Made by a program: the position numbers and the translations under genes
Part shown: positions 1 to 64,000 of the stretch, piece after piece
How positions within the stretch are numbered: position 1 is the stretch's first letter
Layout: the number at the start of each line of letters is the position of its first letter
Notes under the pieces: generated by a model
Seen by the model: only the letters and a program-made list of their open reading frames with translations
What the model was told of the DNA's origin: nothing
Databases searched by the model: none
NCBI GenBank assembly: GCA_964036295.1
Contig: OZ038466.1
Coordinates: 17,472,097-17,536,096, forward strand
Origin: Plumapathes pennacea
Taxonomy: Eukaryota; Cnidaria; Anthozoa; Antipatharia; Myriopathidae
DNA length: 64,000 nt
Direction: 5' to 3'

Positions 1-142
1 CTCTTTCCCTTGTCCAAGCTAGTTAGTTATCCAGCCAGTCAATCCCGTAGTCAGTCGTCTACCTTTGAGTTGCAATAGACGACTTGTGACATTTGTAAAT
101 TGGGTATCAATAAACATAATGTTAAGAAAAAGTGAAACCCCC

Positions 143-312
143 TTTTGCTATGTGCCAGTGCCGAACGTGAAATACTGGACAGAAACTTGCCTGAAATCCG
201 CGAAAATTTGTTCCCAACAGTAAAATCTGAAAATAAATCCAAATTCGCGAAAATTTCTTCCCGCGAAACGCAAAAATCAGCAATCTGCGAAATTAAACTC
301 CCGCGAAAATTT
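143..312. repeat. Short segment rich in CGCGAAA words
   Basis: The motif cgcgaaaattt and close variants recur several times in about 170 bases (for example near 197, 245, 262 and 302). It looks like part of a dispersed non-coding repeat. No protein is supported here. Confidence 0.35.
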
Positions 313-334
313 CATGCAACACAGTATATCGGAC

Positions 335-480
335 AGACTGGGTAGCTGTCTGGCTGACTGATTGACTGGGTAGCTGTCTGGCTGACTGATTGACTGGGTA
401 GATGTGTGGCTGACTGATTGACTGGGTAGCTGTCTGGCTGACTGATTGACTGGGTAGATGTGTGGCTGACTGATGGATTG
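335..480. repeat. Tandem repeat built on ggctgactgattgactgggt
   Basis: About four imperfect copies of a unit of roughly 36 bases (tagctgtctggctgactgat plus gactgggt) follow each other directly. Short open frames across it on the - strand are Ser/Gln/Pro-rich and are only the repeat translated. It lies upstream of the first OGFOD1 exon in the window, probably in an intron. Confidence 0.7.
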
Positions 481-774
481 ACTGGCCGAACGACCACTGA
501 CGGATTGGTTGACTAGTTGTCTTGTTGAATAACGGGCTGACTGGATAGTGCGCCGGACTAGCTGGCACTAAAGTGAGCGAGTAAGTAACTACTCGGTCGC
601 CCAGTCAGTCAGTGGATCGATCAGGCGTTTGTCTTTTCAGTCGGTTTAATCTTATAACTAGAATACGAGTAAGCATACCGTTAAGCCAGACTCGACTGCA
701 TTTAGCCGCGTAGTGGTTGTAATGATTTGACATCACAGTGCAAGTTACCTAGAACATCACACTTTGCTTTACAG

Positions 775-888
775 GATGACGCTCTTGTTGAATGGGTCAA
801 TCCGCTGTACTTAGATGAAGAGACTGTGGCGCAGATCAGGGAGAGATTCGAGGAAGAGTCGGAGATTCAGCTGGATTCATTTCTGTTG
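775..888 (+). CDS. OGFOD1: OGFOD1 exon: DDALVEWVNPLYL segment
   Basis: Preceded by tttacag and followed by gtactg; 38 codons, phase 0 to 0. Encodes a segment matching the human DTLVDWINPTYL...EEFEESSEI region at the linker between the two oxygenase-fold domains. Confidence 0.92.
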
Positions 889-3800
889 GTACTGTACATT
901 ATATTGACAACAACTGCATTGAAACTTGCTAGTAGTAAGTGAACTGTGTACTTTCAACTGCTCGTGTAAAGAGAGAAATTCGACTTTGATCATAGTTTGG
1001 CTCGAAATTATTGATAGATAGCACGATCATTGATCCCCTTCTACGCCTCGCGTTTTTTTTTTTTCGTGGTCAAGCTTCAAGAAATGTTCCAGTGTGATAG
1101 CGTGGAGAACTCCTTTTTTCTCGTGATCGACTGCGTGTATATAATTAAGCTCGTTATTTTGTGCAGTCAGGCGAATTTGACAGCATCGAAAGAAGAAAAT
1201 AAATAGAAACAGTTGTTTCTAGACTCCAAGACATCTAATTTGTAGAACATCTTACAAAGAAGAATGGAATCCCTTGAATTATTTTTTGTTTATCTTTTAA
1301 TTATTTCTTTATTTCAGGAGGAGAAATACCTGGAGATCTTACGAGTTCTTAGCAGTGAGGGGGTTAAATGGGAGGATAAAGGACCAGCCAATAAGAGGTA
1401 CTGTACTGCATTAGACAAATCTTGGTGTCTATTTTTCTGCTTTTCGCGTTGCCTTCACAGGTTGCATGACCCAAAATACTCCACATGCTTGACAATTTAT
1501 CATTTCAGTTTGTCTTGTTATAGAAACATTGAAACGCGTAGCACCGAAAAATATTTCTATTAAGACGATATTTTTTTTGCGTAGCGCGCGATCGAATACG
1601 TACATATGATCCTTGGTGCTCAGGTTTGTTGGGTATATGTTTGACACAAGGCTACTTTCTCCCTGTGAAGGTGTCTAAAGTGCGCCCACCTGCCTTCCGC
1701 CCCCGCCATTCTAACACAATTGATGAAACTGCTTCAGTCCCAGCCAATGTTCAAGTTGCTGAGAATGTTAACGGGACTGGACCTTGCTGATCTACCACTT
1801 ACGGACGAAGAGCATGAAAACGAGGTATGTGTCAGGTGCCTATTTTTAATATACATGTACGTAGTAATTAGCAGCTTGATTTTGAGAGCTCCCGGCACAC
1901 CACTTTTGGAAATATTCTCCAAAGTGGAAAGAAACATCGCGGAAGTACGTTCTTGACACCAGCCTTGTATTTTCTTATGCACAATTTATGCTATGGAAAA
2001 TGCGTTGAACGATACTTTACAGCTGGGTATACAGTCAGAGTAGAGTCACATTATTGAACTTATTAAAATTTCGTGGCTAAGTCTTGAGGTTTTACGACCG
2101 TTCTACTGAACTACATACAAAACCTGCACTTGAATCAACAGTGAAGTGATCGCATAGTATAAACACGACCAAAACATAGTATAAACACGACCAAAACATG
2201 TGTTTCCGCGGTGTCGTGAAACCTTATGGATGCTCACATTCATTGAAAGTGAACTTGTTTAAAATGATTGGTCATGTGACCTCACCCCCGGTCAACTTAC
2301 GTTTGAGTGTCCAGAGGATGGTGGAACTGAAATTTTTGCTTTGTTTTTCCATTTTTCTTGAAATATGGACACGTGCAAAGATTAATGGATCTTGTGAAAA
2401 CGATCATGTGGACGCCATACTTTCAGTCCGTTTTAAGTGACTAAGGTAAAAACATACGGGCGAAACCTTAGTTACACTTTGTCTCTGATTTTAGGGGGCA
2501 TCTGAGAAGACAGTACAGCGCAATCCGCGTTCCTATGGAGACGTCCGCCATTTTACACACGGCTGCTACACGCTCGTGCACGATTCGCGCGCGGAAGGCG
2601 AGGAGTACGCGCTTGATGCTATGCTAACGTTTGGAGGAGAAGGTAAGTTGGAAGACCACAAACGTTTCGCAAGGCAGCAGTGCTAAACGAAGCTTTATTA
2701 TATGCCTCTCATACAGTACATGAAGTAAATAGTTGGTTAATTTGACTGACAAAAACCCTAAACCATTTCACTTCCGAGAACGATAAACTTTTCTCCCCCA
2801 GTTTCTCACCAGAGATAGGTCATACGGTAGTTTGCTCAGAAAACTTATTGGACAATCAATTTCCACTACATCACTAATGCATTTTATTCTTGAATGGTTA
2901 AGAGAGTTTGTATTTTGAGGTCGAGAGCGAAGGGATTAATAACACAACAACAATAAACATTTTACGAGTCACGTGGACTGCACACTTAACTATCGATAAT
3001 GTTGGAAGACTTCAAACCTCAGTGACATCTGCCAGATCGTATTACCTTATCTCTTTTTCTATCGAGTGATCAACTTAAAGTTTTTCCTTTAATTTCTTAC
3101 CACGCACGTCAAATATCCTGTCGTTACTGATTGTATCGTGCAATGGTTACACAATTGGCAGTGTTCCGGAGTTTCAGAAGTTTGTGAGTTTATCCACATT
3201 TCACTTGTTAGAATTTCACAGCCTTGTGTATTCTTGAAGTAAACGGGTCGAGCTGTTCCTTTTCGAGTACGTTAGAAACACAGCAGACAAAATAAATCCC
3301 AGCATAACTAGTAAATTGGCCACTATGACCAACCAAACAATGGCGCCGGTGGAGTCGCTTGTTATGAACCTCAGTGCTGCAAATGAGTTTAACAAGACTG
3401 CGAGAACTACAGCCTCGAGGGTATTCTCAAAAGGGAAGCGATTGCTGGCAGACTTATAAGGCTTTAGAAGATGATGCACTGCAAGAGAAACCGTCAGGAC
3501 AGAGCAAATAAGCACAGTCTGCCAGGAAGGGTACGTCTTGAGAAACGACAAAGCAGATGCAAGCAGGAGACGACGGCTGAGAAGAACTATCTCGCAGAAA
3601 TATCGGCATGGTTTGTAACTGGAGCATAGAGGTTCTAGCCATGACTGTAACTCTGGATCGTCTGCAGTGCTGTCTTCTTGGATTATTTTACGATGCCTGA
3701 GCAATAGAGGTAGAAATACGAAGTATGGAACGCTGATGACGTACACGGCTAAAGACGCCCAACCCAAGGAACGGAGGATGCTATGAATTCTACTCGGACA

Positions 3801-6800
3801 TTCCACCCAGGGTACGCTTGGCATATATGATATACCGCTGTCCTCTTCACAGGGAGTCAACGCAGAAATTGTGGCCGTCACAATCGGAAAGTATGTGAAG
3901 TTAAGAATCGTGATGGTGATTCGGCGACACGTGAACGTCAGGCCTGTCCGATCTTCACTGCGTTTTCTTAACTTTTGATAAACCAGTTTGGCTGCGCAGT
4001 AGAGCCAGGTTAGCGTAATGCAGGCTATAGGAAGAAGTAAGGTAGAAAGGAGTTTGCCAACCGGGGTGAAGAGTATCGTGAAGTCGCAGGATAAGTCTGT
4101 GAAATGCAAGTTCCACAAGCCGCTGAAGTAGTGCTGCGTTGAGAGGACTTCCTCGGGCCACACATTCGGCGCAAAAGATATCATAGAATCCAGAAGCTGG
4201 AAGTAAAACATGGCGATTTTTATCAGCGAATGCAGTTCGTCTCTCTTACTGTAAATGACCGACACAAAGACGAACAGAGAGAAGCCAAACACCCAGCCAG
4301 GAACGACTCCAAGGATCACCAGGATCAGCATCAACAATTCTTGAGTAACTAAAGCAGCGTAAGCTATCAGTCGATGAAAGTTTGAATTAGAAAATGCCCA
4401 CCACAATATTGGAATGCTGACGACCACAGCAAGCACGGAAATGTAAAGCTTCGGTCTGTCCTTGGCACATTCGAAGCAGATTTGGCCGCTTTTATAGAAT
4501 CCATCCAGACAACGAGAACAGAAGCGACCGGTGTTGCCATAGGAACAAAGGCAACTGCTGTTACAATGTGTCAGCGGCTGGTTTGGCTGCGTCAACGTTC
4601 CGTTTGTAGATTCCAGCCAGCAAGAACAATCACCAGAGGGATTGCAAACCTTCGGCGAGAAACACTGGCCCAGATGGGAGACATTATTCGGTATGGGCTG
4701 CGGCCAAAAGCCCTTGTTTATTATCATGAAGCTTTTGTTCAAATCCTGCCAATCCTTGACTTCCGGTTTCTCACAGACAGCTCCGCTCATGCACTCGTGA
4801 CAAACACCGCTGGTGCCATAGTGGCCCTCATCGCAGACGCAATATCTGTAACCATAGTAACTTGGATCGAGATGAACATGCCCGTCGTTGAACGTGAACC
4901 GGACCTGGGGACAAGTGAAGTTATCGCTGTTTTCCACTTTTAGCATGTTCTGGAAATCAGGTCTCAAAAATTTCGGATTCATTGCATTTTTCGCTCCTCC
5001 TCCATCGGACATTTCTGGATTGCCAGTAATGTTGAAGTATTGCAGAGTTGTTGCGCTGTAAAGGGATTGTGGCACTGAACCTGTGAGGTTGTTGTTTGAG
5101 AGGTCAAGGTACGTGAGAGGGACGTTGTCCGGCCCATTTATCTCTGGTATAGTCCCATAGAACTGGTTGTTGCCCAGATCGAGTGTAAGAAGGCTGGTGG
5201 AAAACCACCACAGTCCTGATAGCTTTCCTCGGATTCCGCAATTGTTTAAATTTAAAGTTTGTATATCGTGAAAATTTCCCAACACATAATCGTCAAAACT
5301 CTCGAAGTCCAAAGAAATATTCCGATTCCCAGCTAAAGAAAGGAATTCGAGAAGAATACTTATATTCCCCTCTGGCTTCAATTTCGTGCCGTTGTTAAGA
5401 GACGTAAAACGGTTCCCTGAAAAATCTGCCTGTACCAAATTATGGGAGGTGAAGAACATTCTTGGAATGTCGCCACTCAGCAGGTTATTGCTCAAGATAA
5501 GTTTATGTAAGTTTGCGCCATCAAGTCTGCATTTGAAACTTGATGGAAGTTTGCCTCTGATGCCATTTCCTGGTAGTACTACTCGCGATAATAAACAAGA
5601 CAAACGATCTGGTAAAGAGCCCTTAAGTGTCGTCCCAGAAATGAAAATATACGATAGAGATTTGAGAGATAGTAACTCATGCACGTCCCCTGACAACTGT
5701 CCTTGGGTATTTTGCAACTCTATATAGTACAGTTTCGAAAGCCTACTTATACTCCTGGGTATAGATCCTGTGAATTTGTTTCCCCCAATACCCAATAATC
5801 TGAGCTCTGCCATATTCCCAAGATCTTCAGGCAAAGCACCATATAACTTTTCGCCAACCATGTCGCAAGCTAACAAGGTCTGCAAATTAACCAGCTTGGT
5901 AACTTGGGGTGGGATTATTCCGCTGTAGCTTGTTCGTCGTATGGAGAGTGTCAGAAGCTTGGACATATTTGCGTGGAGAAAATCCTTGAATTGTCCACTT
6001 AGAGCTGGGTTGTCGCTTGGACAAAGTGCCAATAGGTTACGTAGTTTCCACAGGTCGTCGGTTAGAAATCCGTTCAAGTTGTTGGAAGCTAGCTGAATGC
6101 TCTTGACGTAAGGCGCATCTTTATAACACGTGATGCCATACCACGAGCAGTGATGCATGCTAGAATTCAACCAACCAGTGTTGTTGCACCAATGATGGCC
6201 GCCTGTAGCGTTGTAGAGTTTGATCAAAACCTGCTTTTCTTCATCTGGTGAGAAGGATACGTCTAAAGTGATGTTTGGCATGTCGGTAACACGTTTGAGA
6301 CAATCGTAACCTTCAACCGCAATGAATTGCTCAAAACCTGTAGAAATTATTATAAGCGGAAAAGCTTCGTTTTAGTTAGTGACATTGTAGATCAGCGCAT
6401 CATGCACATTCGGACAGTCGGGGAAAGGTGGAGGGGGGATTTCTGATATAGAAATATGATATTCGCAGATATCCCCTCGTTACCTCCCTCCCTCGACCCA
6501 GCCCTCCCGCGCGCCCGCCCCAGTCCATCGCGCCTTTTCTCTGGGCCTTTTTCCAGTATCTGAGAACCTGGAACAGGCTAGTTTACGCTATACTAGGAGA
6601 TAAATGAAAGAAAATTATATAAATAATACAATGAAATATATGAAATAGAGTTATGTAATATATAGAGGATATTACACGGCGGCTTGAAGATATGGATTTT
6701 ATTTTCGAGTGGTAAAAACAATATTTTACGAACGAGCGCATCGCAAGTGAGTAAAATATTGTTTTTACCACGAGAAAATAAAATCCATATCTTCAAGCCG

Positions 6801-9800
6801 CCGTGTAATTTTCTTTTTATTATATTAGACACGAGTGTTTTACGAGAAATTGCACAAACAATCGTGCAAAAGCGGGAAATGATGCTAACGATATCCTCAC
6901 TAGTGAGGATATGGAAAATACGCCACTCGGGTCCCGGATGTAGTTTTGTATGAATTTTACGCACGGTATATTTTCCAGTAAAACACTCGTGCCTATATAA
7001 TAAAAATAGGTTATTACACGGGAAGGAGTGCAATACGGCGGAGTATTTTTACGAGTCGGTTTTATTTTTTCGAGCCTGCTTCAGCCGAGAAAAAATAAAA
7101 CTGACGAGTAAAAATACAGCCGTATTGCACTACTTTTCGTGTAATAAATTGTTTATTATACGACAAACGAAGCAGGGCAAACGTTCTCGCCGCGCGCAAA
7201 ATGGAACAAAAAATGACGCGTTCGTAAACTTTGCTTGCGAAAATTGATCACGTAAGTTAATAAACCAGTTGATCTGGTTCCTGACGAGTGCAATACGTTC
7301 CCATATTTCTCTCGTTCTGGCCCATATTTGCACTCGAAAATGTGAAGTCGTGTAATAAAAATCTAAATTGTAAAACTCACTTGGGTAGGTTACAATGCAG
7401 ACAAAAACTACTGCAGGGTGTCAGGGGCGGGAGTTAATGGGATATTGTTCCATGTTACTATAGTGCCAGGTTAGAAAGTCATCGAAAACATGTTTCAAGG
7501 CCGAATACCGATATAAATGTTATTGTTACACTGGAGTAGGGGAGTGAAAACTTGATAAGACGTGACCATTTACAACATACTATGGCGTTCCGTTACGGAC
7601 AAAATTCCAAACTCGAAGTCGAAAACTCTTCATTTGAAGTCGAATTCTCATGAATCGAAGTCGAAAACTCTTCAATTAAAGTCGAACTCTCGTGAATCGA
7701 AGTCGAAAACTCTTCAATTGAAGTCGAACTCTCGTGAATCGAAGTCGAAAACTCTTTATTTGAAGTCGAATTCTCATGAATCGAAGTCGAAAGGAAACGG
7801 AAATGCATACCAGACATGTCACGCTGTGTCACGAAAGGGACAGGTTTATCTGTCACTCCTTTTGCAGTCCGCTTCACAACCAACAACATGTCAGACTGTG
7901 AAGGTGAAGTTCAGGATCTAAGCCGGATAGTCCGTGCTGTCGTAACAAATTTGCAGAGCCTTCCAAATGCAGATGGCAACCTTCAGAACTTACGGACTGT
8001 TTCAGCTCAGGAGCAACTGCTGAAGCAGGCACATCGGCCGTCACAACTGAACATGAAGAGCTGCGAAAAAGTTTTTATTGCATTCCGTGTTGCCGACAGC
8101 GACAGCCACATATCGTCAACTGCACGGCTAACCAGTACAGCAACTCCAGGAACTACAGTGCCAGCCAGACAGCAAAAGGCAAGGGAAAACAGCCGCTGTG
8201 ATCGGCCGGTGCCCGCTTCACGGGTTTCGAGGAAGCAGTATTAGTAAAACAGCCACCAGCCGATCGCAGCGGCTGTTTTCCCTTGCCTTTTGCTGTCTGG
8301 CTGGCACTGTAGTTCCTGGAGTTGCTGCACTGGTTAGCCATGTAGTTGACGAGATGTGGCTGCCGCTAATGCAATAAAAACTTCTTCGCAGCTCTTGTTC
8401 AGTTGTGACGGCCGATGTACCTGCTTCAGCAGTTGCTCCTGGGCTGAAATTCCGTAAGTTCTGAAGGTTGCCATCTGCATGTGGAAAGCTCTGCAAATTT
8501 GTTATGAGAGATCCTGGACTTCACCTTCACTGCGAATGGAGTGACAAATGAACCACGTGGTTTATCTGTCACTTTCGCGACACATGCAGCGTGACATGTC
8601 TGGTAGGCATTTCCGTTTCCTTTCGACTTCGATTCATGACAATTCGACTTCAATTGAAGAGTTTTCGACTTCGATTCACGAGAGTTCGACTTTAATTGAG
8701 GAGTTTTCGACTTCGATTCACGAGAGTTTTCGACTTCGATTCATGAGAATTCGACTTCAAATGAAGAGTTTTGACTTCGAGTGTTGAATTTCAATATGAT
8801 ATTTTTGTCCGTAACGGAACGCCATACATAGCGAAAGGGACGAAGGATTATATTATTGGTGATTTCAAGATGGTAGTAGATGTTTTGATTTCAAGCAGGT
8901 GTTTTTCATCAAACACGAAAGGCGGAAGTGCTAACCGCTTTGTCACTGCCGTGCTCTCGTAATTTGCATCAGTAAAAAAGGGTTAGACTAAAATAGAAGT
9001 TGAATATAATGGAGGTTATCAATCGAAAGTAGGAAAACCTTCTTGGATTAACATGTGCCGTAGCACAAACTTTAGTGGAGGATTGTATGGCCGTCGTTTT
9101 AACTTTGGGCTGGTGATCACTAAGACACAGTTACTGGTTACCAAAAGTAAATTAAATCAGACGTGGACTTACGATGTGTTACACGGGTTGATTTGCAACG
9201 ACGATTTTATTTTCTATATTTCTTGCCTAGTAATCGTCTAAACTATCAATTAATAGGAATCTTTGCACAAAAAAATGCCTTTGGCGAAGGTTCGCCATGA
9301 TTTTGGAGTAAAACCAAAGCGCTAGCTACAACATTATAGATGTTGCGCGACAAATCGTCGTTAAATATCGTCTCGTGTAACATCACCTTTAAGGCTTGGT
9401 TCAAACATCTAACTTGTCAACTCGTATGCCAAACTAATACTGCACTACTATGCATAAAGCGCTCGGCTTAGAGTGAATTAATTGAATGCGAATGTTTTGC
9501 AAGCAGTTAAAAAAGAAAGCGTCAAACGTCTCACGCACCAAATCTGTTGTATAAATGATATATGTCAGCGGTTAGGTCTATTTGTGGCGATTCATATGAT
9601 TTACTGTCAATTTGTTGTTAATTAACCACATTAATTCTACTTATAGATCGAATTACATAATGTAGATTGACTTTTGAAATACGCCTTAAAAGTTTGGAAC
9701 TTATCAGAACTTACCATTTTTAACAATGTAGCCGTCACACTCGAATCCGTTGGTGACTAGAGAGTGTTGAAACAATAGAAGCATGATTACTAAGAACTTG

Positions 9801-12800
9801 GATGCAGTCATTTTCCCGTGACTTTCTTCTGTCGGGTCCGTGTTTTCAAGCTCTTCTCCCCATGCGGAAATGAGGTTTTACATACTCGAGGTTTCTGATT
9901 TTGACAAAGAAACAGTATCGAAAGTAATAAAATTAACTATGACGTCTAGGCTCGTAAATAGTCTTTTGTTTGCCTCCACCAATCACTGAATTAAGCTGAA
10001 CTGTATTTAAGAAAAGTAGTTAATTACGTATTCAGTTGCTCAATAGGCAAAAGAACAGTTTGAAAGTTAAACTCTAAACGCATCATACTTATTAGAGTCC
10101 CAATTGATTTAGTCGATGATGTACAGCACGTGATTCCAAGAATGATCGACGAAGTCCTTTTAGTCGTCACGTTTGATGTGGTCTAATCAATTATAATCAG
10201 CGATTCCCACGGTGGTTATACAAATTTGCGTTTGCTCTATTTAAAATGTACATTCAACAAATCTGGTGAAGTTTAAATAAAGTCAGCAACTTTCAACTGA
10301 AAAAATCATTACTGTTTTCGTTACTTTTGAAACTGATGACTACCTGTTCTTTTTTTTTTTTTATGACCAAACCAACCTTTTGGAGAGCTATGCATCTATT
10401 GTGCATCTAACTTTCGACTCAGCCATGTTGATAAAAGGAAGTCTAACTTTGATTAGGGCCCACTGGTTTTGTCTGATGACATAGTCAATCACCAGTTGAT
10501 GTGGCACTTGGAGGTGTAAGGAGACTTGGTGTACTCATTGTATATTATAGGGGTACATGATTGTACCAAAGTTTTCAGCTGCTGGTATAGTTTCCTTCGC
10601 TTACTAACTGGGGAGGGGGTGGGGGGAGCGGAATATAATGGAAGTTATAAAAATCGAAAGTAGCGAAAACTTCGACCAAGGCTTGGATTTAACATGTCCC
10701 CGAAGTACAAACGAGGACTGTACGATCGTTGTTTCAAAGTTTCCTTCCCTTACTAACTGGGGAGGGGGGGGGGGGGGGGGGGGGGGTAGGTGGGGGGAGC
10801 GGAATGCAATGGAAGTTATAAAAATCGAAAGTAACGAAAACTTCGACCTTCGCCCCCGAAATACAAACGAGGACTGTACGGTCGTTGTTTCAACTTTGAG
10901 CTCATGAACACTACAAATCAGTTATTAATTGCGAAGAGTAAACTGAATCCGTCAACTGGTTGAAACATCGAACTTCTTTGTCAGCTCATATGCCGAGCCT
11001 AATGCTACGCTGTTAAGTGCACAAAAGGCTTCGCTTGCGATGAATCAATTGAGTGTGAATGTTCTAGAAGCATTTATATTCGATTAAGAGTTTGACAGAA
11101 CTTACCATTCAAAGCACATAAAATCTTTTCCTGACTGAATTCAACTTAAAGAAGCGTGGTGTCGGACTAAATACGAACACAAATTTATTCAGGAAAGAAG
11201 GACTGAAATGTTTTTTTAAATTGGTGTCTGGAAGACTCCACTAATCTGACTAAGCTCTAGCCTTTTGGGGGAAAAACAACAATTACTTCCAAAACTGGCC
11301 TCTATAGAAACGTGTGACTGTTTGGTGTTATTTTTTGCTTGTTTAGGTTGGGCCAACTTACTTGGCGAGCGTCTAAATCTATTTTTACTTACAATATATG
11401 TTAGTAGGTTTACTGCAGCAATCACATTGTGCTTCCCGTGCCGTAAAATACAGTATCACTGTTTTAAATAGACCCGTTATCTGTTCTTTGAAGCGGTCTC
11501 AAAATATAGAAGATTTGCTACTTTAAGAGACCTGAGATTGCGCAATTTTCCAGGGGAGCACGCTTCCGTACTCCCCCCCCCCACCTAGAGTGTCGCGCCT
11601 ACGCGCTAGCTATATATTTCTAATCTGCTGGCTCTACTTCTGCAGTGTTAACTTCGAACTTACAATCCTGAGCTTTCAATTTAACCTTAGGAGGTGTCAC
11701 TGTTCAAACAGAAAGCTCGCTGATGAATCCATCGGAAGGAATTGATATGAAACTTATGATAGTATATAAAGTGGGTCGGCAGTGTTTCTGAGTTTATCCA
11801 CATTTCATCTGTTAGAATTTCAGAGCCTTGTGTATTCTTGATGTAAACGGGTCGAATTGTTCCTTTTCGAGTACATTAGAAACACAGCAGACAAAATAAA
11901 TCCCAGCATAACTAGTGAATTGGCCACCATGACCAACCAAACAATGGCGCCGGTAGAGTCACTTGTTATGAACCTCAGTGCTGCAAATGAGTTTAACAAG
12001 ACTGCGAGAACTACAGCCTCGAGGGTATTCTCAAAAGGGAAGCGATTGCTGGCAGACTTATAAGGCTTTAGAAGAAGATGTACTGCAAGAGAAACCGTCA
12101 GGACAGAGCAAATAAGCACAGTCTGCCAGGAAGGGTACATCTTGAGAAACGACAAAGCAGATGCAAGCAGGAGACGACGGCTGAGAAGAACTATCTCGCA
12201 GAAATATCGGCATGGTTTGTAACTGGAGCAAAGAGGTTCTAGCCATGACTGTAACTCTGGATCGTCTGCAGTGCTGTCTTCTTGGATTATTTTACGATGC
12301 CTGAGCAATAGAGGTAGAAATACGAAGTATGGAACGCTGATGACGTACACGGCTAAAGACGCCCAACCCAAGGAACGGAGGATGCTATGAATTCTACTCG
12401 GACATTCCACCCAGGGTACGCTTGGCATATATGATATACCGCTGTCCTCTTCACAGGGAGTCAACGCAGAAATTGTGGCCGTCACAATCGGAAAGTATGT
12501 GAAGTTAAGAATCGTGATGGTGATTCGTCGACACGTGAACGTCAGGCCTGTCCGATCTTCACTGCGTTTTCTTAACTTTTGATAAACCAGTTTGGCTGCG
12601 CAGTAGAGCCAGGTTAGCGTAATGCAGGCTATAGGAAGAAGTAAGGTAGAAAGGAGTTTGCCAACTGGGGTGAAGAGTATCGTGAAGTCGCAGGATAAGT
12701 CTGTGAAATGCAAGTTCCACAAGCCGCTGAAGTAGCGCTGCGTTGAGAGGACTTCCTCAGGCCACACATTCGCGAAAGATATCATGGAATCCAGAAGCTG

Positions 12801-15800
12801 GAAGTAAAACATGGCGATTTTTATCAGCGAATGTAGTTCGTCTCTCTTACTGTAAATTACCGACACAGAGACGAACAGAGATAAGCCAAACACCCAGCCA
12901 GGAACAACTCCAAGGATCACCAGGATCAGCATCAACAATTCTTGAGTAACTAAAGCAGCGTAAGCTATCAGTCGATGGAAGTTTGAATTAGAAAATGACC
13001 ACCACAATATTGGAATGCTGACGACGACAGCAAGCACGGAAATGTAAAGCTTCGGTCTGTCCTTGGCACATTCGAAGCAGATTTGGCCGCTTTTATAGAA
13101 TCCATCCAGACAACGAGAACAGAAGCGACCGGTGTTGCCATAGGAACAAAGGCAACTGCTGTTACAATGTGTCAGCGGCTGATTTGGTTGCGTCAACGTT
13201 CCGTTTGTAGATTCCAGCCAGCAAGAACAATCACCAAAGGGATTGCAAGCCTTCGGCGAGAAACACTGGCCCAGATGGGAGACATTATTCGATATGGGTT
13301 GCGGCCAAAAGCCCTTGTTCATTATCATGACGCTTTTGTTCAAATCCTGCCAATCCTTGACTTCCGGTTTCTCACAGACAGCTCCGCTCATGCACTCGTG
13401 ACAAACACCACTGGTGCCATAGTGACCCTCATCGCAGACGCAATATCTGTAACCATAGTAACTTGGATCGAGATAAACATGCCCGTCGTTGAACGTGAAC
13501 CGGACCTGGGGACAAGTGAAGTTATCGCTGTTTTTCACTTTTAGCATGTTCTGGAAATCAGGTCTCAAAAATTTCGGATTCATTGCATTTTTCGCTCCTC
13601 CTCCGCCGTACATTTCTGGATTGCCAGTGATGTTGAAATATTGCAGAGTTGTTGCGCTGTAAAGGGATTGTGGCACTGAACCTGTGAGGTTGTTGTTTGA
13701 GAGGTCAAGGGACGTGAGCGGGACGTTGTCCGGCCCATTTATCTCTGGTATAGTCCCATAGAACTGGTTGTTGCCCAGATCGAGTGTAAGCAGTCTGGTG
13801 GAAAACCACCACAGTCCTGATAGCTTTCCTCGGATTCCGCAATTGTTTAAATTTAAAGTTTGTATATCGTGAAAATGTCGCAACATATAATCGTCAAAAC
13901 TCTCGAAGTCCAAAGAGATATTCCGATTCCCAGCTAAGGAAAGGAATTTGAGAGGAATACTTAGATTCCCCTCTGGCTTCAATTTCGTGCCGTTGTTAAG
14001 GGACGTAAAACGGTTCCCTGAAAAATCTGCTTGTTCCAAACTATGGGAGGTGAAGAACATTCTTGGAATGTCGCCACTCAACAGGTTATTGCTCAAGATA
14101 AGTGTAAGTAAGTTTGCGGCACCAGGTTTGCATTTGAAACTTGATGGAAGTTTGCCTCTGATGCCATTTCCTGGTAATACTACTCTGTATAATAAACAAG
14201 ACAAAGGATCTGGTAAAGAGCCATTAAGTGTCGTCCCAGAAATGAAAATATACGACAGAGATTTGAGAGACAGTAACTCGTGCAAGTCCCCTTTCAATAG
14301 TCCTTGGGTATTTTGCAACTCTATGTAGTACAGTTTTGAAAGTCTGCTTATACTCTTGGGTATAGATCCTGTGAATTTGTTTCCCCCAATACCTAAGAAT
14401 CTCAGCTCTTTGATATTCCCAAGATCTTCGGGTAAAGGACCATATAACTTTTCGCCAACCATGTCGCAAGCTAACAAGTTCTGCAAATTAACCAGCTTAG
14501 TTATTTGTGGTGGGATTATTCCGCTGTAGCTTGTTCGTCGTATGGAGAGTGTCAGAAGCTTGGACATATTTGCGTGGAGAAACTCTTCCAATTGTCCACT
14601 TAGAGCTGGGTTGTCGCTTGGACAAAGTGCCAATAGGTTACGTAGTTTCCAGAGGTCGTCGGTTAGAAATCCGTTCAAGTTGTTGGAAGCTAGCTGAATG
14701 CTCTTGACGTAAGGTGTATCTTTGTAACACGTGATGCCATACCACGAGCAGTGATGCATGCTGGAATTCAACCAACCAGTGTTGTTGCACCAATGATGGC
14801 CGCCTGTAGCGTTGTAGAGTTTGATCAAAACCTGCTTTTCTTCCTCTGGTGAGAAGGATACGTCTAAAGTGATGTTTGGCATGTCGCTAACACGTTTGAG
14901 ACAATCGTAACCTTCATCCGCAATGAATTGCTCCAAACCTGTGGAAATTATTATAAGCGGAAAAGCTTCGTTTGAGTTGGTAACATCGTGGATCAGCACT
15001 TCATGCACGTTCGAACAGTCGGGGAAAAGTGGAGGGGGATTTCTGATATAGAAATACGATATTCGCAGATATTCTCTCGTCCTGCAAAAGGGATAGGTAC
15101 AGTTTTTTCGATCAAATATATTTTTCTGTTAAATTAAAGAAGATTCCTTTAGGAAATATATTTACTTTAGGTTAAGTATTCTAAATTGGCATTGTCTCAT
15201 GTGATTGCGTAGTTGTTTCGTTACTATCCGGCTGCTGCTCAGTAATATGTGGATCGTAATTAACTCTTTCAAACCCAAACTCAAAATACAGATTCTCCCA
15301 ACCTTTCAAGAAACTATGAGTGATATAGCGAGAATTGATATTTCAATCAGCTTTCATCTGAGAGAGTTATCAAAAGCCAATATCTGCTTTCTGTATGATA
15401 TATTTCTGGTGAGAAACTGAAGGAGAAAATTGAAGTTGATCACTCTTGAGAGTGAAAGGGTTTATAACAACCACAACGCGGCACAGTTTTCTTCGAAAGA
15501 TGTCGCATGTTCAAGGCTCCGCGGAAAATAGATCTGATAAACCTAGGTCCACCCACTTAGTTTACCAGCGCGCCGACGCGGACCAAAGCTAGTTGTCATG
15601 GAAATCAGATGATGTGCTCTCTCAACCACAATCCTTTGCGCGCCTAAGTCCTCAATCCACCATTTTTATGGCTTCTAAAACCGCAATTGCCAACCATTTC
15701 CATCCGACTTGTTTGACAAAATTAATTTCGTTTCGCCTAAAATGAAATTTAGTGACGTACTCATTGATTTACTCGACGCGGGAACCAAAAGGCAACCTTT

Positions 15801-18800
15801 GGTTTATATTGATACATAGTTCTTATTAATCGAGGGGGAGGTCCGCTGCATAAAGGAATGTTTTGCCCGAGGTCTTTGAACCGACCGAGGCGCTTCGCCA
15901 AGTTCGGTTTATAAGGAGTTTATTAAATTACAACATTTATAACGGAAACGAAAATGAAACTTCGAAGAAAACCACTTTCACGCGCGGCTGTCAAATTTGA
16001 TGAGCATTTGACGTTTGCAGCCAAGGCGAATTCTTCTTCGAATGCGAATTCGTCGAATTCTTCGCTCTTTTTATAGTGAGGGTCCTTGTTTAACCAAAGT
16101 TCCGAAAGAACTGCTCGATATTTATTTATTTTTTCTTTTCTCACAAAATGCAGATTTCTCAAGCATAGGTTTATAGCCAAAATATTAGGGAAGGAAACTG
16201 AACTGATTGTTACGTTATTCCTGTGTGTTTTCGACATTCACAGTATCACACGGCGGCCATGTTTGATTGAAGCGTCCACTTGCGAAAAAGTTTAATCGAA
16301 ACTACAGGTTGTCACTGTTTCAAAACGAAGCCATGCAAAACTTGCGTTCATTTTCATGCAAAACTTTAAACGCATTATACACAGTAAGAAGCCCGACCAT
16401 TTAGTCATGATGCGATTTGATGTGATTTTAGAAAAGCAGCGGTTCCCACGGTGATTTTTCTAATTTGTGTTTGCTGCGGTCGATCGGGTTTTCGGTTTCT
16501 TGCATGGAAATCTGTTTGTTATCTTGGAATGAATGACTTATTTATACATTATATATAATTAGCAATTAAACTGAAAAATCTTTAGTGTCTTCATTCTTTT
16601 TTACACTTATGACTACCAATTTCTTTAATCCTTTGTGATGTTAGAATATGATACTCCTAAAATCAGTTTACACTATACTAGGAGATAAATAAAAGAAAAA
16701 TATATAAATAATACAGTGAGATAGAGATATGTATTATAAATCTAAAATTGCAAAACTTAGCTTGGGCAGGAGCCCATTACCCTGGCTTGGGTAGGTTACA
16801 ATGCAGGCATAGCAGAAATTTTAAAACTACTGCAGTGTGCCAGGGACGGGAGTTAATGGGACATTGTTCCAAGTTACTATAGTTCCAGGTTAGAAAGTCA
16901 TCGAAAACATGTTTCAAAACCAAGTTTTCATGTTTCAAGGCCGAATATAGAGGGCCACACGTTTATTAACTCTGCTATTATGTGCTACCCTCGTTAAATA
17001 AAGACATTACTTACTTACTTACTAATACCATTATAAATGTTATTGTTACACTGGAGTAGGCGAGTGAACACTTGATATGACGTGACATTTACAACATAGC
17101 GAAAGGGACGAGGGGTTATCTTATTGGCGATTTGAAGATGGTAGTAGATGTTTTGCTTTTAAGCAGGCGTTTTCCATCAAACACGAAAGGCAGAAGTGCT
17201 AACCGCTTCGTCACCGCCGTGCTCTCGTAATTTGCATGAGTACAAAAGGGTTAGACTAAAATAGAAGTTGAATATAATGGAGGTTATCAATCGAAAGTAG
17301 GAAAACCTTCTACTTGGATTAACATGTGCCGTAGCTCAAACTTTAGTGGAGGATTGTATGGCCGTTGTTTTAACTTTGGGCTGGTGATCACTAAGACACA
17401 GTTACTGGTTACCAAAAGTAAATTAAATCAGGCGTCGACTTAAGATGTGTTACACGGGTCGATTTGCAACGACGATTTTATTTTCTATATTCTTGCCTAG
17501 TGCATTTCTTGCCTAGTAATCACAAACTGCCTAGTAAGCACAAACTTTAGTGGAGGATTGTATGGCCGTTGTTTTAAGCTTTGGGCTGGTGATCACTACT
17601 GGTTGCCAAAAGTAAATTAAATCTGACGCTGACTTAAGATGTGTTACACGGGTCGATTTGCAACGACGATTCTATTTTCTATATTTCTTGCCTAGTAATC
17701 GTCTAAACTATCAATTAATAGGAATCTTTGCACAAAAAATGCCTTTGGCGAAGGTTTGCCATGATTTTGGAGTAAAACCAAAGCGCTAGCTACAACATTA
17801 TAGATGTTGCGCGACAAATCGTCGTTAAATATCGTCTCGTGTAACATCACCTTTAAGGCTTGGTTCAAACATCTAACTTGTTAACTCGTATGCCAAACTA
17901 ATACTGCACTACTAAGCATAAAGCGCTCGGCTTAGAGTGAATTAATTAAATGCGAATGTTCTGCAAGCAGTTAAAAAAGAAAGCGTCAAACGTCTCACGC
18001 ACCAAATCTGTTGTATAAATGATATATGTCAGCGGTTAGGTCTATTTGTGGCGATTCATATGATTTACTGTCAATTTGTTGTTAATTAACCACATTAATT
18101 CTACTTATAGATCGAATTACATAATGTAGATTGACTTTTGAAATACGCCTTAAAAGTTTGGAACTTATCAGAACTTACCATTTTTAACAATGTAGCCGTC
18201 ACACTCGAATCCGTTGGTGACTAGAGAGTGTTGAAACAATAGAAGCATGATTACTAAGAACTTGGATGCAGTCATTTTCCCGTGACTTTCTTCTGTCGGG
18301 TCCGTGTTTTCAAGCTCTTCTCCCCATGCGGAAATGAGGTTTTATATACTCGAGGTTTCTGATTTTGACAAAGAAACAGTATCGAAAGTAATAAAATTAA
18401 CTATGACGTCTAGGCTCGTAAATAGTCTTTTGTTTGCCTCCACCAATCACTGCATTAAGCTGAACTGTATTTAAGAAAAGTAGTTAATTACGTATTCAGT
18501 TGCTCACTAGGCAAAAGAACAGTTTGAAAGTTAAACTCTAAACGCATCATACTTATTAGAGTCCCAATTGATTTAGTCGATGATGTGCAGCATGTGATTC
18601 CATGAATGATCGACGAAGTCCTTTGAGTCGTCACGTTTGATGTGGTCTAATCAATTATAATCAGCGATTCCCACGGTGATTATACTAATTTGCGTTTGCT
18701 CTGTTTATACTTAATGTACATTCAGCAAATCTGGTGAAAATTAAATAAATTTCTTTCAACTGAAAAACCATTACTGTTTTCGTTACTTTTGAAACTGATG

Positions 18801-18807
18801 ACTACCT

Positions 18808-18839
<32 letters not shown>

Positions 18840-21800
18840 TTTCTCTAATTTTGTGATGACCAAACCAACCTTTTGGGGAATTATGCATCTATTGTGCGTC
18901 TAACGTTCGACTCAGCCATGACGATAAAACGAAGTCTAACTTTAATTAGGGCCCACTGGTTTGTCTGATAACATAAGCAATGACACTTGGAGGTGTAAGG
19001 AGACTTGGTGTACTCTATGTATATTATAGGGGTACATGATTGTACCAAAGTTTTCAGCTGCTGGAAAAGTTTCCTTCGCTTACTAACTGGGGAGGGGGTG
19101 GGGGGTGGGTGGGGGGAGCGGAATGCAATGGAAGTTATAAAAATCGAAAGTAACGAAAACTTCGACCAAGGCTTGGATTTAACATGCCCCCGAAATACAA
19201 CCGAGGACTGTACGGTCGTTGTTTCAACTTTGAGCTCATGAACACTACAAATCAGTTATTAATTGCGAAGAGTAAACTGAATCCGTCAACTGGTTGAAAC
19301 ATCGAACTTCTCTGTCGGCTCATATGCCGAGCCTAATGCTACGCTGTTAAGTGCACAAAAGGCTTGGCTTACGATGAATCAATTGAGTGTGAATGTTCTA
19401 GAAGCATTTATATTCGATTAAGAGTTTGACAGAACTTACCATTCAAAGCACATAAAATCTTTTCCTGACTGAATTCAACTTAAAGAAGCGTGGTGTCGGA
19501 CTAAATACGAACACAAATTTATTCAGGAAAGAAGGACTGAAATGTTGTTTTAAATTGGTGTCTGGAAGACTCCACTAATCTGACTTAGCTCTAGCCTTTT
19601 GGGGGAAACCAACAATTACTTCCAAAACTGGCCTCTATAGAAACGTGTGACTGTTTGGTGTTATTTTTTGCTTGTTTAGGTTGGGCCAACTTACTTGGCG
19701 AGCGTCTAAATCTATTTTTACTTACAATATATGTTAGTAGGTTTACTGCAGCAATCACATTGTGCTTCCCGTGTCGTAAAATACAGTATAACTGTTTTAA
19801 ATAGACCCGTTATCTGTTCTTTGAAGCGGTCTCAAAATATAGAAGATTTGCTACTTTAAGAGACCTGAGATTGCGCAATTTTCCAGGGGAGCACGCTTCC
19901 GTACTCCCCCCCCCCCCCCCCCCCCCCCCCCCACCTAGAGGGTCGCGCCTACGCGCTAGCTATATATTTCTAATCTGCTGGCTCTACTTCTGCAGTGTTA
20001 ACTTCGAACTTACAATCCTGAGCTTTCAATTTAACCTTAAGAGGTGTCACTGTTCAAACAGAAAGCTCGCTGATGAATCCATCGGAAGGAATTGATATGA
20101 AACTTATGATAGTATATAAAGTGGGTCGGCAGTGTTTCTGAGTTTATCCACATTTCATCTGTTAGAATTTCAGAGCCTTGTGTATTCTTGATGTAAACGG
20201 GTCGAATTGTTCCTTTTCGAGTACATTAGAAACACAGCAGACAAAATAAATCCCAGCATAACTAGTGAATTGGCCACCATGACCAACCAAACAATGGCGC
20301 CGGTAGAGTCACTTGTTATGAACCTCAGTGCTGCAAATGAGTTTAACAAGACTGCGAGAACTACAGCCTCGAGGGTATTCTCAAAAGGGAAGCGATTGCT
20401 GGCAGACTTATAAGGCTTTAGAAGAAGATGTACTGCAAGAGAAACCGTCAGGACAGAGCAAATAAGCACAGTCTGCCAGGAAGGGTACATCTTGAGAAAC
20501 GACAAAGCAGATGCAAGCAGAAGACGACGGCTGAGAAGAACTATCTCGCAGAAATATCGGCATGGTTTGTAACTGGAGCACAGAGGTTCTAGCCATGACT
20601 GTAATTCTGGATCGTCTGCAGTGCTGTCTTCTTGGATTATTTTACGATGCCTGAGCAATAGAGGTAGAAATACGAAGTATGGAACGCTGATGACGTACAC
20701 GGCTAAAGACGCCCAACCCAAGGAACGGAGGATGCTATGAATTCTACTCGGACATTCCACCCAGGGTACGCTTGGCATATATGATATACCGCTGTCCTCT
20801 TCACAGGGAGTCAACGCAGAAATTGTGGCCGTCACAATTGGAAAATATGTGAAGTTAAGAATCGTGATGGTGATTCGTCGACACGTGAATGTCAGGCCTG
20901 TCCGATCTTCACTGCGTTTTCTTAACTTCTGATAAACCAGTTTGGCTGCGCAGTAGAGCCAGGTTAGCGTAATGCAGGCGATTGGAAGAAGTAAGGTAGA
21001 AAGGAGTTTGCCAACTGGGGTGAAGAGTATCGTGAAGTCGCAGGATAAGTCTGTGAAATGCAAGTTCCACAAGCCGCTGAAGTAGTGCTGCGTTGAGAGG
21101 ACTTCCTCGGGCCACACATTCGGCGCAAAAGATATCATAGAATCCAGAAGCTGGACGTAAAACATGTTGATTTTTATCAGCGAATGCAGTTCGTCTCTCT
21201 TACTGTAAATGACCGACACAAAGACGAACAGAGAGAAGCCAAACACCCAGCCAGGAACAACTCCAAGGATCACCAGGATCAGCATCAACAATTCTTGAGT
21301 AACTAAAGCAGCGTAAGCTATCCGTCGATGAAAGTTTGAATTAGAAAATGACCACCACAATATTAAAATGCTGACGACGACAGCAAGCACGGAAATGTAA
21401 AGCTTCGGTCTGTCCTTGGCACATTCGAAGCAGATTTGGCCGCTTTTATAGAATCCATCCAGACAACGAGAACAGAAGCGACCGGTGTTGCCATAGGAAC
21501 AAAGGCAACTGCTGTTACAATATGTCAGCGGCTGGTTTGGTTGCGTCAACGTTCCGTTTGTAGATTCCAGCCAGCAAGAACAATCACCAGAGGGATTGCA
21601 AGCCTTCGGCGAGAAACACTGGCCCAGATGGGATACATTATTCGGTATGGGCTGCGGCCAAAAGCCCTTATTCATTATCATGAAGCTTTTGTTCAAATCC
21701 TGCCAATCCTTGACTTCCGGTTTCTCACAGACAGCTCCGCTCATGCACTCGTGACAAACACCGCTGGTGCCATAGTGGTCCTCATCGCAGACGCAATATC

Positions 21801-24800
21801 TGTAACCATAGTAGCTTGGATCGAGATAAACATGCCCGTCGTTGAACGTGAACCGGACCTGTGGACAAGTGAAGTTATCGCTGTTTTTCACTTTTAGCAT
21901 GTTCTGGAAATCAGGTCTCAAAAATTTCGGATTCATTGCATTTTTCGCTCCTTCTCCGTCGGACATTTCTGGATTGCCAGTGATGTTGAAATATTGCAGA
22001 GTTGTTGCGCTGTAAAGGGATTGTGGCACTGAACCTTTGAGGTTGTTGTTTGAGAGGTCAAGGTACGTGAGCGGGACGTTGTCTGGCCCATTTATCTCTG
22101 GTATAGTCCCGTAGAACTGGTTGTTACCCAGATCGAGTGTAAGCAGTCTGGTGGAAAACCACCACAGTCCTGATAGCTCTCCTCGGATTCCGCAATTGTT
22201 TAAATTTAAAGTTTGTATACCGTGAAAATTTTGAGAAGCATACTTGTCAAAACTCTCGAAGTCCAAAGAGATATTCCGGTTCCCAGCTAAAGAAAGGAAT
22301 TTGAGAGGAATACTTATATTCCCCTCTGGCTTCAATTTCGTGCCGTTATTGAGAGACGTAAAACGGTTCCTTGAAAAATCAACCTGTGCCAAACTTTTGG
22401 TAGTGAAGAAAATTCTTGGAATGTCGCCACTCAGCAGGTTATTGCTCAAGTTAATGTTTTTTAAGTTTGCGGCACCAGGTCTGCATTTGAAACTTGATGG
22501 AAGTTTGCCTTTGATGTTATTTCCTGGTAGTACTACTCTTGATAGTAAACAAGACAAAGGATCTGGTAAAGAGCCCTTAAGTGTCAGCCCAGAAATGAAA
22601 ATAAACGATAGAGATTTGAGAGACAGTAACTCATGCAAGTCCCCTTTCAGTAGTCCTTGGGTATTTTGCAACTCTATGTAGTACAGTTTTGAAAGTCTGC
22701 TTATACTCCTGGGTATAGATCCTGTGAATTTGTTTCCCCCAATGCCCAATAATCTGAGCTTTGCCATATTCCCAAGATCTTCCGGTAAAGCACCAGATAG
22801 CTTTTCGCCAACCATATTGCAAGCTAGCAAGGTCTGCAAATTAGCCAGCTTGGTAATTTGGGGTGGGATTATTCCGCTGTAGCTTGTTCGTGTTATGGAG
22901 AGGGTCAGAAGCTTGGACATATTCGCGTGGAGAAACTCTTTGAATTGTCCACCTAGAGCTGGGTTGTCGTTTGGACAAAGTGCTAATAGGTTACGTAGTT
23001 TCCACAGGTCATCGGTTAGAAATCCGTTCAAGTTGTTGAAAGCTAGCTGAATGCTCTTGACGTAAGGCGCATCTTTGTAACACGTGATGCCATACCACAA
23101 GCAGTGATGCATGCTAGAATTCAACCAACCAGTGTTGTTGCACCAATGATGGCCGCTTGTAGCATGGTAAAGTTTGATCAAGACCTGCTTTTCTTCCTCT
23201 GGTGAGAAGGATTCGTCTAAAGTGATGTTTGGCATGTCGCTAACACGTTTGAGACAGTCGTAACCTTCATTTCCGATGAATACCTCAAAACCTGTGGAAT
23301 TTAATATAGATGAATAAGCTTCGTTTAAACCTATAAATCAAAACATGAACATCGACCTTGTATTGATTGAATGTGCAGTTTACCACCGCGCCGAGCTCTC
23401 AACCAGTCCTTTGCGCACCGAGGTCCCCCATGCCTCAAAAATCGTCGCCCCAAAAATCGAACGCACTTTTATCCGATTTGTTTGAGAAGATTAGTTTCGT
23501 TTGGCCTTTAGTGGAATTTGGTGGCGTACTTTGTCATCGATTTTCCAAAAAGCAACCTTTAGGTTTAGATTCTCTAGCATAAAAGTTCCTTTAGTCGTCA
23601 CGTTTGATGTGATTGGTAGCGGTTTCCACGGTGATTATTATAAATGTACAAACTTGTGTTTGCTGCGGTCGATCGGATTTTCAGTTTCTTTGGGAAAGTG
23701 TTTATTGCCTTGATATGAATGATATGTTTATACATGTATGCAACCAGCAAAACTAGTGGTACTTTAAAGTAGGAACTAATTTAACTGAAAAATCATTGTC
23801 TTCGTTCCTTTTGACACCTATGACTAGTACCGATTTCTCCTCAGACGGTTTTGATTTCAAGCAGGCGTTTTTTCATCAAGGACGAAATGCAAAAGCGCCA
23901 ACCTTTTCGTCACGGCTGTGCTCTCGTAATTTGCATCGGTACAAAAGGGTTAGACAAATACAATGGAGGCTTTGAATCAAATCGAAAGTATGGAAAACTT
24001 CCACTTGGATTTAACATGTGCCGAAGTACAAACTTAACTAATTTTCGCTAGGACTGTATGGCCGCGCTGTTTGAACTTTGGGACTGATGCTTGGTTCAAA
24101 CATCGAACTTGTCAACCCCTAGTTCACTATTGAGTGCATCAAATGTTCGGTTTATATTAAACCAATTGAATGCGAATGTTCTGCAAGTCATGCAGAGTCG
24201 GCGGCCGACCTAACAAAACGGTTTAAGCTTGACTCCGATTCATACGCCAAACATCCCATGTGCCGAGTATATTAGTGATATATGTGAGCGATTAGGGTAA
24301 TTTGTGGTTGTTCACATGACTTAACTGTCACTTTATTGCTAATCGACCACATTAATTCTACTTTTTGATCGAATTGAATAATGTTGATTGACTTTTAATA
24401 TACGCCTCATAAGTTTGGAACTTATCAAAACTTACCATTTGGAACAGTGTGGCCGTTACACTCAAATCCGTTGATAACTGGAGAGTGTTGAACCAAAAGA
24501 AGCGTCATCACCCAGATCCTGGACGCAGTCATTCTCCTGTGTTTTGTGGGCGTTACCGCTGTCTTCTTCTGCAGAGAGCGTCTGTGTTCTCAAGCTCTTC
24601 TTCCAGCGAAAATGAGATTGGATATACTCGAGGATTCTGATTTTGACAGAATATCGAAAGTAAATTATCTTTGACGTCACGGCTCGTGAACAGTCCTTTG
24701 TTTGGCTCCACCAATCACTACAAGCTGAACATTATTTGAGAAAAGCAGTTTATTACATATTCACATGGTTACTCGATAAACAGTTAGTTATTCTGTCTTT

Positions 24801-27694
24801 AGTTTTCAACTTGCTGAAGTATGGAGCTTTAGACACATCGCCGTCAGAGTCAACTTATCAGCCATGATGAAATCAGTCTTAACTTTGATTAGACTATAAG
24901 ATATCGGCCCACTGGTTTTGTTTTGTATACATCTTTCCTGATGCGGAAATAATCTGGAGGCGATGTTCTCATGATTGTACTGACGTTTTTAGCTGCTGGT
25001 AGAGTTTCCTTTGCTTACTAACTTAGTAAATTCATATGTTTATATTTTTAGCCGGCTTCACGAAGCATGAAACTAAGGTGGATTAGTTATCATACGTCAC
25101 CACGTGTGTCTCATACTTTGCAGTTAAAAATAGATTCATACATCACGTCCCTGGGAACCGATTAAAAAAAAGAAGCGGAAAACAATGGAAGTTATGAAGA
25201 TCGAAAGTAGGAAACCTTCGACTTGGATTTAACATGCCCGCGGAAGTACAAACGAAGACTGTACGCTTTCGGTTGATGAACAACTAATGTTTGAACCAGT
25301 TGACGGTTTTTGGTTACTTTACTCTTCGCAATCAGTAAGCGTTTCTTATGATAAGGAATGGTTACTGATTGCGAAGAGTAAAGTAACCAAATCCGTCGAC
25401 TGGTTCAAACATCGAAATTCTCAGTTCTTATGCCAAGTCTATAAAATGCTCGGCTTACAATGAATCAATTGAGTGCGAATGTTCTACAAGCAATAACTAT
25501 AATCGATTAGGAGTTTTGACGGAACTTATTAGAACTTACCATTCAAAGCACTCAAATCCGTTTGTGAATGGAGAGTGTAATATACACACGTGCGCCAGTT
25601 GAAAGTCAATCAATCAGCAAAGCATCATGGATGATAATGACGTACAAGGAACATCCAATAACAGAGTATTGAACTAAAAGAAGCGTGGTATCTGACTGTA
25701 TACGAACACATATTTATCAGGAAAGAAGAACTGCAACTTTGCTAAATTTATGTCTGGAAGACTCCACTAATCTGACCAAGCTCTAACCTCTTGGGGGAAA
25801 ACCACAATTAGCATATGTAATAAATAGGACTACATACTGTCCAATTTGGAATAATTGGATGAGAAAAATTCCTAGGACTGCCAAAATGTTTTAGTCAGAG
25901 GAATTTTTCGAATTTAATTATTTCCAAATTGGACAGCAATTAGTCTTGTTAAATGTGTTAATTATATTGTACACACGAGGAAATAAAAAAAATGCTGTTA
26001 TTTGTGTAGACATTTATTGTATATAACGATAACTGCAAACTGTCCAATCAATTCCTAATTAGAAAGTTTGAAAAATTAAGAAGTAATACAGTGGTTGCTT
26101 GTGTGGGATTTCGAGTGTACAATATAATTATTCCCAAAACCGGCCTCTATAGAAACGTGTGACTGTCAGGTGTGTTTTTTTGCTTGTTTAGGTTGGACTA
26201 ACGAGTACGGAGGGTTTACAACTTACCTGGCGAGCGGAGAAGATGAAGAAGTAAGAAGAACCTTTGCTCGTTAGACTGTTTTTAAGTCAGCGGTTGTTGC
26301 GCTAGATTTCGACCGACAGTAAATTCGAGTTCTATTTTTGTAGTCTATGTAGCCGTGCACTTACAGTAGAACGTCATGGTAGGAAACTGGAAACTTAGTA
26401 ATCGAGTATACCTCAGTACAATGGATTTTCTGTCGCATAAGTTGTGTACAATAGAAACGGGACTCGCACTCAAAAATACAGGTTCTCCCAACCTTTTAAG
26501 AAGAAAATGTATGAATGATGTAGTGAGAAATTAATAGCTGAATCAGCTGTCATCTGAGAAAACTATCAAGTGGCAAAATCTCCATACTGTGTCATATAAT
26601 CTCTGGTGAGAGATTGAAGGAGAAAATTGAACTTGATCAAAGGGTTGACTGAGCATCCAGAGCAAGACGACGGCTTCGTCGACGTTTCGTAGCGACATAT
26701 GCAAAGTATTCGCCGGCGAAAAAGTGCTGTTTGTACCTAAAAAGTTGCAAATGTCGACATTATCAGTCGTTAATTAAAGTCACAAGTGTGTGCTTTAAGT
26801 AATTCCCCGCTCGCCGAAAAAGGAATCGAGTTCGAGTTGCCCACAAATATTTCTAAGATTGTTACACGGGGCACACAAATCATTCAAAATTACACTTTGC
26901 CTGCATTTCACGTTCCTTCATGTTGTGTTAAAATTAGACACATTTAAGACCGAATGGATTGCGTAAAGCACCTTGTGAGAATCAACTTAGCAGCTATCGA
27001 GTCTCAGCTTCTTAGTAATACTTAAGCCTGTTTCATGCGTAGATTTTGCATTGTATGATCGACGATTGTGAACTGCGACGTTTGAAACGTGGTCAAAATC
27101 TCTGTTTCGTACGTAGATTTTGCTCATTTGCATTGTATTCGACTATTGTGAACTGATAAAGATATCAAAGGAGTAGCGCTGCATGTAGTCATGAAGACTG
27201 TTTAGTTTACTGTACAACCTGTTTATATTCAGATGTGCAAACCTCAGTGCTCATTTGCATTGTATTCGACTATTGTGAACTGAGACGCGATTTGAAACGT
27301 GGATAAAATCTCCACACTAACATTGCTCACTCTGTGACTCTATCAAGCATCTTCAGAATAGCTTCCGCTTCTCGGTAACGATCCCAGAAGCCTTTGAGAG
27401 AGTTAGTTGAAAGTGGCGAATGGTGATAATCAGAAGTGACGTCACAATAGATTTTCATAGTGCTTATGTCAGCACAGACCAAGTTCTTACCTAAAGTACT
27501 CAATATACCATGTCTTCCTTTCTCTTATCCAGTTGCTGACGGTTTTCCCGCAAGAGAACGCCCTGGCTCTAGTGTACAGAGATAAGGAGACTGTTAGATT
27601 TGTGAAGCACGTGACCCACAGATCAGTGAGCACCGCGGGCGCATCCAAGTCAGCGGACGGATTCTACGACGTGTCACTCGTCTATTTTGAATAA
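775..27694 (+). CDS. OGFOD1: OGFOD1-like prolyl 3-hydroxylase, 3' part (six exons, hosts nested LRR genes)
   Basis: Coding exons are 775-888, 1318-1397, 1671-1824, 2495-2642, 26192-26250 and 27533-27694, and every junction keeps phase. The conceptual peptide aligns along its length with the C-terminal half of OGFOD1/Tpa1. Landmarks are DDALVEWVNPLYLD, KWEDKGPANKR, MKLL...LTGLDL, the HDSRAE...YALDAMLTFGGEG block, GGFTTYLASGEDEE and ALVYRDKETVRFVKHVTHRS, ending SLVYFE. In the known family these 2-oxoglutarate/Fe(II) oxygenases hydroxylate a proline of ribosomal protein uS12 and affect translation and stress granules. The catalytic N-terminal domain must lie upstream of the window. The intron 2643-26191 is about 23.5 kb and contains three antisense LRR genes. 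AATAAA follows the stop by about 180 bases. Confidence 0.93.
1318..1397 (+). CDS. OGFOD1: OGFOD1 exon: EEKYLEIL...GPANKR segment
   Basis: Acceptor atttcag, donor at gtactg; 26 codons plus two bases. The end, WEDKGPANKR, matches human WSSRGPPNKR. The split codon AG|G joins the next exon in frame. Confidence 0.93.
1671..1824 (+). CDS. OGFOD1: OGFOD1 exon: LMKLLQSQPMF...LTGLDL segment
   Basis: Acceptor ccctgtgaag, donor gtatgt; one base plus 51 codons. Between the conserved NKR and MKL there are exactly 17 residues, as in the human protein, which fixes the acceptor. An in-frame stop at 1642 rules out a more 5' start. Confidence 0.9.
2495..2642 (+). CDS. OGFOD1: OGFOD1 exon: HGCYTLVHD...MLTFGGEG segment
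   Basis: Acceptor gattttag, donor gtaagt; 49 codons plus one base. It carries FTHGCYTLVHD, equivalent to human WKTGHYTLIHD in the C-terminal domain. Its donor opens the 23.5 kb intron. Confidence 0.93.
2643..3160 (+). other. Single-copy start of the large OGFOD1 intron
   Basis: No gene or repeat is recognised. Similarity to the two other LRR 3' flanks begins only near 3163 (gagtttatccacatttca), so the left edge of the tandem array lies about here. Confidence 0.6.
3216..9811 (-). CDS. LRR-Cys-rich polytopic membrane receptor-like protein, copy 1
   Basis: Two exons: signal exon 9811-9715 and main exon 6337-3216, joined at a split glycine codon (AAT G|GT TTT), giving 1,072 residues. Residues 1-20 form a signal peptide. 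Residues ~60-490 carry an N-terminal cap (WCNNTGW...CSWYGITCY) and plant-type LRRs (for example YLDLSNNNLTGSVPQSLYS). Residues ~495-660 are cysteine-rich (CVCDEGHYG, CLCSYGNTGRFCSRC). Residues ~662-1050 hold about ten hydrophobic segments, then a tail of about 20 residues. There are many NxS/T sites outside. No kinase, TIR or death domain is seen. It lies antisense in an OGFOD1 intron, next to two paralogues. A surface sensor role is inference; the family is not named with confidence. Confidence 0.9.
6338..6657 (-). other. Intron start of LRR copy 1, ordinary spacer
   Basis: Begins with the acceptor side of the LRR intron (TTCTACAG read on -). It includes a C-rich stretch near 6480-6540. The last 80 bases (ctatactaggagataaa) match the copy 2 intron at 16675, just before the inserted palindromes. 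Confidence 0.5.
6658..7352. mobile_element. Cluster of palindromic MITE-like elements inserted in LRR copy 1 intron
   Basis: Three hairpins are packed together. 6672-6808 is a near-perfect palindrome beginning ttacacggcggcttgaag. 6817-7007 has inverted ends around acacgagtgttttac, with a small palindrome gatatcctcac/tagtgaggatatc inside. 7013-7145 has inverted arms around gtgcaatacggc...gccgtattgcac. The paralogous intron of copy 2 lacks the block: flanking sequence is continuous near 16735. A similar end recurs at 61145-61230. Small open frames here are not genes. Confidence 0.75.
7580..8825. mobile_element. 1.25 kb foldback element with near-complete inverted arms
   Basis: The two halves are inverted copies. 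The ends are tatggcgttccgttacggac and its complement, followed by arrays built on gaagtcgaaaactcttcaa, then a unique segment, with a loop of about 50 bases at 8208-8257. The flanking word acata occurs on both sides (7575-7579 and 8826-8830). The paralogous site near 17095-17105 (acaacatagcgaaaggg) is empty with a single acata, so this is an insertion with a short target duplication. Open frames inside it on both strands are mirror images of each other and encode no recognisable transposase. Confidence 0.88.
9715..9811 (-). CDS. Signal-peptide exon of LRR copy 1
   Basis: ATG at 9811-9809 in the context agtcat; 32 codons plus one base, donor GTAAGT. It encodes MTASKFLVIMLLLFQHS then NGFECDG, a typical secretory leader. 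Equivalent exons of identical length (97 bases) precede copies 2 and 3, which supports the two-exon model over a start at the internal Met of the main exon. Confidence 0.88.
9862..9950 (-). promoter_or_regulatory. Candidate promoter of LRR copy 1: degraded TATA, CRE-like site
   Basis: Read on -, ctcgagTATGTAAAAcc lies about 65 bases upstream of the ATG. The same place in copy 2 has TATATAAAA. TGACGTCT (a CRE half-like site, shared by copies 1 and 2) lies about 60 bases further upstream at 9940-9947. Assignment as a core promoter is inference from position and conservation. Confidence 0.45.
10590..10905. repeat. Local ~150-bp duplication with a long G run
   Basis: The block running from ttccttcgcttactaactgg through aaaatcgaaagtag to gtacgatcgttgtttcaa occurs twice in a row (about 10590-10740 and 10738-10900). 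A run of more than 20 G with one interruption (10764-10786) sits between the copies. Unit B has the block only once (19065-19235). Confidence 0.8.
11106..11125 (-). pseudogene. Relic LRR signal-peptide exon (unit A)
   Basis: On the - strand a splice-donor context (GTAAGTTCTG) follows sequence resembling the 3' end of the LRR signal exon. The rest is decayed, with no open frame to a start. The matching relic at 25540 is better preserved. Confidence 0.45.
11347..11371 (+). pseudogene. Decayed copy of OGFOD1 exon 26192-26250 (unit A)
   Basis: Context tgcttgtttag followed by GTTGG, a deletion of about 22 bases, then AACTTACTTGGCGAGCG matches the real exon at 26192. Just after GCGAGCG the sequence jumps to tctaaatctattt, which corresponds to 28946, downstream of the real OGFOD1 stop. 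The terminal OGFOD1 exon is absent from this copy. Confidence 0.85.
11820..18275 (-). CDS. LRR-Cys-rich polytopic membrane receptor-like protein, copy 2
   Basis: Two exons: signal exon 18275-18179 and main exon 14938-11820, giving 1,071 residues. The open frame continues into the intron up to 15008, but the acceptor TTTCCACAG and the paralogues place the exon start at 14938. Domain order matches copy 1. One codon is missing in the membrane domain (SFANVWPEE where copies 1 and 3 read SFAPNVWPEE), through a 3-base deletion near 12773. The last ~330 residues are identical to copy 3, while the LRR domain differs at many positions. It is the only copy with a canonical TATATAAAA upstream. Function is unknown; a surface sensor is inference. 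Confidence 0.9.
15259..15464. mobile_element. MITE, TTAAC(C/T)CTTTCA family, copy a
   Basis: Starts ttaactctttcaaaccc and ends gagagtgaaagggttta, so its ends are inverted. The interior words atgagtgatatagcgagaat, caatcagctttcatctgaga and agaaactgaaggagaaaatt recur in three other places in the window. Confidence 0.75.
16945..17030 (+). mobile_element. Short LINE-like 3' tail inserted in LRR copy 2 intron
   Basis: gtgctaccctcgttaaataa followed by agacattacttacttactta is the shape of a 5'-truncated LINE end with a short tandem tail. The copy 1 intron lacks it: aaggccgaatac joins directly to ataaatgttattg near 7500. Confidence 0.6.
18179..18275 (-). CDS. Signal-peptide exon of LRR copy 2
   Basis: 97 bases from ATG to GTAAGT donor, nearly identical to the copy 1 exon. 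It ends at the same split glycine codon that the main exon completes. Confidence 0.88.
18338..18415 (-). promoter_or_regulatory. Candidate promoter of LRR copy 2: intact TATA box
   Basis: Read on -, ctcgagTATATAAAAcctc lies about 65 bases upstream of the signal-exon ATG (18275). A TGACGTCT site lies further upstream, as in copy 1. Core promoter status is inferred. Confidence 0.5.
18811..18838. repeat. Poly-T run
   Basis: Nearly 30 consecutive T, compared with a shorter run at the paralogous place in unit A (10351-10362). Confidence 0.8.
19440..19460 (-). pseudogene. Relic LRR signal-peptide exon (unit B)
   Basis: Same donor-like context and decayed exon end as at 11106; identical over the short matched stretch. 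Confidence 0.45.
19680..19704 (+). pseudogene. Decayed copy of OGFOD1 exon (unit B)
   Basis: Identical in structure to the relic at 11347: same internal deletion and same junction from GCGAGCG to tctaaatctattt. The two units therefore share one ancestral rearranged copy. Confidence 0.85.
19905..19931. repeat. Poly-C run
   Basis: About 27 consecutive C where unit A has about nine (from 11573). It is located 3' of LRR copy 3 and is a length-variable site between near-identical units. Confidence 0.8.
20170..24532 (-). CDS. LRR-Cys-rich polytopic membrane receptor-like protein, copy 3
   Basis: Two exons: signal exon 24532-24436 and main exon 23291-20170, giving 1,072 residues. The main exon starts GFEVFIGNEGYDC after the acceptor CCACAG. 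Domain order is as in copy 1: leader, LRR cap with CLWYGITCY, plant-type LRRs, cysteine-rich module, about ten membrane segments, short tail ending HQEYTRL. It has the most divergent LRR region of the three (for example LKNINLSNNLLSGDIPRIFF), while its last ~330 residues equal copy 2. The intron is only 1.1 kb, so the insertions seen in copies 1 and 2 are absent. Its TATA position reads TATATCCAA and it has a full TGACGTCA upstream. Confidence 0.9.
23292..24435 (-). other. Intron of LRR copy 3
   Basis: Compact intron. Parts (tttgctgcggtcgatcggat near 23660, and 23850-24060) are shared with the introns and spacers of the other units. No gene is seen. Confidence 0.6.
24436..24532 (-). CDS. Signal-peptide exon of LRR copy 3
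   Basis: 97 bases encoding MTASRIWVMTLLLVQHS then NGFECNG, ending at a GTAAGT donor. It differs from copies 1 and 2 at several residues but keeps the length and phase. Confidence 0.88.
24615..24680 (-). promoter_or_regulatory. Candidate promoter of LRR copy 3: full CRE palindrome
   Basis: TGACGTCA at 24672-24679 is a perfect CREB/ATF-type palindrome, at the position where copies 1 and 2 have TGACGTCT. The TATA-box position reads ctcgagTATATCCAATC. Binding is inference. Confidence 0.45.
25288..25411. repeat. Hairpin made by local inverted duplication
   Basis: tgtttgaaccagttgacggt...actcttcgcaatcagtaa is followed by its near-complete complement ending gactggttcaaaca. Units A and B have only one arm (near 10917 and 19250), so the second arm arose or was kept only here. 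Confidence 0.8.
25540..25576 (-). pseudogene. Relic LRR signal-peptide exon (unit C)
   Basis: Read on -, CACTCTCCATTCACAAACGG and then TTTGAGTGC encode HSPFTNGFEC, matching the HSPVINGFEC end of the copy 3 leader, followed by GTAAGTTCT. No initiator or hydrophobic core remains. It is the best preserved of three such relics. Confidence 0.65.
25837..25936. mobile_element. Small hairpin MITE (ctgtccaatttgg ends)
   Basis: The ends ctgtccaatttgg and ccaaattggacag are inverted copies with arms of about 40 bases. A partial further copy of the end (ctgtccaatcaattcc) lies at 26039. Confidence 0.7.
26192..26250 (+). CDS. OGFOD1: OGFOD1 short exon: GWTNEYGGFTTYLASGEDEE
   Basis: Acceptor tgcttgtttag, donor gtaaga; two bases plus 19 codons. 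It matches human [20 protein letters not shown] almost residue for residue and closes the phase-1 gap left by the 2495-2642 exon. Decayed copies of this exon sit at 11347 and 19680. Confidence 0.93.
26466..26646. mobile_element. MITE, TTAACCCTTTCA family, copy b
   Basis: caggttctcccaaccttt, atgatgtagtgagaaatt, aatcagctgtcatctgagaa and agagattgaaggagaaaatt match the copy at 15259. It lies in the last OGFOD1 intron. Confidence 0.7.
26647..27532 (+). other. Rest of the last OGFOD1 intron
   Basis: The short phrase catttgcattgtattcgact/attgtgaactga occurs in several imperfect copies between 27040 and 27290. No gene is seen. Confidence 0.5.
27533..27694 (+). CDS. OGFOD1: OGFOD1 terminal exon with stop
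   Basis: Acceptor tcttatccag; 53 codons then TAA. LLTVFPQENALALVYRDKET and the final YDVSLVYFE match the human C-terminus ([30 protein letters not shown]). Confidence 0.95.
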   Translation: MLTVFPQENALALVYRDKETVRFVKHVTHRSVSTAGASKSADGFYDVSLVYFE

Positions 27695-27876
27695 CGAACG
27701 GCGACCTCCATTGACCTCCTGTGGACATGCACGTTACGTTCATGCGTCGGAGAGAAATGTCTGGACGAACTGAGATTCTGAGTCCTCAGTAGCGTTAGTA
27801 AAAACGTTTTACTGGTGGCAGAGAATTATTGACATAATAGTAATTACTAAATCCGTGAGAAGATAACAGCACTCGA

Positions 27877-27882
27877 AATAAA
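27877..27882 (+). terminator. OGFOD1: Polyadenylation signal candidate of OGFOD1
   Basis: AATAAA about 180 bases after the stop codon; the first such hexamer downstream on the + strand. Confidence 0.5.
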
Positions 27883-27899
27883 AGGAACTGGCTTTATCA

Positions 27900-28940
27900 T
27901 TCATGCAGCGTCTTGCTAAAAGTTTGCGTTGTCGATGCGTTGCACAGAGCTCCTACTGGTTTCAGAACATATATCTTTTAGTCCCAGGAGGCCACTAAAG
28001 CTTGAACTTGGCGTGGAAAAATATGTTTAGAAATCAGTCCGTCTGCACATTATGGACAATGTCTATGTCTGGGCTAATGACGCCTCGTTTTTGCAGGTCT
28101 GTAACTAATGACGACGGACATATCTGAGAATATCAAAGCGCTCTTTACTTGTTGTGCCATAAATCTTTTCCAAACACGAATTTTACTCAGACAAAGTAAA
28201 CTTCCAACTCTTGAACTTTCAAGAAGCTTAAAATAAGGTGTGACCACTCAAAGAAAAGTTCTCAGTGAGTACATCCCAATTTTAGCGTCGGATAGGAGCT
28301 CAGTGTACCAATAGTATGTACCAATAGCTACTGTTACTAATAACTACTGTTACTCTTACGGCGTTCCAGTACCTTGATCAACTTTCAGTTGATACACCAG
28401 CGTTTAATATCTCACTTGACGCCGACGCAGTTAATCTAGTTCTCTTAAGAGCTGGTATCACAATACCAATATAGTATGGTGTCTCATTCCTACTTGTGCT
28501 GGACCTCTTCCTTTCTCTTCTGTACGACTTTGTTTGTTATTTTGAACTGAGTGAACAGCCGTGCTGGCAAGCTAGCCTGAAGACCACGCGAAGCTGGTGT
28601 GAGGAGAGCCCCTGCGTCAAAACAGCGCCATTGCGACTTTCACTGTCCAAAATTGCGGCGGCGCGACAGTGCGCTACTACAATTCAGGACACGCGGAAAA
28701 CCGTTTGTTTGATGTCAAGCTTATTCATATATTTTCCGTTTTGATAACTGATTTGTGGTGAAGTATTGATTAAAATATAGGCTAGTACAGAGCTACCAAA
28801 TGAACAGGATGGGACATTCCAAGACTTCCGAAAATATCGTTATCATTAACTTTTTCCCTGAAATAACTTTCAATTCTTTGTACATAAAAACAATTTTATC
28901 TAAAGTAAGGGGTTCGTTCGGCTGAAGAACTCGTTTTTCC
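27900..28940. other. Intergenic, no gene seen
   Basis: No protein family or clear repeat is recognised. An 82-codon open frame at 28496-28744 has no supporting features. Confidence 0.4.
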
Positions 28941-28943
28941 ATG

Positions 28944-29160
28944 CATCTAAATCTATTTCTACTTACAATATATGTGTATAGGTTTATGCAGCAATCTCAT
29001 CGTGGAGTGCTGGCTCCACTCTTGCAGTGTTAACTTCCAACTAGCTCCTGAACTGTCAATTCAACCCTAAAAAGTGTCAAGGCTTAAACTAAAAGCTCGC
29101 TAATGAACACATCGGAAGGTTTTGATATGAAACTTATGATGATATATAGAGCGGGTCGCG
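28944..29160. repeat. Orphan 3' flank of an LRR unit
   Basis: tctaaatctatttctactta through aaaagctcgctaatgaacac to gatatgaaacttatgatgat matches 11371-11790 and 19704-20130, the sequence immediately 3' of LRR copies 2 and 3. Here no LRR gene follows. It marks the right end of the duplicated domain. Confidence 0.8.
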
Positions 29161-30390
29161 AGTATTAAGAGCAAAATTAATTTGCCTAACAATTCACCAT
29201 TTTCAATCAAAAGCCTTGTATAAAAGTGTGTAGTTTTCTTGCTTAATACCTTGTCAACGGCTGAAAAAAAAATTGAGAGAAATGTATTGAAAAAAGTCTT
29301 GCTATAGTCCCAGGAAAGTTTCTGGTAGGAATTTCAGTCCTTTTGTTATGCAGAAATACTTCGACAGGACTTTCGTAGGGTTGTTAAAAACGATCTTACT
29401 CCAAAAAAATTGCAAATAGTCCCATTAAAAGGTATATGAAAGCAGTACCATCTTTTATGAAAGGTCTATAAAAGGGGAACCTTTTCTTTCAAAAAAGGGT
29501 AAAATGGTAAAGGTTTGGACCTCAGTACTCCCGACTCAATATGCGGATGAGTCTGGGCACGAGGTTGGTGGGCCTGCTGACCAGTCAGCGGTAACACTTT
29601 CAAGGCTCTGTGACAAAATGGCGGACGTTTTGGCCAAGATTTCGCCTAAATCTGCATTATAGGGACATTATTATAAACGAAAGTGTCACGCCGTTGGTAA
29701 GGCTTAAGCAACGAAAATAGTCGCTTTTGAACTCACGGAGCACGCACGGACGGACCCAGGGGTGCTGTAATAACAGCGAAAACGGATCCTCACAGAAATG
29801 AAGGTGAGTTTGTGCTTGAAATCTTTTCCATTCTATGACCCTTGGGAGTTAAAAGGGTTAAAAGCGAAATTCTGTAAGAATTGATCAAACAAAGGGTCGA
29901 CACATATGAATCACAAAACTGAGTTTATGTCTGAACAAATCTTAGAAGGAGCAAACCAGGGCCTAGTTGGTTTTAAGAAATACTTAATTTTATGGTCGGA
30001 AAACTTGTATTGGCCGATAATCAGGGCTCAAAACCGACTTTTTTAAAAGTGACATTTATCCAATATCAAAATTGCTTGACCTTGTATCGTAAAGCATCCA
30101 AGTACATATAGCCCGGCGCTGCATGTTGTGACTTCTTCAATACCACGATTTACAGACTTACAGTTGTATTGTTTAGGCCTTTCTTCGACGAATTATCGCA
30201 TAATATTTTAAAGCTATTTTATCCACAAGTGAGATCCAAGGTGAGAGAAATGAATGTGTGAATTAAAGAAGAATTATCTTTACAGTATGACATGACTTTT
30301 TACTTCACTGTCTTTAAAACCCAGATATTTAATGTGTGATACTTGTCATTCTGATCAGTAACATACATATGCAGAAATAAATAAATTCAA
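29161..30390. other. Intergenic with MITE-related sequence
   Basis: 29680-29880 (tgtcacgcc, gcgaaaacggatcctcacag, ttaaaagggttaaaa) resembles 58530-58760 in inverted orientation. Nothing else is recognised. Confidence 0.45.
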
Positions 30391-30420
30391 AAATAAATAA
30401 ATAAATAAATAAATAAATAA
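30391..30420. repeat. (AAAT)n microsatellite
   Basis: About seven uninterrupted aaat/ataa repeats, extended by imperfect copies on the left. Confidence 0.85.
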
Positions 30421-30577
30421 CAGCAAAAATAGAAAGTTTCCAGTTCGAGTCAAACTTGAACCATCAGTCAAACCAAAAGGTGAGGATCAAATGGACCAAA
30501 CCTGGTTGTTCAGAGCATGAACTTTTGTTTAGGCTGACCCTGCTGAAAAGCTAAACAGCAATTTGGTTGCTTGCAGC

Positions 30578-30631
30578 TAGCCTGTGTACAGCCATTCCAT
30601 TCTTAAGAATGGAACGGCTGTACACAGGCTA
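30578..30631. repeat. Near-perfect 54-bp palindrome
   Basis: tagcctgtgtacagccattc and its complement meet at attcttaagaat. The arms match over their full length apart from one or two positions. Probably a MITE remnant. Confidence 0.8.
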
Positions 30632-30855
30632 CTTGCAGCTTTATGCTTTGATTTGGTTTCTGACATTTCTAGCCCATCACATATTTTCATTCAATAACTT
30701 GTTGAGTTCATGAACAAAGATGTTTGTTAAATTTAATGAATACATCAAGCATGACCAATTTACAGTCAGGATACGGGACCCGGTGTCACAGAAGAGAGAT
30801 TTGTCTTTGAGCAGGTTGATGAACAAATTCAATCATAGCCAAGATTGTATATACC

Positions 30856-31180
30856 ACATGTCAATCTTAAAATGGAGAGGTCAATTTTAAAATGGAGGAA
30901 AAGAAATCACTCAAAAGGGGAATTATTTCCCAGTTTTAACCAATCAGAGACCATAAATGTTATGCCGGGCTGACCGAGTAATCATATCCCGATAATAGCC
31001 AATCAGGGATAAGCTGTGAGTGATCATACCTCGCGTGAGGTATCATTACTTAGTCATGATGCCATATGTTTGCGAGATATAATCCGTATCTTGCTTTGCA
31101 ACATAGAAAATGCCGTGATGTTTCAAATCGCTGAACTGGAAAGTGATTGTAACCAATTTCCAGTGAAAAAAGGAATCAAA
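30856..31180 (+). repeat. Repeat copy shared (inverted) with 60815-61139
   Basis: From acatgtcaatcttaaaatgg to ggaatcaaatcattttcatg this is the reverse complement of 61139-60815, with scattered substitutions. It includes the sequence that on the other copy lies just upstream of the DUF229 exon. The homology stops close to that exon's acceptor. Confidence 0.85.
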
Positions 31181-31199
31181 TCATTTTCATGAAAAAAAC

Positions 31200-32880
31200 A
31201 CCATTCGTGCTCACGTAAACTTCACAACGATGATCTGTCAAGTTGACAAATGTCAGATGTTCGGCATCAGATTTCAACTTTGTGAAAATTTGTCAAGGGA
31301 AACTGTCACCGTTCACATTCGGTTCCATCCTTCGTGCTAGGCTTTTGAGAAATGCGTTGAAAAACGCGGACCTGCTGTAAAAATGCACATGACGGTCTGA
31401 AAAATACGTATTACCATATGTACTCTAATTTAGGCGCCATTCCTCAAGGCATTTTTTGTTTGACTCCCACGGCACGATTTTTTTTTTCCTACTGGCGCTT
31501 ATAGTTGTGCCACAAGATATTAATGGCAGTAGTATCAGAAATAGTGGCAGAGGATTAGTGATTAGAAAGTGTGGCCCACGTAATCGATTCGCAATACAAT
31601 TCCTTCGAAGCTGACACAAGATCAATGCTGGCAGTGTGCCCAGTGCAGCGCAAACATTTCAAAACTTTCAAAAGCTCACAAGCACAAACCATCCCAGTTT
31701 GTGACATCTTGAACTTTGAATCACCAGTAAAAACGCGTAAGCAAACGCATCGCGTCATTAAAAATGCTTTTCCAAGAAAAAATATGCATAAAACGCACGT
31801 TTATGTGTCTAACGCATGGGCTGGGTTTATTAAATTCCACAACAAAGTTCTATCAAGTTGACGAATGGCAGGATCTAGCTTCGGTTTGTGAAACATTTGT
31901 CAAAGGAAACTGAGGATCAGAAAACACGCGCGAACTCGCAGAAATCATTTCTGGCAAAGTTCGTCTTTAATTTTATTTGCAGTCACCACAGGGAACATAG
32001 GACGAACGATCTACAACTTATATTCAGAAGTAGGAATCGACTTCAGGTCGGATCTTTCGCCAGTGCATGTGACACTTTCTTTATTTTCGGAAATATGTTT
32101 CTTAGAGCTGTTTCAGTCACCTTCCAAACACGAAAGAGGCGCGAACTCACAGTAATCGTTACCTGCAGACTCGGCCGGCAGAGCGCACACTAGTCTTTCT
32201 TTGTTGAGTTATGAAAGTGCGATCACCACAGGGATCATTTGCGACCATCAAAGGGTCAATGACAAGCATTGTAAAAAAGACATGTTCCCAACAAACTTCT
32301 GCTGTTGCGAAAGTCTCTTGAGACCACAAGGTGCGTGCAGTTTGATGCAGTTGAACCAGCAGACGGAAGCTCAAGCCATGTGGGAAACCGAAGCGTTTCG
32401 CGTATAAGATTCCCGCGACTTTGCCGGTTTGCGCGGGAATCCTATGAAGATCTAAGAGGATCTTAACCAGATCCTACCAGTATCTAGGATTATGTTATGT
32501 TTTCTATCCTGCAAGATCCTTGCTATATTTTCTTGTAAATGGCTGAAGAAAAATAAGACTAATGTATGTATTTCAGAAGTCTTGTAATGGTTTCTCTTTC
32601 AAAGGAAAACTAAACATGATTTCCTTTGGTATTTGATTGTTTAAAACTGATTTGGACAGAATAGACTTGGTGTACTTATTCTGGTTTCGATTTTTGACCG
32701 TTAATTGAAAGCGGTTCTATGTTCTCAAAATCACTTCCATTTTTAGAAATTTGTAATGATTTGTTTTGATTTGTAATTAGATATCATCAGTATGCAGTAT
32801 CTGAGTTGTAAGGTAAATGTGCATATACATTTATGGGGAATCAATTAGTTGTGATATCATGGCTGAAATTTTTATGCCAA
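31200..32880. other. Intergenic, no gene seen
   Basis: Two loosely similar stretches (cttcacaacgatgatctgtc near 31220; ccacaacaaagttctatcaa near 31840) suggest an old duplication. No conserved coding frame is recognised. Confidence 0.4.
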
Positions 32881-33240
32881 TTACTTCCTGGTGGCCCTGT
32901 TTAGACTGGCCAAATCCCTAAACATATATAGGTCAACCGCCCTCCTAAATTCTAGAAATTGACACATTCGTGCTGAGGAGTGATTTTTTGTTTAGAAAAT
33001 CAGTGATTTTAGAACCATTTTCAGGGCCCTTGAAAATGACACTATTTCATCAACAAACTCACCTGTATTTTGCAGTTCTCCCACCCTCTATTACACAGTG
33101 TCGCACAGTGAAGATGCGTCTGTTGCTGACACATACTAGAAAAGATTTTGCAATTTAAAATGTTACATTTCAGCCAATATATTATAGCCAGATTTTATCA
33201 GCCCCAAGCAAAGTCTTTATAACTCAGATCATGTGCCTTA
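32880..33240. repeat. Dispersed repeat R1, copy a
   Basis: Contains ggtggccctgtttagactgg, cagtgattttagaaccattt, actcacctgtattttgcagt and agatgcgtctgttgctgaca. The same order appears inverted at 35780-36130, and in part at 33660 and 37190-37370. Confidence 0.75.
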
Positions 33241-35040
33241 AAATGGTAAAGTCTGTGTGTTCACCAGTGTGCAGCACTGTCTAAATAAAACTTCAAGAAT
33301 GCAGACTTTCAGGGAAACCAACAATGAAATGCTCAATGAAATGACAGGAGTTTTGTGCTTGATACACTATCGTACAGTATTTTTTGTCAATATCATTACT
33401 GAAATTCAACCAGTTTTTATGCTAATCAGAACTGCACAATGTGCTGGTAAGCTGAAGCCACAGAATAGGGCACAAAGGCCACAGTGGTAGCAAGCATTAC
33501 CCCTTGATCTACCAAAAAAAAAATTTTCTGAGCCCAAGTAATAGCAGCGATGGACAGCTGTTTCGGCCTTATTAGGCCTCATCAGCATGGTATAGCTATA
33601 CATGGGCTCGGGTTCCCACATTGAGGTAACAAGCTGTAAAATCGTAAGGCTTGTGGGATGTGGCTCAGTTTTTATGCTGATTAGTTCCTGTTGACCCTGT
33701 TTAGGATAGCCAAAATCCCCCAAAATATACTGTATGGGTCAATTGTATAATTGTACTTTCACGCACTAGGAAAGATTTCAAGTGCAGTACTGTACTAAAT
33801 ACTTTTAATTATAGTCAATAACGACTTTTTAATCTTTTCTTTTAATAAATGCCAGGACTCATAAATTTAGTGTGAGGTTTCACACCAGGCTCATTCTCAG
33901 CTAAAGTGGTCAATCACTGTCTCACAACTTTGGTACCGAAAGAAATTTTTTCTGATGTTTTTTAGGTTTCTACTCTCTTAAGAAAGCTCTGCACTATAGC
34001 GAGTAAATTAGTAAAAGTTGCCGGAGGCAAAGCACCAATAATCTTGAACTATGGACCATCAAGTCACCAAGAGTAGGCGAAAAACCCCTGTCTTACCGAC
34101 AAAGTTTCATGGAAACATCATCAATTCCTTTTTTCATTCTGTGGATAGGAGGTAGTTTGTATTTTCCCTGCCGGGCTTGTATGGCAATAGTTTGTTTCAA
34201 GCTTGAAAATCACTGCTGAATATTCTATTTGCTGAAGCATTAAGGACTGATATATACACGTCTCACAATTTTGTAACATAGTCGTTACCATCGAATAGAG
34301 ATGTCAATATTTTCGCTGTTTGTACCGTCTCATTTATCCTTCAAGTATTTAATGGTTTATAGTTTATAGATTTATAAAATGCCACAACTGGTTCTACTCA
34401 TTTTTATAGATTTTTTAAAATTAGCGATTTTATAAGAGGTACTCAAAACTGACATTTTTTTCGTGTAACATAAGATACCATGTTTCTCTCAGATGCTTAT
34501 TGGTACGTGCATTTTCTTGTACAATAGTATTAAGTGCAAAACTTCTGTCATTCATTGGGTATCTCAGTGCTGGTTTTCCCTGTATTCTTGTGATTTTCTG
34601 TGACAGTGCTACACACTGGTGAACTCGCAGACTTTGACATTTCAAGGCATAATCTGAGTTATAAGGATGTTTTTTTGTGGCAGATAAAACTTGGAGCTAT
34701 ATCTTGGCTAAAATTTCCTGTTATTGACTATAGTTGTGGGAGGCTTGGCCTGAAAGAGGTCCCTTTTCAAGCCTCAGTTATAAGAAAGGGTATAGCAAAC
34801 AATGCTTTTTGGTATTTTTATTGGTTGAAAGAGTGGCTGGTGAAGGGAAAATTGTATGATAGGGGTAAGCTGTAAATTCAATTGAGGGATTCGCAAAAAT
34901 GGTGTTGCGGAATTACTGCATGTGGTTTTTCTGGGCATAATTCTGAAGCAGTACATCAATATAGTGGATGCATACAAGTCTTAATTTTCTGAATATTCTT
35001 TCCCTAATAACTTCATAATAAGGAGCAATCAGCAAAGCTG
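33241..35040. other. Repeat-rich intergenic
   Basis: 33540-33610 holds ggacagctgtttcggccttattaggcctcatcagc-like sequence, a motif style seen in Penelope-type or SINE repeats (low confidence). 34620-34710 repeats part of R1. No gene is recognised. Confidence 0.4.
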
Positions 35041-35077
35041 TCTGACCCCTCCCCCTCCCCCTCCCACCACTCCACCC

Positions 35078-35506
35078 CCCGGGGGGGGGGGGGGGGGGGG
35101 CACTTTGGGTGGGGGTGTGCCGCCCCGTCCTGAAAACCCTTACCCTAATTTCAGACCAAAATACCTGATTTTCTATACCCTATTTCAGACCTGACTCCAA
35201 AAATGTATACCCTATTTCAGACCTGACTCCAAAATGTATACCCTATTTCAGACCTTTGTTTAGAGATTTTTTGTTCTTTTGCAATGATTTCCGCCCTGTG
35301 TTTTCTTCCATTTGCTGTGCAATGTCCGCGGCGACATATTTCTCTTAAAATCAGACCAAAAAGAGAAAATCGATACCCTATTTCAGACCAAAAAGGCAAA
35401 ATCGATGCCCTATTTCAGACTAAAAATGCTTGAAAACGATACCCTTTGGGGCGGCACATACCTATATGGCTTATATATGAGAGTACCCCCCCCCCCCCCC
35501 CGGGGG
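35078..35506. mobile_element. Poly-G/poly-C bounded element with taccctatttcagacc repeats
   Basis: Bounded by a run of more than 20 G on the left and 15 C then 5 G on the right. The outer words cactttgggtgggggtgtgc / ggggcggcacatacctatat are roughly inverted. Inside, taccctatttcagacc and close variants occur about eight times in two spacings. No coding frame fits. Confidence 0.65.
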
Positions 35507-35779
35507 ACTCCACCCTTGATTTGACATTTTCTCATATTTCAGACGCCTCATTAAATTTGTGAGCCTTAGCATTTATGAAGAGAATAGATTGAAAAGTTAT
35601 TAGTGACTATTGAGGCGTTTACAGACTTACTGCTCATACCAATGGTGAAGAAGAGATTGAGAAGTTATTATGTCTAGGTGCATTTATGGCTTCCGTGCAA
35701 ATTAAAAAAAGTCTATACATATTGTACACATATTCATATACAGGCAGATCATAACATATTAGGTTCTAATCTGGGTTAT

Positions 35780-36140
35780 CAGGACTTGTCTGGGGTGGAT
35801 AAAATCTGGTTATATCTTGGCCGAAATTTAACATTTTAAATGCGAAATCTTTCCTAGTGTGTATCAGCAACAGACACATCTTCACTGTATGAGACAATGC
35901 CGAAAAGGTGGTGAGAGAACTGCAAAAATCAGGTGAGTTTGTTGAACAATGCCAGTTTTAAATGACTTCAAAACGGCTCTAAAATCACCCGTTACTTCAG
36001 CAAAAAATCATCCCCCAGCAGGAATTCTGTACTGTTCTAGAGTTTAGGAGGGCCCTTGACCCGGATATTTTTAGGGATTTTGGCAAGCCTAAGTAGGGAC
36101 ACCAGGAACTAGTCGGGGTATAAAATGGTTGAGTGTTAGC
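35780..36140. repeat. Dispersed repeat R1, copy b (inverted)
   Basis: gcgaaatctttcctagtgtg, tcagcaacagacacatcttc, tgcaaaaatcaggtgagttt and gagggcccttgacccggata read as the complement of 33240-32900. Confidence 0.75.
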
Positions 36141-36949
36141 CAAGATATCGTAGCAATAAGTAGCCCCATACATTTTCCTAACAGTCCCGATACTGCGTAC
36201 TAATGATATATTGGTATATGCGTTTTTCCTTTAATTTGTACGATAGTATCAAGGGCAAAACGTTTTTCATTTATTGCGCATCTCAGTGTTGGTATTCCCT
36301 GAAAGTCTGCGTTCTTGATGTTTCTTGTAGACCTTGTAGATATTAAATTTATTCAACTTGAAACTCAGCCAAAAGAAGAACGGCACAGTTCTCTTTACGC
36401 ACGCATTTAGTTTGGATGCAGCCCAGGCTGGAGTATCATGACCTCTGATAAATATGTAGGTGTCAAAGTTAAGCTGTGCATGATATGCAAACAATGCAGA
36501 GTAAAAGAAGACAAAGTACTTCCAAGTTAAACGGTTGGACAAAATCTGTGAAGTCTATCCGGCCGAGCGGCAAAGTTGCTTCCCGCGTGTCGTCATTCAC
36601 TGGGATTCTCCAGCTCCTTCGTTCAGATTGTGTCTTCACGTTCTCAAAGTTCTGAGCATTTGTTTCATCGTACATTTCTCTACATTGCGAAGTTGTGCAA
36701 TTCTATTTCATATTGTTTCACTGATTTCAATACATCATTAATATTTCTAACTCATGACAGTATTCATGGCAAAAAATGACATCACTGACCAGCGCCCCAA
36801 CCAATCAGCGTTAGCCAATTCTCGATCCCAATAAAAAAAATCTTCCCATTTTAATACTTGGTCCGCCTTCGGCAAGTAAAGACTAAGACCAGGATTACTC
36901 AACCTGATGTGACCGTCTGTCACCCTGATGTGCCGCCTTACCACTTTTT

Positions 36950-36970
36950 CGGGGGGGGGGGGGGGGGGGG
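36950..36970. repeat. Poly-G run
   Basis: A run of about 21 G in a repeat-rich stretch. Neighbouring sequence (36150-37120) resembles other R1 flanks. Confidence 0.8.
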
Positions 36971-37189
36971 ATTTTTTGCCAGCCTACACATAGGAAGGAA
37001 TCGGCGTACAAATTGGATGAATTTTGGCCAAGGTATCACAACAATAAGTAGTCCACATACATTTATCTGACAGTCCCGAACTATTGTTATATTGGTACAT
37101 GCAGTTCTTTTCATTCATTGAGCATCTTAGTGTTGTTCTTCCGTGAAAGTCTGCGTTCGACAGCGATCCATAGTGATGAATTCTCGGAC

Positions 37190-37370
37190 TTCAATATGTT
37201 TGTGCATAATCTGAGTTACAAGGACTTCGTATGAAGCTGCGAAAATCTGGCCATATCCTGGCCAAAATGTGACCATTTTAAACGCGAAGTCTTTCCTAGT
37301 TTGTATCAGAAACAGGTGCAACCTTCCTGTAAGGCACTGCAAAAAGATAGTCAGAGAATCGTAAAACTCA
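37190..37370. repeat. Dispersed repeat R1, copy c (partial)
   Basis: ttacaaggacttcgtatgaa, ggccatatcctggccaaaat and gcgaagtctttcctagtttg match part of copy b in the same orientation. Confidence 0.65.
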
Positions 37371-37656
37371 GGGCGTGGCACTATTTGAGTAGGAGCAGGG
37401 TATGGGTGCGACTGGCACGTGTAGTACGGCTGAGAAAGAGAAGCGGCGAACCCTTCCGAGGCGGATATGCTCTGCTTTTTGTCTGTCGCGTGCAGTGTCG
37501 TTGTGTAATGCAAAATAATGTTATGCCAAAGAACTGCCTGGCAGTGCTATGCTAATCTATGCCACTCGAATGTAAGGATTTTACATTCCATGTGCACGCG
37601 CGCCAACTCACGAATTTGCATTTTTATTCATCAATTTGAATCTGAGCTGAGCGGAC

Positions 37657-37900
37657 ATGTCGAACGAAAGTTTAGGTTTTTCGGTGAGTATTGCTTGGTT
37701 TATGGATAAATGTTGCTGTTCCTAAGCTAAAGTCAAACTGCTCTATGCCTCGTGAAAGTATTTCTTGCCAAACAGCCTCCTGGGCCTTGTATTTATCCTC
37801 GCCTGAAGACCGTTAGTAACAACACGTGTTCTTCGTTTCCGCAGAGCTTTATTGACGAACAGTTCAAACCAGAGGAGTTCATGGAAGGTCTGCCTTTTTG
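37657..37900 (+). CDS. Possible start of an unrecognised gene, two short exons
   Basis: ATG at 37657 opens nine codons (MSNESLGFS) ending at gtgagt (37684). After cgtttccgcag, 37845-37900 continues in frame as SFIDEQFKPEEFMEGLPF with a second gtgagt donor. Both junctions are good and phases agree. The next good acceptor (tttctccag, 38251) would create an immediate TGA, so the continuation is missing, distant, or cut off by the repeat array that starts near 38640. I do not recognise the family. Confidence 0.35.
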
Positions 37901-38639
37901 GTGAGTGGTAATTGCTTCAACTTGTGCAGTACACAAACGAAATACGTGTCAATGAACAATTTGCGAGAAATTCGCGTTTGAATGCAGTCTTCTTCGATCG
38001 AACTAAATTCAGAAGAGCTCGGTCCTGTTTTCGTTCGTGTGTTATTTTTATTACCAATGAAATAGTGTAACTTTAGGTTTAAGCTTCTATTGGTTCGACA
38101 AGAATAAAGTTCGACGTCTACAAACAACAGTGAGATTCGTGGTTGGACTCGGGTGGTTTTTATGAAAAGCGTTGGTGTCCCTTGCATATTTTCTTCGTCT
38201 GTTTGTTTCAAGTGGATTGCATTTTAGTGACGATATTTTTTTTTCTCCAGAGATCAAGTTAGAAGTCCCAAAAACACTAGTGGTATCTTTGTGGAACTCT
38301 TAGACTTCACGCTTCCCTATGTGGACTCGGTTGGCAATTTCACAAGGACTTTTGTTGCTGGAAAGTCGTCTTTCTGTGACCTCAGACATGAACGTTGAAG
38401 AATAATTCAAGTCGTTGTATTCTTGGTCATTGGAACTGTATGGAGACAGGTTAGCTAATTTTGTTTTTGTTTTTATTAGAATGAGCTTTCCAGAAATAGT
38501 GAGATGTTCGATATTTTTGCGCGCATATTTTCAACCTGGTAAAAGCCGACTTTTTCATTGATAAAATTTGTGCGTGAATTAAAACGGATAGGTTCTCTTC
38601 AAACCCGTCTTTTTGAATTCCTTTGGAGTTTTGGTTTGT

Positions 38640-39390
38640 ACCAGTGAAAGCTTTATGTTCGTGTGCATTGTAAGACTTTACGAAGACTTGTATCTTGTAC
38701 GCAGAAGACTTGTATCTTAATCGCAAAATATTTATACATCGCTACTTGTGTACATTGCAGGTTTTTACGATTATTTGTATCTTGAGCGCTGCAGACTCGT
38801 ACGTCGCTAGTCATGTAGGAATTTACGATTTAAACGCAGAATACTCGTACGTCGCTTGTCGCGTGCATTGTAGGATTTTACGAAGACTTGCATTTTGAAC
38901 GCAGAATACTCGTACGTCGCTAGCCGTGTAGGACTTCTATCTCGAGCGAAGTCTATTTATACATTGCTTATCGTGTGCATTGTAGGACTTTACAGACTTG
39001 CATTTTCAACGCAGAATACTCGTACGTCGCTAGTCGCGTGCATTGTAGGATTTTACGTATCGTATTCTGAGCGCAGAATATTTTTTCGTCGCTAATCGGG
39101 TACGTTGTAGGATTTTCCGAAGACTTGCATTTTGAACGCTATACGTGTCGTATTTTGAGCGCAGAAAATTTAAACGTCGCTGACCGTGTACATTGTAGGA
39201 TTTCACGAAGATTTGTATCTCGATCGCAAAACATTTTGTCGCAACTCATGTGCATTGTATTTTTAAGAAGACTTGTATCTTGAGTGCAGAATATTTATAA
39301 ATCGCTACTTGTGTACATTGCAAGATTTTACGAAAACTTGTGTTTTAAACGCAGAATACTCTAACGTTCAGCAATCTATTAGCTCTTCTA
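38640..39390 (+). repeat. Degenerate satellite array, left arm
   Basis: About ten imperfect units of roughly 55-75 bases built on cattgtaggattttacgaag, acttgcattttgaacgcaga and atactcgtacgtcgctagtc. The same unit occurs in reverse orientation at 42040-42130 and 45530-46830. Confidence 0.85.
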
Positions 39391-39429
39391 AGCTATTTCT
39401 AAGCAGTTGCGCTCTTCTCTGTAGGAATA

Positions 39430-39500
39430 ATTGACGGTACTTGTAAAATTAATTGTAATATGCGAGTGCGAATAAAGATTGTCTCGTCTTGTCTTTAATT
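39430..39500 (+). mobile_element. Retroelement-like 3' tail
   Basis: gcgagtgcgaataaagattg followed by tctcgtcttgtcttt has the form of a LINE/SINE end: an AATAAA-like word, then short tandem words. Confidence 0.4.
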
Positions 39501-39510
39501 TATTGTCCAT

Positions 39511-39734
39511 GTAACCATGGGCTGACATCATATTAAATTTTCCATGTAAGGCAACTGTGACTATCAAAGCGTATCATTACATCATGTTTATTCTTGCACG
39601 CGTAAAAGCCATTACAAGAGCCAATCCCTGCTTGATATTTGCACTGCATGAATAAATATGATATTTAATGAACACTTTTGTATGGTCATGGTCACCTTAC
39701 ATGGTAAATTTAATATGATGTCAGCCCATGGTAC
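39511..39734. mobile_element. MITE with ~50-bp inverted ends
   Basis: Left end gtaaccatgggctgacatca and right end tgatgtcagcccatggtac are inverted; the match continues through atattaaattt and ccatgtaagg. No coding sequence inside. Confidence 0.8.
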
Positions 39735-40179
39735 ACTGCAAACTTTGCTGACGTCACAATTCCGACTCTTTAAATTTGAGGTCGCTACAGGGTGGTTGGA
39801 TGGGCGGTAGTCGATGGGTGAGCGACATTCAACTAGCTGAGCGAATAGGGGGGTTAGGGGGCTTGGGGAGGATTTGTATATAAAGATTTTAAAAACTTTT
39901 CTTTCAAGATTTTTTTTTCAAGAAGATTATTTTGAACTCTTTATTAGTTTGTTCAAGAAACTTTTACAAGATTCTTTCAAGATTTTTTTTTTCAAGAAGA
40001 TTATTTTGAACTCTTTATTAGTTTGTTCAAGAATCTTTACAAGATTGTACACTACCTGTGCTATACAAAGTATTACTGCTACTAAACTGCTAAACTCTAA
40101 GAAGAACTGTTGTGGTCAGTTCTTTACTAATGTACACGTTTACAACTACTCTGGAGGACTAACTTTTAACTACCTTCTT

Positions 40180-40595
40180 TACAGCTTTGGTCGCCGCGGA
40201 CTTCCTTCTTCGCTTCACGAATGTGCACTTCACAGCAGCCAGAAAGAGAAGATGTCTTCGCCGCGGACTTTGTTCTTCGCTTGACTAATGTGTAATTCAC
40301 AGTAGCTGGAACAGAAGATGCCTTCGCCGCGGATTGCCGTCTTCGCTTGACGAATGTACACTTCACAGCAGTCAGGAACAGAAGATACCTTCGCCGCGGA
40401 CTTCGTTCTTCGCTTGACGAATGTGTACTTCACAGTAGCAGAAACAGAAGATGCCTTCGCCGCGGATTGCCTTCTTCGCTTGACGAACGTGTACTTCACA
40501 ATAGCAGGAACAGAAGATGCCTTCGCAGCGGATTGCCTTCTTCGCTTGACGAATGTGCACTTCGCAGCAGTCAGGAACACAAGATGTCTTCACTG
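40180..40595 (-). repeat. 66-bp minisatellite, open in several frames
   Basis: About six units of ~66 bases (cttcgccgcggattgccttc, ttcgcttgacgaatgtgcac, ttcacagcagtcaggaacag). Since 66 is a multiple of three, long frames stay open on both strands. On - each unit reads as 22 residues like YTFVKRRRQSAAKASSV, strongly basic. A single further unit lies at 41520-41600. Whether any frame is translated cannot be told from the sequence. Confidence 0.85.
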
Positions 40596-40599
40596 AAAA

Positions 40600-42010
40600 G
40601 GAATACAGGTATGGAACACTGTTTAATCGATAAAGTTTACATGTACATGCCAAAATACTGAAGTATGAAACCGGCTGTGTCTGTGAGCGAAGAGAAACAA
40701 GGCGAATTTGAATATTTTCAAGAACAGCCAAAAAATAAAACAATGAGACTAATTACACAAGGAAAAGCGCACGTGCACTGTTGGGACTGATAAATTTATG
40801 CCGTTGGACGACTGCTTCGCTTCTCTTTCAAGTTTCAAACGAAGTGCTGATAATTTGAAGACACAATGTATAATACTGGGATGGAATTAGCAATCGAACT
40901 TTCGAAAGAAGAGAAACAACAACACGCACAAAAATAAAATTAAGTATGTACTCACGGAAGCACAAAAGGATCAAATGTTCAAACATTTGTAAATTGCTTG
41001 CCGACGATGTTGTCACTCGTTTTATATATGGAGTTCTAAATGTGGAAAATATTTTACTTGCAGCGCTCGTGATCCTGTCGTGTGCCATTTCAAAGTCAAA
41101 GAGCAGATCTTGCATGGCACAATTGGTAAGTAGGAAGCTTAGTACATGTATCTCAGCTGGTAATTGACCATTAAACTTTTCAGCCAGTTGTTCAATAATG
41201 CAACACAGGATTTCTTGTAGCTTATATTCACTGCAAAGATATGGATCCTGTTGTAAAAAAGTAGCAACATTGAGAGGGACAAACTAAACTCGATCTTAAG
41301 GTCGTCGTCTTAAGGTCGCAACCCTTTCACTTCCAAACAACGGAATTAAAATTTTCCCAAAGATCCAAAAAGAAAATGTACACATGATGTAGTGAGAATA
41401 GATATATCAATCAGCTAACTTGCAAGTAGTTAGTGCTGGTGTTGTACCCTGTACATGAGTAACCTTGCAGAATCTAGAAGGCGTCTACACATGAAGGGCT
41501 AACTTCCAACTATCTACTTACAGCTTAGGTCGCCGCGGACAGTCTTCTTCGCTTGACGATTGAACACTTCGCAGCAGTCAGGAACAGAAGATGCCTTCAC
41601 TGAAAACGAATTGAAAAATATAGAACACTAGTTAATCGACAAAGTTTAGATGTCAAAGTACTGAAATAAACACCTGTCTGTCTGTGCAGCGAAGGGAAGG
41701 CAGCGATGAAAGCGGCAGAATAAACAATGCGACTAATTTCACAAGAAAAAGCGAATGCTTCTCTTTCAATTTTGAACAACGTGCTTATTACTTGTTGACA
41801 CAATAATGTCAGTGTTTTTGACATTAGATAAGCAATCAAACTCCAGAAGTAATGGGGGCAAGACATGCACAAAGAAACTAAGTATGCACTCACAGAAGCA
41901 CAAATATTAGGAACAAACATTTTTAAATTGCTTGCCGACGCTGTTGTCAATTGCTTCACAAACGGCATGTTATCTCAGTACCCTACTCCTGCTCCCATAA
42001 CGTTCACGAG
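40600..42010. repeat. Diverged direct duplication (40600-41120 and 41600-42010)
   Basis: Both halves carry the minisatellite end, acaaggaaaagcg / acaagaaaaagcg, attagcaatcgaac / aagcaatcaaac and aaattgcttgccgacg in the same order. In one frame on - they give similar peptides (SASNLQMF / SASNLKMF), but stops and length differ. I treat this as a repeat, not a gene. Confidence 0.6.
41319..41415. mobile_element. MITE, TTAACCCTTTCA family, copy c (partial)
   Basis: caaccctttcacttcc, gtacacatgatgtagtgaga and atatcaatcagcta match the left half of the copies at 15259 and 26466. Confidence 0.55.
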
Positions 42011-42157
42011 ACGCGACGCACAAATGTACTGCGCTGCCAACATTTTTAATAAGTCTTCAAAGAAAAACTATAAAGATGAGTATTCTGCGCTCGCGAACAA
42101 GTCTTCATCGGACCTACAATGTTCACGAGCAGCGACACACGATTTTCCGCGTTTACA

Positions 42158-45100
42158 CACTGTAAAAACTGATTGGTCAAAATAACCCTTTAAAAAAGGT
42201 CAGAAATGAACCTGAGAGAACCAATTTAAAAATGGTTACTTTAACCATTTTTTCCTTGGTTATTTCGACTATTTGTTTTGGTTATTTTGAACATTTGCTA
42301 GTGGTTGAAACAACCATTTGAAATGGTTAAAATGACCTTACATACGGTCAATTTGACCCTTTATTTATAGTACCCCCCATGAACCTGAGAGAACCCATTT
42401 TTAAAGGTCAGATGTGGGTTGTTTTAACCATTATGAATTGGTTGCAAAATATCAGTTAATTTAACCCTTTTTGAAATGGTTATAATAACACAATTAAAAA
42501 GTGGAAATAACCTTTCTAAGATGGTCAATTTAATCGGAGACAACTCATTCAGATTCATTTATTTTATTCACAAAAAAACAAAACAAAATCAACTAAAACA
42601 ACTGCTTAAGAACTACATACCTGTAACAAGAATAAACAAGAAATGTGAAGTGAATTGGGGTTTGAAAGTAATGGTTGTCCAGTTGACCCAACTGAAAACA
42701 TGCTGGGGCAACATACAATGGTTGTCCCTTGGGCAACCAATGGTTTCAAAAAAAAAAAAAAAAAAAAAGGAAGTTAGTGCCGCACAGTGATGCTACTTTT
42801 CAACACAATGAAACATTGAACAAAAGAGATGTGGAGCAGCAGGAAATTGATGGGGCAACCAAAACATGACTTGTGGTTGTCCCTAAGACAACTGAGCACA
42901 AAAGTTAATTTCAAACTCTGTGAATATTACAGTATGCCATACACTACAGCCTACAAGAAAGTTATAAATAGCATTCTCACAACAGCTTCCCGTTTGCAGG
43001 ATAAGACAATGATATGACTGTATAGGCATATTAAAAATATTTAATGACATACTATTCACACTATTTTAATGTGGACCAGGTAAATGTAAATCACCTCATC
43101 CTGATCCAAAATTGTAAAAAGAAGTTGGAAAGGCATAACTGTATGAGTCTTGTTGACCAGAATGTTATCCAGAAAATGAACACAATCTTGCAGTGGTCAT
43201 TCCTTTTGATAGTGTACTTAACAAAACATCCTATTTTCGAAATCAAGATATTACCGTCCCTTCTGCTGCCACTAAAGAGACCACATGTTCAGTGCTCCCT
43301 GTGGAAATCAGTCATGGAGTTCTTGAAACTTCAACTTCTATTTCAGCATAAACTTCAGCATCACTCTGCAACAAGAAAGAAGTGACAACAGGCTTAAATA
43401 ACTTATTGTGACTCATCTTTGAAGGACACTTCAAAGTTGCAGCAATCAAAGTAATAATATTGCACACAACATGGCAAGATGAACATTAGGACACAGGGAA
43501 TGAAAATATCTTCAAGTAATTGGTCACTGATCATACACCTAATTATTTATGGAATTACAGCACTTTTGCAATATTCTCATGGTTGTCTGTTATTGGCATG
43601 ACACACCCAATCAAAGGTCACTCAACAAAACATTTACAGTCCCAAGATATTGTTGAATGAAACAGCCACGTACTTGCCCAGAATATTGCATATCAAGATT
43701 CCTTTCAAATAGGTGGTCTTTTGGAGGTACTGTATCAAGGACTTTTTAATTAGATCCTTAACAATAAGTATTTCTCAAATATGTCACAACTATTTTTTTC
43801 ATAATCAAATCCCCACATACATGTATTATACATCTAATCTGATTATTCTACTTTTTTTTTTTTTTTTTTTTTTTTGATTCAAAGAAAAGCACACAACACT
43901 TTGACTTACCAACACAATTTTCCAAAACAGATCACCCGGGCTATGGTTTGTCTACTCTCACTCACCAAGCAAGTGTAGGAGAGATGTTACTGTGCATCAA
44001 TTTTCTGTTTCTGAAGAATAATGATGATAACAATATTGTTAATCCTGGGCATTTCATTGCTCAGAAGAAACAACAGAATTGACAATACTTATGAACTTGT
44101 TAAATATGTATATTCTATTCTTTGGTATTTACAATACTTTTCTTGACTTAGCACCTTGTGATTCTCTGATGGTGAGGATAAGCACATTTCTCTGAATTTA
44201 CAGTACCAAATGTATCTACTAATTATCCAGCAGTTGACACATGGAATGTCTTCAAAATGAAGCTGGATCATCAGCAATAAGCACCTGGCAAGGCTAACAG
44301 AAGAGATAGCCTCAGCCAGGCATTTGTCAGTAGGCAAGCACACGTCTTGCCTTGACAAATCAGTGGCCCTTGTTGACAATACAACTTTCATCCGAATACA
44401 TGATGTGCACAGCCAGTATATAGTAATTTTAAAAGTCACTCAAGTTCCCCGGTTTCAACAGTCAAGAAACAGTCATAACAGTATAAACATTCTATCAAAT
44501 CAGTTGTGGTGATCACTTGCAATGAAATTCATAAGACTACTCACCGCTAGCTACGCCGACGTTTGATCCAGTCTTTCCTCGTGATCAAGTCTAATGTCAT
44601 TCTTACCTCCTCTAACGTGAATCGAATGAGCCACATTACACCGCGCTTTCATCTGAATGCCCACCTTCGAATTGTGAAGGTGAAATTATCACAGGAGCTC
44701 GAAGACAGCTTGAAGAGGAGTGCATGCAGAGACAGCTTCTTGGCGCGCAAAGCAACAAACACGACAAAACCAGGCATTGGACGGAGAGTTTACCGCATCT
44801 CTACAAAGATGCGCCTTTCACTTCCATCTTCTTTCCCAAAGGATCCTCAAAATGAATCTTGAAGCTCAACGAACCAGTTCCTGCCATCATCAAGAACGCA
44901 GCAGCACAAAAACAAACGCCCCTCCAACGGTTTCTTGAGAATGGCGCCTAAGATACTGCGCATGCTCTATGTGTAATACCGCGTGGCACATAGTTTCGTA
45001 CCCAGACTCTTTAGAAGACTTTCGTACCCAGACTCTTACAATATGGGAGGAATAAATTGTAATAATAAATAAATATATATATAAAGATTGCCGCTCGCGG

Positions 45101-45524
45101 CGAAGAACTGCCAGAGCTTTTTTTTAGCTTTTGTATTCACGGTTGCAAGTTAACAATAACAAGGAACAGTCAGATCTCTCTTTTGTTCTTTGAAAGGCTT
45201 GTTCGAGAGCAGTTTTCACTTTTGTGTTCCGGTGTAAATATAATGACTTTATCTTTTTGCAAAAGCACGGATTAAAGGAAATATGCAAAACGGGTGTTTT
45301 CCTTTAGATTCTTTAACTAACATCATAGTAAAAATGACCTTTATCTAAAGGTTAAAATCTGTGTAACCCATATACGCAGGTTAGATTAAACTATATATTA
45401 TTGGTCATATCAACCTATTTATTTTTGGTTAAGAATATGACCCATTTTTCAGAGTCAAATTAACCTATTTTTAATGGTTGCAACCATTTTAAATGGTTAA
45501 TTTGACCAATCAGTTTTTACAGTG
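42158..45524. mobile_element. 3.37 kb element with perfect 24-bp terminal inverted repeats
   Basis: Left end CACTGTAAAAACTGATTGG continuing tcaaa; the right end is its exact complement over 24 bases. Inside both ends lie 200-300 bases of repeated words such as aaccatttt, aatggttaatttgacc and aaatggttaaaatgacc. The middle has poly-A/poly-T tracts and several short frames but no recognisable transposase. Near 44540 and 44610 two good splice donors (GTGAG, GTAAG) read on -. It is inserted in the satellite array, whose units continue on both sides. Confidence 0.85.
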
Positions 45525-45529
45525 CATGC

Positions 45530-46830
45530 GACGTAGTCTTCGTCAAAACTAAAAAGATCGTGATTAGTGACGTTATAAAAATTCCGCGCTCACGATACAA
45601 GTCTTCATACACTTTAAGGTGGTGTTACACTGGTCGATTTGCAACGACGATTTGCAACGATTCGATGTTGCGCTAAAAATCGTTGAGGTGTAACACCCCA
45701 TTGCGAACGATTTTTCGCGATGTTTGCAGTGCTGCAACGCGTTGCAAGTTTTTGAAAGCGATTCAAAAACTTGCAACGCCGTTGCGTGGATTTGGAGCAA
45801 ATCGGCGTTGCAAATCGTCGTTGCAAATCGACCAGTGTAACACCAGCTTAAGAACTAAAAAATCACAAGTAGCGATGTCTAAATATATTGCACTTTCGAT
45901 GCAAGCCTTCATAAGCACCAGTAAATCACGAGACCGACGTATACATATTTGCGCTTTCGATACAAGTCATCATAAGAACCAGAGATTTACGAGTAGCGAC
46001 GTATAAATACTCTGCACTCAGGATACAAGTCTTCGTAGAAACCTACAATGTGCACGAGTAGCGAGGTATATTGTGCACTCAAGATGAAAGTCTTCGTAAA
46101 AGCCTACAGTGTATAACACAAGTAGCGACGCATAAATAATCCGAGCTATGGATACAAGTCTTCGAAAAAGTACAAAGTACAAATATTCTGCGCTCAAGAT
46201 GCAAGTCCTCGTAAAAGCCTACAATGTACACGAGTAGCGATGTATAAATATTCTGCGCTCAACATACAAGTCTTGCAGTAAATCGGCGCTTCGGATATAA
46301 GTCTTCATAAGAAGTACAAAGTTCACGAGTCATACAAGTCTTACAGTAAAATCCGCGCTATGGATACAAGTCTTCATAAAAAGTACAAGGTTCACGAGCA
46401 GCGACGTATAAATAGTCTGCGCTCAAGATACAAGTCCTCGTAAAAGCCTTCAATGTATACAGGTCGCGACCTATAAATAATCCGAGCGCATGGTACAAGT
46501 CATCATAACAACTAGAGATTCACAAGTAGCGATGTATGAATACTTCGCGCTTTCACGATATAAGTCTTAATGAAAACTAGATATTCACGAGTAGCGGCGT
46601 ATAAACATTCGGCGCTCAAGATACATGTCCTCGTTAAAGCCTATTCTGCGCTCAAGATACCAAGTCTCACAGTAAAATCTTATAGTGTACACAGACAATG
46701 TGACGTATGAATAATCCACGAAGTCTTCATAAAAACTATAAATTCGCAAGTAGCTACTTAAAAATATTCCACACTCGACAGAAGTCTTCATCGAAACAGT
46801 AAAAGCTCACGAATAGCGATTAATTGCAGT
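45530..46830 (-). repeat. Degenerate satellite array, right arm (inverted to 38640-39390)
   Basis: Fifteen or more imperfect units built on cacgagtagcgacgtataaa, tattctgcgctcaagataca and agtcttcgtaaaagcctaca, the complement of the left array's unit. It is interrupted by the TTAA MITE at 45614-45851. Confidence 0.85.
45614..45851. mobile_element. 238-bp MITE flanked by TTAA
   Basis: TTAA then ggtggtgttacactggtcga at the left, and tcgaccagtgtaacaccagc then TTAA at the right. The inverted ends extend about 40 bases through tttgcaacgacgatttgcaa. TTAA target duplication suggests mobilisation by a piggyBac-like transposase. Confidence 0.85.
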
Positions 46831-46834
46831 ATTT

Positions 46835-47620
46835 CTGATCTCGCTTTCTCGTGTTAAACGTTTTTTCTATCGTGTGTCTCTGTTCAAGTAGACAATACAC
46901 TTCCTTTCTTACCTTTATACTTTAGTTGTGTTAAGAAACGGTTCTTCAAGGAAAAACAGCGTTCCTCATGAAGGCGGCCGATCATTTACATCCAGTCCCA
47001 GTTGCCTTGTCCATTATTTCCTTCTCTGAAGTCCTGTACAAAGAAAATTGACTTGAAATGAATTCTCTTATTTTGCACAAGGAAGACAGTATAGGTTATT
47101 AAAACAGTTTGTTACAAAGGAGTGTAGAGCGCACGCGGGTATATAATATCCTTGACTGACTATGATCAAGAAACAATTTCTTCTCCTTGGGGGAGGGGAG
47201 GGGAGGGGAGATGACAACTTGGCTCCGGCACCAAAGCTGACGCGAGCAATGCACGTTGGGATCATGCTGTCGAAAGCAGCGCGCGCAGCAAGAAAAAATA
47301 ACTTTTCAACGGATTTAACGTACGAATACAGAGCTGACGTTAGCAAAATCAGGCTCGTTTTTGTACCATAGAATTTAGAACGATTATTTATTATACTTTC
47401 GTTCAACAAAACCACTAAAATTGGCCATTTCTCCGTCTTCCACGATGGAGCGTTTTCATTGGTCTACCAGTATCGATTGTGACATCACAAAAAGTCAGGA
47501 CTCTCACTCCAGTGAAAAGTTTTCACGGGCGTTGCTTTACGACAAAGTCTCTGAAGAAACAAGCAAAGTTTTGCCTTTTAAACGATCTGTTAACCATCCA
47601 CTCTGTATTCAAACGTTGCA
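46835..47620. other. Upstream region of the SANT gene
   Basis: Ordinary sequence apart from the G-rich tract at 47189. The frame of the SANT start codon is open upstream to another ATG at 47479, so the start could be more 5'. Confidence 0.45.
47189..47210 (+). promoter_or_regulatory. G-quadruplex-type tract
   Basis: Four consecutive runs of four or five G separated by single A. This satisfies the standard G4 pattern, about 430 bases upstream of the SANT gene ATG. A regulatory role is inference. Confidence 0.5.
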
Positions 47621-47625
47621 TAGCA

Positions 47626-50428
47626 ATGGAATCTGCCCGAAAAGAGCAAAAAAGGTACGTAAAACAATCATTCGGCATCGTTATTTTCGTAGAACTTACA
47701 GTCCTGTTTTGAGCAATGTTTGTTGCTTTTTTCAGTCAGCGAAATGCTACCAAAGCGCCCCGGTACGATACCAGGCAAAATTACCAAAAGGTAAGACACA
47801 AACCCGACATACCAAGGTATTGTTTTGTGATAGGTTACGCCCCCAACGGATCCTTTCTAATGCACGAGTATTGCTAACGTTTTGGAGTTGGATATTTCGC
47901 GATCTCACAAGTCCACAAAACATCTCAAGTCTTTCAAACAAACTTGTTTCAAGGTATTTTAAATAGCAGTTTGTTCTGAAATGATGTGGTGAAAGTCAGG
48001 GTACGACAAGCATGCTCTACGACGTTGTATTCTTGTTTGCGGTTTCACAAAAAGAGCTAACTCTAGACTGAAGTAAAGCCGACTCTTAGATTAGGAAAAT
48101 TCCGATGGTAGTTTCATCAGGAGAGTAAAATTTATGTTAGCACCAGGTGTCTGATTTGGCAGGAACTACGCCTAAAACAGTTTATCACTGGAGATGACCA
48201 CCTCATTACGACAATTTTTCTCAAACTCTCAGGTGTATGAAGAAAATAACCTTGCCGACATTGAAGCCGGTTGCTCAAGAGAACCTTACACCGGACCACC
48301 CAGGGAAGGTAAGACATCGGGGCGAAGAATCCACGTTACCGTTAGTGGGAGTTCGACTATAGCATAGCATAGCACAACACAACACCATAGCACAGCAAAG
48401 CGCAACGCTTGACAACGCAAATCGATACAGCGAATCACAAAGTACAAAAAGATGTGTTTAAAAATAATCAGAGCCATTTTTCATCAACAGAATGGGTCGA
48501 CCCTAAGATCTTTGAGGAACAGATGATAAAGTACGGTCACATCTCTGATTTTGAACGTCGGCAATGGACAGAGCGACAGGAGAGGATCTTTGCCCTCCGG
48601 TAAGTCACCACTGTCGTCGTTGTTGTTGTTGCTACTGTATTCACTGTCATAGTTGCAATGTTGCTATCCGAGGTAACTCGATTATGACCAAATTATCCGT
48701 ACCAATGACTAAGTCAGTACATTATCCCATTTCGTAAGGTAGTGAGTAATCTAATACATGTTTTAAAATCCGACTTCGTTGTACGCTCTGCTAATCGCGG
48801 CGGTATACTAAAAAGGTACCAAGCAAGGGATTCTATATATATATTCTATGTTTATTTATGTTTTGTTTCAGCTTAATGAAGTATGGCAGAGATTTTACTA
48901 AGATCGCCTGGGAAGAAAAGGTAACAAACTGATGCGATGTTGTTTGATCCCGAAAGCACGAGCTGTTAGTAGAATTTGTTGAAATTGAACTATTAACTTA
49001 ATATTGTTTTAATCTTTGTGTTTCTCTACAGGACGTCTTCGCATGTGTCCGTTACTTTTACTTCTCAAAGTACAACAAGTGGTTCAGAAAGGTAGGATAA
49101 CAGAAACTTCAGTAAACATTATCGAAGCAGCAAGGACGAAACAAGTACATCATGACATTAAAACGAATTGCATTTCACGAAAGGTTCAGACTGGTTTCGC
49201 TCCTAAAACGTTTTGGCTTTCTGCAAATGAATTATATAAACAAACACAGTTGTGTGAAAACTTCTTTTTTTCGATATGACTGTACAGACACCACACTCCT
49301 TACTGTAGGTTTACGTAGACCAACGCGGAACATTCTCAAATTTTCGTGAAGCAGATTGAAGAATGCGCACCGCAAATATCTTGGGTTTAGCGTATGTTCT
49401 GGATGACTGTTCACGAGTAATGTTTGCGTCATGTTTCAAAACATCAGCCCCTACGTTCTGCAAGTCGCGCACTGGAAAAAATATACGTTATCTGATGGGC
49501 TCCTCACGTTGTAAAATTATAGAAATGGATTAATGTTATAGATGTTCGGATAAAATGCGTAGGCCTCTTTAAAAACAGAATATTTACGCCGATTATTGCG
49601 TTATTACCAGAACACCAGAAAGTTATGAAAAAATCTCTCTAAAATCACACAAGCGAGTCTCGTGGACAGTTGAAAATCACCTTGAACAAAGAGAAACTAA
49701 ACAAATCTCATTTTCTATTACTCTCAGGTTGTGGCGGAAGTCGAAGCTGCGCAGGCGCTGTTGCTGCTATCTCAACCTGTTTCTGAACGACGGCCAATAG
49801 AAATGCAATACCCCACCAAACCCAGCATGACCAGGCGGCCGGATGATTACATAGTATGACTATAAATTATAAGAAATAAGGTGTGGCAAGCAGCTGTCTT
49901 TGAAGAAATGTCATAGACTTGGCCTTTTTGTCTGGGACATTCAAATTTCAACCTTTCTACATTCGTCCAAATCCACACTTCACACAAGGCACACATGTAC
50001 ATTGATAGGTCATGGTATATTGTATATTTCTTGTTCATGCATCTGACTTGAAATTGAATAAAACAGTTGAACAAAGAAAAAAATGTACATATCTGTAATT
50101 AGATGAATATGAGCAAAAATATATATTGAGGAATAGAGGCTGAAAATTCTGTTACAGTTTCTAGAAACAAGCTATTTTTTTACTCTACTGTTTTTGTACT
50201 GTACAGTTGCTTATGTGTTTTTCTTTCTAGGATGAGGAGGATGCGTACATTCTGTACTTGCGGCTGCTCGATTGCTTCAAACCCCCTGCCACCCGGCAGG
50301 CCTCCTTTGATCTTGGTGACGATGCCAGAAGAGCCAGAGACTGGCTGGGTGAAGGTTCCCGAGCCCAAGGTGCCAAAGCCTCCAAGATCAAAGAGTGCTC
50401 GAAAGAGACGGCGTCGGGTGACTGCTAA
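47626..50428 (+). CDS. SANT-domain (ELM2-SANT-like) nuclear protein, eight exons
   Basis: Exons 47626-47654, 47736-47790, 48233-48308, 48491-48599, 48872-48920, 49032-49091, 49728-49853 and 50231-50428; all have GT-AG borders and agreeing phases, giving 233 residues as read. Residues ~78-126 form a SANT fold: QWTERQERIFALRLMKYGRD, FTKIA, then VRYFYFSKYNKWFRK. EWVDPKIFEEQMIKYG before it resembles the end of an ELM2 domain (weak). Such proteins sit in histone-deacetylase corepressor complexes (MIER/RCOR/MTA type); the exact subfamily is unclear. The last exon changes frame at CCCCC (50282-50286): read one base over, it stays open to 50762 with a basic, Gln-rich tail. Confidence 0.75.
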
Positions 50429-50762
50429 GAAGAGTGCAAAGAAACAGCAAGCTGCCAGTGAAAGATCTACCACTGATCAGAGTCAACCACCTCAAGTATC
50501 TGATAAAGTTGGAGCAGCAAGTCAGCAGCAAGCTGTCAGCCACCAAAGGTCTATCACTGACCATATTCAACCACAACAACTCTCTGATACAGAGGGTGTG
50601 AGGCAGCAGCAAGCTGACAACAAGCAAAGATGCAGCACCAGCAGAAAGCGACCACACAAGGCCAACAATGACCATGAGAAAGAGGGTGCCAGTCAACCAC
50701 CCAGTGCTAAGAGACCACGCACTCAAAGATCAATCAGGCCACCACAGAGACTGAACTTGTAG
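50287..50762 (+). pseudogene. Out-of-frame basic tail of the SANT protein
   Basis: In the frame one base downstream of the spliced one, 158 codons run to a TAG at 50760. The peptide reads PPGRPPLILVTMPEEPETGW, then a lysine/arginine cluster (KSARKRRRRVTAKKSAKK), then two imperfect Gln-rich repeats (RSTTDQSQPPQVSD and RSITDHIQPQQLSD) and a second basic patch (SRKRPHK). The repeats vary mostly by conservative changes, as expected of real coding sequence. It is probably the true C-terminus, disconnected by a one-base difference. Could be an assembly error, a polymorphism or a real break. Confidence 0.6.
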
Positions 50763-51215
50763 ACTATTCCATAACAAATTGAGATTTAGGTTAATATTAC
50801 TGTCAGAGGAAATAATCAGCAAAATTTGTGAGATATTATAGAACAGAAAGACAATTTTTGTACAGAAATGAATGTAACCACTGTACAGTGAATACTACTA
50901 AATATATAAATTTACTGTACTCTATATCTTTGGAGTCCTGCATAGCAATCTTGAGAGAGCCATACACTATGTCACAAGAGATAATGATGCATTAGATTGC
51001 ACAGATGCATTGACCTCCTTCGTCTGAGGCCCAAACAAGGGCTGAAAAAATGCACTGGTCAAGAAAACTTTTTGTATATGAGCCAATCTTTATAAGAATC
51101 ATCTGCAAATCCTGATTTCTGTATCAATATTCCTCAGACACAATGTTGTCTATATTCCCAAATCTAAGCTCTCAAAATTGATGATTTTTGGAGAAAACAA
51201 TATAGTGTTCTCAAC
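50763..51215 (+). other. 3' flank of the SANT gene, nothing else seen
   Basis: AT-rich; likely 3' untranslated sequence followed by spacer. No canonical AATAAA near the stop. Confidence 0.4.
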
Positions 51216-51239
51216 AAATGCTTTCAAATCAGCCCCTGC

Positions 51240-51440
51240 AATTCGTGAAATATTCTTATATTAGGACATCAAACAACACCAACCTTTCTACAGACTTGCT
51301 TGGTCCTTGCTGCTATTCATGTCCACATGAAACTGTCCAGCCTTTTTACGTTGTCCCCATGGTCCACAGCAACCTCATACTGTGTTGTCGTGTTGTGTTT
51401 GTCCCCATTTTTTTCCATGTTGCTCTACAAAATTAATGAA
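51240..51440. repeat. Repeat R2, copy a (with 55265-55480)
   Basis: aggacatcaaacaa, cagacttgcttggtccttgc, tgaaactgtcca, ccccatggtccacagcaacc and tcatactgt occur in the same order and orientation in copy b at about 85% identity by eye. Confidence 0.75.
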
Positions 51441-51670
51441 GGTACAGAATATGTATAGATGCATTGCCAGAAATCGTGGACAAGATGGCGAACGCGCGTG
51501 CGCAATACAAGCGTAATGGCGTCGATACAGCATAAGAAAATGTATGAGAATGTTCAAATTTCACAAATATATCATTATACACATTAGATTTCCACAGTGC
51601 CAGCATCTAAACTTGATGAGGATCGATCTAACAACATAAATAACACAAAAGCAGGTACTGAAACGGAGGC

Positions 51671-51889
51671 CTACCCACTTCCGGAGACGAGTGCATTCTC
51701 TGCCTGTTTCTCTCCACTTTTCTCATACATTTCCTTATAATCTGCCTCAAATGGCTTCCGGTATTCGTCAACTAACGGGAGAGCACGACTATGTAGTTCA
51801 AGTGCCAGCATCTGAATATGTTCAAGAGTCTTCGATGTCTTCAAATCGTTCGTAAAAGGCCTGATAATTCCACGCCAAAGCTCTTCCAC
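51671..51889 (-). CDS. Small unrecognised ORF or exon, 72 codons
   Basis: Read on - it starts MEELWRGIIRPFTNDL and ends ENALVSGSG. Composition is protein-like: amphipathic, balanced charge, with a helix-rich stretch HIQMLALELHSRALPLVDEY. A possible donor (GTAGGC) overlaps the stop, so it could be a first exon. Upstream at 51900-52080 is GC-richer sequence consistent with a promoter. I do not recognise the family. Confidence 0.4.
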   Translation of the reverse strand: MEELWRGIIRPFTNDLKTSKTLEHIQMLALELHSRALPLVDEYRKPFEADYKEMYEKSGEKQAENALVSGSG

Positions 51890-52410
51890 AGACGTACTTT
51901 TATCCGAAATTTATCGTGAAATCGGCCACCATGTTTACATGTTCGACTACGGAGGAAGGCGAGAAACAGAAGCCCAATGGCTGCACAATCTCACAGCAGC
52001 CGCCATGTTTACTTTTCTTCATCTAGCAATGATTTCTGGGATTTAATTTAGCTCCCAGGCCGCCACGATTTAAAAAATTTGCCAGGAGATTTGGACGAGG
52101 CGATCATGGCTGTTTATACAAGAGGAGACATAGAATGGAGCTTGGAATTCCAGGAAAATATTCACATTTATTGTGCTCGCCACTAAAGTGCTTTTTCAGT
52201 AGAAGTAGGTTCTCTGCATTAACATAGTGCAGCTTTAGTGAAGTTTTGGAGTGACCTTAGTGACAATTCTTGGTGTAATACGATACACCGCTGACAAGTT
52301 AGCGCAGGCTCAAAATGTCCACGATTTCTGACAATGTGTCTGTTTTAGCCAGCATATATGGTGGGAGAAATTGTGCCAGTAATTGGTAATGGTATTCAAC
52401 ACTTCCCTAC

Positions 52411-52590
52411 TTAACCCTTTCACTCCCCAGCTCAAATTGCAGATTCTCTCAACCTTTTCAGAAGAAATGTATGAGTGATGGAGTGAGAATATTGATAGTT
52501 AAACCAGCTTACAGTAGCAAGCTATCAAAAGCCAAGCTCTTCTTACTGTATGATATGTATCTCTGATCAACAAATGGGTCCAGTAAGACC
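52411..52590. mobile_element. MITE, TTAACCCTTTCA family, copy d
   Basis: ttaaccctttcactccccag, cagattctctcaaccttttc and gtatgagtgatggagtgaga match the other three copies, with the right end less clear. Confidence 0.7.
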
Positions 52591-52599
52591 CTGAACATT

Positions 52600-54030
52600 G
52601 TTATTTTAGGCGGTGTCAGACAAATGCAGACTGCAGACCACAGGATAGAAATAAAATAAAACAAAACAAAATACAAAAACTTACATAATAGAAATACGAT
52701 AATCGCAGATACCCCTCGCTCTGACATTGATGGGACTTTACTTTGGTACTCCCAAGAAGAGTAGCCTTTGTTTTACCGAAATGTTGACTCAATCTTTTCT
52801 TCGAAGTCAAATGCTACACACAAAGGAAGGAGAAAAAGAATGGTGTGTGTTATACTTTTGCGTTGAAAAAAAGAATCGATTGCGTGACGAAGTACGTATT
52901 TCCCACGGTCGGTCGGCACGACAAATTAATTTATACAGTCTGCCAAGCACGTTCTCAAAATCTAATACTCAAATTTTGAAGTTTGTCGGCCGTCGTAGTA
53001 CGGGAAAAAAACAAACACTGATTCTCCAATTTTGAATTCATAGGCAGCACAATTAAATAGGCTTCCTGTGCAATTTGTTTTTACTCTGGGTTGCATGCAC
53101 AAGACTCAGGCATGCATGTTTAATGAGCTCAAATTGTTTTGTACGTGAACGCGCTCAAAACAACATGATTTCTCCCAGAATCAAAGCAAAACTTGAACGG
53201 TTTACTTCAAATTATACACGGGCTTCAGACCTAGTCATACTTCTAAGGGCTTGTGAACAATTCTCGCTGCAATCACCGCATGTCAAATTACAGTATTTGT
53301 TACAGTTTTAGTCTTGAAAGAAATAATAAGACATCTGACTAAATCATTCAAGACTCCAAGTTCCGATTGCTCTGAGCCAATACAGTAGCCGAAACTGGCG
53401 ACAGAAGCGTATAAAAAGAATACTTCGAGGGAAAATGATCAGCATACAGATTTTAATACAAGTGATCGAGTTACAAGATACGGGTAGAATATATTTGTCA
53501 CGGTGATTGTTCGCTTTCCACTGACTAACCTTTGTTGCTTGTCCTTTCTGAATAAGGATCTGAGTTTAACACAAGACGGCGTCTGAAGCTCCCGATTTGC
53601 TTGATCTTCTTCGGCACGCTTCCGTTCATGATGCTGTCGGTTATCAAATGTTTGCCGTCTTTTCTCTAGACGTATTTATTTGGCGCTGTTCGATTGTTTC
53701 ACGATTTCGCTTTGCCCGGCTAGTTCCCTTCTCTTTTGCAGACGAGCTTCGCGAGACCGTGCTGTGTCAAGTTTTCCAGTTTTCAAATTCATCTTCGTGA
53801 ACGCAGTTACGTACAGTTGTTGCTTCGTTCAAACCTTTGTTTGACCTCGCTTTGATGCTAATCGATAATTATTATTACGTCATTGCCTTAGAGGTCGCCC
53901 TATGACAGACTGACAGACTGACTGACGAACATTAGATTTCGAGATGGCGACTCGATTGGAGTCTCCACACAAAGCGATTTTGCTGCATTAGCGCCGTGAT
54001 TATTACCCTCACTTCGCTTCGCTCGGGGAA
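52600..54030. other. Intergenic, no gene supported
   Basis: Open frames at 52727-53035 and 53075-53311 show no family features. gacagactgacagactgact at 53903 is a short simple repeat. Confidence 0.4.
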
Positions 54031-55185
54031 AATAAAATAAAACAAAACACCGCATCATGGTGCAAATACAAAACAAAAACTTACGCAAAATGCCGTGAAA
54101 TAAGTTCGAACGATATCATCCAAACCATTGCGGAAATTCATCATCCAAACCGACTTATTGGATCAGAAAATTCCTTCCTCCCCTCAAGAGTATCTGATCT
54201 GCTCGATAAGCATGTACTTTTCGACCGCACCTTTCCCCTCTCAACCACATTTTTGTGCTCGCCCCATTTCTCGTGTGGCCTTGCTACGCAATATGACTGC
54301 ACAGCAACCGAAATATTTCGTATTTGATAACTTCAAAACTTTCAGCTCTGGTTTTTTAGTTTCCTGCCAAATAGTTTTGCGCTGCCAATCACAGGAACTG
54401 CCATGCAAACCAGTAATGAATACGAGACATTTGAATGATTACTACATCTCAGTCCAAAAATTTTGTCCAAGTAAAGAATTCTGCAACAGGTATTTTTCTG
54501 ATGTCATCACTTTGGTACTCTTCGTTTTTTTCGTCAAGTTCATGTTTATCATATACTCAGTTAATGACACCAGCCCCTGGTCATGTAAACAAATCAGCAA
54601 GTGTTTTAACCCATTGCGCCCCAAAGATGAAGCCACATATAACAATATAGTTGACCCGCATACACTGCTTAAATACATACATACATTTTTTATTGAAGCT
54701 CCCCAAATGCTTTGTATAATGATCATTCAAGATAGAAACTGATTGGCTCAAAAGCCCCAAGTTGCACGATTAAGTTCATGTTCACAAAACAAACCGGCGA
54801 AATGAACACCTTGAATTTCTTGTCATATACAGCCAAGTCAATTTACCTGAAATTTGCCTGTCCCCACTTTAAGTGCGCATTATTCAGTTAGTTTGGAGAT
54901 CATGACCGCACGAGAAATGGGGCGAGTACAAGAATGTGGTTGAGGGGGGAGGGGTGCGGTCGAAAAGTACATACGTATCGAGTGGATCAGAAACGCTTGA
55001 CAGAAGGAAGAAATTTTCTGATCCAATAAGTCAGTTTGGATGATGAATTTTCCACAATGGTTTGGATTATATCGTTTGTCAAGCTCACGGGAACCAATCG
55101 AACTTATTTCACAGCATTTTACGTAAGTTTTTGTTTTGTATTTGCACCGTGATGCGGTGTTTTGTTTTATTTTATTTTATTTTAT
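54031..55185. mobile_element. Inverted-repeat element with ~270-bp arms
   Basis: Left arm 54031-54290 (aaaacaaaacaccgcatcat, gtacttttcgaccgcacctt, gccccatttctcgtg) is matched by its complement at 54900-55185. The 600-base centre holds a 204-codon open frame (54128-54742) that begins in the left arm; I see no conserved domain in it and do not call it a gene. Confidence 0.8.
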
Positions 55186-55264
55186 GTAAAGTTTTTGTAT
55201 TTTGTTTTTATTTTATTTTATTTCTAGTCTGCAGTCTGCAGTCTGCATTTGTCCGACATCGTAT

Positions 55265-55480
55265 TTTAGGACATCAAACAAGATAACAAGACCAACCTTG
55301 CTGAAGACTTGCTTGTTCCTTGCTACTTTTCATGTCCATGTGAAACTGTCCACAGTATATAGTCAACAGTCTTTTCATGTTCTTCCCATGGTCCACACCA
55401 GCCTCATACTGTACTGTACATTGTCATGGTTGCCCCCATTTTTTGTTGTTGCTCTGCAAATGAAGCGACAGATGCTTTGT
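55265..55480. repeat. Repeat R2, copy b
   Basis: See copy a at 51240. Both copies follow a (t)ttattttatt-type tract or its relic, so the repeat may be linked to the inverted-repeat element beside it. Confidence 0.75.
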
Positions 55481-55499
55481 TTAGCTCACCATTATTTTG

Positions 55500-56830
55500 A
55501 AAAAGGCCAGCACAGTAAGTCTAGTAAGGGGCTGTCAACATATGTTTTCAGTTCTTTCAAAATTTATTAAAATATTCTAAAAGCCTGAAATAAGACCACT
55601 GTTTCCACAGATCTTAGTGCCACATGAGGATTAAACAAAGGTTGTAAAGTCTTTTGTGATCAAAGTCAGTACACAGCTTACTTGATGACCAGTCCTCATA
55701 TTTATCATGTTACCATAGAACATAAAGCAACTCTACAGTACTAACACAGTTTGAAAGTGTGGTTCCTGTATACCCTGTCAGGTAAAGCAACAAAGTTCTA
55801 AAATATTGTCTTAACTTCGAAATAAACAGCTTTGACAAACAGCCACTCAGAATTATGTCTCGGCAATCATGAAAATGGCACACTTATTTTGTGGCAATAC
55901 TGTACACTTATTTTGGTTCAGTACATTCAACTTACAGGAAGTCACAACATTGACATCAATGCTTGGAGGATAAACAAATTAAACCCTACCTAACCCTACC
56001 TTTGTTCAATATGCATTTTGAACGTGTTTTTTGGTTCGCTTAGTTTTAGCTGTACTGTATACACGTAAATTATTATAAATGTTACAAAGCTTCAGAAATC
56101 GAGTTGTTGGCTCATGGCACGACTCTCTAGTTCCCTAGTATATTGTATGCACCAAAAATATCAATGATTCTGGCTGCTCTTGCAAACATTCCAAAAAAAA
56201 GAAAATCCCATTTTAGCCCTTACTACACACCAAGACCACATGTCACATTGACACCTGGTGACAGCTTGCTGTTACACAGCCAACATATACAGTAGGTGAA
56301 TGCATCTGCACTTGTTGATTTTGTAGGGTCTATATTTTGATGGTGCAATAGAGAAAATATTAAGTTTCTAGTCCCTGTTATTTCAGATGTGGTTTACTTA
56401 AGTTGAATATGTTATAATTTTTTCAGACAAAGATTAAAGCTGATTTTTGATGGAAAGTTGCCCCTGAGCCTTGAGAGGGTACTAATCCAGACCTCTATTT
56501 CATTTTAGAACGTTTGTCAATCAGTCAGTCATGACATTAGCTTTGCTTCACATAATGACTGATGGAAGACTTCCATTCCTAATGAGGTCTTTTGCTCCTA
56601 ATAAGGAAAGTGAATGTGTTCATCACACATTCTATCACAGAACCACAACTGAAACAAACTACACTGCTGTATTCATAACTAAAAATATAAATTGGAAATT
56701 GGAAAACTGGAAACCCACATAAAAGGAAAGCTTGCCAGCTGGAAAATGAGTGAAATGATTTCTTTGAGGCATCATGGAGCCATTCCCGAGCACAACAAAA
56801 TACAACATCTGTGAGAGTTGTTTCATACAA
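55500..56830. other. Intergenic, nothing recognised
   Basis: AT-rich spacer without repeats or coding frames that I can support. Confidence 0.4.
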
Positions 56831-56832
56831 GC

Positions 56833-56985
56833 AGGCCTTATTCGTATTCTCACCGACAGCCTGGGGCGAGGATGTCATGACTGTGCGGGGGAAAGGGACA
56901 GAAAATACTTACTTTCCCCTGCATGAGTTTCTATTCTGTGGTCATGACATCCTCACCTCAGGCTGTTCATGAGAGAATAAGGCCT
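56833..56985. mobile_element. 153-bp hairpin MITE
   Basis: aggccttattcgtattctca, then gaggatgtcatgac, is mirrored by gtcatgacatcctcac and gagagaataaggcct, with a loop of about 55 bases. Confidence 0.8.
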
Positions 56986-56999
56986 ATTACTGTGACAAA

Positions 57000-58260
57000 T
57001 TTCATTGCATTTAACAGAAGTTTTTGCTGACATGTTCGCTCACCTAAATAAATTATTTGTAGTTCAGATATGTTGATCTGAAAAAGAGTGTTTTTGATAT
57101 TTTGTTTGGTACGGAAAATATTTAAAGTCAAAGTTGGGCGACATGTTTGTTAGGGAATTTGTTTATGAAATAACTCGGGTTCTAAAATGAAAACAAAAAG
57201 TCAGAGACACAATTTTGTAAGTTAACATATCGGTCGATACTTGTGCAAAATTCCAACCCAATCCATTGAAACTCACTTGAACTGGAACTTCAAGAAAATG
57301 CAACAAAGCGTGTTTTTCAGATGCAGAGAAAATCACGCCTGAAGATTTTTGGCACCCCAATGGTGCTTGTTGACATAAGTAGCTAATCTGTCAGCCAGAT
57401 GTCACTTTGATATGCTTTGATGTAAAGCAGTGTTGTGTAATCTAGCCCAAGACCTCATCCTTCAGCAGTTTTTTGCTCAACAAACACTAGATTTCTTCAT
57501 GGTTTCGCTTTGACAAATCACACATGCAATACTTGTGTTTTGCCAGATTTCATGTAATATGTCGGTGTTACGAAATGCATGAGTTGACGAGTGATGACAG
57601 GTTGCAACAGCGGCTATTTTGATCAAAATTTTCGTTTGAGCCAATTTCTCAAGGGGTAAAACAGAAAATCAAAAAAGGACAACAAATTCGGGCAGATATG
57701 TTGAAAATAGATCACAACACAGAAAATATTTCTTTTGAAAAATTTTCGCTGAATGTCTCCTGATATCTTAAGAGTTGGCATCTCTGTGCGCAGAGTCGCA
57801 GGAAAACCTGTCTTAAAAAGTGCTTGGCCAAGCTTACCCTGAATGAAAGCATGATCAAATAGGATTGAACACTACACTTATTGGTACTCTGATTGAAGGT
57901 TATGTCAGCATAATTGGTTTGGGATATCTGAAGGGAAACAGGGCTTCCCCCATGATGCTTAAACTACTGTACTGGGTGGATAAGGGGATAACTGGGACAA
58001 CTAATAAACAGGACTTATGAATAAAAACCAGGGAAAACAGAATATGTTTGATTTCTATGTCAATTGTGAAGAAACAATTATTGGTCCTCTGCCAATGTGA
58101 GCTAATATTATTTCTATCTTGAACAACAGGAAAAAAAATCACTTTGAGAGATATTGAGTTCCTAACAATTGGTCATATTTCTCGAGTTGCATTCTGCCCC
58201 TATTTCAAGGGGAAGCACAAATCCTTTCTAACGAAAACGTATCCGTCAAATAATATAGGT
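57000..58260. other. Intergenic, nothing recognised
   Basis: No repeat or gene seen. Short frames on - at 57163-57360 and 57900-58142 have no supporting features. Confidence 0.4.
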
Positions 58261-58266
58261 GCTATT

Positions 58267-58532
58267 TTAAAGAGACCCTCTCACCGTAGATGCTTAGCGC
58301 GCCCAGTGACTGACGGCAGCCATTTTCGTATCATACGAAAATGACGGATTCCTATGTTTTTCTACGTTTCATCGCGAAATAAATCAACACAAACTCAGAG
58401 AGTGTATTAAATTCGGTAATCAGCGACAGCCAGATCAATCAGTAATAACGTGGGTGCCTCAGGAAAGTCGAGCTCCGGATGGAAATATAAACATGGGCGC
58501 GTAAAGCATCTACGGTGAGAGGTTCTCTTTAA
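58267..58532. mobile_element. 266-bp MITE with TTAA ends
   Basis: Left ttaaagagaccctctcaccg and right cggtgagaggttctctttaa are inverted over about 38 bases, including tagatgctt. TTAA lies at both borders. Confidence 0.8.
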
Positions 58533-58770
58533 CCCTTTCATTACCAGGAGTGGTCAAACACAGGGCACAGAGAATATAAGGAATAAAGATGATGTTACTG
58601 AAGCAACAACTCACCTTCATTCCTGCAAACTAAATTAGTATGATGTATTTGCGAGGATCCTTTGTCGCTGTTTGTAGCAGAGTCTGTCCTTATGAGCGGC
58701 TCGTGTTTTCGCTTCACCCAAAGGCGGTGGTGTCACACTTTCACCCATAGTATATTTGAGGTTATTTTCC
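58533..58770. repeat. Repeat related (inverted) to 29640-29880
   Basis: taaccctttcattaccagga, tcaccttcattcctgcaaac, gaggatcctttgtcgctgtt and ggtgtcacactttcacccat correspond in reverse order to the segment near 29680-29880. Confidence 0.55.
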
Positions 58771-58890
58771 CTGGTAGTAATTGTCGCTAACCATGCAGAT
58801 TGGCCGTCGATTCAGTTGTGCCCGATTTCCCAGGGAGAGCCTGGGAAAAAGCGATGTTTAGTCTCCAGTCCCTCTTTCCCTCCTCACCAG

Positions 58891-58960
58891 GCTGACTGAC
58901 CGAGCGGTTAGCGCGTTTAGGTGGACTGAAACCGAATGGCGACATTGGCAGTTTGAAACA
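58891..58960 (+). repeat. tRNA-like SINE fragment
   Basis: ctgaccgagcggttagcgcg is close to a polymerase III A box / tRNA D-arm. The cagtttgaaac about 40 bases later is a poor B box. Probably a decayed tRNA-derived SINE, not a functional tRNA. Confidence 0.35.
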
Positions 58961-58974
58961 GCCGTGGGGGATAG

Positions 58975-59600
58975 CTTAATAAAAACCTAACCACATCATT
59001 CACATTTTTTCCATTTAAATACTCTGCAAAGCGATTTTCAGGTTAGACCTACGAATTTTTGCAGAGAAATCCTCGTTACAAGGCAATAGAATGGGCTCTT
59101 TATGGCTATTCTTGCTATCCCGCCAAGCACTGTTAGAATATCAGAATAAAAAGTTTTTAATATAGACAAACACAAGTATAAGGACAAGCACAAAAGACCT
59201 TATTTCACCCTAAAAACAGACTCGACGCAATCGCTAGCAGAACCAAAACAATCACATCATTATTTTCGACGGTCATGCGAAAACGGCTCTAAAATATTGT
59301 GATCGTTTTGCTTGCGCTTGCATAGATATACTGTTTTTACAGTCAAATAAGGACCTTGTGCTTGCGGTGAGAGCGAGTTAATAAAATTACACAGGAATGA
59401 CTTCCACGAATCCAAATAACATAAATAAGACGCACAAGTCCTATGCATTAGAAACATTTTTCCAAAGTTTCACGGACCCGGTGCTGAAAAAGCTAGCTAC
59501 TGACTGAGTTCAAAACAGAGCCGGTCTTTGCACTGAAATTTTCAACGACAGGCATAAATTTTCAACGACAGGCATAAACACGTGACAAATATGAATCATA
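58975..59600. other. Intergenic with a 21-bp direct duplication
   Basis: aattttcaacgacaggcata occurs twice in succession at 59538-59579. Nothing else is recognised. Confidence 0.5.
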
Positions 59601-59611
59601 GATTGTCATTT

Positions 59612-60801
59612 TCACTGTTGAAAATTTTTACAGAAGCAGTATTTCCTCAAAAATGGTTTCTTGTCGATGATGCACTTCGGTTGATCTCCATAAAGATTAA
59701 TCCTGCTCAGTTCGCCAACCACTTCAAATTTATCTTTGACGTGGGTGACCGATACTTCAAACACCGCATTCCCGGGAACAGTACGAAGCTGAACTTGATA
59801 CATACAGTCCACAATAGGCACCGGACCATCAGCAAACTTTTCCACTCTGTGTCGATCGGCGACGCGTATAAATTGCAGCATGTTAACGTTGGGTATTTTC
59901 TGATAGCCGCTAGTAACGTCCGCAAGTTCCAAACGAGCGCACAACTTTACGCTGTCGGCATCTGATGACGTCAGTGAGTTTATATGGGTTACCACGGTTT
60001 GAGCCGACTGCCTGATTGATCAGTGGTCTTTATCTACAGGTTGCCAGCGCACGCATGGGCAGTAGTGCTCAGGTACACCAGCTGTACTGCAGTCACGTGA
60101 TTCTGGTATGACGTCAAAGAAGCTTCTGCCCCATTTCATATATTGGGGGAGTTTAGGGTACGAGATAATGTGTTGCAGCGTCGCATGAAGATCAAATGGA
60201 GTAACAAGAAGATTTGTGTTGCGTTTTAAGTTACTCACTAGATGTGGGTATTCTTTGCGAAACCACGGTGGAAGTGTAATGGAGAGGAATGGAAGCCTTG
60301 CTTCCAACTTTCCTTGAAATGTGAACCTCGATTCTCCATATCTAAAGCCGTGGTCACTCATTACGACCAGCATGGTATTGTTTAAGAAGTTTCTTGTGTG
60401 CAGTCTTTCTATAAGTCTGTGGAAGTCGCTCCCTGCCATGAAGACCGAATTCAAAGCATTGTGACTAATTTCCAATAAGAATGCAAAGCCAAACTTGGGT
60501 TTTGAAGAATAAGCTTGGAAGAATGACTCAATGTAATCAAAGTGAACGAGATGCTGGGGTTTACTCTCTGTGCAAAACCTTTTCTTTCTAGCAGCGTGCC
60601 AAAAGTAGCGGCTGTGATGGTGAGTGGGAGGCTCAGTAAAGCCATGTAGACGGTAATTGAACGCCGCAAAATTATCGTCTTCACTGAAAAAAGTGGCATA
60701 ACCATTGGCTTTAAATTCTTTGAAAACCCACGGCCATCTATCAACAGGGCTGTTGTTAGTATACCCCTTCCTTGCCTCGGGTAGGTCGGATACATATTTA
60801 C
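59612..60801 (-). pseudogene. DUF229 (sulfatase/alkaline-phosphatase-like) last exon with in-frame TGA
   Basis: The exon starts at 60801 after CTCCCTCTCATTAG, with GKYVSDLPEARKGYTNNSPV. It continues through DUF229 landmarks: VDRWPWVFKEFKANGYATFF, FNYRLHGF, LEISHNALN, NNTMLVVMSDHGFRYG, TFQGKLEARLPFLSITLPPW and VTPFDLHATLQHI. The SDHG pair is the metal-site DH of this fold. At 60022-60020 a TGA interrupts the frame after VRWQPVDKDH. The same frame then continues for about 135 codons (TVVTHINSLTSSDADSVKLC...) to 59612, which by eye also resembles the family C-terminus. Upstream exons with the catalytic nucleophile are not seen in the remaining 3.2 kb. DUF229 function is not established. Confidence 0.78.
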
Positions 60802-60814
60802 CTAATGAGAGGGA

Positions 60815-61139
60815 GATTTCTTTCTTCACGGGAAATTGGTTACAATCGTTTTCCAGTTTGGTGATTTGAAACATCACGGCATTCTCTATGTTACAAAGCA
60901 AGATATGGATTATATCTCGCAAACATATGGCGTCATGACTAAGTAATGATACCTCGCGCGTGGTATGATTACTCACAGCTCTTATCCCTGATTGGCTATT
61001 ATCGGGATATGGTTACTCGGTCAGCCCGGCATGAAATTTATGGTCTCTGATTGGTTAAAACCGGGAAATAATTCACCTTTCAAGTGATTTCTTTCCCTCC
61101 ATGTTAAAATTGACCTCTCCATGTTAAGATTGACATGTG
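60815..61139 (-). repeat. Repeat copy upstream of the DUF229 exon (inverted to 30856-31180)
   Basis: Read on -, it matches 30856-31180 until about 14 bases before the DUF229 acceptor. The open frame reaching 60976 through CLRDIIHILLCNIENAVMFQ is translated repeat, not part of DUF229. Confidence 0.85.
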
Positions 61140-61144
61140 TTACA

Positions 61145-61230
61145 AGTAAAAATACAGCCGTATTGCATGACTTTTTGTATAATAAATTGTTTATTATACG
61201 ACAAACGAAGCAGGGCAAATGTTCTTGTCA
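61145..61230. repeat. Fragment shared with the palindrome cluster at 7100-7190
   Basis: agtaaaaatacagccgtatt, aataaattgtttattatacg and acaaacgaagcagggcaaa are common to both places. Confidence 0.8.
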
Positions 61231-61920
61231 CTGTTAAATTCTATATTCTTCTTTCTTTGAAGTTATAAAATGAATGGCAGCAAATCAAGAAAACGTTTTT
61301 TTTCCTTAGCAATGTCCAATATGGCTGTATATTTTGTACATTACTATAGGGTTATTTAGACGTTACTGTGCTGTATGTGTATGTTACTAAGGGAGTTGTG
61401 TAATAATTTTGAGTACTATAGGTGTGTACATCTGAGTTGCAAGAAAATAAATTCCTAACAAACAGTGGACAAAGTCCATTTAAACACTTAACTAGACGAA
61501 CCTTGGCATAACAAAAACCCTGATATAACAAGCAATATTCTTCAGCCCTTTACAGCCCAATGAGACCCGAACACATTTCCCCAATTCCTTGGCCTGTTAT
61601 ATTGAGGTTTTATTTGTAGAGTGGTTGGATGAGGACTCCATGCAGATGTTTTATCAACACTGAGATACTTCCGGATCTCTTCAGGAGGTTTAGCCTACCA
61701 GCTACTTTTCAGGCAATGGCATCAATATGTTCATGCCAGTTCATAGAGGCATCTAAAGACAAACCTAGATATTTAACAAACTCTGATAGTTCTAGTAGTG
61801 TTCCTGATAATAATAAAAATCTCCAACATAGGCCCTTCTTCCCCAGAGTACCTCATTTGCATATTATATATTATACTAATATATTATTTGAAAGCTCAAA
61901 ATTCCTGGAAACAGGGCTCT
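61231..61920. other. Intergenic, nothing recognised
   Basis: No coding or repeat feature that I can support. Confidence 0.4.
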
Positions 61921-61922
61921 GT

Positions 61923-61931
61923 GTAATTATA

Positions 61932-61978
<47 letters not shown>

Positions 61979-61980
61979 AA
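61923..61980. repeat. (AT)n microsatellite
   Basis: About 25 dinucleotide repeats with two interruptions. Confidence 0.9.
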
Positions 61981-62780
61981 TACCTAATATGATACTATCC
62001 ATGCAGTTGTTATGTATTTTTTGACTAATTATTTTATAAAAGAAGTCTATAACAAGTTTCTGTGTAATATAGCCTCATCTAAACACTTGGGAAGTTGGGA
62101 GATTACTCCAGTAGTGGGAAACCACTCACCAGCCTTGTGGTAAACAATATTTCAAACAAACTACATTTACTTCAAGAGCTGCAATGTGCAGCTCATCTGG
62201 GGAGTTTATGAAAATATATTAGTATATAATCATATGGCTAAGCATGTCAATGAGTAAGCTCGGCAACACTTCACTCATGACATGATAGTGATTCATAATA
62301 CAATTAAGTACATATTAAGTATTTTGTTTGTGCTGCGTGTGTATACAGTATTGCTCCTCGGAATGTCTCAAAATTTTACATACAAGTACTACTTTCACTC
62401 TTCCACAAAGCTCTAACACGTTTGTTATGCTCGGTAAATGCACATCGGCAGGAATCGGCAACAAACATGCCGATATATGTATGACAATACCATTCATGTG
62501 CAGTACAGTAGAGTCCTTCATAATTTTCAACTATTTCTGATCTCTGGATAGAGTACATCAAATTCATAAAGCGTTATTACATCCATGACCTGTGTTTCAG
62601 CAATGTATCACTCAAACTTTAAAAGTTCAATTGTATTGACAAAGATTCAAGGTTTCAAAGGAACTCAAAGGTACAAGGTTTCAAACACGTTTCGCAAACT
62701 CACCAGCAATATGACGAGCCATAAAACCGACCAAAAACAGCCGAAAGTAAACAGCGACATCTCCTTCCAACTTTGTTCTT
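61981..62780. other. Intergenic, nothing recognised
   Basis: No gene seen. aaggtttcaaaggaactcaa / ggtacaaggtttcaaacacg near 62650 is a weak direct repeat. Confidence 0.4.
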
Positions 62781-62781
62781 T

Positions 62782-63114
62782 TTAAACCGTGGCTTTGTTT
62801 ATGCACTGTTCAGCTTGAACGAACACATGACTGCACAACATCCCCAGTGGAAGTGTTTCAACCTGTTCATCATCGGCTGGCCAATACCAGATGTATGTCC
62901 GAGACTCCTTCTGACGAAGTCTTATGTTTGGCGCTGAATCTTCTCCAATATCCTCCGCAGCACAACATCTGGGATCAAAAATCCAGAAATTTTCTCGAAA
63001 CCGTAAATGTCTGTCAGCCGGCCATTGCTGTTCAAAATTTCGTCCTCGTGCCCAGTCATCCTCTGTCAATATTGAGTTTCCTTCCCGTCGGCCCCAGAAG
63101 ATAGGCCCTTCCAC
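62782..63114 (-). CDS. Unrecognised 110-codon ORF
   Basis: Read on - it starts MEGPIFWGRREGNSILTEDD and ends EQCINKATV. It is rich in Trp, Arg and acidic residues (RTYIWYWPADDEQVE), more protein-like than its surroundings. No splice sites or family could be assigned. A (TTTTA)n tract lies just upstream at 63117-63140. May be a chance frame. Confidence 0.3.
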   Translation of the reverse strand: MEGPIFWGRREGNSILTEDDWARGRNFEQQWPADRHLRFRENFWIFDPRCCAAEDIGEDSAPNIRLRQKESRTYIWYWPADDEQVETLPLGMLCSHVFVQAEQCINKATV

Positions 63115-63140
63115 GTTTTTATTTTATTTTATTTTATTTT

Positions 63141-64000
63141 TATATTCGGCTCGGGCCGAAAGATTATCGATATTACTGGAAAGAGTACCTTCAATTTTAT
63201 TAGCAAAATACCAAAACGTGACAATTGTATCCACAGGCAGCCCAAGCTTAGTCGGGGACTGGTGTCGAATTGTGTCAAAATGGCTGCTATAAGAAAAATG
63301 TATGGGAATTTACGCGTGCAGCTTTTAAATCAGTTAATAACGTTAACACACGTCAGCACTTCAACAATAATACTATTTTTTTAAAGAGTGGCCAGAATGA
63401 GTTAAATCGCACAAGGACAACGATGCTGATGCCAGCATGTCACGTTTTGCAGCGAAATAAAACGAAACTTTCCTGTATACTTTCTAAATATTGTTGAAAA
63501 CAAATTTCCACTGGTTTGCCGTGGTGTGGACTCTTATTTACCACGATTTACGTCATTACATGGTCAAAATGTTGTGGACTCACGAGGCGCTTCGCCGAGA
63601 CACTAACGTTCACGCTATTAACTATCTTGTTTTCATTAACTCATTTCATTACCGTTAAGTTCAAATGTGGCGACATCACTACTTTTGGGGGTCTCTACTT
63701 TCGGGTAGCAAAAACGTGTACCAGATGATCGACAAAAAAAGGCACACTTTTTATTTGAAAGGTTTGTTTGTTTGTTTCGCCATTTTTGTCATAACAAATT
63801 ACTGTACATTGGTATATTTAATCGATACAATGGTAGGAGGACTAAATTAAACCCTAACAGGCTTTTACAGAGTAGTCCCACTTTATGTAATACTTTGAGA
63901 TTATCTTTATAGGTGATCAGTTGGCAGAATTACCAACAGAATATATTCTATTCTATATGTATATATTTTGATTGATGAAATAATCATGCTAATAAAGATA
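63141..64000. other. Right end, nothing recognised
   Basis: Short frames only. A final aataaaga near 63991 could be a repeat tail. Confidence 0.4.

What the first reader, a model, noticed from the sequence alone, without database searches (positions are those of the whole stretch)
2643..26191. Three antisense LRR-Cys-polytopic receptor genes nested in one OGFOD1 intron
Each paralogue combines plant-type LRRs with their N-terminal cap, a cysteine-rich EGF/ephrin-receptor-like module and about ten membrane segments, with almost no cytoplasmic tail and no kinase, TIR or death domain. Plant-type LRRs in an animal polytopic protein, expanded in tandem and with leaders on separate exons, look like a lineage-specific sensor family. 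Exons and topology are read from the sequence; the sensing role is inference.
Basis: partly seen in the sequence, partly recalled or inferred. Interest (0 to 1): 0.85.

Follow-up and report, generated by a model that had tools for sequence, protein, structure and literature searches.

The report
Anthozoan LRR receptors with channel-like core
Three near-identical genes inside one intron of another gene appear to encode coral-type membrane receptors that join a plant-style leucine-rich sensor to a membrane core distantly related to fungal TRP-like calcium channels, an unstudied combination that may let recognition of a ligand act directly through the membrane.

Summary
Three minus-strand genes (modelled proteins 92-95% identical) lie in one 23.5-kb OGFOD1 intron ending exactly at 2643 and 26191. 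Each has a predicted leader exon and one long exon encoding plant-type LRRs, a Cys-rich module, a polytopic domain (11 helices; AlphaFold pLDDT 88) and a tail of about 17 residues, under purifying selection (dN/dS 0.30-0.34). The 'lineage-specific orphan' reading needs correction. The architecture is old: relatives occur in stony corals and octocorals. The Cys-rich plus membrane module recurs in 22 other places of the same genome in frames without LRRs (profile comparison E=4e-24). The membrane domain is TRP-like: fungal Pkd2/Flc family PF06011 matches five places in the 290-Mb genome, window gene 2 and four such paralogues; the best fold match is a giant-virus protein named TRP ion channel. 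Against this, all three window proteins miss the PF06011 cut-off in hmmscan and no solved structure matches. Tails carry YxxPhi or acidic di-leucine motifs in 42 of 49 rows (motifs chosen after seeing tails). Best explanation: an LRR sensor fused to a TRP-like core that transduces the signal, surface level set by endocytosis. Channel activity is inferred, not shown.

The parts
2643..26191 (+). single OGFOD1 intron that holds all three genes
   Evidence: matches to human OGFOD1 4nhx on both sides (the piece next to the donor is weak, E 0.18); GTAAGT at 2643, TTTAG ending 26191
9715..9811 (-). gene 1 leader exon, predicted (signal peptide-like)
3216..6337 (-). gene 1 main exon (LRR + Cys-rich + membrane domain + tail, stop at 3216-3218)
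3216..4460 (-). gene 1 membrane domain and tail (ends YTRL)
18179..18275 (-). gene 2 leader exon, predicted
11820..14938 (-). gene 2 main exon
11838..12560 (-). gene 2 stretch matching PF06011 (TRP), 29.7 bits in the genome-wide search (G000:C5:17483934-17484656), cut-off 28.5
   Evidence: the same protein scores 25.3 in hmmscan
24436..24532 (-). gene 3 leader exon, predicted
20170..23291 (-). gene 3 main exon
21970..23217 (-). gene 3 LRR ectodomain with LRRNT_2-like cap (residues about 40-455 of the stop-to-stop frame)
21415..21951 (-). gene 3 Cys-rich module (residues 462-640); 16 Cys invariant in 49 LRR-type rows, 12 Cys invariant in 10 rows of both types
20170..21414 (-). gene 3 membrane domain (11 helices in model) and tail of about 17 residues

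Best explanation
These are three young tandem copies of an old anthozoan receptor family in which a plant-type LRR solenoid on the outside is fused, through a Cys-rich EGF/ephrin-receptor-like neck, to a membrane core of the PF06011 'TRP-like' (fungal Pkd2/Flc) kind. Shown by sequence or model: the architecture and its conservation, shared ancestry of neck plus core with paralogues lacking LRRs in their frame, a distant TRP-like relationship, purifying selection, tail motifs. Inferred: the LRRs bind an extracellular ligand; because the tail is about 17 residues with no signalling domain, the signal passes through the membrane core, most likely as gated cation (Ca2+) flux as for fission-yeast Pkd2; the YxxPhi or acidic di-leucine tail sets surface level by endocytosis. 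The confidence is for the whole chain; architecture plus TRP-like relationship alone I would put near 0.85.
For: PF06011 genome-wide: 12 candidates scored, 5 matches at E<=0.001, window gene 2 (29.7 bits, cut-off 28.5) and four paralogue frames, 4 of 5 over cut-off; 0 of 14 control genomes. As proteins, L016 and L017 score 35.5 and 32.5, relative P0061 31.5. LRR type versus the other type, hhalign (5 against 5 sequences): 99.6%, E 4e-24, 464 columns with the Cys module; core alone (4 against 5) 96.4%, E 1.3e-9, 288 columns. Core model pLDDT 88.3, pTM 0.85; viral-library Foldseek rank 1 'Transient receptor potential ion channel', E 1.8e-4, prob 1.00, TM 0.56, rmsd 6.3. Loops assigned inside carry 2,2,8,5,3,4 K+R, outside 0,1,2,1,0. 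dN/dS 0.30-0.34 overall, membrane part 0.17-0.22. Tail motifs in 42 of 49 tails, shuffles mean 11.6, maximum 21 in 1000 shuffles. Pkd2: extracellular domain and nine-helix domain essential, Ca2+ passed on stretch, tail for internalization though dispensable (PMC11277609, passages).
Confidence: 0.45

Rival explanations
1. A CRMP-like contact sensor: the core works like that of the cysteine repeat modular proteins, as a GPCR-like or complex-scaffolding transducer that licenses regulated exocytosis (in a cnidarian, for example nematocyst or gland discharge), rather than as a channel.
For: CRMPs: Cys-rich/ephrin-receptor-like ectodomain, conserved core of two EGF-like domains plus nine TMs, differing ectodomains, similar predicted core in Dictyostelium (PMC9815656, passages); tied to exocytosis in Tetrahymena and Toxoplasma and proposed host sensor (PMC9670195, passages). 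Paralogues here have GCC2/GCC3-like exons near the core in 9 of 13 loci by eye.
Against: No CRMP sequence was available, so homology to CRMPs is untested; only 1 of 3 such exons matched Ephrin_rec_like, E 0.003, below cut-off; LRR type has 11 helices; no exocytosis link for any cnidarian member.
Confidence: 0.2
2. An endocytic or endolysosomal LRR receptor (scavenger or sorting receptor) whose polytopic core anchors, dimerises or moves lipid, with no signalling through it.
For: YxxPhi or [DE]xxxL[LI] in 42 of 49 tails; no signalling domain; the fungal PF06011 protein TrpR partly co-localises with a late-Golgi marker and has a putative lipid-binding TRP_N domain (PMC8618638, passages).
Against: A single helix would do for an endocytic receptor; the membrane part evolves more slowly at the protein level than the LRR part.
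Confidence: 0.22
3. An LRR co-receptor that needs a separate signalling partner, the core serving as partner-binding scaffold.
For: No cytoplasmic effector domain; an LRR-only plus TIR-only receptor pair is described for Hydra (PMC5094078, passage).
Against: The core is shared with frames that have no LRR, so it has a function of its own.
Confidence: 0.1
4. Decayed or artefactual copies.
For: Near-identity of copies and repeats nearby.
Against: Three intact frames, conserved splice sites, dN/dS 0.30-0.34.
Confidence: 0.02

Closest known systems
Fungal TRP-like family PF06011 (S. pombe Pkd2, Flc/TrpR)
   Same: Extracellular N-terminal domain plus polytopic core; PF06011 reaches window gene 2 and paralogues in the genome search; tail used for internalization in Pkd2
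   Different: Fungal TrpR homologues carry a TRP_N/ML-like ectodomain (PMC8618638, passages), not LRRs; Pkd2 nine helices against 11 here; window proteins below cut-off in hmmscan
Cysteine repeat modular proteins (CRMPs) of Apicomplexa and ciliates
   Same: Cys-rich EGF/ephrin-receptor-like module before a polytopic core, variable ectodomain (PMC9815656, PMC9670195, passages)
   Different: LRRs not among the CRMP domains in the passages seen; nine TMs; sequence homology not tested here
'Putative leucine-rich repeat-containing protein DDB_G0281931' (Dictyostelium; name that sources give to octocoral relatives P0018, P0032, P0039)
   Same: name-giver of octocoral relatives
   Different: Dictyostelium sequence not seen; no paper in the library holds this name
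Plant LRR receptor kinases (GSO1, FLS2)
   Same: LRR sequence and LRRNT_2 cap
   Different: no kinase, not single-pass
Polycystin-1
   Same: LRRs outside and 11 TMs (recalled, no call)
   Different: no PLAT, GPS, PKD or PKD_channel match
Toll-like receptors
   Same: extracellular LRRs
   Different: no TIR, polytopic

Membership tests
PF06011 TRP-like (Pkd2/Flc) | profile match over the curated cut-off (28.5 bits) | tested here: inconclusive
   window gene 2 29.7 bits in the genome search but 20.6/25.3/24.7 for proteins 1-3 in hmmscan; P0061 31.5; paralogues L016/L017 35.5/32.5
PF06011 TRP-like (Pkd2/Flc) | fold of the membrane domain | tested here: met
   viral library rank 1 'TRP ion channel', E 1.8e-4, prob 1.00, TM 0.56; predicted against predicted structure, no solved structure matched
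PF06011 TRP-like (Pkd2/Flc) | ML-like (TRP_N) ectodomain | tested here: not met
   no such Pfam match; LRRs instead
PF06011 TRP-like (Pkd2/Flc) | Ca2+ permeability | not testable with these tools
   -
CRMP | Cys-rich EGF/ephrin-like module next to the core | tested here: met
   Cys pattern; EphA2 region E 0.05 only, so the ephrin-like label is weak
CRMP | nine transmembrane segments | tested here: inconclusive
   LRR type 11 helices; the other type lacks about two in the alignment, not folded
CRMP | sequence homology of the core | not tested
CRMP | role in regulated exocytosis | not testable with these tools
Plant LRR receptor kinase | cytoplasmic kinase, single helix | tested here: not met
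Toll-like receptor | TIR domain | tested here: not met
Polycystin-1 | PLAT, GPS/GAIN, PKD repeats, PKD_channel (features recalled) | tested here: not met
   no such Pfam match at E<=1

The most novel reading that the evidence does not exclude
A single-chain animal receptor-channel: a plant-style LRR recognition domain wired through a Cys-rich neck to a TRP-like cation-permeable core, so that recognising a microbe, symbiont or prey surface directly opens Ca2+ entry. By analogy with CRMPs, the same core could be the contact trigger for cnidarian exocytosis (immune secretion or nematocyst discharge), uniting fungal Pkd2, protist CRMPs and these receptors in one ancient sensor-core superfamily with swappable ectodomains.
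Probability: 0.25. Interest if true: 0.88.

Novelty: new variant of a known kind. Interest (0 to 1): 0.64.

Why it matters
The library searches made here showed no report of an animal protein that fuses plant-type LRRs to a TRP-like core. It gives cnidarians, which interact closely with symbionts and microbes, a candidate class of surface sensor outside TLRs and NLRs, and may link an unstudied animal family to two studied but poorly understood ones, Pkd2 and CRMPs. LRR and LRR-less forms of the same core occur side by side in one genome, so the role of each part can be tested by swapping.

Tried and rejected
Solved-structure matches for the membrane domain: none significant with either model. 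PDB sequence search with the neck-plus-core profile: only EphA2 Cys-rich region, best E 0.05. NCBIfam: nothing for the window core. Relatives in viral contigs by pattern plus tblastn: none, although the structural viral library has three with probability 1.00 (E 1.8e-4, 6.6e-4, 8e-3). Papers on the architecture: none found. Considered and rejected: TLR, LRR receptor kinase, polycystin-1 (domains absent); pseudogenes. PF05569 Peptidase_M56 hits (E 0.03-0.04) judged chance, far below cut-off. Comparison with CRMP or Dictyostelium sequences could not be made. LRRs in other exons of the LRR-less paralogues: a motif count over six frames of their loci gave 0-4 LRR-core and 0-3 plant-type motifs per locus against 3-6 and 4-7 in the LRR-type loci L001-L006, so an LRR exon outside the stretch fetched is not excluded.

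Full report
What is there. Three long frames on the - strand (3216-6371, 11820-15128, 20170-23337) encode proteins that, as modelled, are identical at 1014 of 1071, 990 of 1072 and 992 of 1071 positions. Self-comparison shows three tandem units, the coding part 95-96% identical in DNA. Upstream of each lies a 97-bp stretch starting MTAS..., followed by GTAAGT in phase 1; joined to the CAG|GTTT(T/G)GAG acceptor each gives one uninterrupted frame of 1072, 1071 and 1072 residues. The introns are predicted; no transcript was available. On the + strand, pieces of OGFOD1 match human OGFOD1 (4nhx): residues 272-319 at 742-885, with two weak pieces (318-398) at 1309-1416 and 1693-1824 (E 6e-8 together); 451-495 at 2519-2659 (weak, E 0.18); 483-512 at 26170-26259 (E 5e-4); and up to 562 at 27691 (E 6e-11). 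Pfam Ofd1_CTDD agrees at both ends (6e-10 and 9e-5, the second below its cut-off).

Architecture. The ectodomain is plant-type LRR: Pfam LRR families, LRRNT_2 at 21.1, 20.7 and 16.1 bits for genes 1, 2 and 3 against a cut-off of 20.7, plant receptor kinases as best PDB hits, five NxLxGxIP motifs against 0.03 in shuffled sequence. LRRNT_2 matches 27 of 42 members of one set of relatives at E<=0.001 and 29 of 40 of another at E<=0.1; both sets hold fragments without the N-terminus. Sixteen Cys of the neck are invariant over the 49 rows of A6 and twelve over ten rows of both types; the profile finds only the EphA2 Cys-rich region in PDB, weakly (E 0.05). The membrane domain was folded twice: with the neck and 40 sequences (pLDDT 77.1, pTM 0.70) and alone with 75 sequences (pLDDT 88.3, pTM 0.85). 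Eleven long helices result. With the N-terminus outside, loops that fall inside hold 2,2,8,5,3,4 K+R and loops outside 0,1,2,1,0; the invariant Cys 765 and 861 and the nearly invariant Cys 844 fall in outside loops. No kinase, TIR or death domain.

The tail. The window tails are about 17 residues and end YTRL in all three. In the 49 rows of A6 (5 own-genome rows and 44 of the 88 P proteins, chosen to leave out fragments and near-duplicates), 28 tails have YxxPhi, 21 have [DE]xxxL[LI], 42 have either; 1000 residue shuffles give a mean of 11.6 and at most 21. The motifs were chosen after the tails had been seen and the rows are related, so the test overstates the case. That these are clathrin-type sorting motifs is recalled.

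Family and age. The window's genome (G000, 290 Mb) holds at least six LRR-type genes: three here, two on C2, one on C12. A tree of 51 rows (neck plus core) gives a clade of 8 with L006 and a Desmophyllum row, a clade of 13 with the named octocoral row P0032, and a clade of 27 with the window and C2 genes and other Desmophyllum and Oculina rows (support 98/97, 100/100, 92/97; P0087 and the two outgroup rows are long branches). So the family is old and the three-fold copy young. dN/dS between window copies is 0.30-0.34; LRR part 0.32-0.39, membrane part 0.17-0.22; for the C2 pair 0.64 and 0.17. The LRR part is also more divergent at silent sites, so part of the contrast may be gene conversion of the 3' half.

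The membrane core is not an orphan. A search of the genome with neck plus core also found 533-543-aa frames without LRRs. Searching with one of these gave 43 matching pieces, 22 of them long (over 370 of 542 residues) and outside the LRR-type genes, on C1, C3, C4, C6, C8, C10, C11 and C12; the window genes and one C2 gene also match. I call these LRR-less because their open frame has no LRR; no clear LRR exon showed in the loci fetched, but a distant one is not excluded. In 13 loci where I looked upstream, 9 show GCC2/GCC3-like Cys-rich frames by eye; of three such frames scanned, one reached E 0.003 for Ephrin_rec_like, below its cut-off, and two nothing. Profile comparison of the LRR type with the LRR-less type, neck plus core: probability 99.6%, E 4e-24, 464 columns; core alone 96.4%, E 1.3e-9, 288 columns. 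The LRR-less type lacks about two of the eleven helices in these alignments, which disagree on which two; it was not folded.

TRP-like identity. PF06011 hits the window proteins below cut-off in hmmscan, one relative above (P0061, 31.5 bits), none at E<=1 in L004, L006 and P0087, and few others (8 of 40 at E<=0.1; 2 of 42 at E<=0.001). Taken alone that is weak. The genome-wide search is stronger: of 12 candidates scored in 290 Mb five match at E<=0.001, gene 2 of the window (29.7 bits, over cut-off) and four LRR-less frames on C12, three of them over cut-off; two of these give 35.5 and 32.5 bits as proteins, and they are 43% identical to the type that aligns with the window core. Independently, the core model's best matches in the viral library are three Megaviridae proteins with probability 1.00 (E 1.8e-4, 6.6e-4, 8e-3), the first named 'Transient receptor potential ion channel' (TM 0.56, rmsd 6.3, 386 columns); rank 4 is a glycoprotein M at probability 0.85, TM 0.27. 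No solved structure matches. I therefore call the core TRP-like in the PF06011 sense, a distant relative rather than a filed member, and make no claim of kinship to animal TRP channels.

How it may work. In fission yeast, Pkd2 needs its extracellular domain and its nine-helix core, passes Ca2+ when the membrane is stretched, and uses its otherwise dispensable tail for internalisation (PMC11277609, passages). CRMPs of Toxoplasma and ciliates have a Cys-rich ectodomain and a polytopic core (nine TMs in T. gondii), differ in ectodomain, resemble Dictyostelium proteins in predicted core, and are proposed surface sensors for exocytosis (PMC9815656 and PMC9670195, passages). The present proteins share the plan: exchangeable sensor, Cys-rich neck, polytopic core, possibly a trafficking tail. 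The best-supported reading is that the LRRs sense and the core transduces, most likely as gated cation flux. The link to CRMPs is by architecture only; no CRMP sequence could be compared. A GPCR-like or scaffold mode, or a purely endocytic receptor, remain open.

Novelty. Searches of the paper library found nothing on the architecture; in three papers on cnidarian immune or duplicated genes (PMC10236652, PMC5094078, PMC12314368) the passages shown do not mention it. Known parts, new combination: new variant of a known kind.

Noticed in passing
7613-7792 and 8621-8780: Two arrays of a 42-bp unit in inverted orientation inside the OGFOD1 intron, between the gene 1 main exon and its leader.
   Followed up: no
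60023-61012: Minus-strand DUF229/sulfatase-like frame, PF02995 240.9 bits.
   Followed up: no
27995-28108: Weak match to the Mtr4/DSHCT helicase C-terminus just downstream of OGFOD1 (PDB E 0.51; Pfam E 0.078).
   Followed up: no
G000 C4 21.87-26.11 Mb (L007, L008, L009, L010, L013, L015 lie there): Seven LRR-less paralogues spread about 0.5-0.9 Mb apart, 83-100% identical to one of them: a dispersed expansion.
   Followed up: partly
L016, L017 (G000 C12): 535-aa neck-plus-core frames with the two best PF06011 scores of the genome search (as proteins 35.5 and 32.5 bits) and a DUF7630 match in the neck.
   Followed up: partly
A0A5J6VHI1, A0A5J6VI06, A0A5J6VLW6 (BFVD): Three Megaviridae environmental proteins match the core fold with probability 1.00; pattern scans of viral contigs found no sequence-level relative.
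   Followed up: partly
window genes 1-3: Silent divergence between copies falls from the LRR part (dS 0.12-0.16) to the membrane part (0.05-0.07), suggesting gene conversion of the 3' half.
   Followed up: no
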